A DNA stretch of 64,000 nucleotides from Deuterostichococcus epilithicus (Eukaryota > Chlorophyta > Trebouxiophyceae > Prasiolales > Stichococcaceae). Within the stretch, counting starts at the first letter, position 1; each line of letters begins with the position of its first letter. This document shows positions 1 to 64,000 of this stretch, piece by piece. The stretch spans positions 682,001-746,000 of the forward strand of contig JAVTLE010000017.1 in assembly GCA_033439295.1 (NCBI GenBank). The letters run 5' to 3'. Both the position numbers and the translations under genes were made by a program. The notes below the pieces were generated by a model. It worked only from the letters and a program-made list of their open reading frames with translations, had not been told where the DNA came from and made no database searches.

Positions 1-3000
1 GCTCGATGTTGATGGTGGAGGTGTTTGTGGACAGGATGGCGTCCTTGCGGCAGGCCTTTTCCAGGTCCGCAAAGATTGACTGCTTCACCGGCACATTCTG
101 CGCAGCAGAGGTGGGATGGGGTCATGAAACATGGCCTTGGTCAACGGGATCACGTCCGTTCAGCATGCCTTTCCCAGGTCTGCAAAGGTAGACTGTGTTA
201 CGAGGACATGTTGCAGTTGCACTGGAAATGAGGTCGAGTCCAGGCGTCAGGGGATTATATGACGCCGCCTGCTTGCGTCAGCCTTTTCCAGTTCCAGGTC
301 CACCAAAAACAACAGCTTCATTGTCACGTTCCGCGAACAACTGCAACTGCACATGGCTGGCGTATCGAGATGTGCTTCGTGTGTCATGGGAAGGGGCTAG
401 GCAGATGGTGCCCTGCAGCTGGACCGTCCAGATCCGAAACTATGGACTGCGTCAGCGTTTTCTGCAGACACAAGATCCATCAACCACGCCTGCCAGAAGT
501 TTTTGGGCACTAGGACATGCTGAACAGCGTCTCTTGCGGAAGTTGTGTTAAATGAGCAGCTGCCGGCTTTCATCCCTCAATTCGCCTCCTGTGGGCCTTG
601 GGACAGCCTGCAGTAGTCACCTCGACGGCGGCCTCGATGACGAGGTCCACCTTCTGGAAGTCGTCGTATGTGACCGCGCCGGTCAGCCGCCCAGCCGCCG
701 CCTTGGCTGCCGCCTCCGGCAGCCGCCCCTTCTTCACGAACGTCTGCAGGTTGCCCTGGATGCGCTTGATGCCGGCCTGCGCAGTGATGGTGGAAGGTGG
801 ACCTGAGCGTGCTCAGCAGGTGCTTGTCTGCATTCTGAGGTCACCAGCATGCGCCCTGGTGGTGGCCTGCATGATTATCACATCTCAGCCCACATGGTCA
901 GTCGCAGCAGAAGCTGTCTGCCGCAAAGACTGCCCGTCTTCAGAAGGTAGAGCGCTTCGAGCTGAAATACGTTCTGACTTGAGCGACAACCGTCAAAGAA
1001 AGAATGCTTTGACTATGGCTCTTCATCTGAGAAGCCATTGAAGGAACACGCTGCTCTGAGAGCTGTCTGCACAAAGCCGCAAATCGGTGTGTTCCTGCAA
1101 CGTGCCGCGTTTGGCAAGGGCCACGCACTGACAGAATCTGTTCGCTGGGCATGTGTACCGTGACCGCCCCTGATAAGGGCATATTAATGCAGATGTGGAC
1201 GGCGAAGCTGCGCATGAGCGCAAGCATGCATCACCGACACCGCCGTGCATCAATCTTGAACCTTGGGGCAAGTGAGAGCGGCCGGGCATCTTAAGTCGAG
1301 AAGGTTCTGGTTGACATCCTTCAGCACGATGTCTATGGCGATCAGCACAGGGCCTCACTTGGATCCGGCTACATATACAGGGGCTGGATGGTTCCAGGAT
1401 CTTACGTCGAGGAACTTCTGGTTGATCTCCTTCAGCACCACGTCCATGCCGGCGACCAGCGAGGCGGTCGCGATGCCGGAGCCCATCAGGCCGCCGCCGA
1501 GCACCGCCACTGTCTTGATGGGCCGCGCCTTGAGGCTGCCGTCGGTGATACCCTTCACCTGCGGTGGTTGTGAAGGACAACAGATGTCCAATAAAGAGGA
1601 TGGATGTGGGGATGACACAGACTCTGTAATGCAAAACATCGTTCCTGGCAGCAGCTCATCAGCCTGGCAGAGACTGGTGCGGTGGCATACGACTTCTGGA
1701 GTAGCACGCGACGCCACAGCGCGGACGTGCATGCTGCGCAAGGGGCGCATCACCACGACCCAGTCTGCAGACTCTGGGCATCTCAGCAGGTCAGGTGACA
1801 GGGGTGCGGCATTGATGAGTGCCTCTGTCTCAGAGGCGCTCTGATATCTAGGCAGGGGAGTATGCTAGTGTGCAGGGGCCTGCTGGTGAGACATATAACC
1901 TGTTGATCCAGGTGCACACCCTCTGCAAGCAGCGGCTGCAGGCACGTACCTTCGGGTAGGTGCATGCATGCAAGCTACTGGAGGAGGTCGTCAAGAATGA
2001 CAACTGAAAGGTGGTCAAGGACAGATCTATTCGGATAGTTCGCGCACCCGCTGCGTGGAGCGGCTGGCTAGGAAGGTCCACACCAGCGCCTTGTGCACCG
2101 GCAGCGACGCCGCCTTGACGAAGCACTCTGCCTCCTGCGGCAACTCGTGTGGGAGCATTGGGACCATGTGCTGGCAGATGACGCGCATTGGATGCGCAGA
2201 GCACCGGCAGCGCCTCGAGCTGGACAGGGCCCTCCGCCTCCCACATGTGGCATTTGTGACAAGGCATTCAGGGATCGCGGGTTCAGCAGGGCTCGTCCAC
2301 ACGCTGCGGCTTTGCTGCGCAGGCATATCCGTGCGGACTGTAGTGCCGCCCGAAACCCATTGCAGACGCAGCGTGATGCCTGCGCTATCGCGACCCTCGT
2401 TGCCTCACCACCCCAAGCTCCAGATGTCTTGCCCTCCGACAAGGCACCCTGCAGAGTTGCCAGCCACCTTCTGCAGGCCGGCGCAACCGCCAGCCGCAAT
2501 GCCTGAAGCAATCACGTCCGGGTACAGCTGCGGAAGCGCCAGGGCCGCTCCATCAAAAATCTGAGATGGTGATGGTGATGAGGTTGGTGAAGCCCCAAAA
2601 GCCCACCTTCTGCAGGCCTGCGTGGCCGCCGGCAGCGATGCCGGCTGCGATTGCGTCCAGGCACAGCTGCGGGTGCGCCAGCCCCCGGGCCTGCTTGGCC
2701 GCCTGCTGTCGCGCCATGTCCACAACGGCGCTCGCGATCCCAAACTCCTCCAGGCGGTCGGTGCGCGTCAGGCTCTGCACGTACCGCACAGTAGATAGGG
2801 TTTTAGTTTGCATTTCAGTTGGAGGAAGGCGAGAAGGGTCCGTCTTGCCTAATCAGCAGAGAAGGACCGCCTCCTCGACTGCGCCAGCAGCGCGCTGGCA
2901 CAGCCGCCAACAGACTGCACTGCGTCCATTGAGGGCGCTCACTGCAAGCGGTCGCTGCGGCATGTGCTGTGCCGACCCATGCGCATGGCATGTTCACGCC

Positions 3001-5005
3001 CTCCATGCAGCCGCATCGAGGATCAATGCGGCTTCCTGGAGGCTCACACCATGAGCCCAGGTGAAGATGCTGACGCATGAGCCAGCCTGCCAGGGAAGCC
3101 ACGTGTCAGGGCAGAGCTGTGACCATGTGTCTTGATGCGATGCAAAAGGTTGTGCACCTGCATCCGCGGCTTTGTGCCGGCAGCGAGCGCCAGCGCGAGC
3201 GTGCGGGCGGCATCCAGTAATCTGCAAGACGGTGGGCAGCATATGCTCAGAACAAGACATGCGGCGGGTAAAGCATGCGGGCTCAGCGCAGGTTCCTGTG
3301 TTGCTGTGTTGCATGCACTAGCCGTGATGCGCACACGGAGAGTGCAGTCCAGGGGGCAGTGCGCACTACCCGGTGACTGTACGCCCCCGACACCATGGTC
3401 AACGAGCACCAACGAGCTCTCGATCATATGGGCTCAAACTGTTTGACCAGAACCCAGTTTGTAGCCTGCTCGCCTGCTGTGTCAGCCACAGCGTCTACGA
3501 GGAGTTGCTCCGACGCCTGTTGCCGAAAACGGTGCAAATTTGCGGAAATCCTTGTCGTCCAAAAACGCATGTCATAACTGCCGGTCCTCGCTACGGCGTC
3601 GACGAGGCCTGCCTGCCTGGTAGCGCCTGCTTGCCTGAGATAGGCACTCCTGCAGTTTCTTTTTGGTGGATCCGATGAAAAACACAAAGCACACCTGTCA
3701 GCGTCAGCCACAGCGTCCACAAGACCGGCCTTCAGGGCCTCCTTGCCGGAGATGGGCTTGGACGTCAGCATCATGCGCGCTGCTGCCTCAACGCCCACGA
3801 GCCGCGGCAGCCGCTGTGTGCCGCCAAAGCCAGGGATGATGCCTGCGGAGGGGACAACAATTGTAGGAATGGGTTGCTGCGCAGCACAATCGCAGGGTCA
3901 GACCTGGCACCGTTGTGGGGTGCGCTCGTCAGAAGTACCTGGCACCCCGAGGACACTGAAGCAGCTGCTTCCGCATGCTCCGGCAGCATAGAAGCAAGTT
4001 GGGCAGGCGACCACAGACTGGATGTCCGAATCCACTTGTCCCTTCAATGACACCGCACAGTAGCCAGCAACAGACTGGGCGAGCTACACACCCAGCTGCA
4101 GCTCTGGCAGGCCCATCTTCGCATCAGGCGCCGCCACCCGCGCATTGCACGCCATGGCCAGCTCGCAGCCGCCGCCCAGGGCCACGCCCGTCACCGCTGC
4201 AGGGTTGATTCCGACACAAGCATCTGATGCAAGTCGGTTCAGGCGGATGGCGTCACGGCGGCGGCACCGGCGCCGGCACACAGATAGGGTGCATCTTTGC
4301 GCAGGCGCCTGGTGAAAACTCTGTAGGTGCTCAGCAGGTTGCTCGCCATTCAGGGTGTGGAACATGTTTGTCAGAGCATCTTTGACACAGCCGTTTTCAA
4401 GCTGGGGCATGACCAACCAGTCGCATGACGCCGCCGTGACCCCTAACGCCTTGCATCATGCATGAAATGTTGTCAAGCTAGCACATAACACAGTGCTAGG
4501 CCTGCATCACCTGCAACGGTGGGCTTGGGGCCAGACTCCACGAGGCCGTTGAACTTCTCATTGACGCTGCCGTCCAGCGGCGCGCCCGCCGCAAATGACT
4601 TGATGTCCGCACCCGCCGAAAAGTTTTTGCCGGCGCCTGTCAGCACGATGGCTTGCACGCCATCGTCCGCGTGCGCGGCACGCAGGCAGTCGAAGAGGCT
4701 GGACAGCACTGCGGCCGCCAGAACAGTTGACCCACATCAACCCGATGTGCTGAGTCAGCACCGAGCAGTCACATAGTTTCTTCAGGCTGCGCGCCCTTAT
4801 GGAAGCAAGCATGGGTGCTTGATGTCGTAGTGAACCAATAGCAAGTTGCAATAGTGCGTTTTGGTTACAGCCGCAAGTAGGACAAGGTATGCGATGTCTT
4901 GTCTGGGTGCGGCAACGAACCTGCAGCGCCGAGTGCGTTGACCGGTGGGCTGGCAAGGGTAATGACGGCCACACCATCAGCGTTCTTCTGTAGGTTGCAC
5001 GCCAT
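1..5005 (-). CDS. MFP2: Peroxisomal fatty-acid beta-oxidation multifunctional protein (enoyl-CoA hydratase / 3-hydroxyacyl-CoA dehydrogenase), 3' part missing
   Basis: Plant MFP2/AIM1-type enzyme that hydrates 2-enoyl-CoA and then oxidises the 3-hydroxyacyl-CoA in peroxisomes. Exons in transcript order: 4921-5005, 4511-4708, 4092-4196, 3695-3842, 3158-3221, 2607-2774, 2048-2134, 1406-1558, 621-776, 97 to the edge. All phases agree, giving 420 codons so far. The ATG at 5005 follows an in-frame TAG in the leader. The hydratase half shows the oxyanion-hole stretch [10 protein letters not shown] and both catalytic glutamates ([10 protein letters not shown] and LPELQLG), followed by [12 protein letters not shown]. 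The linker has [13 protein letters not shown] and [14 protein letters not shown]. The dehydrogenase half has the NAD-binding loop [12 protein letters not shown] and the conserved [21 protein letters not shown]. The rest of the dehydrogenase and any C-terminal peroxisomal signal lie outside the window. Several introns contain decayed copies of exon edges. Family assignment is secure. Confidence 0.95.
1270..1470 (-). repeat. Tandem junction duplication at the 3' end of the MFP2 153-base exon
   Basis: The last 60 bases or so of the exon 1406-1558 (coding [12 protein letters not shown]) recur, diverged, about 113 bases downstream in the transcript, at roughly 1291-1350. The copy lies in the intron and is not needed for the reading frame. 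Confidence 0.7.
2450..2690 (-). repeat. Tandem junction duplication at the 3' end of an MFP2 linker exon
   Basis: The exon end at 2607-2690 (coding [22 protein letters not shown]) has a second copy at about 2456-2548 in the following intron, still readable as [21 protein letters not shown]. The offset is about 145 bases. Only the 2607-2774 copy keeps the phase of the flanking exons. Confidence 0.75.
3479..3745 (-). repeat. Three tandem copies of the donor-side edge of the fourth MFP2 exon
   Basis: The exon end coding [12 protein letters not shown] at 3695-3745 is followed in the intron by two decayed copies, near 3583-3640 and 3479-3540, about 104-112 bases apart. Each still reads partly as LVDAVA on the minus strand. 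Confidence 0.75.
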
Positions 5006-5395
5006 GTCGGCTGCTATGACTGTCTGCTATCTAGTGACGACACCTCCTGGCAGCGACTCGGGCCAACCGGTTGGAAGAGGACCGCTGTAGCCGATGTAGC
5101 TCCAGATAGAACAGCAGTTGGACTGTCACGAGATGGTGGCAATCGAGAAGCACAAAAGCTGGGCTGATGTCCTGATGAGTTACGTGGGCTTCAAGGAAGC
5201 TAGCCGGCCTACTGCTGGAGAGTCCTGAGTCTTGTTGAGTGTACACATTTCCTGCACAGGTTGCTCTCACATCTCATGAACGTATTCTTCCCCCCGAGAC
5301 GTGAATATCCTCCCGACACCAGGAACGCCATCAGCTGTGAAACCACCAGTCGGCACGCATCGTGATGCTGCTGACGCCGCACAGGACCGCCGGCC
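5006..5395. other. Intergenic spacer, MFP2 5' flank and polymerase 3' flank
   Basis: About 390 bases between the polymerase stop and the MFP2 ATG, both genes on the minus strand. It must hold the polymerase 3' UTR and the MFP2 promoter. No TATA box, RNA gene or long open frame was recognised. Confidence 0.5.
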
Positions 5396-8300
5396 TCATG
5401 GCACATCAAGCGGTTGCATGCTGCCCCATCGGCGGCCGCACTCCAGGCTCACCCGCAGCGGCACCGCCAGCTGCGCCGCGCCTACAGCACACACGACGTC
5501 CGTCTCAGACCTGATGTTGACCTGCTGCTGCTTGACGTGCTCCTTGGAAGGAATGTACATGTGCGTGAGAAGCATGCGGTTGGACGGACAGGGCAGTACA
5601 AGCACAAGTGAGACTGTATCCTGCAGCCCGGCTTCGTGAGCGTGTGCAGGCTCAGGTAATGGGTGACAAACGTGATGGCCGACCTGTCAGAGGCTGCATG
5701 TAAAAGTCAGCTGAGCAAGACCCTGAAGCCTTCGCCACACTGACCTTCCATGGTGGCCCTGACAGCCGAAGCGACATCAGGCAGCCGCGGCTCAGGCACC
5801 TCGAACAGCAGCTCGTCGTGGATTTGCGCCAGGAGGCGCGCACACGGCAGCCCTGTAGCACCGGCAGATTGATGAGGAATCAGTAAATTACTGACGGCAG
5901 CCCGGCAGCCCCTCGAACAGGCAGTTCGCAGATAGGCTTGCCCCAGCAGCCACGCCAGCGGCTAACAATCATTTTTTCAACTGTTAGGTTGCTGGCAGGC
6001 CTGCTTCTTGCAGTCAGAACCGATTGCACAGGTCTGGCAGACCGAGAACCCTAATACCGCGCCAAAGTCAGGAGACCAGCCCGCAGTCGCACGGCACGTA
6101 GTAGTAACATTGATCGCTTGAAGCGCTGCCGCCACAGTGCAAGCAAAATGGCCGCCGAGTTTGCAGCCGCCCAGCCTGTGGCGAGCGCAGAGCAGCCCAC
6201 CATCTGCCACAGTCGCAGGCCACGCAGGCCATACGCACATGCAGAGCACATTGGGTGCTCGCTCCGTATACAAGGGATTTAGAGGGATTGATTAGTTTCT
6301 ATGTTCCAGCACAGCTTAAGAAACTATAGGTTAGTACTAGTTCATCAAATCATTGCAGATTCAACTATACAGAGCCCCAGCGCCAGTCGGCGACGCACCT
6401 GCGGCGGCCTCCGCCATGGCATGCTGCGACCAAGCCACCATGGCTGCCTTGATGATGTCCGCCGCGCTGCCCTGTAGCAAGTTTTGCATCACAGTCGATT
6501 CGACATCGCTCGGTTGCATCACGCGCACTGAAGCGGCTGAACCAGCGCATCAGCAGTCAAACCGGCAGCATGCATTTTGGTAGCATCGAGCGCTTCAGCA
6601 CGCTGCTGCAGTGCCAGTCTGCGATCACCGGCCCTGAAACGAGCAGCACCGGTGAGGCTCTGTCCGTGCTTCGGCGAATTTAAAACCTAGTCGCACCTGC
6701 ACTACGCTGTTGACCGCCTTGCGCTCCGCTTCCGCTGCTTCCCTGCATGATACAGGACTGGCGTGCTCAGCCCAGCCCAATCTGGATCAGCTGTCGCACC
6801 CTGGTGTGCGCCTCCGCAGGTCTGTTTGGCGCCTGATGCCCAAGCACAGAGAATTTGGTGGGCCTTCCATTCATTGCCATCGCCGGTGCGAAGAGTTCCG
6901 TCCCAGTGCGCTCAGAACATCCTATCGACCGTCCTCTCAACCGCTCTTCGAAAGGACCCCGCCTGCTGTCGGACGAGTGGATGCCCTTGAGCGGCCGGCG
7001 GCGGCCGCTGATGGTGTGCACCTCGCCGCCCAAGTGCGCCGCCCTCTTGGTCGTCTCGATGAATCGCGACACCTGCTGCCAAACCCACTGCTTCATGGCA
7101 TCGGCCACAACAGCACGATGGAGGGTCTTGCGATTGCCGCTGCGTCTGCCCGCGTGAAGTCACTGGCAATGCCACAGAGGCCGAGCGGCGCCCATTGGCG
7201 TTGGCCCAGGCCCAGACAGTTGTTGCCGGGGACATCAGCTACATGTTGCAGAGAACACTCGCAGGAAAGGGGCGGGGCGGCATCCGGGCGGAAAGCTTAC
7301 GCCAAATGTAAACTACCAGACACTGCTGTCCGCGTGGCCGCATGTCTTTCGACGGGCATGGCTACGGAGACATGCGGGATTGCACTCCGAAATCCGTGCA
7401 GAACGATGGGCTGAGTCTGTAACGCCGGCGCCCAGCTGCTGCGCCAGGCCAGGCGGCTCGCAGCCACGCGTGTCGGACACGCGCACATCTTTCTTGCTCT
7501 AACTCTTCAGCTGTGAGCGCTTCTGGTTTCTGGGGGCGCGGTCCCGGGGGCGCACCCCGGGAAAGCCCGCGAGGAAGGACGAGATGAGGCGCTGCGCGTC
7601 CGCCACGCACACGCCCAGCTGCTGCGCCAGGCCCGGCGGCCCGCGGCCGTAGATGACGCTGTAGACGCAGGCCTTGGCCTTACTCCGCTCGGCGGAGCTG
7701 ACCGCCTCCGGCGCGCCTACACGACGGGGAGAAGGGAGCATGATGGGTGTGGCCTGCCAGTGAACAGTTTTGCAAGGAAATTATCAGGCCCCAGCTGCAG
7801 CAACCCGCTGTAGACGCAGGCTCTGGCCCTGGAGCGGTCAGCGGGGCTGACTGCTTCTGGCGCGCCTGCAGCGGGAGGAAAGAAGGAATGTGATTTCCCC
7901 CGGCTTTTTGAGTGCCCAAGGGCACAACTGCAGCCCCACGGCTGCTGTTTGGATGCAGTCTGGCCGCCGTGCAGCCAGACCGTGGTGATCATGCGGAACA
8001 CGCCGCACATGGAAGCAAGGTCCGCGATGGGTGACGCTGTCGCCGTGCAGCCAGGTGGCATTGTTGACCACATGCAAGCAGAAGACGCGCGGTCGCCGCC
8101 GTGCAGCCAGGCAGATGCGATCACGGCTGTGTTTACGCCGTGTAGGCAAGGGCGCCTCAGCAGGCCGCCCAGCAAGTGGGTTTGGAAAGTAAAAGGGCGC
8201 ACAGGCGCCGCCGTGCAGCCAGGCAGACGCGATCAGGCGGAACACGTCGCCCGCGGTGCCGCCGCGGCCTAGCAGCTGCCGCAGCCGACCGTCACCGCTC

Positions 8301-11300
8301 AGGTGCGCCAGCACGCGCAGCTCGACCTGGGAGTAGTCGGCTGCAAGCAGCACGCAGCCTGCAGCAGACAAAATTCGAATTAGGATGCATATTGGTCGCC
8401 GCTCTACTGATTGCCAGTAGCCGGGGGGGCGCAGCTGGACCTGGGAGTGCTCGGCTGCCAGCAGCGCACAACCTGCAGCGGATGGCAGTGGAGGTCTGTG
8501 TGTTAGGGGAGCCGTCGAGTGTCGCCCTTCATGTGTAGGCCGTTGCCGATGACAAGCAGCCTGCCGCGACGGGGAATAGGTGCAAGATGAAGCCGTGCAG
8601 ATGCGTGCCGCCAGCAGTCTGCAATCTGAGGCGGCAGGGAAGAAGCATCACGCTAGGGCTGAAGGCCTGCTCACTGATGTGCGCATAGTGCTCGATTGTG
8701 TTTCGGAAGGTTGGTGTTGATGTCCATAGTGGCAATGCACAATGTAAGCTCGAAGTTGAGCTCTGCTGTCGAGTGTGCTGTATGTTCCGGCTAGGCAGGC
8801 GGCGCCCTGCACGCAATCTTCCCACGCGACGCCTCCCAGAGCACAGTGGCCCGGGTCCAGAGCGCTGTGGGGAGACTGCCACGAAATTGCACACCAGGAG
8901 TGCAGCCTTTGCTGCAGCGCTGCGCTGCAGAAAAGTCACCGCCACGGGCGTCGCGCATGATGACCCGCGCCAGCGCCAGAGCAGCCCATGCTGGCCGTGC
9001 GCAACAGAGAAGACAAGCCGCACGCGAGGTCCAGCAGTGATAATCTGCAGTGCCAGAGTGCTGTGCAGCAGGAGAACAGCTCACCAGGGGCCGCCACGAA
9101 GGCGTCGCGCACGTTGACGCGCGCCAGCGCCGGCAGCGCCAGCTGACTGATCGCATCGTCCCCCTCCTCGCCTGCTGCCCCGCCCACGCCACCCTCCTCG
9201 CCGAGCTTGTACTTGGTTACCGCCTGCGACACAATGTACAGAAGATGTGTTTGCGGAGCACGCTGCATCAGCAGCTGTGGGGGAGCAAGGGTTGGGCGTG
9301 GCAGCACCAGCTGGCTGAGCGCATCCTCCCCTGACCATGACTTTCCCCTCGCCTCCGCCCTCACATTCACCCAGCTTGTATTGAGCATTTGCCTGTAAAG
9401 CACCAAGTAACACCAGAATCTATTTTCAGTTACACGTGCCAGTTGCATGTAGACTGAGCGCGTCAACCCAATACTTCGCCTCTCATATTGCCTCGCCACG
9501 GCCGCTGCCGTCGCTGGGTCCCTCGCCTTTCCCGGCTTGCAGATTCATCACTGCGCATGCAAGGCGTTTGTGGCAGAAGCTACGTACACGTTGCGGCAGT
9601 ACTTCACATGCCACGAGCCTGCCTTGCTAGTTTGGGTACTGGCCACGTCCTCAAGTCGGCACTTCACTAGTGGTGCAGCAACCGGCGCACTACGTTTTTT
9701 GAATCTTGTGGTTTCGAAACACATCCGTGAAGAGTGAAGGACATCAGACCTTCGAGGGCGGGGCTTGCACCTGGAGGTTGGGTATAGTGCAGGACAGGCG
9801 GCCGGTTGCCACAGCAGTCTGCTGCCAGCGGCACCGCACTCGGGTCGTGAGACCGCCGCCGCCGCCGCCGCCGCCGTCCGCCGCCTCTCGCATGGCCGCA
9901 ACCGCCCACGTCGGCTGCACGTACTTGGTCAGCACGTTCTGCAAGAAGCGCGGCACCGCTCCTCATTCCCGGTGGGGACCTCTGGACATTGAGATGGCTG
10001 CGCGGCACACAGCTGCGGCATCCGTCAGGCAGCCGAGCGGTGCCGGTCGCAGGATATCGAGGAGTTACAATGCTGCGGCCTGACTGAGGGTCCCGAGGTG
10101 AGGTCTGCACATCCGAAAGACATATTAGAGCAACCAAATTGTGATGGCAGCATGCATAGGTACGGACAGGCAGTGCAAACAAGTATGCTAGCCTTCAATG
10201 CGGTGGCCAAACCTGCATGGCACGAAACTCTAACACAAGCGCCGGCAGCGGACACGCCACGTTCTGGTCCAAGAACTTCAGCGCTGCCACATCGGTCGGC
10301 ACATGTGTCTTGGCCTGCGACCTGCATGCATGCTCATATTCCGCTGGCAGTTGCAGTTGGCATCAAGACTTCTGCATCATCAGGCAGCTGTGATAGTCTT
10401 TGTGAAAGGAGCCTCAGTTACCCCTTGCAGCTCGTTCACAACTGCATCTTGCACGGCACTGCAGGCTGTGCATGCGGCAGCGGCATGAAAGCTGCATGCG
10501 GCACTTCCCGCACGAAAGCGGCGCAGCAGCCGTCGGCAGGGCTGCAGGGGCCCACCTGCCGGGCCGCTCCGGCGGCGGCGGCAGCTGCAGGTCCGTGTAC
10601 AGCGCCTCGGACAGCTGCGTGGGCGACGCCAGCTTGAAGGGGCGGCCCACCAGGCGGTGCGCCTCCGCCTACCATACGGGAGGTTGGGTTCAGTGGATTG
10701 GAAGAGGAGTTCAGCATTGGTCAAGTAACGAACAAGCGACCATCTGGAATGGGCGGCCCACCAGGCGGTGCGCCTCCGCCTGGGTGGTTTGAATTCCATT
10801 TCAGCAGCTGTGAATTGAGATGGTAGTTCAGCCTGGACACGTGTCGAAGCAGAAACCAGCTCGAAGCGCGGTCCCCAGTAAGCGGTTCGCATCCGCCTGC
10901 CGGGCACATGGGTCAGGGACTGAGGATGAGGATGGCGCACGTCGAAAGGGCAGAGGTTTGCCGCAGCTTGACAAGTGATGCAAGGGAATATAGGATCGGA
11001 GCATTGCGACACTGCAGTCGGGTGGGGGCTGCTGCAAAGCAGCATCCTAGGTCATGGTGTCGGCTGGAGCCATTGCGCCAGGCTGGAATGTGGACCCGCT
11101 CCCACTGAGACACGCTCGTTGTGCGTGCCATCAAACACAATCTGCACAGGTCGATGCAGTGCCCAGTGTTACATGGCGTCCATGCAGCTGCGCCATGCAC
11201 TGTGTCGCACCTCAATGGCGGCGCAGCGCTGCTCCAGCGCCGAGGCGTGGCCCTGCAGCACGCCCGGCTCAAAGCCTGCACAATCACCAAATTGCTTTCA

Positions 11301-14300
11301 CCTGCTGGCTGTGCATCGCTTCCTGCCGGCGGCGCCTGCGCTGTGGTGGACCCTGCTGCTTTGTGCTTGCAACTGAGCAGTCAGCAGGCCTTCGTCCAGC
11401 TCAGTGCCGCAGCTTCCTTTCACTGCACGGCAGCTTTGCTTGCAAGTTCCTCGGTGCACTCCCAATTCCTTGTGAAAACCAAAAGCCCAGCGTGTTGCAG
11501 TCGTTCTTCAGCATTGATCCATCAGACCCATCGCGTTCCAGCGGAGGTGGCTTGTGCAGCTGGCTTTGCGGCAAAGATTTCAACCAGAAACGACGGACGA
11601 AACCTTTGAGAGGCGTACCCATGCCGTGCACCTCCATTTCCGCCAGCATCGCCGCGACGTGCAGCTCCACGCGCAGCGCCGCCTGCAGGCCCACGGCCAC
11701 CACGTGGCGCACCGTCGCCGCCGCCAGCCGCGCNGCNGCCGCCAGGTCGTCGCGCAGCCGCTGCAGCGGCGCCTTGGCGGCGGTGGCCTGTGCGCCGGCG
11801 AGCGGTCGGCAATGAGAGTCCAGGCAGAAGCGGCTCGGAGCCGTGCAGCAGCAGCGCCCTGGGAGCCAGCGGCACTGCTGCGGTGCCCCCTTGGTTGAAA
11901 TTGAATGTCCTGGGGGTGCAGAACCGTTCCTGGCCTGCCTCGTTGTGCAGCTGCATAATTTCTTGACCCTGCCGAACAAGCACGCTCATCCCACCTAGGT
12001 CTGCGGCAGCACCATCACTCGGCCCCCAACCACAAGCGCACCTCGTACTGCGGCGGTGCCAGCAGGCCATAGAGCACGCACAGCTCGGGCCGGCCGCAGC
12101 GTGCTATGATACGTCAACCCTAATCATGCTGTCACCTCAATGCTGCGAGACATCATTACTCCGGTCCCCTGATTGCAACCCCGACTCGTTCTGCGGCACT
12201 GTCAGCAGCCCATGGTGCACGCACAGCTCGGGCAGGCCGTAGCGCTCCCACCGAGGTATGATACGGTACCCCTGACCATACTAATGCCACCTCCACTCCT
12301 CGACGCTGACTATGACGCACCTCGTTCTGCGGCGCCGCCAGCAGCCCGTGGTGCGTGCACAGCTCGGGCAGGCCGTAGCGCTCCAGTCGCGCCTTCTCGC
12401 CCTTCTGCACCAGCTGCGGCTCGTGCAGCCAGGCTGCCAGGCGGGGGTCGATGACGCGGGCTGCGACGGCGGCGACGCTGAGCGCCGGCAAGCCCGCCGA
12501 CAGCAGATCTCCCAGCACGCCTGCAGAGCGACAGGAGCTTGTGTGCTTCAGCAAGGATGTTGTTGAAGATCCGCTGAGCGGGGGGAGGGAGAAATGGAAA
12601 GGAATCAATTGCGGCAGCGCCGCGCGCCGGCACGTCGGCCGATAGCAGCTCCCACAGCACGCCTGCACAGGAATCGGAGGCAGGAAACGTCCTGTCGCAC
12701 GCCATGGCTAAACGGCAGTCCGTTGCGGGGCGCAGACTTATACCGCTTGACCCTTTGTGGCGCCAAGCCGCACCGATCTGATACCCAGCTGCGGCTTAGG
12801 CCGGACATCCTAGACATCAGTAGGGAAGGCGGCGGTGCCATGACGCTGAACGAGGTCTGCTCTGACCGTTCAAGCCATGGCAGTGGCTGCACCTGGCCGG
12901 CCCGGGCGCAGACCCGTCCTTCGCTACAGGATGCGCGCATTTTGTTAAGAGTTGACTGTCCGGCGCATGCAGTAGCAGATCAGGCATCGGCAGTCACACC
13001 CTGCACGTCGAAGATGATGAGGGGCTGGTCGCTGCCCAGCACCGCCGCAAGCTGCTCCCTGCTGGAGCGCGCACCGCCGTCGCACAGCGGCAGATAGAAC
13101 AGCGGCGCCCAAGCATCCAGCTGTGGCTCCGCAACAGGTCCCTGCGCTGTAGCGCTTGAACTGTCGAGTTGCCAAACCATTGACATCGGTCCTGGTGAGC
13201 TCAACGGTGGATGCATTGTCCGAAGGTTGTTACTGGCTCGCTGCCCCGGCCATGGGCGAAACTGCTAGAGTTGAGGATTCAAAATCTTTGGTCGTCGGCC
13301 CCTGTGAAACAGAAGGCCCTTGCCGAGCCGCCTGATGGCGGAAGGTTAGACTCAAAACTCAAGAATGCGGACATAGGGCTGGTCTGGAGAGCCGTCGCAC
13401 CTTGAAGAAATGCAGTCCCAGCCCCAGCAGCATGTCGGCGCCCTCTGTAGCACCCTTGCCGGTGCGCTTGGCAGTGGGTGGGCCGCCATCCTTGCGGCCT
13501 GCGGCGAGATCCTCAAATCTGGCCGAGAGATTGGATCAATGAAATATGCGCAAACCTCCGTCTGTGACGTTTCAGCTGTCAGCCACCTGGGGGGCGGAGC
13601 ATGGGTGCAGAACCTGTTCTGCATTGCAGTGGTGCTGCCGCGTGCTGGGCCCTCTGCATGCATATGCAGTGCAGCCGGGGGCACAGCCCGCCATACCTGC
13701 CAGCTTGTTAATATTCTGCTCCTGAGCGCGCGTCAGCGGGCGGCAGGAGGTGAACATCTGCGTGCCGCTCTGCGCGTCTGCCTGCGGCACAACGTAACAT
13801 GAGGGCGCTGAGCCAGCATGCCTGGATGCCGCAGTGAAGGTGATGCTGACGGGTACGGCATCAGGCTGCCTGCCTCTGGCTGCAGAACCCTGGCTGTGAC
13901 ATCCTGGCGGTGAACCAGTGCTCAACTGCGGATCAGACATTTCGAGCGTTGCCTTGGACGGACACGGAAGTGTTGCTGCATTGTTGGTACTTGTTATTAT
14001 TATTATTCTCAACATGTTATTTTATATAACAATTTTTGGGGAGGCGCACCATGAGGACGCCCAGCAGGCAGCCGCCAGACAGGCGGCGCGCAACCGCCAG
14101 CTTGGCGCCGCCTTCCGGCGTGGCCGCATCCACGACGAGCCTGTCGAAGACCAGGGCCTCCGGCTCCGGCAGAGCAGCGCTTCTGACGCTGGCGCGCGCC
14201 TGTAGATGTGCACAGGGGGCAAGTGAATATCACAGATGAATGTGCTTATGTTTTCGCGCAAGCAAGTTGGAACAATTTGAATCGACGACCCCGGTCCACC

Positions 14301-16380
14301 GCGTGGGATGGCTTGGATGTCGGCTATCATGTGCCAGCACACAGCAAAGGAAGACGTGGTGTTCTGTAACCCCGGGCGACTAAGGTTTGCTGATCATCGC
14401 GCGTGCATGCCCTGACACATGAAGCGTAGGTCCGCACATTTGAGTGGCGGCATTCTCAGCATTGCGGCAGCACAGCTGCACCTTCTTGGCTGCAGGCGCA
14501 GCAGAAGCAGCGGCCGCCGCTGGCGCGGCCTGGTCGGGAGTGCTGCTCAGGTTAAGCGGCGCGGGGTTGGCGCCGGATGCGCCGGGGCCCACAGCGCCAC
14601 CACCTGCAGCAAACGGAGGTGCAGTTCTGACGCACAGATTCCGGCGACGTGTGCAGATGGTTTCAGGCTAGCATGATGGGCTGCCAGACCGTGCCATCGC
14701 TGCTGCAGCTGAGGGCGGTGATGGGCCTGCAGGGAGCGCGTGATAAAGCAGGCGGGAGACATGGAGCAGAGGAACGACAGGAAATCAGGTCGATCTTTTG
14801 GTCCCCTGCGTCTCAGCCGTAGCCTGCGCATATGAAAAAAAAGTGACGGGTCTGCAAAAGTGATGAATGAGTGTAGGCGCGAGCACTTCCAAGTGCCGGC
14901 GCGCCTGTCGCAGGCTCAGCATCAGTCAGTCTCTCCACAGGTAGCCGGTTTGGCACCGACGACTTGCGCTTCGAGCCCTTCCCCGCTTTTGCCATGCCAG
15001 CGACGCCTGTACGAGACAGTGCGTGCATGTCAGTGGACAGAAGCCATGTTGCATGGCCTTTGCGGCCTGTACATGCAGGTGTGAATCGCACCCTTGACGA
15101 CGATGCAGGCTCACATACAACCCTCATGCTGAAGTACCCCGTATATATAGTCTGTGACGCACTGGACAGAGCTGCCAGGCACATGCACACCTCCAGAGAG
15201 CGTCTTCTGCTTGTGTTGGCTGCGTGCGCCACCAGGCGGTGTGCTGCTACTGCCTGGCGAAGGCTGCAGCGCAGCCTGAAAACGCTGCAGCGCCTGCTTC
15301 GCCTGCATGCAGGCAGCGCACGCTCGAAATGGCAGCTCGTCTGCTCGAGACCACACCGATGTTCCTGCAGTTGCTATGACAATCCATGGTTTGCTCGAGC
15401 TGTGGACTCGAAGAAGTGCCTCCTGGCGGGTGCAAGGGTCTGCACCCAAGTCTGCATTCCGTGTCACAGGCCGCAAAGGTCAACAGCGCATCCCTCAGGC
15501 AAGCTGATGTCATGTGACCAAGAGATCTTGCGAGGGACCACACATGCACCAACACCTGCGAAAAGACTTGCATGCATGCAATTTCTGCTCTCCTCACCCG
15601 CTGGCTGCTGCTTTGCTGCGACCGGCCCTGCTCCCCCAACCAGCGTTCGGCGGCGGTTGGCAGCGGCGGCACCCGGCAGCCGCCGGAGGGCGTCAGTCGC
15701 GCCTGCACCGCCCGCAGCGGGTCCCTGCGATGGGTATATGCTCTGCTAGATTCAGATGCAAGGTAGCGGGTGCCTTGCAAGATTGCCATGTTCTGCTGAA
15801 CGGCTGTCGGACGGCGCTGAAAGCGCAGCTGCACTGCCTGCAGCAGACCCAGTGCAGGTGTCGGCTGCGTACAGTGCACACTGCAGATGAACTGCTGCCC
15901 TTATCGCTTCGCTCGAAAGAACTGAGTTGAAGTATAGAAGTTTCGGCAGCAGGAGCCGAGAAACATGCCACAAGTCTGGATGTTGGGCATACCTGCTGAG
16001 GCGCCTGTCACCCGCTGGCATGGTGACACGGCCGCCGTTCTCACCGCTGCCGGTGCTGCAGCCTGGCTGCGGCGCCTGAGCCCGCCGCAAGCCTTGCTGC
16101 AGCGCCGGCTCCGGCTGCCCGGGCGCATTGCTGGCGGCTGACAGTTGCAATGGCGTCGCCGCCGCCGCGCCCCCTGGCGACTGCATCGCCATATCTGGTA
16201 GCCAGCCAGGCGCTGCCGTCGGTGCGTGCTGCGACTGGGCTGCGAGCGCCGCCGCTTCGGCCTGCTGCGGTAGCTGCTGGGCCGGCGGCAGGGATCCCTG
16301 CTGGAGCCCGCCCAGTAAGAGCAGCTCTGGCAGGGCAGCGCCCTCGTCCCCGCTGTCATCCGCAAACACGCCAGAGCGGA

Positions 16381-16442
<62 letters not shown>

Positions 16443-17689
16443 CGCTGCTGCGAAAGCGGCTGCGACTGCGGAGTTTGCTGCTGAGACACCAACGGGACTG
16501 TGAACAGCTTGCCGCCTTCGCCTGCGGCCGGCTGCTTGGGCGGGGTGCCAAACTCCAGGCGTGCTGAGGGCGAGCGCTGGCGGCCAGAGCGGTGCACATG
16601 CGCAACCGCCGCATCCTCACACGACCGCTGCTGCTGAAGAACACCACGGCCCTGATGCATTGACACACCACTGACGGCTTGGCCTGGCCCAGGCGGGGGT
16701 GCCACCTGCTGATGCTGTGAAGCGGTGGCATGGACAGCCTGCAGCAGGTGCTGCGGACTCGCCTGGTGCTGCTGCTGCACTATGCGATCGCCAGCCAGCA
16801 TGCGCTCGAGGCCCCACGCATGCGCAGCTGGCTGCTGCTGCTGCTGCTGCTGCTCGTTCTGCTGCACGTGTCCTGGCTGCGCCAGCTGGCCAGCAGCCTG
16901 CGCAGGCTGCGACGGCGGCGACGGCGCGGCAGCCTGACGCATCGCTTGCAGACCGCCCCACATCCAGGTGGCGCCCTGCCGCGGGGACTGCTGCAGCGGC
17001 TGCGGCTGCTGCGCCGCAACTGGCGGCACATGCGGCCTGCGCGCGCCATGCAGCGGCATGTCACGGCAGTCAAGCTCGCACATTCTACTTCTGCAGTGTA
17101 CCTCCGAATATGTTGGCATCCAGCATGTACCAGGGCAGCGAAGCGAGGAGGAGCGTTTCTGGAACGTTGTTCCGGACACGTGTTGTGATGACAGTTGAAT
17201 GGGAGCATGCACATACAAGGCACCTGTGGCCGGGTGGCACATGCGGGGCCGAGATGAGCGGATTAACAGCCATGCTGGTTTCGGGAGATCCACTTGGCGC
17301 CAGGGGCCGAGTGAAAGGCGTAGAGCCCTGCTGCAGCACACGGTTTTGAACATCTATGCATCGAAATTCCGAGATCCGGGCGATGCTGCCAATGCGCTGG
17401 AGGCAGCGCGCTGAGCCGTGGAGGCAACATGACTTTGCAGAGGCTCACCTGGCCAGCTGGACGTCGGGTCTGGTCCTTGAGCCAGGCTTTGACAGAACTC
17501 TGCAGCGCAGCGGCAACAGCTGGGGCAAATGAGATTTAAGTTTTAAAATCGGTCTGGCGAAGCTGATTGCTTTCCAAGGCAAGCCTGCACGCACTGCAGG
17601 CGTCCGATCAGGAGCTTAATGGCTCTTACTGGGCTGGGCGGCTCCTGCTTTGGCCTCCAGGTCCTCAGCACTTTTGACTGCCGGGCCAT
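5396..17689 (-). CDS. Family-A DNA polymerase of the theta/nu type with Q-rich N-terminus, no helicase domain
   Basis: Nuclear repair polymerase related to POLQ/TEBICHI and POLN. The first exons are 17630-17689 (ATG at 17689), 17449-17519 and 15993-17090, all in consistent phase; the last two are 5745-5852 and 5396-5481 (TGA at 5396). The 366-codon third exon codes a disordered glutamine-rich region. Next come an exonuclease-like region (LAAVLGSDQPLIIFDVQ near 13010; ARVIDPRLAAWLHEPQLV near 12430), the pre-palm (ALRVELHVAAMLAEMEVHG, 11640-11700), the thumb (RVRCRWQQTAVATGRLS, 9790-9850), motif A (LLAADYSQVELRVLAHLS, near 8290-8350), the finger helix (KAKACVYSVIYGRGPPGL), GRRRPLKGI near 6970, ERKAVNSVVQ then GSAADIIKAAM (6430-6740), and motif C (QIHDELLFEV, near 5800). 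Catalytic acids are present. No DxE exonuclease motif was seen. Middle exon borders are approximate. Confidence 0.9.
7400..7880 (-). repeat. Duplicated edges of the polymerase finger-helix exon on both sides
   Basis: The exon start near 7650-7722 (APEAVSSAERSKAKACVYSVIYG) has a decayed copy at 7800-7870 in the upstream intron (APEAVSPADRSRARACVYS then frame loss). On the other side the piece coding PGLAQQLG (about 7605-7640) recurs near 7425-7450. The exon is therefore flanked by copies of its own ends. Confidence 0.7.
7960..8250 (-). repeat. Four tandem copies of the donor-side edge of the motif-A exon
   Basis: The piece coding LIASAWLHG at about 8205-8240 recurs at about 8099, 8043 and 7967 (positions of the shared core CCGTGCAGCC), spaced 112, 56 and 76 bases. 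Only the first is joined to the motif-A reading frame. Confidence 0.75.
8285..8480 (-). repeat. Duplicated acceptor-side edge of the motif-A exon
   Basis: The exon start coding GCVLLAADYSQVELRV at about 8302-8362 has an altered copy at about 8425-8478 in the upstream intron, reading CALLAAEHSQVQLR, where the catalytic Asp codon has become Glu. Confidence 0.7.
8925..9390 (-). repeat. Tandem copies around the polymerase exon coding LALPALARVNVRDAFVAAPGE
   Basis: The exon at about 9080-9215 is flanked by a decayed copy of its 3' part near 8931-8985 and of its 5' part near 9290-9385. All three share the core reading LAL-RV-VRDA or KLGE on the minus strand. Confidence 0.65.
9853..9876 (-). repeat. 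CCG/CGG triplet run coding polyglycine in the polymerase
   Basis: Eight CCG units on the plus strand code a glycine run on the minus strand (REAADGGGGGGGGL), just before the conserved thumb motif RVRCRWQQTAVATGRLS. It looks like a low-complexity loop inserted at the tip of the thumb. Confidence 0.85.
10637..10905 (-). repeat. Three tandem copies of the edge of the exon coding EAHRLVGRPFKLASPTQL
   Basis: The exon start at about 10637-10672 (AEAHRLVGRPFKL) recurs at 10750-10790 almost unchanged and at 10864-10900 more diverged, all in the upstream intron. The spacing is about 111-115 bases. Confidence 0.75.
11734..11737. other. Ambiguous bases in the polymerase gene
   Basis: Two undetermined bases (N at 11734 and 11737) lie inside a coding stretch of the polymerase. 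They affect two codons but not the frame. Confidence 0.95.
12040..12390 (-). repeat. Three tandem copies of the exon end coding RYGLPELCTHHGLLAAPQNE
   Basis: The functional copy at about 12319-12390 continues the frame of the exonuclease-like domain. Copies near 12183-12250 and 12040-12110 follow in the intron (cores 136 and 143 bases apart). They still read RYGLPELCVHHGLLTVPQNE and RPELCVLYGLLAPPQYE. Confidence 0.8.
16382..16441 (-). repeat. Uninterrupted (CAG)20 trinucleotide repeat coding polyglutamine
   Basis: Twenty perfect CTG units on the plus strand, read as CAG on the coding strand of the polymerase, give a polyglutamine run inside a Q-rich exon. Being pure, the tract is likely to vary in length between strains. 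Confidence 0.97.
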
Positions 17690-18103
17690 CCTGTGCCTAC
17701 CAGCCCGTGCTGTGACCTGCCAAGATGCGAGTGGGTCGGTCGACTTGCATGTCGCGCAACTGCAAACGTTGGGACGGAGACGGAGACAATCAATCACTCG
17801 TTGGAGAATTTCTGTCACCGATGTGTCTCGTTTCGTCTTCGGTTGCGACGTGTGTTGTTCATCAGGTCACGTGAGCTTGCAGATCAGGTGCAACACACAA
17901 ACACAGTCTTCTCTTTGTGCAATCAGTACTTGGTTTTGTGTCGTTTTCTCAGCTCTTGCAGGGCGCAAGACAGAGTCGAATACAATCCACGGCAGACGAG
18001 TTGTGGTGTGCACAACAAAACAGCCAGAAACAATTTGCAGGATCAGATACTTGAACGCCGGTACAGCACTGATCGATCATAATTGTGCTTTGAACACTGA
18101 CCG
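17690..18103. promoter_or_regulatory. Divergent intergenic region between polymerase and channel genes
   Basis: Only 414 bases separate the two start codons, which face away from each other, so both promoters must lie here or in the first introns. The segment is less GC-rich than its flanks. No TATA box or known element is claimed. Confidence 0.55.
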
Positions 18104-21100
18104 ATGATGCTGCACAGCGCCACCTGCAGACTGGTTGGCTGTGCAGCTGTCGACAGTGATCCGAGGCAGCAACGTCAGCGCTCATGGGCAGTGCAGTTCC
18201 GGAGAGCTCAGCTCTGTCTCAGATCTCCTCGGCGCGCGGCTTGCAAAGGATCTGCGCACGTACCTGTCGTCCGCGGCTGCAGTGCCCAGGTTACAGGTGA
18301 CAGCGGGAATAGCGTGGGGGAGGAGGCGCCCCACCTGCCGAAAGGCGCCGCGGGGTTTACAGATGCCAGAGCCCAGTCCCAGCCCGAGGCCGTACCGGCA
18401 CAGAAGCGCCACGACCACCAGTGGTGAGTAGTAGTCAGGCGTGTTGGCGGGGTGTCATCGTGCTTAGCGGCACGAACGACGGATGTCCTACGACGCTTTT
18501 GTGGCGCCTGGCGACCTTTGGAGTCGTTGCGGCGACACCAGCCTCGAGGCCCCGTGGCCACACCACCAGCCTAGGTTCCGGACAACTCGCAAGAGACACA
18601 CGCCGCTCTTGCGGCAGAGACACCACCGGGAGCGCATTCTGTGCCACAGTAGGCCTCGTTCCGCAGCATGCTGGTGTGGCGGAGAGGGTGGCGGCTGCAG
18701 GGCCTGCTGGTTGTGCACCATGAGGTGTCGATGAGCTTCAACTCTAAAGTGCTGGCCCTGCAGGTGGGACGATGAGGACGACAGGAGGTTTTTGAACAGC
18801 AGCAGGGCTCGCAAGCGGCTGGCGGTGGACGACCCCAGCCTCAATCAGGTGCCAGCCAGAAGTGTACCATGGGATTTCCTCTGTAGCACGCTCCATTCGG
18901 CACACCCTCAAAACCCATCTCTGAGCCTTTCAGCAGCTGCCCTGGGGTGTCCATATGTTGCACAGGTGTGGCGCTGCGCCGACGCGCAAGTCTTTGTCTC
19001 AGCTCTTCTGCCATGGTCACACTGCACACCCTCGTCTCAGCTGTGTTGCCGCATTGGTTGGCAGGACCTCATGTCATATGTCGCTGAAGAGATGTGCAGA
19101 CCGGCATCTCTTGTGTGGTCCTGTGTTGACGCTGCAGCACCTCATCTCCATCGGCACCACCGTCAACCAGCTGCTCGACCAGGACGCCTGGATGCACTGT
19201 GAAACACAACTGAACACTACCCCACTGGTTTCAAGCATGGTGAGGTGGTTTGCATTGGCATGCAGACCCTCATTTCCAGCGGCGCCTCCATCAGCCAGCT
19301 GTTCGACCAGGACGCGTGGGAGCGGCACAGATCCGTGCGGCGCTACCTGATGAATGTGGTCACCATCCACGAGTGCGCTGAATCCTTTGCACTGGGAATT
19401 GCTCACAACTGTTGGAACCCCCCTTCTTCGACTTGGCATTGCTCCATCATCAGTTGTGACGCGGCCCGTCCTTGTGGCGTGCGCAGCAGACCAGGCGTCC
19501 GCTCACACAACATCAGAGTTATCTCCTACTGGTGGTCGGTCATGTGCCGCCAGCTGACCGCAGGACCCAAAAAGTCACCCCTCGCCTGCCTGCAGGTCAA
19601 CGGTGTTCAGGCGCATTTTCAAGCCATGCGTGGTCATTACCGGGCTAGCGGCCGCCGTGGTCTTTTATAACCTGTGGGCACCGGCAGCCTGGGTGCGGCT
19701 GGCGCTGGCGCCGACAGCGCACACCCTCCTAGGTGGGCTGCTGCACTCTCTGGGGCGGTGAGGAGGTTGCATCGTGCCCTGAGCGATGGCAAGGGCTCAA
19801 GAGACCAAACCACTCAGGAGGTGCATCCAGGTGGAAACACCTGTCAAATCAGCATGCGCTGCCGCGGCGCAAGCGCACTGATCCTGCAGCTTGTGACCGC
19901 GCAGGCGCAGCCATCAGCTTGGTGCTCGTGTTTCGGACGAATGCCAGCTATGCACGCTTCCAGGTAGGGGACCTGTGCATTGGCATTGTCTGCAGCGTCT
20001 GGATGCAAAACTCGGATACGGCATGCCGCAGACTTCTGTGGCATCCGCCCCACGGGTATCCGAGGCGCAGTGTGAATAGCCATTTGAGCCTGAATGACAA
20101 GCACGCCGTCGCACTAGTGAGAAAAAAAAGGCGCTGGGGAGTGGAGCACAGGCTTCCTGTCTCTGCTCTGCTTGAAACCTTCCTGAGGAAGCACGGACAT
20201 GGTGCACCAGAGTGGGCCAGTCATCAGGCCCGCGATGCGAGCCTCCTCCTCGGCAGACCGCCCGCATGGCCCTGTCGTGCAGGAGGGGCGGGCGTTGTGG
20301 GGCGCCGTCGTCAAGTGCTGCCGCGACGGCCTGCGGCTGGCGGCAGCGTATGCACCCCGCCGCGACGTGCCAAAGTTGATGGCGTACCTCCAGGCCTACC
20401 CGTGGGTGCTGAAGGTGGCCCTGCGGCACAAACACCCTTCGACCCTTCGACCGATTTGACCCTTCGACCAGTATGCTGGCCTTCGACTGGAAGGCTGGCC
20501 TTCGTCAGCTGCTGGCTTGCCGGCAGGCGCAGCATGACCATGGGAAACCTGCTGTGTTTGCACGCCCCGGCTGCGGTGCTGCCAGGGCCGTGTACTGAGA
20601 ACGTAAAACACTACCTGAAGACAAGCACCGTGCCGTGCAGGCGTTTCTTCGTGCAGGTCGGAGCCGTGATGACCCCTCAGACCCCACGGCATACAAGGTG
20701 CTGCCGATTGTATGATCTGATCGCACCACTCCTTGTGTAGTCGCACATTGCTCTGTGCCTGTTCTCAGTTCCAGTGCTTCTGCATAATTTCGAATGAACC
20801 CAGCGCCCACAGCATCATGGCACCGTCTGGGCGGCTGCAGCACTCCCAGTGTGCAGCACAAGCCCCACAAGAGCGGCGTGGCGGAGTGCTGCACCAATCT
20901 GCGACATGAGCCAGCCGCTGGGGGCCGGGGGAGTGGGGGTGCTGCAGGCCAGCGCACGCGGCGGCCTTCTGTCCCAATGCACCTTTGATAAGCTATTCGA
21001 CGACCGTGCGACAGGACGACCCGGGGCCGCCGCTGCGGCGGCTGCTGCCGCCGGGCGAGGCGGAAGCCATCCTGGCCGCAGGCCACATGCCCTTTGCGGT

Positions 21101-23059
21101 GGTGCTGCGGCTGACGCAGCTGGTGGCGGCCATCCCTGCGGACCAGCTGCCCGACCCCATTCGAGTGAGAGTCCTGAGCTTTCTCGAGTGAGCGACCTTG
21201 AGGTTGGTTCCGAGACTCATGCCCGCACTGCCTGCGGTGGCACTACGATTGGCGCGCCTGGCGGCGGCGATCCCGGCGGCGAGCCGCCCAGGCGTGGAGT
21301 CTTGCCCGAGCGGATGAATTAAGCCGGCTCTTTTTCGTTCCAATGGCAGCTCTGTCTCCTCCTATAAGGCCGGTGGCCCATGTGGGCGGCCGGCCGGAAG
21401 CAGCGACAGCAGGCAGCGAGCGCCGGGATGGCAAGAGGAATAGGGTTTGACGGGTGTTGGGCCGACAGTGCGTGAGGCGCGAGCAGCAAGGCGTTGACAC
21501 GCACGACTGCCTGCCACGTGCAGTCTGTGTCTGTACCGTGGGAGGACGGAGTCGGCTGTGGCAGGAGCAGGGGTCATTGCCCGTAGGGGTCAGGGCTGGG
21601 GCGCAATTCCTGGCGTCCACACAGCCGCATTGATGTCGCCCGCAAGCACCCTCGCCCGACCCGAGGCTGCATGCTGCTCTGGCCCAGAGGCTGCATGCCT
21701 CGCTGAATTTAGGTTGCATGTCCAATCCTTTGCCGTGAAACTAACATCTCTACTCGGCAGCTTCCAATGGAGACAACTCCGAGCAATACCTTTCTTTTCC
21801 CGCAGCTTCAGATGGATAAGGTGATTGATGGCCTGAACTCCGCTGGCGGCGGCTGCGAGCGGCTGCTGGGCACCCCGGTACCGCTAAGGTGCACCCCTTC
21901 TGTTCAGCGTTAGCGCATCTTCGTGCAGCAATTTTCAAGGTTCTTGGCGGCGCATAGCGGCGTGCTGCACGGCAGACAGTGGATCACGATCAGCAGCTGC
22001 CCAGCGCGCCGGTGCTGCGTCGAAGTTTATGCTGGCGCAGTGGCCAGACTGATTGGACTTGGCACGAGAAAGCTGAATGCTGCAAATTCAACCGCAGTGC
22101 CACTGCAATCACGATCGGCTCTCGCACTGCCTCATCATCCCGCCTTGCTGCACTCCCTGGTGTGGAATACTGGGTGGTGTCTTCAACATGCGCTCTAACA
22201 AGGATGCCCGGCCTGCGCGCAGCTACACGCGGCACACAAGCCGCTGCATGATGCTCTTCCTGCTCACCCTGCCGGCGGCGCTGTGGTCGTCAATGGGCAT
22301 CGCCACCCTGCCAGCCGTGGCCATTATAACCTACATCCTCATCGGTGCGGCCCAGTTGGCGGTGCTGCACCACTTTTTGGGGTCACGTGCTTTCATTTGC
22401 TTGCACCGATACTGCTGGCCGACCTGTCAGGCTATGCCTCTGGCATGCACGCGGCACGTGCGCCACGCGCATCCGTGTGAGCCACCGACATGCTGTTGCG
22501 CTAACCCAGCGCTCTCTGTAGGTGCTGCGGTTTTCTGGCAGCCTCGCAAACCAGACTCATTGCACACCCACTGCGCAGGCATCGACGAGCTTGGGGTGCA
22601 GATCGAAGAGAGCTTCAGGTGCGATGCCTCCCATTACAGCCGCAACGCCGCTGCTGGCCAGCGGCTGACGGGGCTGTGCAGTGGTGCATGCCTTGCCCTG
22701 CGCCCCAAATGGACCTGCTGCACCTGTTGTTGCATGTCCATTTGCACTGGCTGCTGCCAGCATATAGTAGTCCTTCGGGAGGCTTTGCCGGGCACAGATT
22801 TTGCTCAATTCACACCTTTACCAGCTCCCCGGTCTGGCGTGCCCCTTTACCCAAGGCCGGGAGCAGCAACTCTGGCCAGTTGCGCCCAGTGTGTTCAGAA
22901 CTCTGTGAAATAACCGAACTCGCAGGAATTAGGAACATTTGATGACAGTCCGTGACACTGCGCCACGATGCCCCCCGCAGCATCCTGCCGCTGGCGCCGC
23001 TGTGCATGGCGGTGCAGCGGGACGCTGCTGCGGCGATGGGGACTGTCGCCGCAGCGTGA
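18104..23059 (+). CDS. Bestrophin-like (UPF0187/VCCN-type) chloride channel, probably plastid-targeted
   Basis: Predicted anion channel of the plant/algal bestrophin-like family, whose plant members (VCCN1) act in the thylakoid membrane. Twelve exons: 18104-18296, 18363-18423, 18764-18848, 19266-19372, 19596-19732, 19905-19963, 20283-20414, 21015-21164, 21806-21888, 22223-22344, 22579-22618, 22981-23059. The phases agree and the sum is 1248 bases, 415 residues. The first 62 residues are rich in Arg, Ser and Ala with few acids, like a plastid transit peptide. Family marks are DAWERHRSVRRYLM, a hydrophobic helix at CVVITGLAAAVVFYNLWAP, LVLVFRTNASYARF, WGAVVKCCRDGLRLA, a second hydrophobic pair near MMLFLLTLPAALWSSMG, and the C-terminal IDELGVQIEESFSILPLAPLC. 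An open frame starting with TTG at 18135 is not the start; the upstream ATG gives consistent phase. The plastid location is inferred. Confidence 0.93.
19020..19330 (+). repeat. Tandem copies of the acceptor side of channel exon 4
   Basis: The exon start at 19266 (TLISSGASISQLFDQDAWERH) has a clear copy at 19138-19200, preceded by its own CAG (LISIGTTVNQLLDQDAWMH, then a stop), and a faint one near 19026. Offsets are 128 and about 112 bases. Confidence 0.8.
20432..20475 (+). repeat. Short tandem repeat of CCCTTCGAC
   Basis: Three or four imperfect copies of a 9-base unit lie in the channel intron just after the exon ending at 20414, with further CTTCGAC traces to about 20505. It looks like slippage. 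Confidence 0.8.
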
Positions 23060-24333
23060 GGGCGACAGGACACACACGCCGGTGACCCGAGCTCACTGCC
23101 AGCGACGGGTGGCAGCAGCCACGCCGTGCGGAGCGCCGCATACTGCACTGGGCGAGGTACCGGGCGGTGACGACATGCGGCACTCGAAGGGCATGCTGGC
23201 GACTCGACGGGCCTGTGGCGTAGTGAGCGATGTGCTGGCATGTATCGCTGCTAGCAGGCTGCGACTACTTGCAGCAAGGGGTCTGCAGCTGCACTGGCAG
23301 CGGCAAACAGAAGAGGAGGTTGCACAGGAGGTTCCAGGCGACTGACGCTCAGATCAGGGGGTGCACTGCCTATCTATGATTCGGGGATTGACCGGCAGCC
23401 CATCAGTTTTGTTGGCCAATGGCCATGGCTGCCGCATCGGAGCGCAGGACATTCTCATGGCGCCTGCATCGCGTCGAGATTGCATTCGCGTCAACAATGT
23501 CACATCGACATCTGTAGGAGGTGAATCCTCTCCGTCGTTGCTGTGAAACGTAAAGAGGTGGAAGTTACAACTCTGCCGAGTTTGTTTTGAGGCGGTGGTC
23601 TCTCCTCTCGTCATCCGCTCTCGTGAAACCCTTGATGTCCCGTGACACCAGTGGCTGCCCCGTGCTCGCCGTGCAAAAGTCAGCACACTCTCCAGTACTT
23701 CTCCAGTACGGCAGCCCCCTGCCGCCTCGCAATCGCACCGATCCGCACCATCGATCGAGACATTCGACTCGATCGCTGTGAGCGGTCTGCGAGCTGCAGC
23801 CAAAGCCACACCAAGCCACACGCGCTTGCCGCCTGCTTCCGGGACCCAGCCGGCAAGACACCGGTCTCGCTTGCAGCAGGCGCGCCGGCAGGGCTGAGCT
23901 CTCGACCAGCTCTTCATCAGCACTCCTTTGCTTCATTCCTCAGCGCTCCATATTCGATTGCCCAGGTACAACCTCCGACAGCGTGAAGGCCCGCCCCTGG
24001 TGCGGGGCGCCCCTCACGGCAAGCTTGACGGCGTCTTATGCCGGGCTCGACGTCCGTCTTGTGCCAACTTGATGTACCACCAGTCTGCATCCCAATCACG
24101 AGCCAGGAAGCCTAGATCCTCATGAAGCGCCATGTACCTTACTTCTTCTTTTCGGCCGACAATGGTACTTATAGTGCCGTGGACTGAAACTCGCGGCTGT
24201 TTGTGCAGGACTGTTCGGTACGAGGAGTCCGCCGCCTGGTGCTGCCGTCGTCGCGTGCTTCGTCAAGCGTTGTTCCGCAGGCCGACGACGCGCTGTGGTT
24301 AGTGCAAGGGGCGGCAGCTGCACCAAAACCGCC
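23060..24333. other. Spacer between channel and kinase A, no gene recognised
   Basis: About 1.27 kb holding the 3' UTR of the channel gene and the promoter and leader of kinase A. Short open frames exist on both strands (for example 23565-23936 minus) but lack splice partners, homology or consistent context. No RNA gene was recognised. Confidence 0.5.
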
Positions 24334-27300
24334 ATGGAGCCAGCAGCTGCGCTCGAGAATGACCAGGCGGGCGCAGGCCAGTCGCCTTTCGCAGGTGTGT
24401 CACGCTATGCAATGTGTCTCACTTTATCCCTCTCCTTTCTTGCTTCAGCCTCTATCTGAGCTATCTTCTCGGTGAGGTAGCTCAAGCGCGGACTTTCTTC
24501 TGCCAATTTGACGACATCTCAGTGTCTCGAGGCGTCAATCAACCGCCCTGCATACCTTGAACCCGCATGCGCAGACGAGTTGCATGTACCTGAGGTGCAC
24601 CCCGCCGCGGTGCTTTTGCTGCCTCAGCAACCAGGGGGTGCTGGGCCTGCAGATACTTCGCGGCACAACTTGCTGCAGTCTCCGTCGTGAAACAGCTACA
24701 GTGGACAGAGCGCATGCGCTCTCGACCTGCACCAGACCGGCAGCTGGGCAGCTGCACCAAGCAGAGTCCAGACCAGCCATCTGCTGCCTAGTCTGCCAGC
24801 TTCCTTGACGTTGCAGGCGCCGTCGCCGCAGCCGCTGAGGGCGGCTCCGACGGCGGCGCAAGTCAGAATGACGGCATTGACACGGCGCGTTCAACGTCGG
24901 GCAAGTCCGCGTCCCGTCAGTGGTCTGCCGTTGCCAGGTAATAGGAGCGGTTGTTGAGTGCAACGACAGACTGGTCCCTGGTGGCAGGCATGGGTAACGA
25001 CCCATGCCGCTGATCCAGCGTGTGCGACCGCTCATTTGTCCGGTGGACCAATACCGTACCTGGGACCAGCCCCTTTGCTGGGCGAGGCAGTTATGCAGGC
25101 GTCAGTGCCACCCCTTTGGTGGGATATGCACGATGCGTCTCATTGTGCCAGCTGATCTTAGATGCGGCTGCGCCTGGTCCAGGAAAATCTCACTTGCGCT
25201 GGAGGTCGTGGGCCGCTTCAACGCGCTTAAGGAGGTCGCCGGCGCTGCCTACATCGAGCCGTCGCGGCTGACACATGTGCGACTGCTGTTTGCCGTGCTA
25301 TCCTTCAGATTGCTTGTGGTATGCCGGCAACCTCGTGGACCGCAGAACAAAATCGCAGACCAAACACATGTTACACTTGGCCGGGACGCAGGTGAAAGCG
25401 CTGGGGGCGGGCGCCTTTGCCAAGGTGGACCTGTGCCGACTGGACGATGCGAAGGCCAGCGGTAAGGGGAAGGAGGTGCGACCCTCAAAACGAGGTGCCT
25501 CACTGTGCTAAGATGGGATCAGCGAGCATCATGGAGTTTATTGAAGTGTGAGGAATCGTGGCCGGGTCAAAAGCACGCAGCAGGCTGCACAGCACCAGCT
25601 GCAATGCAATTACCGATTTGTGTGTCATAAACTCCAGCAGGGTGGGTCGGGCGCAGGTTCCTGCCTGCAGTGGGAGGCTGCTTGAGAGGACTGAAAGGAC
25701 GCGTCCGCTGCCGCTGCCCCACTTGCGGCGGGCATCTCCCCGTGCTCACGTCCACCTGGCGTGTCTGGTGGCGCCAGTCACCTGCACATACGCCTTATTT
25801 TTGTCACGAAGATGGTCAAATTGTGCAGGTGGCGGTCAAAAAGCTCAAGGCGGAGCTATTCCACAACTCCACGGACCTCGAGGACTTCGTGAAGGAGGGC
25901 GTGCTGCTGGCATCGCTGAACCATCCGTGCGCCCTCTTATTTCACCACATCTCTGCGCCCTCTTATTTCACCACATCTCTGACAGCAAGCTCGAACGGCA
26001 CGTAATCCATGGGCACTGCATACAAAGGGCGCGCGCTGCTGGCGTCCCTGGAGCACCTGTTTGTGTTCTCTTGCCTCAGCCCTGCAAATCGAGTACAAGA
26101 ATCAGGCACTCGGCGTGTATATGCATCGGTCAATGAGTGTGGCGACATTGTCCAATGTGACTGAAAGCTCATGGGACGGTGCTGTGTGCGCAGGTCTATT
26201 GTGCGGGTCATCGGTCTGGGCTTTGATGCATCGGACGGCGGCAAAGAGGTGCGTCCTTTCCTTGCACCCCCGGGCAGACTAACGGCGGCGGCGCTTGCCT
26301 CGCACACGCGCGGAACTACATCAGATGCCAATCGTCGAGAACTGCATGGCACGTCAGATGCCTCATGTTGCGAACAGTAGCGGGCGCACTGCACCTCTTT
26401 CGACCCGCCGTGCCTCTTCTCGCACGCGCATGTTGAGAGCAGCTGTGCGGACTGTGACATGCACAGGACCGCTGTGGCAGCCTGATCTGCAGCGCTGCAC
26501 AGATGCCGCACATTGTAATACCTCCCCGCCCAGTCCAGGCTGATCGCAGTGGTGACTGGCTCTACAACCAGTCGTGATAGTACAACACCATTCTGGTGCC
26601 GCGGCGCAGGTGTCGCCGGAAAGCATGTTCATGGTAGCAGAGGTGTGCCACGGCGGCGCCCTGCGCGACTTAGTGCGCGACCAGATGGTGTCCTTCTCCA
26701 AGGTGCCCACGAACGTCACTGCATCACTTTTCAAATTCCCCTCTGCCTCCCGACACGGCTGCTGTGATGCATCCACCAGGCTGTACGTAGTGGACAGAAC
26801 CCACCGCAGGCGCATCGGCTTCCACCAGTCCCAGACGCCGTCCGGATGGCGTCACCTTCAAGATATCCTTCTGCCTCCACTGCAGGTCATCTACACGTAT
26901 GCGGATGCGCTGCGGTGGGGCATCCAGATCGCAGAGGGGCTGGCCTACCTGCACAAGCACGACCCCATGGTCATCCACCGCGACGTCAAGCTCGACAATG
27001 TGCTGCTGACGGGTGCGCAGGGCTCCTGAAATAAGTGCTGGAAGGCTCCTGATACCCGGGCTCACAGCCCAGACTCGCTGCAAGCGCTGGGCACAGAGAT
27101 CTGCCGCGGCGCATTGGGGGGGACCTTGTATCTCCCCTTCCAAATATCGCAGCCATCTCCTACTGCATACATGGCGCAGACGCCATTCATCACCAGCGCG
27201 TGATGCACTTGATGTTTGTGTCTGGTAGCATAGCAGGCGTCAGCGGCGTTCAGGGTCTGACGGGGTGTTAATCTGGGTAAACCATGCGGCAGGACGCCAA

Positions 27301-29666
27301 GCTAGCGCGTGGCCTGAAAGGAAAATTGCCTCCCCCGTCTGTCCGTGGCCCAGCACATCAGGCCCCCTCTCACTGCGCCCGTTGCCAAGCGGTAGTTTGC
27401 CAAGCGCTGGGCCCTCAGGCTGACGTGCTGCAGTTTCCAACTTGCACCGCAGGCGAGGCCAAGCACTGGGACGCCAAACTGACGGACTTTGGGCTGCATG
27501 CCACGGTGGAGGCGCTGGACACCAGCCAGCGCTCCCAAAACATGTGAGACCAAATTTAGTCTGACACAGTCTGCTGTCTCGAGTCAAATTTGCATGTTCC
27601 CACGCCTTAACAGCACTCTGCACCGGCCAACCACTGGTGGAGGCGCTGCGACACAGCCGGCGCAGCAAGGCTGGTGCAAAGGCGTACCAAGACGTGGCAT
27701 AACCTGCTGGACGCTCCATCCATGACCCAATGCGTCCTGACGGTCGATGGGGAAGTTGAGGAGCAGGCAGCCCCACATCCAACCACTGCGCTCCATCTGC
27801 CGCGACAAGTTACCTCTGGAAGCCCAGTACAGGGGGGCGGGTCGGAGCCTAATTGTTTTTCTCTGCTGCGCAGCAAAAAGCGCGTGACTGACGAGGCTGC
27901 AGGCGGCGCGGCCGCAGCGACGGCGCCAGAGTCAATGATGGCGCGCGCCGGCAAACGCGCCACAATGATGCGCAAGCTGAGAAGCCTCAGCGGCCAGAAG
28001 ACCGATCTGTACGACCTCACAGGTGAAAGAGCAGCGTCGAGTCCGTACCCCTCGTTCAGGGATTTGATGCTATCGCTTGCTTGATCGGCATTCCCTGAGC
28101 CGTGCAGCAAGGCTGCAGCCACGGCACCATCCTAGGAGTGGCATGCACACCAAGGCAGCATTGTGGCTGTGCTGCCAGGCTCCTTGCCGCCCGCCGTTGG
28201 GGTTCACCGGCGGCTCTGTGGTGTGCATGTGGTTTTATGATTGTAGGTCCGCAAGGTTGTCCCTGACGGTTGAGACTGTCCGTGGGTGACAGCAGGGGCC
28301 GCACCTGCACCTGTACTCAGTCGACATGTGGGAAGAATGGTCATTTCTGTGTCCGGCTGCAGGCCAGACGGGCAGCTTCCTGAACATGGCGCCCGAGGTG
28401 GTTCTGGGAAAACCCTATGACCAGAAATGCGGTGAGCACCGGTGTTTCGTGTCGTCCTGGTGCAATGCTCACCTTCTGCACCGGCTGTACCGTCTGTTTC
28501 AGCTTGGCCTTTTTGCTGTCATACTGGCATACATGAGAAATGCCATTCGTGGGCGGCGCGCCTTTGCATCCCCATTTCAGCGACGATGCATTCACACAAT
28601 GCAATCAGCTTGTGCATCCATAGGGGTAACCACTTGCAGCAACGCATCCCAATGTACGGGATCCATGACGACTCGTCACTGTGCCTGCCTGCAGACATCT
28701 TCAGCATGGGCACGATCCTGTTCGAGCTGTTTTCCAAGTCGGTTGCGGCGCACGACATCGCCTACACCGGCGCACCAGAGGTCTGCTGTCTGGGTCCAAA
28801 CCATCCAAGCAATTGCTGGCTGCAAGCCTTTCCGGCATGTCTTTGCGCTGCTGCCGTTGCCATGCCTGATTCCCATGGTTGCTGATGGCCCTGCACCTCA
28901 ACCGAGTCCAACAGTCGCATGCCTCCTCACCTTGATGACCCCCAACAACCCCAAACTATATATGCGCAGGAATTTCAAATCTACGCGACGCGCGTTGCCA
29001 GGGGCTACCGCCGGCCGCACCCGCAGCACTGGGGCCCGGAGCTGGGCCAGCTGATTACCGACTGCATGGCGCAGGAGGCCGACGCCCGTCCAACTGCCTC
29101 CCAGGTAGGGTTCGAAGGCATTCCGGCAGCTAGCCTGCGCATGCGTGATGCAAGCCAGGATCCCCAGAGGGTACATTGCTCAGAACGCTTTCCTGTGCCG
29201 CGGCAGATACTTGATCGCAGAGCCTGGCAGGTAGAGGCCTGGTCACTCACTGTTGGGGTCTGCAGCTCTTTTTGCAAGGGATGCCGCGCTCTGCAAGCTT
29301 GGGCATGTGTTCATGGGCTGCGCCCCCTATGGTTGAAGCATGTTCATGACTCAGAATGACTCCATTTCTGAGACAGCCTGGTTTGTGGCGGTCATAATTC
29401 TACCAGCCACGCTGCATGAGCATTGAGGGGCAGCTGCCAATGCGTGTTAAACCTGGCACTAACAGTTTACAGGCACTCACTTGCCAGGCGTTCCCGAGCA
29501 GCGCAGGCCAACATCCTTGAGAGTGTGTGTATGTTTATTCTGGGATGCGTGCATTCACCGTGCTACATGGTGCTCGCAGGTTGCAGAGCGGCTGAAGGCA
29601 CTCGACAAGAGTGGCGCCATTGCGGCAATGGATGTGCGAAAGGGCGGCTGCTGCGTTGTGCAATGA
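24334..29666 (+). CDS. Protein kinase A: TKL-like Ser/Thr kinase with long activation segment and C-terminal CaaX box
   Basis: Fourteen exons: 24334-24394, 24817-24937, 25183-25276, 25392-25475, 25829-25926, 26194-26248, 26610-26702, 26886-27012, 27453-27543, 27874-28022, 28363-28431, 28695-28780, 28970-29104, 29580-29666. The sum is 1350 bases, 449 residues, all phases consistent, with the ATG in GCCATGG context. Residues 1-90 are an acidic, Ala/Ser-rich leader with a helix (VVGRFNALKEVAGAAYIEP). The kinase domain follows: glycine loop LGAGAFAKV, VAVK lysine 124, HRDVKLDN at 233-240, DFG 256-258, APE 334-336, and the C-lobe helix TDCMAQEADARPTASQ. All catalytic residues are present. About 75 residues separate DFG and APE, including a basic insert (KRATMMRKLRSLSGQK). 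The last four residues, CVVQ, match a farnesylation signal. It is a paralogue of the kinase at 57488. Placement in the TKL group is tentative. Confidence 0.93.
25929..25980 (+). repeat. Perfect 26-base tandem duplication at a kinase A donor site
   Basis: Two identical 26-base units (25929-25954 and 25955-25980) begin two bases into the intron whose exon ends at 25926. Identity implies a recent event. Confidence 0.95.
27465..27660 (+). repeat. Copy of the DFG exon 3' edge in the next kinase A intron
   Basis: The exon end coding ATVEALDTSQRS (about 27503-27543) recurs as a decayed copy at about 27639-27670 (LVEALRHSRRS) in the following intron, about 137 bases on. Confidence 0.55.
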
Positions 29667-30289
29667 TGAGCGCGGCTGGGCGGGCGGTGGACATGGCAGC
29701 GTCGGCCGCAGGGTTTCAGGCTTATTCTGTCGCCCGGCGCGTAGCATAGCGTTTTAAATGAATGACACCAACCCTGGGGTTCAATTCGTGACTACATAGG
29801 TACCTCTACGTAGCTAGCTGAGGGCAAATGCGTAGCGTATGACTGCAGAACATGTACGAGCCCATGTTAAGACCTTGAGATCAAACCGCCTGGGACGAAG
29901 GATGCCTGTAGTCGGACTGACTGAATGTCACAACAATTCGGGTCTGACTTTGAAACTCTTGCTCAATTGCTGAGCGACCAAGTCTCCTCCGCCGAGCGAC
30001 CCTTGTTCGGCATATGTTCACTGCCACCTTTTGCATCATTGCAGACCCCCTTCCCTCTCCGAGAGGACACGAGACTCCATCACCCTTCTTTGGCGCCGTC
30101 TGACAAGTCATACTCCGCACTGCTTTCTCCGCCCCTTCCGTTTCCACACAGCAGAAACACAAACGCCCGCAGAAGGCTGACGACCGCTGCTGCAGGCCGG
30201 CACCATCAGCCGTATTCAAGCGGAGCTTGGCGATCGTCTCGCACAGCAGTCAGTTGGCCTGTCCTGCAGTCTAGCCGCACAGCTGCAAA
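29667..30289. other. Spacer between kinase A and the double expansin gene
   Basis: About 620 bases: 3' UTR of kinase A and the promoter and leader of the expansin gene. Pyrimidine-rich stretches occur from about 30000 to 30150. No gene was recognised. Confidence 0.5.
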
Positions 30290-33200
30290 ATGAGTTCCGG
30301 GCGAAACCTGCCAGCAATCACGGCGCGCGTAAGACCAGCGGCCGTCTTCGCCATTGTGCTGGCGAGTGTCGCGACTCTGGCCAGCGGCGACTGGGCCGAC
30401 AACTTGAGGGCTGGAGGCTCTGCGACCCCCAGCTTCTCAGGAGATGTGCGTTGCTTCTTGTGCCGAACCTCATCGACGGACCTGCATGCTCCTCTCCTTC
30501 TCTTTGTTCTCTTCCCGACCGACGATCGACCGACAACTGCTCCACACCTCGCACCTCTGATCCCTCGTCCCCTCAACGAGATTATGTCAGCCCTGTTCCA
30601 CATCGGCATCGGCGCAACAACAGCCTGGACGACTAGCTGCTTCCCTTGTCACTCGGGGTGTTGTCGTGCTGCTGTCTTGGCAAGATCTGTCCGCCGAAAA
30701 ATCATCCGATGGCGACACCTCGATGAATTCGATGGATACGGTCGTTTTTCTGGGTTGTTTTTCTGGTCAGATCAGAGGCGCCTAGTGCTTATGGTTTTGC
30801 AACGCAGACAGCCTCTGGCAAAAGTCTTACTGCGCGAGCTTGCGTCCCGCAATCCTACTGTGTTGGGCGCGGGCATGCGGCACACACAGGCAGCAGCGGT
30901 GCCTGACGGATGCATTCAACTGTGCAGCAGTGATTGCTTTTGAAAGCTCCAGAAGCTGCAGGAAACGTCACAACCAGCTGCACTCTTACACATCCTTTCA
31001 TCAACGGAATGTAGGGCACATTCTACTGCCAGACATCCACAGACGACGCGGGCAGTTGCGGCTTCGGCTCCCAGTTCGCCAACTCCGAGGGTGCCCAAAT
31101 CAGATTGTTCCTGACACTACCCTCGCAGTCACATGCTCCCTGAATCCATGCATGTCCATCATACAGCTAGATAATTCAGACGAGACTTGCGCTCCTCGCT
31201 TCTTACTGTCCTCTGTGATTCAGCCTGACATACCGCAGCGCGCCGCGCATCATGGATAGCAGCATACCCGCACAGAACTAGCGAGCACGGCCGCATCGTA
31301 AGATTTCTTCTGTGTAAGGCGCAGACCTGGCGTGGAGCACCGGTGTCGTCACCCGCATTGCGCTCAACATGGCGCAGTACAACGGCAGCGTCGGCTGCGG
31401 CCTCTGCATCATGTTCCGTGCGCCTGCATCCTGTTCTCTGCATCCTCACTCCTCCAGCCATCGGCAGATATGCACGCCAAGGCAGCACTGCGGATGGTGT
31501 GTCAAGCCATGCATTTGCAGTGAGCAGGGTGACGGACAAGTGGACTGGCGTACTCTCTGTAGCAATGCATCATGCCAACAGCATCTTGAGCGTTAACCAA
31601 GGTCTGCCGTTGCAGCTCAGTCCCTGCATCTGAAGCTCGCGCGGTTCTCTTGGCGGTCAGTCATCTTGATGTGCAGGCTTTTGCTGCTGCTGCAGGGGGC
31701 ACTGGCACTGGCCTCGGCCAGACACCCATCTCCGGCAACTGGACCATGGGCATGGTCACGAACAGGTGAGCACACCGGTGCAGTTCTGCCTGCAGCATTC
31801 CGCCCGGTGCCCACTCGTCGCAGGCCGTGCATCAAGCTCCCAGCACCTGTCCGCATGCGCAGCCGCTGAGTGGGCGACAGGACACGAGCAGGCAGCGCCT
31901 GACGCCTCTGTATCTGCGGGTGTGCATGGCATGCACAATCAACATGTTCGCCCAGCATCAGCGCTTCCCTTCCATCGTTCCCTTCTTCCTCATCTCCATC
32001 AGGCTCCTTTGCAATTTGCTGCAGGTGCGGTGAGTGCGCTCACGGCGCGATCGATCTGTGCTCCCAGGGCGACGGCCGCTGGGGCATTGAATGGTACCCT
32101 GTCCCCTGCAACGTGGGCGCTTCCAACTTCCGGTTCGACATGTTTGGGCAGCCCAACCCCTACTGGTGCGGCGCACTGTGGACCTGTCTCCGCCTTGCTG
32201 TCGACACTCGTGCCTGACACTGACCATGGTTACATACCCCGGTGCATGGGTGAAGTGGCCTCCGATTCCGTTGCAGTGCCATGGCTGCGCCGCAGAGAAC
32301 CAGCGCGGCCCAAGAAGCCGGTCACGCGCCCTAAACTGCACCCGATATAATGCCGTACGCAAGTGGCGCAGCAAAGCGCTGCAGCTGGTGCACCACGGGC
32401 TCTTTCCCTGGCGAGGCCTCACACGGGGTGTGCATGTCTCTGCAGGTTCTCGTTCACTGTTTCCAACACCAGGTACGCGAGACTCCTGGCAACTGATCCC
32501 CGGGAAGATGCATCTGCGGATGCAGTTGTCGTTCCATAGCCCCGCTCCTGCTCAGTAGCGTACCACACATTATCTGCCTTCTTAATGGCACGTCGCGAGC
32601 TGGTCCACATGCTCGCACTGCAGACTTCGGTGCGGCCGCCGCTGCTCGCAGGGTGCCGGTGACACTGGTTGAGATGCAGGACCAAAACAACCCGTCGCAG
32701 TGGTGGCCGATGCGCCGCGGCGACCCAGACAACCACTGGTGACCCACTCTTCCGCCTCCACCCTTCGCATTATTGACGTTTATCATCGGAGGGACTTGCG
32801 GATCGGAGGGAATTACGGATCAGCAGCCAATGTCCATGTCTGATACGGCGCGGGGAGGCAAATCCACCAGCTGATGAGTGGGGGTCTGCTGGGCAGGGCA
32901 GCAGTGCAGCAGCAGCCGCAGCAGCAGCAACAGTGTGTCGTACCAGCAGCCAGCAGGCCTGTGTGGCAAGCAGAGCAAGGGCTAACGGCGGCGGATGCTG
33001 TTTGTCAGGTCCAGCCGCAAGCCACTGAGCCAGACATCATGCCATTTTCGCAGGAACGCAAATGGCGGGCCCTACACGGTGTGTAGTATCTCTCCCCACC
33101 CAGCGCCTGCTTGTCTTTGCATGCAATCTACACCCTGTGGCCTGCTCCGGCGAGCTAGTCAATATGCCAGGCAGAGAAAATTTCGACATCATGCCTGCAG

Positions 33201-36200
33201 CTTTGCAACCGCTCACTAAGGCTCGGGCATCGACCTGCCGTGCAGATGCCGGTGCAGCTGCGACTGACCTCTGTGCTGGGCGACACTGTGACGGACACGC
33301 TCCAGGACTGGTCCGGTGGTCAGGTGTGCATGTTCATGCGCTGCCATCGTCTTCAAGGGACCTGCTTGTCGGATTGCTGCAGGCGACAGCTGCTCGACCA
33401 ATCATCAACAAGATTCAAATTCATCACCTCACCTCATTCCCTGCTGCAGATTCACTCTCTGCCCTTTTTCGCTGACAGGTCTCCATCCCTGTATGCGTGT
33501 ACGCAGGGCCATGCGCAGTTTCCGGCGCGTGCAGCAGGCCCAGCCGCCGCCGCTGCCGCCGACCCTGCGCCCGCAACTTCACCATCACGGTCACCATCGC
33601 CCATTCCAAGCCCCTCACCCGCCGCTGCTGTTGCTGTCGCCGCCGCCGCCGCTACCCCGGCTGTGCCCTCCCCCACTGCGCCTCCTCAGCCGACGACACC
33701 CGAGTCGCCTCAGCCGGCATCCCCCAACCCGCCGCCGCCTCCCTCCCCTCCGATGCAGCCCTCCCCGCCGCCGTCGGCATTGCCAAGCAACGTCTTCTTC
33801 GTTGCCGGCCCGCTCGGCGGTGGCCAGACATCCGGCCACAGTGGCACCGCGGCCGAAGCCGCCATCGCCGCTGCCGACGCTGCCGACGCAGCGGCGGCGG
33901 CGGCAAGCGGCGAAGGGCCCCTGAGCGTCGCCCTAGCGGCCAGCGTTCGCGACAGCTCGGCAGCCTCCGACGGTCGCCGCCTGCTGCAGGGCTCGCGGGC
34001 GAATGCGGCCTCTGCACACGCGCGCCCACAGCATGGGCCAGCCGTCAGCAGCAGCAGCCTGGCTGCTGATGCCACTGATCCGCTCAGGGCCGCAGGCGCC
34101 CTCCTGCAGCGGCAGTTGCGGGTGGCGCCCTCCTCCATGGTCGCGGCACCACCACCCTTTGACGTTGCTGACGCCGCTAGTGCCGCGGCGTCAGGCGTCT
34201 CTGGTCAGGGGTCTGGCAACGCCAGCTTCTCTGCGGAGAAAGGCCCAGGAGGCGTCGCGACGCTGTCTGAGGGCCAGTGGCTGCCGGGGGACGAGGCGTG
34301 GGGCTGGGCCGCCATCAACGCGTCGTACATCGTTTCTGGGCAGGCGCGCGTTGCTTCCATGCTATTATCCTGGCTGCTCGAATGTCTAGCCAGACGGAAC
34401 CTCTGGAGCGCTTGTTTGTAGGATTTACCGGACCACCAGTCTGCACTCCGGCTGCAGCGGCAAAGCTGGTCACTGCAACCACCCTGTGCGGCTCCTGCGT
34501 CAAGTCGGCGAGTGAGCGAGTCAGCTCTCAGTACTGCACCCTTCTGCCGAACCGGTTGCATTCATGTCGCCGGCCCAGCCGCACAGCAAGCATCCCGCCA
34601 CCTCGGCCCGCTGACCGCTGACCAGATGATACCTCTTACTGAATCTGAAAATTTCATGTTCATCATGCAGGCCACCTACTACTGTAGTCGGGTCGAGGAC
34701 TTGTGGAACAACCAGTGCGGCTTCCAGCCGATCGCCGCGAACGCCAAAGGTGGGCAAGTTTGAGTTTGTTCACAAGCGTTTAACAAGCTTTACAGGGTTT
34801 GATGTTGAGAGCACATGACTGCTCAATGCTCCTCACACTGGTGGATATCTGGATCCATGGGCAGTGCCAGCCTTCAGCCTTCAGCGATTGCTGCAGCCGT
34901 AAAGGTCCCCGTGCATGGCCTGGTGTGAATGCATTGCATCCAAAAAACAACCGCCTCTGGCGGACTGCAACTCATGTGCTGTGTGCAGGCCCGGTATTTC
35001 AGATGGCACAGGGCGCGGCGCACAAGGTGGCAGTGAACGGGCTGCAGTACGGCGATGCTGCCGCCTGCGGGCTGTGCATCGCCTACCGGTGTGCGCCACT
35101 CCACAGGCTTCGCTTGCTTGTTGCCGCCCATGACCTGAAAGCATGGAGGTCGCCGCCCCTCTGTAGCGGCCTGCTTTTCGAGCTACGCACACTTCAGGAG
35201 GACCTAAGGAAATGTCGAACAAGCTGTCTGCAAAACTGCCGTCCTGGGTTCCAGCGGTCCATCAGGGGCGATGCGACTCAATGTCAGCAGCTTAAGGATA
35301 AAAAGCAATGAATTCGTACCAGCGGCTCCGGGCCTGGCAGGCCACCTGCAGAACCTCTGCTGGGATGAGAGAAGCCTACAATGATTGCACGTTTGCTGAC
35401 ATTTGTTCATGGAGGTGCACTCTGTGGAACGCAGCGGCACTGGCGGTGGCTCCGGTGCAACGCCGTTGCCCACCCGATGGACCATGGGCCAGGTCTTTGA
35501 CGAGTGCGCTCCTCTTCTCAGCCTCGGCTTGTGGCCCCTTTCGCCTTCACTGTTGCCCCGGAAGCCCTGGCAACGTGCTGCCCGCGACTGCCGCTCTGTC
35601 ATTTACCGCCGCAGGGCACACCTGCGGCCGGCGTGCGCCTGCCTGAGACAGCAGTGGCACCATTATGTATGTACATATGTGACTTGTCAGCTTGCGGCAT
35701 ATGCTGTGCAACAGCACAATGGACAGCCTCCGCCACAGCCTCCACGAGCATTTAATTGCACAGAGATAGAATGCATGACGCATCGTTGGTCAACAAAAAA
35801 TGGCGCCCCAACACAGATTTTTCAACAAAGGGTTCAAGCCATTGCTGCCGTTTCCCGATAGGTGTGCCACCTGTGGCTGGGGCGACATCAATGTGTGCGT
35901 GCCCGGAGGCGCTGATGGCGCCTGGGACGTCGAGTGGGCACCGGTCCCATGCGACTTCCCGGCGGCTTCTGACGCCTTCCGATACGACCTGGAGGCCGCC
36001 AACGAGTGGTGGCTCAAGTTCGCCAGCGCCAATGCGCGGTTATCACATGTTGCAAATTTACCTATCAAGTGCAGCGGGACGTGCCACGCGCTGCTGTTTC
36101 AAGCTGGCTCATGAATGTTCGGAAGGAACGATATTGAGAGGTGGGTACGGGGGTGTGTGTTGCATTGCAGCAGCGGTCGCCAGCCAAACCTGAGACGCTT

Positions 36201-36737
36201 GGCACGCCAGTGCCTCCGCATCATGACTGTTCCTGCGCTTGCTCTGCCGACCCGATCTTGGGTCTTGAGCACTGCTCCCGCTGCACGCACAGCGTGCCCG
36301 TGCAGGGCGTGGAGATGCAGCTGGCTGGTAGCGCCTGGCAGGCGGTGCCGCGCGAAGGTGGCCGCTGGACCATCACCAGCCCGACCGATCCCCTGGCTTT
36401 CCCACTGCGCCTGCGCCTCACTTCGGTGCTGGGCGACCAGGTCTTCGACACCATCGAATCAGCGCTCGGCGGCCAGGTGGGCGTCCCGTGCTGGCGGGTT
36501 CCCCTGTCGCAGATGTGGGCAATGAACCCACCATTTCGGCCGATGGCAAGTCTTCTAGCACACCCAAGGTGTCTGCACTCGTTTAAATGGAAACTGTTCT
36601 GCCGCATTGTTGCTCGGTGAGGAGCTGACATACGGCTGCTCTCCATCTGTCTTGTTGGAATTGCGCAGGGCCACACACAGTTCCCGGTGCTGCGTCAGAA
36701 CGGGGGCGACAGTGGCACTGCGGCAGCGCCGCACTGA
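30290..36737 (+). CDS. Secreted double-expansin protein with proline-rich linker
   Basis: Predicted extracellular wall-loosening protein with two full expansin modules (each a double-psi beta barrel plus a CBM63-like domain). Sixteen exons: 30290-30445, 31015-31090, 31325-31417, 31696-31765, 32025-32165, 32446-32472, 32652-32738, 33054-33078, 33246-33323, 33507-34343, 34671-34749, 34989-35088, 35435-35503, 35862-36038, 36293-36476, 36669-36737; 755 residues, phases consistent. A signal peptide spans roughly residues 1-32. Module 1 (about 53-251) has GTFYCQTSTDDAGSCGFG, GSVGCGLCIMF, GRWGIEWYPVPC and VEMQDQNNPSQWWPM. The linker (about 252-530) is rich in Pro, Ser and Ala, like wall hydroxyproline proteins. 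Module 2 (about 531-755) has ATYYCSRVEDLWNNQCGF, AAACGLCIAY, GAWDVEWAPVPC and LAGSAWQAVPREGGRW. Both modules end in a GGQGH(A/T)QFP motif. Module 1 has IDLC where module 2 has INVC, so the polar residue near the groove may differ. Expansins act without known hydrolysis. Confidence 0.92.
33540..33790 (+). repeat. Proline/serine/alanine-rich low-complexity linker
   Basis: Coding stretch in the tenth exon of the double expansin gene with repeated SPSP, PPPPSPP and alanine runs. Such sequence in green algae is commonly hydroxylated and arabinosylated in wall proteins, so it is probably an extended glycosylated spacer between the two modules (inference). Confidence 0.8.
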
Positions 36738-37676
36738 GTGCTGCGTGGCGGCGATTAAGGTGGAGCAAGTAGTGTGTGTTGTCACCTGTGGCTGGCAGTC
36801 CGATGCAGGACTGGCGGGTCCCGCTAGTCTCTGCACATTGACGTGATAATGGATCTCCTGTTCAGGCATTGTGCATATGCCAGCATGGGCACCGCGGGTA
36901 CAGTGCCGGCGCGTCAATCCTCGCCAGTCATCCGAAGAGATGTCTCACTGCAGTCCCTGCTGACCTTTTCATCAATAATCCTGCAGGCGTGGCATTGTGT
37001 CGGTGCAGGAAATCCACCAAAGAGTTCTGGAAGCACACTGAAACTGCAGTGGAGGGTGGTGCATGGAGATGCGCGACCAACACACGCGACCAACATTTGT
37101 GGAACTTCCAGACGAGTTGCACATGTTCGCAAACTTGCACGGGGCCCTCTCCGTGAGTGATATCACAAAACAGAACACATACGTCTGTTTGAGATTGCAT
37201 GCATATCTTGGCGTTCGACCAGTCGGTATGGTCGCCAGAGGTTGCATTGTGTTCCGCATGTGGAGCAATTTTACATGGGCATGGAATTTGACCGAGATTT
37301 CAACGGCAGGAATGAATTTTGGCAATGCAATTTGTACACGTCCCTCTGCTGGAGCCAACAGCATCAAGGAAAGCCATGCCAACTCTGCGCCAGGCCCTTA
37401 CACCCTGCGGCACTCCCCCCCGGCTCAACACTTCGATTCAGATGACGAGCTGTCACTGGTGTGACTGGCCCCTCGCCGGAAGTCACGTTCAGCCATCGCT
37501 GCTTGTCACCTCCAGCTGGATGTCCAGTTTCTGCAGGCGCGCCCTGCCTGCCGCCGCCTGCTGCCCACCGCTGTCTCGATGACGCTTTTGCCATTGGATC
37601 CGTTTGTATGGCGGCAGCATTCTCGTCACGCCTCACTTGGGGACCGACGGCGCTCTTGCCCTTGCACCTCAGCGGT
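36738..37676. other. Convergent spacer between expansin and PH-domain genes
   Basis: About 940 bases between two facing stop codons, so mainly 3' UTRs. An open frame at 37063-37464 has no splice context or recognised motif. Nothing else was identified. Confidence 0.5.
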
Positions 37677-40600
37677 CTAGCGATTGAAGACGCGCGATGG
37701 GGGGCGCTGCGCCATGAGCTCTGCCGCCGCGCGCGCCGCCGCCGACACGCCGTCTGCATCTGGGTTTTTGGTGGCAGCTGCTGTTGCGGCGGCGGCGCGC
37801 AGCCCGCCAGCCGTGGTGGCACACAGCGGCGGAAGCGCCCTGGCATTGCCGGCGGTGGCCAGCTTTCCGCCGCCGGCGGGTGTGCCGGGCGCCGGCTTGG
37901 CGGCCATCGGGGGCTTGGCGCCGGGCGTCATGTGTGCATTCTCCTTGCTGCCGGCGTGCCGGACGGCCGCGGCGCCATGCAGCTTCGACGGCTGGCGCGG
38001 CGTCATGTCACCGCGCTGCGACAGCGTCGCCCACGACCGGCTCGCCAGCTGCAGGCACCACTCGAAGCGGTCGTGAGCAACCCCTCCCCGATGCGAGTCG
38101 TGGCACCGACTCTGGATGTTCAGACCGACCCTGGAGGGTCGGCACGGCAACATCCATACAAGCAGGATTGAGCACAAGCGCAGTTCATGCGAGTGATGTT
38201 TGAGCACCTGCTCCAGGAGGGCCTCCTCCTTCCGCCCTTCCTCCTTCCGCCGCTTGCTGTGCCGCGGCTGCTTTGCCGCCGCCGGCGCCTCCAACTCCGG
38301 CGACGGCGCCACAGGGTGGGATTCCACTGCAGGCGCTGCGCCCTGCTGCTGTCGCCACAGGTCCTGTCCGCAGACACAGTCCCCGAGTCAGCGGGAGCCC
38401 CGGCGGCGGCTCCACCCACCCCCATCGTATTGCTTTTCGTTCGTGCGGCGCGGCTGCCTCGGCTGCGCTAGCGGGAGCGGTTTTCACCCGCCCACCTGGA
38501 AGTCGGCCAGCCAGTTGGCGGCGTCGTCGGGGTGGTTGGCCTTGAAGATGTGGGTCTCCGCGCGGCCGCTGCCGGCGTTCCTTCCGCCGCGGGGCCGCAC
38601 GACGAGCTCCATGTAGGCGCCGGCGCTTGGCTGCCCCTCGTACCGTTTGCACACGCCCGCCTGCAGCGCGTTGTCCAGCGCCAGCACGCCACTGCACAGG
38701 AGGGATTAGGTCTTCAGCTTCATTCGGCTTCAGGGCGCCGCCACAGGCAGGCTCCAAATCGCGGGTTCGGAGTGCAGCATGTGAGTCTTGGTACGTGCAG
38801 GCAAAGTCGGCTTGGCTGCTGCGCTCGCAGTTGCGGGAGCCTCCAGAGTGCAGACGAGGACAGCATTGCTGGCCTCCGTGCCGCGCCACTCGCGCCGTGT
38901 AGCAGCCGACCCTTTCCGCTGCGTCTCGCACCGCCATAGCGTCCCTCAGTTCCCCAGTGCCTCATGTCTCATCTGGAAGTGGAGCCTTTTGCAGCGACCG
39001 CAATTCTAAGTTGGTCTCACTGGAAGCTGAACTTGCACCTGCTGTCGAGCCACGACAACCCGCCACCGCTGAGCAGCTCCATGTCCATCAAACTCTGCTG
39101 GGGTCGTTTCCCTGAGGGAATTTACCGTGCGTCTGCCTGGAAAGCTCTCCCCAATTACTGGAAGTCCGACTTGTGGCGCTTTCCGTCTCTGAGCATCTCC
39201 ATCTGCAGAACTCCCGCCGGGGTTGTCCTGAGGGATCAGATTTGAGTGTGCTTTCAAAATCCTCCTCACTCACCGGAAGTCCGACTTGCGCTTGCGGCTG
39301 CTGTCGAACCAGGACAGCTTGCCGTCTTCCAGGAGCTCCACCCACAGCACCCGCCACTGGCCGAAGGGGTGCCCTGGCGAGGCGACCAGCTTCTGCAGCC
39401 AGCCCTCGCGCGCCAGCGGCACGAACATGGTGGCCACCTGCGAACATATTCAGGGTTGAGAGTTTGCCGATTGCGTGGCAATCGGGCACAGCATTTACAA
39501 TACATCACACGGCTGACCGGAACAGTTGACCTCTGCAAGACTGCATGACCGGTGTGCAACAGCGGCGAAACACCAGCCGCCGCTGTGCCTACTCACCTGC
39601 ACCGCCGCCATGCGCCGCTTCTGCCGGTCCGTCAGCACCAGCTCGTGCTGCATGACCCAGTCCTGGACCATGCTGCCGATGCGCACGTCCACCCGGCCTG
39701 CACACAACAGAGGGTGTCTCCAGTCCGCACCGTGACCTTCGACGACGACGACGATAAATCAGGCACTGTGGCGCCCATGCTGCATGGGTCCAGTCCCACA
39801 CCATGCTGCCGGATTCGCGCGTCCACACGTGCCTGCGCACATCAAGGCATGTGTTGCAATTGAAGTTTCATGCATGACCATTGCCAAGGTGAGCGCACCG
39901 ATGAGCGTGTCGGCGGGCGCGGGGGCGGCGTCGCCACCGCCGGCTGCAAGGCCGGCCGTCTCGAGGGTCACCGCCTGCATTGCGGCGGCGGCTCGGGTGC
40001 CTGGCGACGCCCTGACCTGCCGGGAGATTTGAGGCGGGCATCTAGTGAGACGTCGCTGGAGCCCGGATTGGGGGTAGGGCCGACAAAAGGTGCTGGATAT
40101 TAGCGGGGCCGCTGCACGACCACCCCGCATGACCGCCGGTCCAGATGCGGTGGCGGTTTTGAGGTGTGGCAAGTGGCGTCGGTGGCACCCTGCAGCGGCT
40201 CGGGCGGTGCTGTGGCATTGCCTCACGGCAGTCAAGGCAGAAGCGGCGCGTGCAGTCCGTGTCATGCAGCGCTCAAATGCGGCGCTGCCACACCTTTTGT
40301 GGGGACAGGAGCTTGGTGGTGACTGTCTTGACGGGCGACAGCGGCGTCTTGTCCCCCTTGTTCTGCAGATGCACAGCACAACGGAGCCGTTGCAAATCGC
40401 ATCAACGGCTTCCACAACCCCTCCCCCCCTGGGCGCAGACCTCCGGTGCGTCCACTTGTGCCTGCATCCGAACTGCTCCGAAACGAAGTAAGTTCGGATG
40501 CCATGGCGCTGTGTGCGCGCGGTGCAGATGAGCACTGCTCAGCGACGCTCACAAGCCGGCAGCTGAGGTTCAAACATACTGCTGCTGCGAACCATAGGTC

Positions 40601-42350
40601 TAGATAGGTACACAGGCGACTGCCCCTGCCGGAGGAAACCCCACCTTTCGCGAGCCGCCAGTGAAGGACGAGAATGCCCGCCGCATGCCGCGCGAAAAAG
40701 AGCCGCCGGATTTCTGCGGCGCCTGCTGCTGCGGCGCCTCGCCCGCCGGCATGCACTGCGCCGCGCTCTGCGCACATGCGGGTTCGGGAGGAATGCAGCT
40801 CAGTTGCACGAATTTGGTGTGGAGCACTGCTCACACACGGCGGATGATGGCTGCGCATGAGCCCCTGGCTGCTGCTGACACTTGAACAGCGCAACGCCGA
40901 TGCACTGCACACTGGAATGCGCTGCCGCCTTTCAGGTTGCAGGCCGAGAACGGATGGAAGCCTCTGAGGGAGACTCACCAGTTCCGAGCGCTCGAGGTCA
41001 CCACGGGCCGCCTTGGCTCCGCCAAACGGCCGCTGCATCTCAGGCAAAGCTGGCTTTCAATGTCCTGTTTTTCGCATGCTGAACGCGGCTACAAGAGGAT
41101 GACGCTGTGCCTTGCCTCCGCCAGCAGTCAGGAAACTGCAGACGCCTGGTCCGCAGACGCTTACCGCGCTCGCTTGCATGGCGGACACGAGGCCCTGCGC
41201 CTACATATGGCCACCTTTCACGGCACAATACCAGCTGGCCCGGCCGGCCGGGGTTGCCATTGCCGTCCCACTTGCACCGTCCGACCAGCACGCTCGCCAT
41301 GCAGCCAGCGTCCCTGGGCAACTTGCAAACCCCCAGACCAGACGACGCTGCCGGATTCCACCTTGAGCGTGGCTGACGACAGCGAGCCGAGCGCGCGGCG
41401 CAGGCCGCCGCTGAGGCCCGAGCGCTGCACCTTCTCAGGCTGCGCCTCCTTCCCGGCAGCCGCAGGCGGCTCAGGCGCCAGCGCGGCGTCGTGCAGCTCC
41501 AGCCGCATCCACACATCCTCTTCTTGCACTGCGGCGGGGTGCAGCAGCAGGTTTTTGGTTAAGGGTTTTGTTTTGCGCTGCAGAGGCGGGTCTGGAGGCA
41601 AGGGCTTATTTTCCATCGAACCACAGCATTGGCAGGCAGTGCGACGCCTCCTCGCACTGCCTGCGGGCCGGGCGACAGGCCTGTCCATCGGACTGTGACG
41701 CTTGCCAGCGCCGTGCACTTCAGGCAGGATGCAGACGCAGCGACGCACGACAGCGAAGCATGGCCGTGGCCGTCCAGGAATCTGCGTCACACGCTGTGAC
41801 GCCCACACTTGGCAGGCTGCGCAGCGGCGGCGCAGGGTTGCCCTCACAGCTGAATGAGCGACTGGGGCAGTGATGCACCACTGCCGCAGTACGAGATTGC
41901 GCCCACCGTTGAATCCGAGGGTGGTAGGCTGCCAGCCAGTCTCCGCCTGCCGCACGGTCGATGTGCTCTGCATCTCCCGCCGCAGCCTGGCAGCAGTAAG
42001 TGTGGAAGGTTGAAGTAAAGTACGATTGGTCCCGTGTGACTTCCAGAGGCCCTAGCGGTGGGATGTGCTGCAGCGGAGCAACAGTAGACAAAGGCTCACG
42101 CATGGATCCACTGCATCTCATCGTCAAATCACCATGCTCCCGCATGGACGCACACAAACGCAAACACAGTTCCTTGTGCGCATCCGCACCTGGCGACGAC
42201 GAAGGGCCGCTCCAGGGGGTGGTCCTCGATGCCGTCATAGCCCGGCAGCGAGATGCCGCAGCAGGTATCGGACGCCTCCAGGTCTTCGAAAGCGTGCTTG
42301 AGGCCCGTCACTGCGCCACAGAAGCAAATCGGGTTGAGCGCCGCTGCCGG
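37677..42350 (-). CDS. PH-domain protein, N-terminal part uncertain
   Basis: Stop TAG at 37677; the start is not resolved and probably lies near 42300-42480. A pleckstrin homology domain is clear. Its first strand is MFVPLAREGWLQKLVASP, with QWRVLWVELLEDGKLSWFDSS (about 39266-39440). After an intron it continues with MELVVRPRGGRNAG and the closing helix THIFKANHPDDAANWLADFQ (38500-38690), including the conserved Trp. Upstream exons give VRIGSMVQDWVMQHELVLTDRQKRRMAAVQ (39597-39700), GMRRAFSSFTGGSRKVGF (about 40620-40700), DVWMRLELHDAALAP and SGGLRRALGSLSSATLK (41360-41520), and LKHAFEDLEASDTCCGISLPG (about 42190-42310). The C-terminus (37680-38290) is Ala/Pro-rich with a basic helix (KRRKEEGRKEEALLEQVLKHH). 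PH domains bind phosphoinositides or proteins; the larger family was not recognised. Introns contain junction copies. Confidence 0.65.
39007..39345 (-). repeat. Tandem copies of the donor edge of the PH-domain exon
   Basis: The exon end coding WVELLEDGKLSWFDSSRKRKSDFR (about 39275-39345) is followed in the intron by decayed copies near 39145-39215 and 39010-39085. All end in a shared GAGCTCC/GAGCATCTCC-like core about 125-135 bases apart. Confidence 0.7.
39655..39845 (-). repeat. Copy of the acceptor edge of a PH-gene exon
   Basis: The exon start coding GRVDVRIGSMVQDWV (39655-39700) recurs at about 39786-39833, reading ARVDARIRQHGVGL after frame drift, in the upstream intron. The offset is about 130 bases. 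Confidence 0.65.
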
Positions 42351-42479
42351 TGACCGTAGGGAGCCACCTCAGCACATCAGGGTGCCGAGAATGGGTGGCT
42401 GCCGCAGCGTTCTGAGGTACCTGCAGGTGTTTATTGATCCCAGTCATCGACATGGACAATGCGTTCCGGGAACTTCATG

Positions 42480-43251
42480 CAGTGACGTGGCAGAGTGCCC
42501 ATATGCCCTGCGTGCTCACCACTTCAGAGCGCATGCAATGCCAGATGGAGCTGCGCCTCGAGGCCGGGACCCCGGCGGAGCATCCATTCATGCTGATGCA
42601 TCAGGTTGCAAGATTTGTGAGAATCAGCGGACTTGCCTGTCACGCAGAGCTGGCCTGGCCGCCCGCTCGGCATTGCTGCTCTGTCTGCTGTGGCTCACCG
42701 CCCTGTCCGCATACGCAGCGTCATGTTGCTAGTATGTGACCGACCGACCTCTATGTGTGACGTGCCGGCAACATGCACTGTCCACAACTGACCTACCCTA
42801 GCGCACCTGTCTCAGCCGGCGTCGGCTGCCTGGCAATCGTCAATGCTCAGCAATGATCCTTCTGTCTGCCTAGGAGTGCCGCCGGCGCCCGAGCTGCTGA
42901 CCCATTGTCGAGGGCCAGTGACAGACGGGCAAGGGCTCAGCTAGTTGAGCAGCCGGTCGAGTCCGCTGCGGCCCCGCGCCACATGAAAGGCATTGGAAGC
43001 ACTATTCGATCGATCGGCTTGAAGCCTCGAAGGAGCGCTGGCGACGTGGCGAGACGGATCTGGTGCCCTCCGATAGTATGGAAGTGTCAGCTGCAACTCG
43101 TCTTCGTAACGGTCAGACCCTTGACCTAACCAGGACCTAATCATGCACCAAAGGCATCGAGTTTCCGAAATGATTTCTGGCTGCGATGAGCACATTGTGC
43201 TAGGTATTGTGCAGCAAGCTTGCCTTGACAGATATTTCGTTGGGGCAGGAT
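42480..43251. promoter_or_regulatory. Probable divergent promoter region, PH gene and MAM33 gene
   Basis: About 770 bases lie between the probable 5' end of the minus-strand PH gene and the MAM33 ATG. The 5' border is not exact. No specific motif was recognised and no other gene is supported. Confidence 0.4.
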
Positions 43252-46200
43252 ATGGCAGCAAGACGTTGTGCCGCCATGCTGCTGAGCCGCACATTGAACG
43301 CGAGCAAGGCTGCCCCGCGATCGGAGCTGCACATCGCCAGCGCCAGCCTGCTTGCCGCCCGGCAGCCGCAGCAGCTGACGACACTCACTCGCTTCGTTGT
43401 GTCGCCTTCGGCATTCCTGGCAGCACGGCAGTGCGGCGCGGTCGTGGCGCGGTCGTATGCATCAGAAGGCTCCGAGTCGCCGCCGCTGGGCCTTAAAGAC
43501 GCGCTGAAATCAGAGCTGGAGTATGAGCACGACAACTACGAGCCCGATGAGGCATGCAGCAATATTTGCAAAGCCTCTTTGATCAGTCAAGCCGCTTCTG
43601 ATCGACATACTTCCGGAAGCACCTTCCACCAGCTGGGAAGTCCGCCGTGCTGCTTCATTATCAACAGTAGTTGACCTGTTTCAGATTTGAACGGTACTCA
43701 GGATCTACGCAAACTTCGTCAGCCATGCAGACCTGGCTGATGAAACCTGTGTCCCACTGGCGGCCACGTCTGTCCAGCAGCGCATCCCCAGGAGCATCTG
43801 GTTTATGATGTCTTATGTCAATGCCTCAGGTCCCACCTGCATGGGCTCACCGGGGCTGCACGATCAATGCAGGGCCCCTGACGCCGCCTGACTGGCCGCA
43901 GGACTTGCCAGCGCAGCCGCCGTCGCCGTGGACGCTCACGGAGTCGCCGGGCGACTCGAAGCTGACGCTCTCGCGACAATACAACGGCGAGACGGTGGAG
44001 GTCACCGTCCTGGCCGATGAGGTGAGGGATTCACAGGACGCACAAGGAGATACCAGCAGGAAGCATGAAAGATCAATGTGGAGAGCGATGTACTGATACG
44101 CCGGCGCTGGCGTCCGGCGCAAGGCGCACTAAACCTTGCGCACCCGCTGTTGCACACCCTGCCGGTCCTGCTACATCGGAGGCTCCAGCTGCAAGGACGG
44201 AGACAACACAGATGCAGCGCCCGGTCCGCGCCGTGCTGCCGGCTTAGGCTGTCGGGCAACGCCAGCTTCAAAACAGGCTTACTAAAGCCGGCCACCGTCT
44301 TGGCCCCACAGTGCCATGACGACGAGGGGGATGACGAGCACCCAATGGCGGATATGGCGCCGGAAGATCACCAGGACCAGGCGATTGCGGACGCCATGGA
44401 CGACAGCATCGACGTCGCGATCGTCGCCGAAGCACGGATCATCAAGGGCGGCCGCAGCATCGAGTGCGCATGCGACGCCCGTATTCCTTGGACTGACTGC
44501 GATCCGCGCCGTGAAGAAGGAAGAGGGGGGGAGACCACTTGAAAGGCAAGTCAGCAGTGGATGCTGGTAGTGGATGCAGCGGCGTGGCGGCGGCGTGCAT
44601 GGGGGTGTGTCTGGGCTGAGGGGAGGCTGCAGGAAGGGGAGAAGAAGCGGTGGCTGACGCCATGCGGCTGTGGTGCTTCTCGTGGGTGCGCGGCGCTGCC
44701 TGCCTTGCGGCTGGAAGTCCTGGTGCCCTCGACCCTGCGACTGACGCACAGCAGGCTGCGCAACGGCACCTGCCTCCCTCGGCAGCTGCTTCACATTGGC
44801 AGCCAGCAGGCGCACGCCGCGGTGGCCTGGCATGTGAGGACCCAGATGGCCGCTCCTTCCGGGCAAGCACTGGCAGCACAACGACCAGTCTGACGGAGCA
44901 TTGTGCCTTCAGCGCCTGCGCCTGAACCCTGAAACCCTCGTCCTGCACTGCAGCATTGGTTTCCGCACCGACGGCAGCTTCCTGGCGGTGGTCGACGTCA
45001 GCCTGGGCGAGCCGGAGGTCACAGATGACGACGAGTCCGCATACGCCGGCCCGGTGAGCCTACTGTCATTGCAACGAGTCCCAGCAACAAGCTAAGGACA
45101 CACGAGCCAACACAGACTGTGCGGAAGGTGTGGCGGACATCAGCCTGGGCGAACTGGACATGAAGGACGATGCGACAAGTCTGATGCTGGCCTAGTGAGC
45201 CTCGTCGGAGTCGCAGACATAAACCTTTGAAGCATCAGCAAATGCCGCAGAGAGGATGCATGTGATGCCATGGGCAACGCCACGCCCCAGGGGCAGAACG
45301 ACAGCATTGCCTGGAGTGAGCCCGCCCTTTCAGCGGCGCCATCGTCTGCAATCATGCTGCCCATCAGGCGGCGCTCTGCCGAGTATTATGCGAGCTGTGA
45401 AGCACTGCATTTGTTGCGGCACAAAGCAAAATACCGGACGCTCGAGCTCGGCCGGCCGGGCCTTGCTGATGCACGTCCGCCAGCGTGGGGCTGCAAAAGG
45501 GTCCTAGCAGCTGCGTTCCTGTGCAGCCTACAAGTCAAGTGGTTTCTGCAGTTCATCACCCTGTGTCAATGCGCCAGAGCAGGGCAAGGAGCTGAGGGGG
45601 AGTGGCTGCAGGTTATTTCTGTCAACTTCAAGGCTCAGACTCTGAACCGTTCATGCTTCACTTTGCCGCAGAAGCACCAGGAGTGAGACGAAGCAGGTGC
45701 AGGCGGCTTTTGATGCCCGCCTGTTACCGTGCGCTGCTGCAACACTGAACAACCCTGCTCGCTTGCATCAGTCAGTCTGAGAACCTTCCGTATCACCCAG
45801 TCCATCGCAGAAGCACGAGGAGCTGGACGAGCAGGTGCAGGTGGCCTTTGACACCCTCCTGGGAGCGCTGCTGCACCGTTGAACCCTTGCATCAGTCACG
45901 AATTGAACTGTTCCGTGTCGTCCGTCCATCGCAGAAGTACGAGGAGCTGGACGAGCAGGTGCAGGTGGCATTTGACGCGTACCTGGCGGAGCGCGGCGTT
46001 GACGCGGAGTTTGGGGAGTACCTGATGAAGCTGGCCGCCTCCAAGGAGCAGCGCGAGTACGCCTTGTTGACGCACCAGTTTTTTGGCGGTTCTGTGGCTG
46101 ACGATGCAGCGGGTGCTGGGCGTCCGACAGCAAACTGTCTTGTGGGTTGAGGGCGGAGAGATCGCCGCTGGGCGCGGGTTGCCGCTCTGCTGTTGCATGT

Positions 46201-46285
46201 TTGCCAAACGTGTGTCTCACAGGTATTCGCTTATTCTGTGCGCAGGTACGTAGGCTGGCTGCAGAAGATCCACGATTTCCTGTGA
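43252..46285 (+). CDS. MAM33: Mitochondrial p32/gC1qR (MAM33) family protein
   Basis: Acidic trimeric doughnut protein of the mitochondrial matrix, involved in mitochondrial translation and ribosome homeostasis in other eukaryotes. Well-supported exons: 43252-43551 (ATG, 100 codons), 43902-44021, 44913-45053 (5' border approximate), 45935-46056 and 46246-46285. Two or so exons between 44065 and 44530 are tentative; they include an acidic stretch DDEGDDEHPMADMAPEDH typical of the variable loop. The first 70 residues are basic and Ser/Ala-rich, like a matrix targeting sequence. Conserved blocks are LKSELEYEHDNYEPDE, SRQYNGETVEVTVLADE, ETLVLHCSIGF with DGSFLAVVDVSLG, and the C-terminal KYEELDEQVQVAFDAYLAERGV followed by KEQREYVGWLQKIHDFL, the hallmark helix of the family. 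The end of exon 1 could instead use a donor near 43585; both choices keep phase. Confidence 0.88.
45662..46000 (+). repeat. Three tandem copies of the MAM33 C-terminal exon edge with its acceptor
   Basis: The functional acceptor at 45934 precedes KYEELDEQVQVAFDA. Copies with their own CAG begin at 45811 (KHEELDEQVQVAFDT, then stop) and 45672 (KHQE, then stop). The repeat includes about 60 bases of intron tail, with units of 139 and 124 bases. Confidence 0.9.
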
Positions 46286-47129
46286 AAGAGACCGGCTCAA
46301 GGTTTTGAGCCCTTATCGGCGAAAGCTGTTGGCGTGCGACATGCCCAAGTCCAGGCTCCTGGCTGTCAGTGTGTTCAGTGTGGATACCCCAGTAGCATAG
46401 CCCTTGCAGGACCAGAGAGCCTGTCTTAGAAGCGCGTGATGCTGCCAAGATATTTCCGAAAACCAAGGTGACACGGTGGGCCCCACTCGCAAGGATGGCT
46501 AGATCTACGTAATCTACAAGCGCAATCTCGTTTGTGTTGATTGAAGTTCTCAAACTCCGCAACCAAAAAAATGCAAGGCCAAAACCCACACGACTGCATT
46601 CTGTGCTCTACAACGCAATGCCAGGTGTGCGACCTGAGCATAGAAAGCCATGAGCCGCACCAGCGGAGTGGTCCATGCGGCATCCAGGACCTAGCCTTAG
46701 GTAGCAAATTATGGCTGCCATGACCACGCTTGTCAATGCTGCTCCCCGCAAACCAGCAACTCCCATAGTGGGTGGGCCATACCAACGCATTTCCTTCCGC
46801 ATTCTCGCAGCACCCGCCGTCAATGTTGTACAGAGCATGTGCCACGGGCTGCAACGGCAGCCACACGCCGGACCAGTGGTGTCGCATCCCTTGCGCCGAA
46901 GTATTCAGCATGCACATAATTTGCCGCTCACGCATTCCACGGCACAAGGCAGGTCTCCCGTGTCAGCAGGTGCATCTGTCGAACGACGCTGCGACATCAA
47001 ATGCACCACGTGAGATCTTGCTGCGGGCAGCAAAGATGTGCGTACCAGGCAGGCCGATGCTATGCACAAGGAAGCATGCACATTTGCATTTAGCCGCACT
47101 GCACAGACAGATGCAGAATTGACCGGGCG

Positions 47130-48823
47130 GAAGTTGCCGATGCGGAAGCTGTTTTGCAGTCTGCCTGCTGTGCACAGACAGGCAGCCCACCTCGTATCAG
47201 GCCCAGCAACAGCAGCACCAACGTCATGGACGCAGTGCCCATGTCCACACCAAACAGGTCGATCAGCTGCTGCGCCTGGCCGCCTGCGAGCACGGAGAAA
47301 GCCTGATATATGGGGTGCGTCCAGCCACAGGATGTGGTGCCGCGGACCCTGCGCTAACAGGCGGGCGAGCAGACTGCTGTGCCGCAGACCAGTGGCAGCC
47401 GGCAGCGGCAAGCTAAGGGGATTTCCTCTGTGAGCGGCAGAGGGTCACAATGTACTGTGCCGCAGGGAGGCCGAGACAGGTGCAGCTCTGCTGCCTACTG
47501 TTGCAGCTTGTCATGCATGACACGAGTCTGTTGCTGCGGCATCACCTGCTTGACTGCTGCCCTCAGCCGCTGCAGCCTTGGCGGGGCTTGGCCCGCCGCC
47601 GCTGCCGCTGCCGCTGGGTGGCGGGTCGTTGGGCGGCTGCGGGCTGGCCATGCTGCTCTCGCTGGCTGCGCTCTCACGGCTGCGGCACAGCGTCCGCCGC
47701 GAGCTGTGTGCCTGCGGCAAGGTCGCCAGCTGAACGTAACTACACTGTGCAGCTGGTGACTGCCTGACCTAGCCAGCTGCTGCGAGGCTGCGTGGGTGGT
47801 CCGATGTGGGAAAGCGTGTGTACCGTGCCGTGGCTTCTGTTGCCACTGTGACAAATAACATCAGCATGCCTCGTACTTGCCTCTCGTCACGGTGCAACGC
47901 TTTTCACGTAGAATTGCAAGCACCTGTCAGCAATCAGTGCAGCGGCATGCGCCTCAGACTCAGTGTAGGAGGATCCTGGCTGCGAGCCCCACCTGAAGGT
48001 CAGCAAAGCAGAACTGTTCCGCGAGGGCACTTTGCGCAAAACCCCAACCGGCGCCTCGTACGGCGTCAGTCACGGGGCTGGAGCGACCCCGACCTGCTGC
48101 CAAGACCAGGCACAGCCGTGTGCGGTCGATAGCGGAGGAAGCGGCCACTGGGTAGCGGTTGCGTGGTGCTCACACGTGTCAGTGGATTTGGCCGCTCCAG
48201 CTCATCAACTGCAACCTGCAACCAATGTGTCCGCCCACGGCGATAAAGGCGCCAGATTGCGTCCAGACTGCGCCACTGACCACCGTCGAAATAACAGTCG
48301 TCCTGGGTCCTGGATCTTGAACTACTTCTCGGATTCCCGGGACTCTCTGCTGACTTCAGCTCAGCGACCGCGGCCACGCCTGCATCAGCACAACTTCTTG
48401 CTGTGCTGGTGAAGCGACCCAGACCAACCATGCACAGCGCTACACTAAACGCAAACCAAGTGCTGTACCTCTCCCAGCGCACGCCAGTGAGGCCGTTCAC
48501 TGGCCCAAGCAGGTAACTCGGCGAATGTGCACAACATGCATACAAACTGTGCAGAGGAAACTGTTCAGGGCGCTTGAAAGTGACTTCTCACACCGTGATC
48601 GGTCTCTTTCCCTTCGAGATGCTCGCACACGCTGCTGTACCAGGCCTGCGACCTGCGCACCTGCTTCATGCATGTGCATATATATCAAGCGTGTTATGCC
48701 TCCACAATCGTCTGTCTGCTCTGCTAAAACAGCAATCAGCACGGAAATCACCCGCTGCTGTTGCCTGCGAGTCGCTGTTGCCTGCGGGAGACCGACCATG
48801 CGGAGTCGCCAGCAGCTTGCCAT
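47130..48823 (-). CDS. Possible small membrane protein, incomplete model
   Basis: Candidate exons on the minus strand: a start exon from ATG 48823 (MASCWRLRMVGLPQATATRR) ending at a GTGATT donor, a piece AGWGFAQSALAEQFCFADLQ (about 47995-48060), a Ser/Pro/Gly-rich exon (about 47540-47710, SSMASPQPPNDPPPSGSGS), and GGQAQQLIDLFGVDMGTASMTLVLLLLGLIR (about 47190-47295), which holds one hydrophobic helix. The last two join in phase. Exons further down to about 46430 are possible but not supported. The N-terminus is basic and could be an organelle targeting signal. No family was recognised; this could be a partial view of a plastid or mitochondrial membrane protein. Confidence 0.35.
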
Positions 48824-48929
48824 CGTCAGTGCTGTTGTGAATTTCTGCCTCTCGGACCGCACTCATGCGGTCCAAGCGGCTCGATCGATCAACCCTGGCT
48901 TGACGCCTAGATCATCTGTTATAATCGCA

Positions 48930-51831
48930 GGTTAGTCCCGCAGCTCCGGCGTGGGTTAGCGGCGGCGGCAACCGGCCGTGGCTCGGGCCGTAGTGCGGTC
49001 GACGGGCTAGAGGAGGCAGAGAGGAACGCCCAGAGCGCAGCCGACGACTTTGTTGGCCAGCTGGACGAGTGAGTGCACATGTCTGTCACTCGCTGCGGGG
49101 ACGAGCGACGCTCTGATGTGCTTTGGCATGGTTCAGACTTGCTGAGCTTCTGGGCAGTCAGGGCTTGGTGGACGAAAGCATTTGTTACGCCAAGCACAGC
49201 TTGAACACACAGTTCAAGTTTATCAGTGCATGACAGCAGCGCCAACCAGCGAGCGGCGCACACGGAGGGAGAGGGCGGTGATGTGAAGGGCGACATGCCC
49301 CCCCCCAAAGAAAGGATGAGGTTCCAGGCAACTGACAGCTTCACTTGTATACTTGCAGCGCTAACAAGCGGGCGGCAAACATTGAGGGGAGTGGAATGGC
49401 GGGCGGCGATGTCAAGGGTGACATGCTCAAGCCTTCCCCCGCCAACAACCCCCGGGTGAGCCTGTCTAAGATGCACTGCTTGTGGGGCACACCCTATGCT
49501 GCAGCAGCCTGGTGGGCAGCAGAGATAAGCGGTGTGANCCCCCCCCCAAGTAGGCCTGCTGCCATGTGATAGGATTAGATGGTGTCGCTGGCTTCAATGG
49601 CAGCAGATGGCTGTGTCCTTCTGTCGTTTCTGCAAGCGGAGGAGCTTGTCCAGTGATGTGCGCTGCCGCGGTAGGTCGGGGCCCGGCGAGCTGCACGGTC
49701 ACTTGCGTTCGCCGTACGTGGCACTTGGCATCTTCGAATCGCTCCTGAGCTTTTTATGTTGCCACAGTTCATACTATGGCTCTCTGGCTCCAGGTTCGGG
49801 GCCTGGCGATTGGCGCAGCCATTGCGCTCGCCGCACGGGGAACAGGGTACCTGCCGGCGCGCATGGCCGCGTTTGCGCACCTGCTCGCCTGGGCGGCGCT
49901 GCTGGGCGCCAACTTGTGGACCACGTTCTTTGCGGGTTTGCGGTCGGGACACTGCGTGCACTGCAATCGCGATTGCACGGATTCACAGCCCGGCATCGCT
50001 GGGCTCCAACACCTCTGCGCTACATTTTGGGCAAGGAAGTCGTGAGCCTTGCGTAACCCGCGGCTGCACGTGTGTGTTATCATTTGAGAGGCACCTGCAC
50101 TGGGACAGCAGACGGATGCGTGCGGGCGGCAGTGGAGTGGAGACATCTTTGCGTTTTGTGCAATGGTGACCACAAACGATCCGCAACGTGCCAACAAAGT
50201 CGCACTTTGTCTGCAGGGCTCACGATGTTCCGCAACCTCCCGCGGCAGGTGTTCGGCAAGCTGCAGGTAAGACTTGAGAAACGGCTGACTCGCTAGTGCG
50301 CCAACCTTCCTGATAGGCAGTGCTCCATCTGTGTGCCCATCCCTGTGTGCAATGGCAGAGGTGTTTCCATTGTGTCCACGTGTCAGATATCTGCAAAAAC
50401 ATCCTGTGAAATGTGCAGCTGTGCATTCACGTCGCCGCAGTCAAAGCTGTGTCTGCTGTACGAGTGATCTAAGTGAGGTTCTGCGGTGGTGGAGATCTGT
50501 GAACCATGCTAAACCACAAACCCAGCAGTTTGAACCCTGACTCTTGCAGCCATACTGTCGCAGTCCAAGTTGTTCCCCCAGTACTTTTGGCTGGAGACGG
50601 GTTCTGCGGCGGTGGCGCTGGCGACGCTGCACTACAGCGGCACCGGCATCCTGCGCCCGCAGCTCATCACCCTGGGTGAGTCAACAAAGTCGCCACGCAC
50701 GTCGCCAGACCAAAGGGGGAGTCGCCAGAAGGAGTGGCCTAGAGGGGGCAAGATTTTACGCTTGCATCCTATCGCCATTGGAGTGCCTCCTGTGTGCTGC
50801 AGCTTGAAACGTGGGGCGTGATTGCTGCAGTGGGGGAGCATATATCGCTTGTTTGCCCAGGAATGCAGAGTTGGGAGGGAACGAGACCAGCGCTGTATCG
50901 TGGGTTCACTCTGCCATGCTTGCTAGCTGGTCGGACGCTGTGCAGTCTGCCAGCCAGCTGCCCCGCTCACAGCAGTCACAGTGCTACATGACGCCCAGGA
51001 GCCCCAGAGACGTTGTACTTCGCAGCGACTCGGAAGCCCTGAGAGCTCCGCGATGCGGGCATTGCGCCAGCGAGGTCGCTGGCTGACCGACTGCCGTACA
51101 GTAGCACACAGCCGCAATGATAGGTCAGTCGGAGCATTGCAGGACATGCAGTAGAACAGAGCATCGAACCCCGTATCCGCAGGTGTTGCGCTGGCGGGGT
51201 CGCTGGCCAACCAGCTGTTCGTGGAGCCGACCGCCACAAGGTTGATGTTCCAGCGGTACGAGCTGGAGAATGCGCCGCAGCGTGACAACGACACCATCAA
51301 GGCTCTGTACAAGCAGTTCTCCACCTGGTGCGTGATTGTCTTTCGGCTTTGTGCTGTCTAAGCCCACTGTTCTCATCTGCTTTCCTGCCTGAACCCTGCC
51401 ATCCCAGCTGGCCAGGGCCCAGCTCAGCCAGTACCGCTGCGGCCGAGGCATGCGCCGAGGCGAGGGTCAAGAGAGACTGGGTGGCAGGGCTGTCTGCAGC
51501 AGTACGAGGATGCTCCGCTGTGTGACTACGCTGGCCGGGAATGCACATCGCCGGTGTTGTTTCTGTGCGTATGGCAGTCAGCCTTGCAACACCGCCACGC
51601 ATTGCGGCATAACGCGCCCACGCGTACCTGCGACTCGCTGGCCAGCCTCGCTTCGAACAGTCTCGCTCAGAACAGCCTCCCTCGGCTGTGCCCCAACGGA
51701 GGCCTTGACGCCCTGTCTTTGCACTCGCGCGCAGGCATGGCATCAGCTCGATGCTGAACTTGGGGGTGCTGGTGGCGGCCGTCACGCACGGCTGGTGGCT
51801 CGCCGCCTCGGTGCTGCGCGTCGCCATCTGA
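48930..51831 (+). CDS. TMEM205-like (DUF4149) membrane protein with LEA-like N-terminal helix
   Basis: Well-supported exons: 49794-49935, 50217-50266, 50564-50675, 51183-51327, 51735-51831 (TGA), all in consistent phase. They give the four-helix DUF4149 domain: AHLLAWAALLGANLWTTFFAG, LTMFRNLPRQVFGKLQ, SKLFPQYFWLETGSAAVAL, LANQLFVEPTATRLMFQRYELE, and the closing STWHGISSMLNLGVLVAAVTHG, which matches the human TMEM205 YHGLSSLCNLG end. Upstream exons at about 48931-49068 (VDGLEEAERNAQSAADDFVGQ), 49137-49224 (LLGSQGLVDESICYAKHSL) and 49359-49455 (NKRAANIEGSGMAGGDVKGDM) give a charged amphipathic helix region, as in plant LEA/DUF4149 fusions. The start codon is not resolved; ATG 48798 would overlap the divergent gene's first exon. 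The biochemical role of the family is unclear. Confidence 0.85.
49234..49455 (+). repeat. Tandem copy of the acceptor side of a TMEM205-like exon
   Basis: The exon starting at 49359 (ANKRAANIEGSGMAGGDVKGDML) has a copy at 49240-49310 after its own CAGCAG (ANQRAAHTEGEGGDVKGDM, with a small deletion). The offset is 119 bases. Confidence 0.85.
49538..49538. other. Ambiguous base in an intron
   Basis: A single N at the edge of a C-run in an intron of the TMEM205-like gene, probably a homopolymer-length uncertainty. Confidence 0.9.
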
Positions 51832-52807
51832 TGCCCCCGCCGGCGACTTACACCATGGTAGCTTTTCGCGCTTTGTGGTGCACAATGTTGCCGAGCCAGA
51901 GCAACTTCGGTTTGTGTCCAGTCAGACATGCAGCGAGTCCGGCTCAGCAGCACTGTCAGTTGCAACGCTGACTGCTGGTGGCAGCTGGGCAGGAAATTGA
52001 GTCTGTGAATCGATTCGTGCCTGAAAACACACGGATTCTCGAAATTACGGTGACACCAATGCTGCAGCCACTGATTTACCCTTCCTCAATCCTGTTCCTG
52101 GGTTCCTATTCTTTCCTGTTTTTTTTCCCTGTTTTCCCGAGCTTTCGGCCCCCCAAGCATCTGCCAAAGCTGTAGCTGGCGCAGGGGATCTACATCCAAC
52201 ATTTGCCTTTGCTTTCCACGGCATTACATCTCAGGCTCAGCGAAGTATCTATGAGCAGCTGGTGGAGAGTTAGCAATAAAGCTGAAATATATAGCGAGGG
52301 TCCGGGCCGGACCGTCCGGCGGAAAGCGGCAAAATTTCTGTAGGGAGGGCAAGCCGCTAGGCCGAGGGTCAAAGCTGGGTCGCCGTGTGTGCGCAAGGGC
52401 TGGCACGGAACATTGGCCATGACTAGCAGTAGCCATGTTTGGCGTCAAGGGCAGCGGTGCATGGCGGGGCGGCGCGCCATCCACGATAGCCAGTGAGCGC
52501 CGCCGCTGCCACGAGGCGAGCGGCGGGCCGGGCCAGCGCTTGGCGTAGCCTGCCTGCGCGGCAAGGGTATGTGGCCCAGACTTGGACCAGGTAACTCTGC
52601 TGGCTTGCGTCTGGGAATTGCAGGGAGCCTATTGCGCTCCCTGATATACCCTACGCTTCTCCCACCCTCGGAACTCTTCTCCCTCACGTGACACAGGCTT
52701 CATCACAAGCCAGCATAACTGAAGCTTTCGGTTGTCTACGACCGTCTCTCGACGTTGTAATTCAATCTCGCACGCGCTCAGCATCTCGCGTCGGTGAGCC
52801 ATCCAAG
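51832..52807. other. Spacer between TMEM205-like and ABM genes
   Basis: About 975 bases in a head-to-tail arrangement, holding a 3' UTR and a promoter. There is a T-rich tract near 52105-52140 and a GC-rich palindrome, CCGGACCGTCCGG, near 52307-52320. No gene was recognised. Confidence 0.45.
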
Positions 52808-55707
52808 ATGCGTTCAGCGACATTCGCCCTGCTGCTGGTCGCCCTCGCTGCCGTCGGCGCTTCTGCACGCCCCTTCGACATCGAAGAGTGGCCTAAGGAC
52901 ATTTTGAGCGCCATCAAGGTGAGAACTCGCATTCCAAGGGAAGCCTCTGCTTCTTATCGCAGCTGCACCTGACGCTGAAGAACGCGGAAACCATAGGTGC
53001 AGGCCTGTGGTTTGTTGTATTGGTCACTCACGATGTCTCTGATGTATATGAAGAACCTTTGTATTCTTTTGAGCGATGTCGTGCAGCGCACGAGGCCAAA
53101 AACTGCTGCAAACTCCTGGCTGCCCATAGCGGCCATTGATGCGCATGCAGCACATCGAGAAATGTAAGTGAGCACGGCCAACAGGACGAATGTCTGATTA
53201 CAGTTCCACATATCTGTGTTTGACAATGCTAATCGCATGTTGCTTCCAGGGTTCTGGCATCAGCGGACGCGATGTCAATGCGGACTTGCCTCGTCGCCAC
53301 CTTCTCATGTCAGAAGAAGAGGAGAAGTGTGTACCTTCGCTTGTTACCCATTGGCAATTGTGTCAACATTTGGCTGCGCCTATGCAGTATCATCTTTATC
53401 TGCAGCGCGGTGCACATATGTAAATCAACCGCTCACCATCAGCTCGACGGAGCTCACTGTGGACGAAATCTGCCTGCCGCAGCAGAGACTCACCAGTACC
53501 TCAGTCATCCAATTCGTGTCCCTGCTGTCGCACTGAGCTGGCACTGCTGCTGCAGGTTTGTGGTCCTCGCCCGCTTCGATGTGAAGCCATCGCTGGCGAC
53601 CAAATTCGAAGAGCTTTGGTGCAAAGTAAGTGTGCTGAGCATGCGAGCTTGACACGACTGGAGGATCGTCGTTTCCTGCTGCACGATCACAACAGGTCAT
53701 CATAGGCATTTGTTCCTTCAAAAGCCTTCAAACCGGTGCACAGCTCAAGGAGGAGGCGGAGCAGCAGGAGGGCCTCATGCGCTTCGGCATTGCCAAGACA
53801 CTGACCGACAACCGCCAGTTCCTGGCCTACGAGGTAAGAGATCCAGGGAAGAGGCTTTCACACCTGCCTACAGGTGCATTCTGGAGCAGGCGTGGGCGGC
53901 ACCCAAAAAGGCGTGAGCGTCGAGTGCATTCATGCTTCACGCTCGACCTTGTTTGTCGAAATCATGCGGGTTTCTTGCTCGATGGGCAGGAGTGGGAGAG
54001 CAAACAAGCTTTCAAGAAGCACCTACAGAAAAAGGATTCCGCTTGCTTGCAAAAAGCTTGAGAAATATGTCGAGGTGCGACAGAGAGCGACAAGGCAGTT
54101 GATGAGAATATGCACAGCACGGTTATGGCTGTGTCTCTCCGCATATGCAACGCCAATGTGTCCCTGGCTACTTTCTTCCAATCAGCGCAGGGTTTGGCTT
54201 GATGTGATTGGTTAATGCACACAGGAGCACAATATTGGCGCCACCATGACTCGTCTGGTCTCCCGCGCTTCCACCAGCAGCAGCACTGACGCCCGCATGC
54301 AGGTGACTCCTGTCTTTGGCGTTCGTTCTATGGAATGTCAGCTGATTGGCAATTATGCCTCAGCAATGCCGACTGTTCGTGATGCATGCTGCTGCTAGCT
54401 GCATCTAGATTGCAGTTCTCACCTGATGCGATGATAGCCAGAGGCGCCGCCCTGCTGTCAGGGCAACTCAACTCGCTGATGCACGCCCCTCTCCGTCAAA
54501 TTTGACAACGTGACATTTTGCTCGCATGCAGTTGGGGGCCATGAACCCTGTGCTACGCAACACAATTGATGCCGACGTCTATGCGCACGCAAGTGCTGCC
54601 GTATCAGAGGCGCGAGTCCATGCAAATGATTCTAGATTGTTCAACCGAACTAACCACCATGTGCATGCGGAGGCAAGTCTACCTGTAGACATTACCTGGT
54701 CACGGTGATGAGAGGATGCTGCACTGCTTTCAAATGTTATGACCGGCGCTGATGCCTGATGTCGTCGTGTTTGTTGCGCCTGCAGAAGTGGGTGGTCGTG
54801 CCAGACGGCGAGAAAGAGAACAAAGCTGTTGTCCTGGTCCGCTTCGCGGTCCGCCCGTCCCTGCTGGTATGCCTTACCTGTCCGCCGCAGTCCCTTGCCA
54901 TTATACATCACATCGTCGGCAAGTCTTCAACTTGCGGCACTGGTTCCCTTGAGCTGCTGCTCATTCACGTACGAGGAACGAGCTTGCCCCGCATGCTCTT
55001 CTTGCAGGACGAGTTTGCGAGCGTCGCCCAGGAGCTCACTGAGAACGTGTCTGCTTCGGAGGGTGATAAAAACCTCGTGCTGTCCTTTGCTAAAGACGCC
55101 CTCGACGACTTTACGGTGCGCCCAGCCACATATCACATTCGTTGAACGGATAGTGTCAGAAGGTAGGCATGATACATTCTTCGCTGATGGTATCAGTCTG
55201 AAAAAGTTGGCGGTGGTGTGTGTCGCAGGTCTACGGTTATGGCGGTATGTACATTACTATCTCGTAGTTCCTGATATGGTTGCTGACAGCTTGCAGATCG
55301 CCTTGTAGATGTCTGCCATGCGATGGGCGAGTTGTTGTAACTGCGTGCTTGACGTACATGAAACTGTCGTGCTGCAGAGTGGAAGAACCGCCAGGTGACC
55401 TTGCGGTTTTTCCATTCCGTCCTGCCACGCGTGCAATTTACGTTGTTGCGCAGACCCCCGCCCACGGCCAAGCATGTTCAAGCAAGCTTATTGACAGCAT
55501 ATATCCCCTTTTCTGTTCCTTCTGAAAAACGTGGACAACAACATATATACCTATTGTGCGGGGTCTGCCTCGCCAGGCACTGGAGGAGCACCTGCAGAGC
55601 GACTGCTTCAAACAATTCCGCTCCTTTGCCATGAGCCACGACATCTTTGCCAAGAAGACCATGCTCAAGCCCATTTTCAACATGTCTTCTGACTGCTCGG
55701 AGGAGTG
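52808..55707 (+). CDS. Secreted protein with two ABM-type (antibiotic biosynthesis monooxygenase fold) domains
   Basis: The ATG at 52808 begins a clear signal peptide (ATFALLLVALAAVGASA, cleavage near residue 20). Exons: 52808-52918, 53250-53326, 53556-53625, 53744-53833, from 53990, about 54225-54302, about 54531, about 54786, 55009-55113, a short VYGYG exon near 55231, EWKNRQ near 55379, and the last from about 55577 to TGA 55705-55707. Domain 1 reads FVVLARFDVKPSLATKFEELW, GIAKTLTDNRQFLAYE and EWESKQAFKKHL. Domain 2 reads VVLVRFAVRPSLLDEFASVAQ, EWKNRQALEEHLQSDCFKQF. Both follow the ABM order of beta strand, helix and the E-W-x-x-x-x-A-x-x-x-H-L signature. ABM proteins include small oxygenases and haem-degrading enzymes; the substrate is unknown. 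The exon starting 53990 has no clear GT donor before an in-frame stop, so that border is unsure. Confidence 0.85.
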
Positions 55708-56271
55708 ATCCGCATCTGTCCGCAATATGAGACACATTTTGCCCGATGCCGCAAAGTGGTGTAAGAGGTTGGCCGTGTTCTCAGGCGAGATCAAGTGCCG
55801 GCAGAGTTGGAGGAACTGTGATCCGAGTCTGCCATAATTTATTGCATAGTATCAAGCTACTTCACTTGCGCTTTTGAGGGACATTGTCGCGCGCATCGTC
55901 GCAGCGAGCACAACTGTACATGGCTGGTGCCCATGCACGGCGGGGTCTCAAGGGTACGATGCGACAGAGCAAGAGCCCTGCAAGGCGACAATGGCAGTAC
56001 CTCTCACCGTGTCAACCATGAGGCCCACCAGCCAACATGAGGACGAACCCCTGCGACTGCTCGGACGGCGGGGCCGGGCCCGCCGTTGTCGCACCAACAC
56101 CAGGCGTCGTGAAGCGCTGCTGATCCACAGCTGGCTGCATGCGAGCACCATAGTGCTCGCAGGCGGGCCACAGCGCTGGTGGTGTTGCTGCAGCTGTGCT
56201 GTTTAACAGCGGACTGTGTGGCGGTCGTCAGATGCGTGACTTCTAAAGGTCGTTATAAAATAATAAGCCCC
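55708..56271. other. Convergent spacer, 3' ends of ABM gene and hypothetical minus gene
   Basis: About 560 bases with no recognised gene. It contains only short unsupported open frames. Confidence 0.45.
55760..55764 (+). terminator. Possible TGTAA polyadenylation signal for the ABM gene
   Basis: TGTAA, the usual chlorophyte polyadenylation signal, lies 53 bases after the ABM stop codon. The motif is short, so it could be chance. Confidence 0.35.
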
Positions 56272-57357
56272 TCAGTAGCGGTTAATCACCTCGATCACCT
56301 GACCTACTGATCGCTCACACCAGTAGAAAAGTGTCTCGCGAGAGCCCGGCGCTGCTCGGCAGAAACCCCGATCACCGTACAACACGCTATATCTGTGTGA
56401 CATCCTGTTATCTGTGGGTTCTAGTGACACTCTGCAAAGCTCGTGACCGGCAGCTTCAAGCCTAGGTACTCCAGCTTCGAACTGCAGCGTCTGGATCAAG
56501 CAACCCTGCAGCACGTGCAGACGCAGAATTGTAGCTGCGGGAGGCGGACCTGCGTTTGTTGGTGGCGCCTGTGCTGCCACAGAAAGCAGCTACCAAGTTC
56601 AGATCTGCAAGCACCAGTCGTACTCTTTTGCCAGCGTCGTCCGACAAACACGCCGCTGGTTCTAGCAGCTTGTTGTGATCGTCATCGAGCTCTCCACGTG
56701 CAGCAGCCCGAGCGCCTGGGGCGTGACACAGTGAAGGCAGAGGTGTAGCAGCCTGGGTGTGTGCAGCTGGTCTGGACGCCTGGCGCGAGTCCCGCGGCGG
56801 CCTGTGCAGCCTTTCACATTTGCGCGATGGATCAGCGAGTCTGCTAGCACACGGATGCGTCGGGAGCTGCTTGAGCTATAGCTGGCACACGTCACGATGG
56901 AAGTCCACCAGGAGAATGGATACCCGGCGTCACCTTTCGGAGACAACGCCCAGCAGCAGCAGCAAACGCTCCCAGGTGACCGCGCAGCTGGCATCCGTAG
57001 GCTGTGCCACGGAGGGTAGCATTTACCAGGATGTCCAACTAACATACATGAGGTGATCAGTCAGAGCAGCGCTCACTTGACTGACCAAACGCGTTTCTGT
57101 GGTGCAGAGTCGAGGCCCAGCCGGCTGCACACCAGCTTGGGAGCCAAAACCACTGCATCGGCAGTCGCCACGCAGCCCCGCAGCTCAGATGAGATGTGCG
57201 TCGCAGATTCCCAGTCGGGGAGCTTGATGCACTGCGGCGCCGCCACCCAGCTGCTTGACACGCTGTTGCATGCGGCCTCCTCCCTGCCTGGCCCCTTTGG
57301 CAATCTAACGAGGGCAGCTGCGGCATGCAAGAGAACCTCTTCCCCCCGGTCTGACAT
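56272..57357 (-). CDS. Hypothetical protein, three-exon minus-strand model
   Basis: The ATG at 57357 opens a frame of about 94 codons beginning MSDRGEEVLLHAAAALVRL and containing CIKLPDWESATHISSELRG. A second probable exon at about 56933-57000 reads PTDASCAVTWERLLLLLGVVSER, with a CACAG acceptor and a GTGACG donor. A third, from an acceptor near 56582 to the stop at 56272, reads ATILRLHVLQGCLIQTLQFEAG and onward. Codon quality and splice signals favour a real gene, but the phases of the joins were not proven. No domain was recognised. Its start is only 130 bases from the kinase B ATG on the other strand, so the two probably share a promoter. Confidence 0.4.
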
Positions 57358-57487
57358 GCACCATTAGCCACTTGACGCCTTACATGAGTATCTCCCATTC
57401 CAGCAGCGCCCGGCATGTCCCTGACAGCCTTTTGTGCATGTGCTCAGAGCGGCCTTCGGAGCCAACACACAGCCGGGCCTGTCAGCG
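57358..57487. promoter_or_regulatory. Very short divergent promoter, hypothetical gene and kinase B
   Basis: Only 130 bases separate the ATG at 57357 (minus) from the ATG at 57488 (plus). If kinase B has a further upstream exon, this spacer would instead be part of its first intron. Confidence 0.4.
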
Positions 57488-60400
57488 ATGTCCGCCAAAA
57501 GCGAGACGAGCGAAGCGATGCGCCGCTTCAGCAGCGCGGGCAGCCAGATCTTGCAGATGGTCATGGTGCGTGCTCGACTGCCTATTCAACTCTCAGTCCT
57601 TTGGATGTCCGTGGGTCGAGCTTCGGAGGTGGCACGGCTGCTTGCGGCGGATGCCTTGCACTGGGCCGCTGCCGGCAGGCTGCAGAGGAATGCACATCAC
57701 CATGCACGTCGCTGAATGTGCCATGGCGTCGACTGCTGCTGCAATTTTGCAGGTGGTAAGCCGCTTCCAGGAGCTGGTGCGGCTCGCAGGGGAGGCGTAC
57801 ATTGATCCTGCCCAGCTTACCCGGGTGAGCGCCCACATGTTTGGCCCTGACTATGGGGGAAAGTGCCAGCGTGCCGCGGTGGGATCAGGAGGGCGGGGCC
57901 TACCATAGACCACATGAAAGGATTAGCAACGAAACGCAGCGCACAGCGCCTGCGGTGCCTTGGTCAGCAGGCTTAGCTGTCTCAGCGAGACCCTGCCAGC
58001 AGCCTCAGTACCTGGCATTGTATCGCCCACCCCCGCTGCCCGAGCTTGCGTCCAGAGTCAACCTTGTCGACACCTCCTCGTGAGGCACGCCCACACTTCC
58101 TTGATGCAATTCGAACCTGCAAGGCATTCGTGGCTGATATATGCAAGGCTTTTTGGGCCAATGGCGCCTCTGTTCGCTGAAGATGCGGATTTGGGTGTAG
58201 GCATCACTGCGACAGTGGTGCACTGCAAGATGAATCTGAGTGAGAGAGGGAGAGGAGGGAGAGGAGGGAGAGAGAAAGAAACATTTTTGAACAACACCTC
58301 ACGTTTGTTCTCCTGCTTCAGGTGCGGGATCTGGGAGAGGGCGCCTTTGCAAAGGTGGTGCACTGCAAGCTGAAGCGGCCGGGGGAGCCGGACATGGATG
58401 TGGCGGTGAAGCTCCTGAAGCCGGCGCTCTTCAATTCCGACCTGGACGTGTCCGACTTTGTGAAGGAGGGCATCGTGCTCAAGCGCATGCGCCACTCGTG
58501 CGTCCTTTGCTTTGCATTGTGGGAAAAAGTTCTCTCTTGACCCGCTGTGTTGCTGGTCCGGCTGCTTGCGCAGCTGAAGTCCCATGCACCGCAGAGGAAG
58601 GAGCTGCGCTCAGGCGCCCGCGCCGCTCAGGCATATGTGTGTCGCCCTGCTGCTGCACTCCTTGCCACCAAGCTTCTGGCAGCTCCCCCGGCAGCCTGTG
58701 ATCTATCAGGATGTCAGCAGTTTCACCAGTGGGACGCTGCGGCCTTCCCGCAGGTCGGTGGTGCAGACCGTGGGGCAAGGCTGCAGGGGCGTGGATGGCG
58801 GCATCGAATGACTCTGTATTCAGCACCGCTGCTTTCCTTCCCACGGATCGGTGGTGCGGAATTGGGTTCCAAGATCGCGGACGGCGGCCGTGGTGCCAAC
58901 CATCAACAGCCTGTCCATCCTTCAAGCACGCCATGTTTCAGGTCATTTGTGCCTGCAGGTCGGTGGTTCGCGTGGTGGGGCTGGGCTTCAAAAGCGCAGA
59001 CGGCGGCCGCGGCGCGAGCCCCGACAGCCTGTTCATCGTGCAGGAGCTTTGCCTCGGCGGGGCGCTGCGGGACACCGTCGCCGCGCAGATGTTCCGGCCC
59101 CGCGAGGTGAGCCAGTGGCAACACATTGTGCGGCTCTGCCGTTCCTTTTCATCGCTTGCTGCACGCGAGCGCAGCGCAAAGTCAGCGCAAAGTCGTCGCC
59201 GCCCACGTGTTTTGCCCCTGCGAGGTGCGGGAGTGACGTCAGGTGGCACGGCGGGGCGGAAGCAGGGTGACGGGTCTGTGTGACACATGAGATTCCGCTT
59301 GTTGCAGGCGGGCGCCGGGCCCGCGTGCGGCCGTGCCAGCCCCTGATCACCTGTCTCGGCCCCACGACACAGGGGAGGGGGGGGGGNGGTGAGCATGGCA
59401 GGTTGCCGTCCGGCTGGCTTTGTTGGGGTGGCGGAGGGCGGGACTGAGGGCGGCCTTGCTGGGCTGCTGCTGAAGTGTGCCATGCACAGCCTTGGCGCGC
59501 CTGCTCCTGAGGCGGTGCTGCGAGCCAGGCGTGCCGCAGCGGACGCCAGCAGTCCGTGCGCCGCAGGGCGTGGGCGCCTTGCGAGCACGAGGACGGAGGC
59601 ACGTCCTGAGTACACAGACGAGATCTATCTGATCCCCAAACCGTTCTTGACGCAGGTGCTGTACCGCTACGAGGACGGCATGCGGTGGGCGCTGCAGATC
59701 GCCTCCGGGCTGGCGCACCTGCACGCGGCGCGGCCTACCATCATCCACCGCGACCTGAAACTGGACAACGTCCTGCTGACCGGTGCGCGACCGCAAGAAA
59801 AGCAGGCAACGCGTTGCATGCCCAATGTGAGTTTTCCCGGGGTCCTCACCTGAAGCGCGCCTTCACGCAGCGCGATTGACCGCCGTCCGCCGCCAACTAA
59901 CATGGACGATGTCCTGCTCACGGGGGCCGTCCACGGGAATGACTTGTCTTCATCCGGAGAAACAATGTAATCATCCGTTCAAGCTGAGGTCCCTCGGACG
60001 TGGCCCATCAATCGTCCACTGCGACCTGAAGCTCGACAACGTGCTGTTCACGGCTGCGCGCCGGTCAGAATCGTGGCTATTCTGTATTCTGCGCCGTGGC
60101 GGTGTCTCCAACGTGCTTCCAGATCTCTTTGTGAAGTCACTGAAGGTAGATGATGCCATCATTTCTCGTGACCTTTCGTGGTCATGGTCCCTCGCTCATG
60201 CTCACGCACCAAGTCTGTGGCTGAAGCAACAGCGCCGCCGCTCTCAACGAATTCGCGGCATCTGCGTGGGGCTTCGCGGCATGCAAGCCTGGGCTCTTGC
60301 ACCTGCCTCGCGACAGCATGCCTGCAGTCTGCAAATGATGGTGCGCCGACGCAGGCGCGCGGCGGCAGCGTGAACGCAGGCGCGCGGTGGCAGCGTGAAC

Positions 60401-63400
60401 CGACAGCCGCCCTCGGCTCTGGCCGATCACGACGGTGTGCGGGGCCGCTGAACTTGTGCTACCGATACAACTGTGTCGCCAACAGGCAACTGGCCGATGC
60501 ACGCAGGCAGCAGCGCGGCCTACGAAGCCAAGATCGCGGACTTCGGGCTGCATGCCACGGTGGAGGCAACGGAACGCTCCGAGTCCGTCAAGCAGCTGTG
60601 CGTCCCCGAAACCCTCCACCTCCCCCTCCACCCCTCACACCCTACCCCCTCCCACCTCCAAGCCACATCTTGAGCTGCGCTGCTAGTGGCATGCCAGTCC
60701 GCTTGCCGGAAGGACCCTGGCACCCCCAGTCCGTATCTCGGCCAGGCTGCTCACTGCTTGTGCTGCCGCGGGTTGAGGCATTGCACGACGCCAGCGACAC
60801 CGGCCCCGGCGTCGATACACAAGACAGCCTGCTGTCCGTGCGCCGCGAGCGGTACCTGTGACACGGCGCTCGACACCAGGCGGAAGGCCCGGCAGCGCTG
60901 CCTACCGCCCATCTGGAACGTGGCTCCTGCTGGAGCCGCCAGCACGGCCGGCCGCAGCCACACTGAGGTGTGGCTCCTCGCGCTGCGGCCGGCCGGCCTG
61001 CGCTGCGGCTCCGGCGCCACAGCAGCCGGCGCGACCGGTGCGATGTGCCACGAGCCCTGCCGCGGCGGCGGCCCAGCCGCCCGCTGCGCGGCCTGCCGCT
61101 CCCAGCCGGCCGCCTGCAGGCGACCATTGGCGTCACGCCTCGGTTGCCATGCAAGCTGCCTCGTGCACTGGCATGCTGCAGGCCCCGCACACACAAAGCC
61201 CATCCCTGGGCGCCCGCCCAGCGTCAGCCGGCCCACAGCCAGTCAGCCCCCCGGCCCACCGCTCGCCGCAGGCGCACCGGCTGTGCGTGCTTGCGTGGCG
61301 TTTGGGCTGCCGGGCTACACTGGCCCCGGCAGCGCAAGGCATCCTCGCGAGTCCTGGAGCAAGGCCTGAACTAGCGTGCCACACGGCAAGCCGACCTGAA
61401 CAGCGCAAATTTTCTGGTTGCAGGAAGCGGCAGCTGACCAAGCAGACGGAGGCGGAGCGGAGCCGCCTCGCCGACGACTCTGTGGTTCGGCAGCTTGATT
61501 CCACGATGATCCACATGCCGGCGTCACGGCCCAAGGGGCCATCCAGGTAACCTGCCCCAAGCTTGTTCCATTGTGACCAACAGGTTTCCTTTGGCGGTTG
61601 CCCGGCGCTGCGGCAGCTGAATATGTGTCATGATCCACATGCTGGCGTCGCGGCCCAAGGGGTCCAGGCGAGCTGTCTGACTCCTTTCCTGCAGGTTTGT
61701 TGGCAATATTGAACCCTTAGAGCAATGCGGCAGCTGTTTTCTGCCATGCGCAGCGGTCAGCGCCTGCAGCGGCCCGCCCTCAAGCGGCTCCCTGTTGATG
61801 AATGCTGCTGCGGGCAGCGCATCTTCGGGGGAAGCTTGCAGCATGTGGATAACTTAACTGAGTTCACAAGTGCTGGCAGGGCAGTCAGGCTGGGATGCGG
61901 CAGACCAGCCAGCGCAGCGCGGAGGACACTGGCAAGCACAGCTTCCTCATGCTTTTCCAACCACAGTCGAGGCTTCAATTGTTCATGCAAACTTCCTACG
62001 TGCCCGCAGGGCGGTCAGCTTTGCGACGCAGCACGCCAGTCAGCGCTCGGCAGAGGACGCCAGCTCGCACAGCTCCCTCATGCAGCGCTTCTTCACACTG
62101 CGGAAGAAGGTCAAACCGCGGCACGACCTCACGGGTGCGTTTTTTGTGCTCAAGTAAGCGAACAGTTCTTTACCTGGTGAGCCTCACGCCTGGTCACTCC
62201 TGCCTGCGCCCGCCGGGCACGCTGCAACATGTCACATGTGTCGATCTGGAATTCTCACGTTCAGTGACTAGCTGCCCGCGGTTACTGGGCGGGCAACTTG
62301 TAGCATGCGTGGCGGCGCTCAAGACTCGTTGCAGCCTCCTCTGCCGCCGCTGCTCTGCCGCTGCTGACCACCGACAGGCAATGGACGCTTTTCATGAGAA
62401 TGTGCTCGGCGCATCGCTGTCTGTGTGAGCGGTACCGTCCCTGCTGCAACTGCAGGCCAGACGGGCAGCTTCCTGAACATGGCGCCGGAGGTGGTGTTGG
62501 GGGAGCGGTACAACGAGTCTGCGGTAAGTTTCCACCCATAACTCCCACTTCGACACTCCGACCCCTCGCATGCAACTGCGCTGCGCTTGCCTCGGCGCCT
62601 TTCAACAGCGCTGCGCTGCCGGCAGCTGGCGAGTGGCAGGTTCCAGAGGTGCTGGCGTGCAGTGTCACTGCGGACAGGGCTTGGGCCCTGGCTGAGTGTG
62701 CTCGGGGCAGCTTTCTGCGCAGCCTTCTGCTGAGTCGGCTGCCGAGCCGCATGGGCACCACTTCCCGGCCTGCCGGTTGAGCGTCGACGAGCAGATGAAC
62801 TCGGAATGCGACCGCACCTGCAGGAGACGTCCTCGTTGGCCGTTGTGTTTATTATAAGACATCACCACAGCGGCCGATGGCCTGCCAAATCGCCAGCAGA
62901 CAAGCCCTTCCCTGAGCATGCTCGGTCACCCTGCAGGACCTGTTCTCACTGGCCATCGTGCTGTACGAGATCTTCACGAAGACCATCACCGCGGCGACGG
63001 TCATCGTGCTGGGCACGCCGCATGAGTGCTCCGACTACGCCTTCAAGGTGAGGGTTTAGGGTTTTAGGTTTTAGGTTTTAGGGTTGATAGTGCTCGGCTG
63101 TGCCTTCCAGGTGGAGCACAGCCTGAACCCACAATCACTTCCCCTCTGCGCCACCACGGATGCACCTGCCGCATTCGCGGGCCCGTCCGAGCGCCCGCCC
63201 ACCCAGCGGCGCAGCTCGAACCATCGCTGCCGGCAGCGCAGCTACAGGCGGCGTGTCTGGGCAAGGCGGCAGCCTTGGGGCAAGGCGGCAGCCCTGGCAG
63301 CAAGAGTGCTGAGACTATCTTAACTTGTCCACTCCAACGAGCGGGCATGAAGGTTGCGGGGGCCCAGTCGGCCCCGGCCCACGGGCTGCCAGCGTCAAAC

Positions 63401-64000
63401 CAGTCAGCAAAGTCTGCAGTTGTCGATGGGCGCCTCACCCAGAAGCCGCAGTGCAATGTCTGAACAGACGCACAGACTACATACGTACAAAACAATGCAA
63501 CTGCCACGCAGGTGGCGCGGGGGTACCGGCGGCCCTGCCCCATGAGCTGGCCGCGGGCGCTGTCGGAGCTCATCCAGGACTGCTGGGCACAGGACCCCGA
63601 TAACCGACCCACCGCTGAGCAGGCGTGTCCGGGCTCTTTTGCTGAAGATATATCACCTGATACTATTGCCGATGCATTACATTTATAGCGCCGAGCAGGT
63701 GCGTCCTGGCCGCTTCTGCTGAAAACATCACCTGATCTTCCTCTCTAATGCATTGCATCTGTGGCGGCTGCCGCCTTGCCCCGGCAGCAACTGCCATTGC
63801 AGCGCCCAGGCAGCACATCTGGCAGGCGTAGCGGGGCCGGCAGGGGCGCCCGGGGCTGTGTCCCAGTGCGGGTGCGAGCTGCAGAGGGGGGGCTCGTGCA
63901 GGCTGTGGAGGGCCTCTGCAGCAGTCTGTGGAGCAGCCCCGCTCGCCACCGCGGCCGGCCGCAGTGTCGCGGCTGCGCAAGCTCGAAGTGTGCGGGCTGG
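57488..64000 (+). CDS. Protein kinase B: paralogue of kinase A, C-terminus beyond the window
   Basis: Exons 57488-57565, 57753-57824, 58322-58497, 58959-59106, 59656-59782, 60507-60597, 61424-61546, 62010-62134, 62456-62523, 62937-63047, 63512-63622; 410 codons so far in consistent phase. The order matches kinase A: leader helix VVSRFQELVRLAGEAYIDP, glycine loop LGEGAFAKV, VAVK lysine, SDFVKEGIVL, HRDLKLDN, IADFGLHATVE, LNMAPEVVLG, DLFSLAIVLYEIF and DCWAQDPDNRPTAEQ. All catalytic residues are present. About 108 residues lie between DFG and APE, longer than in kinase A, coded by two exons with basic ends (RKKVKPRHD). Two introns of kinase A are absent here (after its glycine-loop exon and after GGKE), while the activation insert has an extra intron. 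Exons after 63622 were not resolved. A start further upstream cannot be excluded. Confidence 0.92.
58195..58380 (+). repeat. Copy of the glycine-loop exon edge in the preceding intron
   Basis: The exon part coding KVVHCKLK (about 58352-58375) recurs at about 58213-58236 (TVVHCKMNL then stop) in the upstream intron, about 138 bases earlier. Confidence 0.65.
58237..58279 (+). repeat. Purine GGAGAG tract
   Basis: Imperfect repeats of GAGAGG/GGAGAG fill the middle of an intron of kinase B, between the junction copy and the true exon. All-purine on this strand. Confidence 0.85.
58749..59050 (+). repeat. Three copies of the acceptor edge of the kinase B exon coding SVVRVVGLGF
   Basis: The exon at 58959 (SVVRVVGLGFKSADGGRG) is preceded by copies starting near 58757 and 58848. 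Both keep the CAGGTCGGTGGT-like junction or the later GCGGACGGCGGCCG core, but have lost the frame. Confidence 0.75.
59387..59387. other. Ambiguous base in a G-run
   Basis: A single N within a run of G in an intron of kinase B. Confidence 0.9.
59739..60065 (+). repeat. Three copies of the kinase B catalytic-loop exon end
   Basis: The true exon end at 59739-59782 (IIHRDLKLDNVLLTG) is followed in the intron by copies near 59871 and 60003, both about 132 bases apart. The second reads SIVHCDLKLDNVLFTA, with Cys in place of the catalytic-loop Arg. Confidence 0.85.
61488..61680 (+). repeat. Copy of the donor edge of the first activation-insert exon
   Basis: The exon end coding QLDSTMIHMPASRPKGPS (61488-61546) recurs at about 61610-61668 (VMIHMLASRPKGS) in the following intron, about 122 bases on. 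Confidence 0.85.
61880..62125 (+). repeat. Copy of the acceptor edge of the second activation-insert exon
   Basis: The exon 62010-62134 starts RAVSFATQHASQRSAEDASSH. A copy with stops lies at about 61878-61965 (RAVRLGCGRPASAARRTLAS in a shifted frame), about 132 bases upstream. Confidence 0.8.
63051..63084 (+). repeat. Interstitial telomere-type repeat
   Basis: Four or five units alternating between TTTAGGG and TTTTAGG lie in the kinase B intron four bases after the donor at 63048. The mixed unit length resembles both the plant/Chlorella and the Chlamydomonas telomere repeat. Confidence 0.85.
63612..63770 (+). repeat. Copy of the donor edge of the last resolved kinase B exon
   Basis: The junction after TAEQ at 63622 and about 60 intron bases are duplicated about 76 bases later, with the copied GAGCAG at 63693-63698. 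The copy has a GT where the first has GC. Confidence 0.75.

Follow-up and report, generated by a model that had tools for sequence, protein, structure and literature searches.

Many introns in the 64 kb stretch of DNA analyzed here (the window), which is green-algal in appearance, contain decayed copies of the edge of an adjoining exon. We curated 30 such families against 11 gene models with 180 junctions and 91 modeled introns. As the original prediction had proposed, donors (13) and acceptors (17) are both affected, on both strands; the families fall in 8 of the 11 models and at 30 of the 180 junctions, and 27 of the 91 introns carry copies. On balance, the pattern is probably the product of recurrent tandem duplication across splice junctions, which lengthens introns that already exist. 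A segment of ∼106–181 bp spanning a junction (typically ∼60 bp exonic and ∼70 bp intronic) would be duplicated in tandem, repeatedly. The copy more distant from the exon would be spliced out with the intron, so that the protein would be unchanged and the intron one unit longer. Repeated events would build a ladder, one to three copies long, in which each intronic copy would decay and the exon would stay put. The scheme takes tandem duplication to be the origin in all cases, with intron-side homology visible in 5 of the 30 families. It also presumes that the original splice site continues in use and that duplications damaging to the coding sequence are filtered out by selection.

The gene models are our own and were predicted without RNA; g3, g7b, and g10 have no accepted model. 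When exons were joined with the copies left out, eight of nine submitted proteins matched a Pfam family, seven of those eight in a single stretch. Searches for relatives yielded none that was usable: genome contigs gave no locus, and viral contigs gave one (L001) in a first search and none in a second. Three models have no curated family, namely g5 (4 junctions), g7 (9), and g12 (12), and the heterogeneity between genes in the presence of copies has P = 0.07. Three of the 27 copy-bearing introns are shorter than 150 bp, their copies having been modeled as exons. Two further families (49355 and 21164) were recognized by inspection.

Spacing ranges from 106 to 181 bp across the 30 families and lies within the predicted 105–145 bp in 25 of them. 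The copied exon portion measures 20–93 bp, a range slightly wider than the 30–90 bases originally given. Among copies scoring at least 16, first copies lie at 106–181 bp, second copies at 205–284 bp, and a lone third copy at 367 bp; ladders thus reach three copies. The repeat at 25929, which had been cited as an identical case, proved to be a different thing, a near-exact 26 bp repeat just inside a donor and without an exon part.

On the reverse strand, acceptor-side copies lie at 137–214 (exon 1–97, edge 24–101, with further copies at 267–335 and near 401–457), 2201–2241 (exon 2048–2134), 7787–7870 (exon 7556–7716), 8429–8479 (exon 8203–8358 of a family A polymerase gene), 12611–12670 (exon 12321–12520), and 39773–39844 (exon 39597–39697). 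The copy at 10736–10781 (exon 10556–10662) has intron-side homology, weaker in a second comparison, and a second copy at a distance of 228 bp. An acceptor-half copy of exon 9085–9223 occupies 9300–9383, its alignment stopping 8 bp before the junction. Donor-side copies on this strand are found at 1288–1346 (exon 1406–1558, edge 1399–1460), 2464–2542 (exon 2607–2774, edge 2603–2681), and 3573–3645 (exon 3695–3842, with a second copy at 3468–3501 and a junction distance of 221 bp). Exon 8203–8358 has a donor-side copy at 8086–8127 and more at distances of 168 (weak) and 244 bp (7963–8006). The donor-side copy of exon 12321–12520 at 12185–12248 (91%) shows intron-side homology and is followed by a second at 12042–12105. 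Donor-half copies of exons 7556–7716 (7405–7465) and 9085–9223 (8939–9003) have alignments that stop 30 and 6 bp before the junction, respectively. The donor-region copy of exon 39274–39437, at 39069–39173, consists mostly of the intronic part, and a second copy lies at a distance of 253 bp.

Forward-strand acceptor-side copies are located at 19133–19191 (exon 19266–19372), 49673–49733 (exon 49794–49935), 50436–50492 (exon 50564–50675), 51055–51117 (exon 51183–51327), 58176–58256 (exon 58322–58497 of a kinase gene), 61876–61952 (exon 62010–62134), and 63346–63394 (exon 63512–63626). Another, at 49236–49298, belongs to an exon starting near 49360, whose acceptor was read by eye. Exon 45935–46056 of a MAM33-like gene has acceptor-side copies at 45803–45871, with intron-side homology, and at 45667–45723. 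Exon 58959–59106 is copied on both sides: at 58845–58924 and again at 58747–58802 from its acceptor, and at 59194–59227, with intron-side homology, from its donor. The remaining donor-side copies are at 21233–21289 (exon end near 21164, with the donor called by eye), 45130–45202 (exon 44913–45053), 59855–59939 (exon 59618–59782, second copy at 59995–60060), and 61611–61675 (exon 61424–61546). A partial copy of exon 27453–27543 at 27631–27663 has an alignment that stops 11 bp before the donor.

Self-BLAST of the window gave 84 local pairs in direct and 13 in inverted orientation no more than 600 bp apart (low-complexity tracts included), and an inverted-repeat or hairpin origin was rejected on these counts. 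The tracts at 16–17 kb and 33.5–34.2 kb were removed from later counts. Direct pairs scoring at least 19 then numbered 24 at spacings of 100–165 bp, 2 at 166–200 bp, 9 at 201–300 bp, 0 at 301–600 bp, and 1 at 601–1,000 bp. BLAST may miss spacings below ∼50 bp, and a BLAST-free ungapped scan (score ≥17) was also run. It returned 4 segments at 10–26 bp, 0 at 27–50 bp, 2 at 51–99 bp, 33 at 100–165 bp, 2 at 166–200 bp, 9 at 201–300 bp, and 1 at 301–600 bp. The 33 segments comprised 27 exon–noncoding and 6 noncoding pairs, and all six of the latter lay within the families described here. Assembly error is unlikely because the repeat blocks differ by 3 to 33%.

Direct BLAST repeats scoring at least 17 and spaced 100–165 bp apart (tracts removed) touch a modeled exon–intron junction in 23 of 25 instances, and after two exon ends were re-read the remaining two did so as well (25/25). 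Under a rotation null, which omits pairs wrapping past the window end, the mean was 8.8, and none of 5,000 rotations reached 23. A scan of 190 junctions found an exon-edge copy scoring at least 20 at 31 (0.82 expected) and at least 18 at 37 (2.67 expected). From these 37 rows we dropped two belonging to "exon" 45811 (itself a copy), three weak ones in g8 (spacing >270 bp), and two scoring 18.0, which leaves the 30 families. Together, the scan and the rotation null rule out a chance origin and bear out the claim that junctions are hit far above expectation. Junctions lacking a clear copy showed no added excess of twilight-zone similarity at 104–165 bp, in distance bins that overlap and so are not independent.

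The duplicated unit is centered on the junction (mean |x − d/2| = 11.3; P = 0.00025 relative to uniform placement). Such centering could equally arise from a minimum length of the intron part combined with the limit of detection for the exon part. Part of it is expected anyway because exon-internal duplications are purged and intronic similarity fades faster, and part is a visibility effect, given that spacer homology is seen in only five families. These considerations lead to an alternative that we judge unlikely, in which tandem duplications of ∼125 bp arise evenly across the genome; exonic ones would be purged, intronic and intergenic ones would fade unseen, and only those spanning junctions would stay visible. 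A junction duplicate would indeed fade at about half the intronic rate because exons are conserved, and pairs of first and second copies, both intronic, are already less alike. In 9 of 10 multi-copy families (P = 0.020), similarity is also lower between intron-derived spacers than between exon-derived copies. With ages taken from the observed families, however, the number of purely noncoding duplicates predicted by an even process is 65 for equal rates of divergence, 10.7 for threefold faster divergence of spacers (P = 2 × 10⁻⁵), and 5.9 for fourfold (P = 0.003); neither BLAST nor the BLAST-free scan found an independent noncoding tandem duplicate of similar size in the window. Higher ratios would accommodate this result (2.6 predicted at ∼7-fold, where the probability of none is 0.08, and 1.6 at 10-fold, P = 0.19), but the spacer data favor a ratio near three to four, for which 5.8 and 3.7 families with spacer homology are expected and 5 were observed. 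A separate simulation (r = 0.33) predicted 14.7 noncoding cases per 25 junction cases. Deep noncoding DNA likewise showed no rise in weak similarity at 105–160 bp. The absence of independent noncoding duplicates from the window suggests that the process is not simply general and, given the excess beyond a uniform process, exon edges may also be where such events most often originate or survive.

Intron-side homology is clear in families 45935, 12321, and 39274 and was also seen in 10662 and 59106. This count of five is lenient, in that family 10662 scores z = 6.5 with one set of spacer limits and 1.2 with another. A neutral simulation with uniform decay predicts spacer homology in ∼25–27 of the 30 families. 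With none visible in 25 of the 30, exon-derived copies would have to diverge approximately three times more slowly than intron-derived sequence. The same 25 families raise the alternative that copying is confined to the exon edge and splice site, which would be inserted in direct orientation ∼60–70 bp away and without the adjoining intron, for example by templated insertion during break repair or through an RNA intermediate. Similarity stops 4–8 bp into the intron in 24 of 37 rows (in a scan that took in only 8 intron bases), further extension beat the null in just 3 of 37, and ungapped identity within the intron is 0.33 at bases 11–20 and 0.24–0.28 from base 21 on. The similarity gives out where conservation of the exon and splice site does, as it would in any decayed junction duplicate. 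Spacer homology occurs in three of the five least diverged families but in two of the remaining 25 (P = 0.022), which is what copying of entire junction-spanning units should produce, and the regular ladders fit tandem units. With the intron-side homology that is present, these observations make copying of the edge alone improbable.

The copies look like decaying by-products, being mostly broken as coding sequence and closer to the exon than to each other. A frameshift or stop interrupts 21 of 30, and nine are still open in frame. Differences by codon position (0.19/0.19/0.28 in 35 rows), together with this breakage, indicate that the copies evolve without coding constraint; on both grounds, coding copies, including alternative or mutually exclusive exons, are rejected for the 21. 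In all 10 multi-copy families the first copy is closer to the exon than to the second (P = 0.002); the second is closer to the exon than to the first in 8 of the 10 (P = 0.08). We considered whether copies are kept for a function (decoy splice sites or splicing enhancers) or refreshed from the exon by gene conversion. The greater likeness of exon-derived parts over spacers, even between two intronic copies, would fit, as would family 10662, in which a copy with ∼90% identity stands beside a much more divergent spacer. AG is retained in 12 of the 14 acceptor copies whose alignment covers the site (P = 0.065). Donor copies aligned over the site, in contrast, keep GT in just four of nine (P = 0.20), no more than neutral decay predicts, so that neither splice site bears a significant trace of selection on splicing among copies aligned over it. 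An apparent loss of GT (4/13 kept, P = 0.018) included four copies with alignments that fall short of the site. With codon positions free of any signature of constraint and copies that resemble the exon more than one another, maintenance of the copies is quite improbable.

Introns with copies are longer than those without (486 versus 311 bp); among introns of at least 200 bp, the values are 499.5 and 334.5 bp (P = 0.0003). Across the 180 junctions, those with copies exceed the others in exon length (143.5 versus 97.5 bp), exon GC (P = 0.015), and codon score (P = 0.001). At the 99 junctions with confident exons, exon length is the sole remaining correlate (146.5 versus 120 bp, P = 0.03). The proposal that intron lengthening is tied to junctions is thus upheld as to the position of the repeats and the length of the introns; a directed process goes beyond these data, as centering is partly expected. 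As a tentative possibility, introns of this lineage may grow from exon edges by junction-centered tandem copying of ∼130 bp, driven by a mechanism of mutation with ties to splicing, to transcription, or to the chromatin of exons and contributing a substantial share of intron length genome-wide.

Lengthening of introns is mostly credited to transposons and random indels. A genome in which about one in six junctions retains a duplicated exon edge would allow intron growth by duplication to be measured directly for its rate, size, and bias, since the conserved exon dates each event. A true bias toward junctions would implicate mutation that is coupled to splicing, to transcription, or to the chromatin of exons. 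Among the matches listed from the open-license literature, none described intron growth through recurrent duplication of splice junctions.

Exon duplication, as in mutually exclusive exons, also leaves exon sequence repeated in the adjacent intron. The copies described here differ in comprising part of an exon with one splice site and in being mostly frameshifted or stopped. Nor do they conform to the Rogers/AGGT model of intron gain, which calls for a spacing equal to intron length and a repeat over both splice sites; in the 30 families, searched over a flank limited to ∼808 bp, spacings of 106–181 bp compare with introns of at least 201 bp, and copies lie inside the introns, which excludes intron birth of this kind. 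By eye, the kinase paralogs g6 and g13 have several intron positions in common, and at least those introns were therefore probably not created by copies. Introners, as described in one account (PMC9860276), place copies of a single foreign element at many sites, in some cases flanked by target-site duplications of 3–9 bp; they have altered introns en masse in algae and other eukaryotes, and some are linked to nucleosome positions. The mass alteration of introns is similar here, but what is added is the edge of the local exon. In keeping with the earlier statement that the process is not introner-like, no inserted sequence shared between loci, and hence no common mobile element, was seen (best between-locus spacer scores 12.0–14.5, uncalibrated for the number of pairs). 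Closer parallels come from potato and Drosophila. In potato RdRp, a tandem duplication unit crosses an intron–exon boundary and the extra DNA is spliced out; an 83 bp tandem duplication inside an intron in the same paper means that single cases of intron growth by this route are known (PMC4974935). The Drosophila cases likewise involve tandem duplications that touch exon sequence, with the added DNA spliced out (PMC2891723). The introns described here would share duplication that touches exon sequence and removal of the added DNA by splicing; homology of the kind expected from a boundary-crossing unit of exon edge plus intron, as in potato RdRp, is visible in 5 of 30 families, including three of the five least diverged. 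Unlike the one or few events in a new or single intron recorded in those systems, existing introns here appear to have grown many times within 64 kb, at donor as well as acceptor ends and by a unit of narrow size.

Gene models were derived from codon bias and splice-site weights. Pfam or PDB matches were obtained for g1 (fatty-acid multifunctional protein), g2 (family A DNA polymerase), g4 (bestrophin), g6 and g13 (two protein kinases), g8 (PH-domain gene), g9 (MAM33/p32), g11 (DUF4149) and g12 (ABM-domain gene); the expansin-like g7 matched slightly below Pfam's own cut-off. When proteins were joined with the repeats skipped, eight of nine gave a match, seven of them as one unbroken stretch. 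GC content is 53–65% in 2-kb steps, and ARAGORN called no tRNA within the 64-kb window. A 23-unit CTG array lies at 16382–16451, where the minus-strand reading is polyglutamine inside a long open frame, and an interstitial telomere-like repeat (AGGGTTT type) at 63051–63085.

Self-comparison of the window, low-complexity tracts included, returned 84 direct and 13 inverted local pairs at most 600 bp apart. After removal of two low-complexity tracts, 25 direct pairs scored at least 17 at a spacing (repeat to copy) of 100–165 bp, and 23 of these touched a modelled exon-intron junction and included 15 or more bases of exon. When the pairs were rotated round the window, an average of 8.8 fell on junctions, and none of 5000 rotations reached 23. 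The two remaining pairs lie at exon ends misplaced by the gene model; re-reading of the sequence puts an acceptor ahead of 49360 and a donor beyond 21164. Wholly noncoding BLAST pairs at this spacing were absent from the window, against 13.6 under rotation. With swapped introns as the null, 31 of 190 junctions scored at least 20 where 0.82 were expected. The observation behind the original prediction, that copies of exon edges recur at junctions, is a strong one and was confirmed. The "identical" case it cited near 25929 belongs to another size class, without exon sequence: a 26-bp tandem repeat (25928–25979) begins one base within the intron from the donor site. TRF reported several short two-copy repeats of 14–26 bp, including a 25-bp repeat, 96% matching, at 60349–60400.

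Since very short spacings can escape BLAST, which also merges neighbouring pairs, the count was redone without it. At 100–165 bp, 27 exon–noncoding and six noncoding segments were found. The latter (49236; 7963; 45667 and 45692; 12033 and 12073) each fall within a listed family, meaning a junction with its intronic copies; five are copy-to-copy pairs and one lies in the re-read 49355 family. Other spacings yielded six segments at 10–99 bp, two at 166–200, nine at 201–300 and one at 301–600. The nine BLAST pairs at 201–300 bp agree with the second-copy distances of listed families.

Of 37 junctions scoring at least 18, 30 formed a curated set; left out were two rows in which a copy at 45811 had been taken for the exon, three g8 rows with spacing above 270 bp and two scoring 18.0. 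In these 30 families the nearest copy lies 106–181 bp from the junction (mean 131, s.d. 18), the copied exon part spans 20–93 bp (mean 60) and the rest of the unit 36–115 bp (mean 71). Second copies occur at 205–284 bp and a single third copy at 367 bp (score at least 16). Donors (13/91) and acceptors (17/89) carried copies alike.

The copies are decayed. Exon-derived blocks differed by 20.5% on average and held 2.5 gaps per 100 bp. A frameshift or stop interrupts 21 of 30 copies; differences per codon position were 0.19, 0.19 and 0.28 (35 rows). Among ten multi-copy families, the first copy was closer to the exon than to the second copy in all ten (P = 0.002), and the second was closer to the exon than to the first in eight (P = 0.08). 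This is the pattern expected from copies decaying round a conserved exon. In copies aligned over the site, GT was kept in 4/9 donors and AG in 12/14 acceptors, with no significant bias (donor versus acceptor, P = 0.07).

Similarity stopped 4–8 bases into the intron in 24 of 37 rows, in a scan covering only 8 intron bases; extension beyond these was better than null in 3 of 37. Ungapped identity was 0.33 at intron bases 11–20 and 0.24–0.28 farther in. Even decay of whole duplicated units would leave about 25–27 of 30 intron sides recognisable. Four were (z > 2), plus that of the 39274 family if the nearer copy is used; one of the four, 10662, drops to z = 1.2 under other spacer limits. Intron-side homology was found in three of the five least diverged families and two of the 25 others (P = 0.022), so whole units, intron flank included, were probably duplicated. 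Divergence in intron-derived sequence would then have outpaced that in exon-derived sequence by a factor of roughly three to four: 5.8 recognisable families are expected at threefold and 3.7 at fourfold, and five were seen. When two intronic copies were compared with each other, the part derived from the exon was still more alike than the spacer in nine of the ten families (P = 0.020), although the families had been picked by block similarity. The slower exon-derived divergence may reflect gene conversion off the exon or weak constraint, or may be an effect of that choice of families.

The original prediction argued that duplications arising at random would not be centred on junctions, which stood in part. 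Some centring is expected from random duplication, because exonic duplicates are purged and intronic ones fade. With family ages as observed, duplication spread uniformly would be expected to leave 65 duplicates lying wholly in noncoding DNA if spacers diverged no faster than exon-derived sequence. The expectation drops to 19.4 if spacers diverge twofold faster, to 10.7 for a threefold difference (P = 2e-5), to 5.9 for a fourfold one (P = 0.003), to 2.6 for one of about sevenfold (P = 0.08) and to 1.6 for a tenfold one (P = 0.19). No independent duplicate of this kind was found in the 64-kb window by either count. At spacings of 105–160 bp, none of 1513 windows of deep noncoding DNA scored at least 18, and two reached 16, one at the 49236 family. 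An excess of duplications at exon edges is therefore likely, as judged from one window, our gene models and an assumed decay ratio.

Junctions with copies numbered 9/37 in g2, 7/23 in g13, 5/17 in g1, 3/10 in g11, 2/23 in g8, 2/11 in g9, 1/10 in g4, 1/24 in g6, 0/4 in g5, 0/9 in g7 and 0/12 in g12 (heterogeneity among larger models, chi-square P = 0.07). GC drops to 53–55% at 52001–56000, where g12 lies. Compared by eye, the paralogous kinase genes g6 (25205–29104) and g13 (57753–63626) have several intron positions in common; two introns of g6, after 25475 and 26248, are missing from g13, and junction copies are far rarer in g6. Introns with copies (27/91) had a median length of 486 bp versus 311 bp for those without (64/91; P = 0.001). 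Since short introns cannot hold a copy, the comparison was restricted to introns of at least 200 bp, giving 499.5 bp (24) versus 334.5 bp (52; P = 0.0003).

On the best reading, segments spanning junctions are recurrently duplicated in tandem; the extra copy would be removed by splicing and then decay, and existing introns would thereby be lengthened. R-loops, nucleosomes or a machinery acting on junctions are hypothetical as drivers. In GC content and in the number and size of its introns, the window resembles the lichen alga Asterochloris (PMC6652019). Intron gain by tandem duplication is a known, related process, although both outcome and frequency differ here; in the potato case (PMC4974935), the duplicated unit spans an intron-exon boundary.
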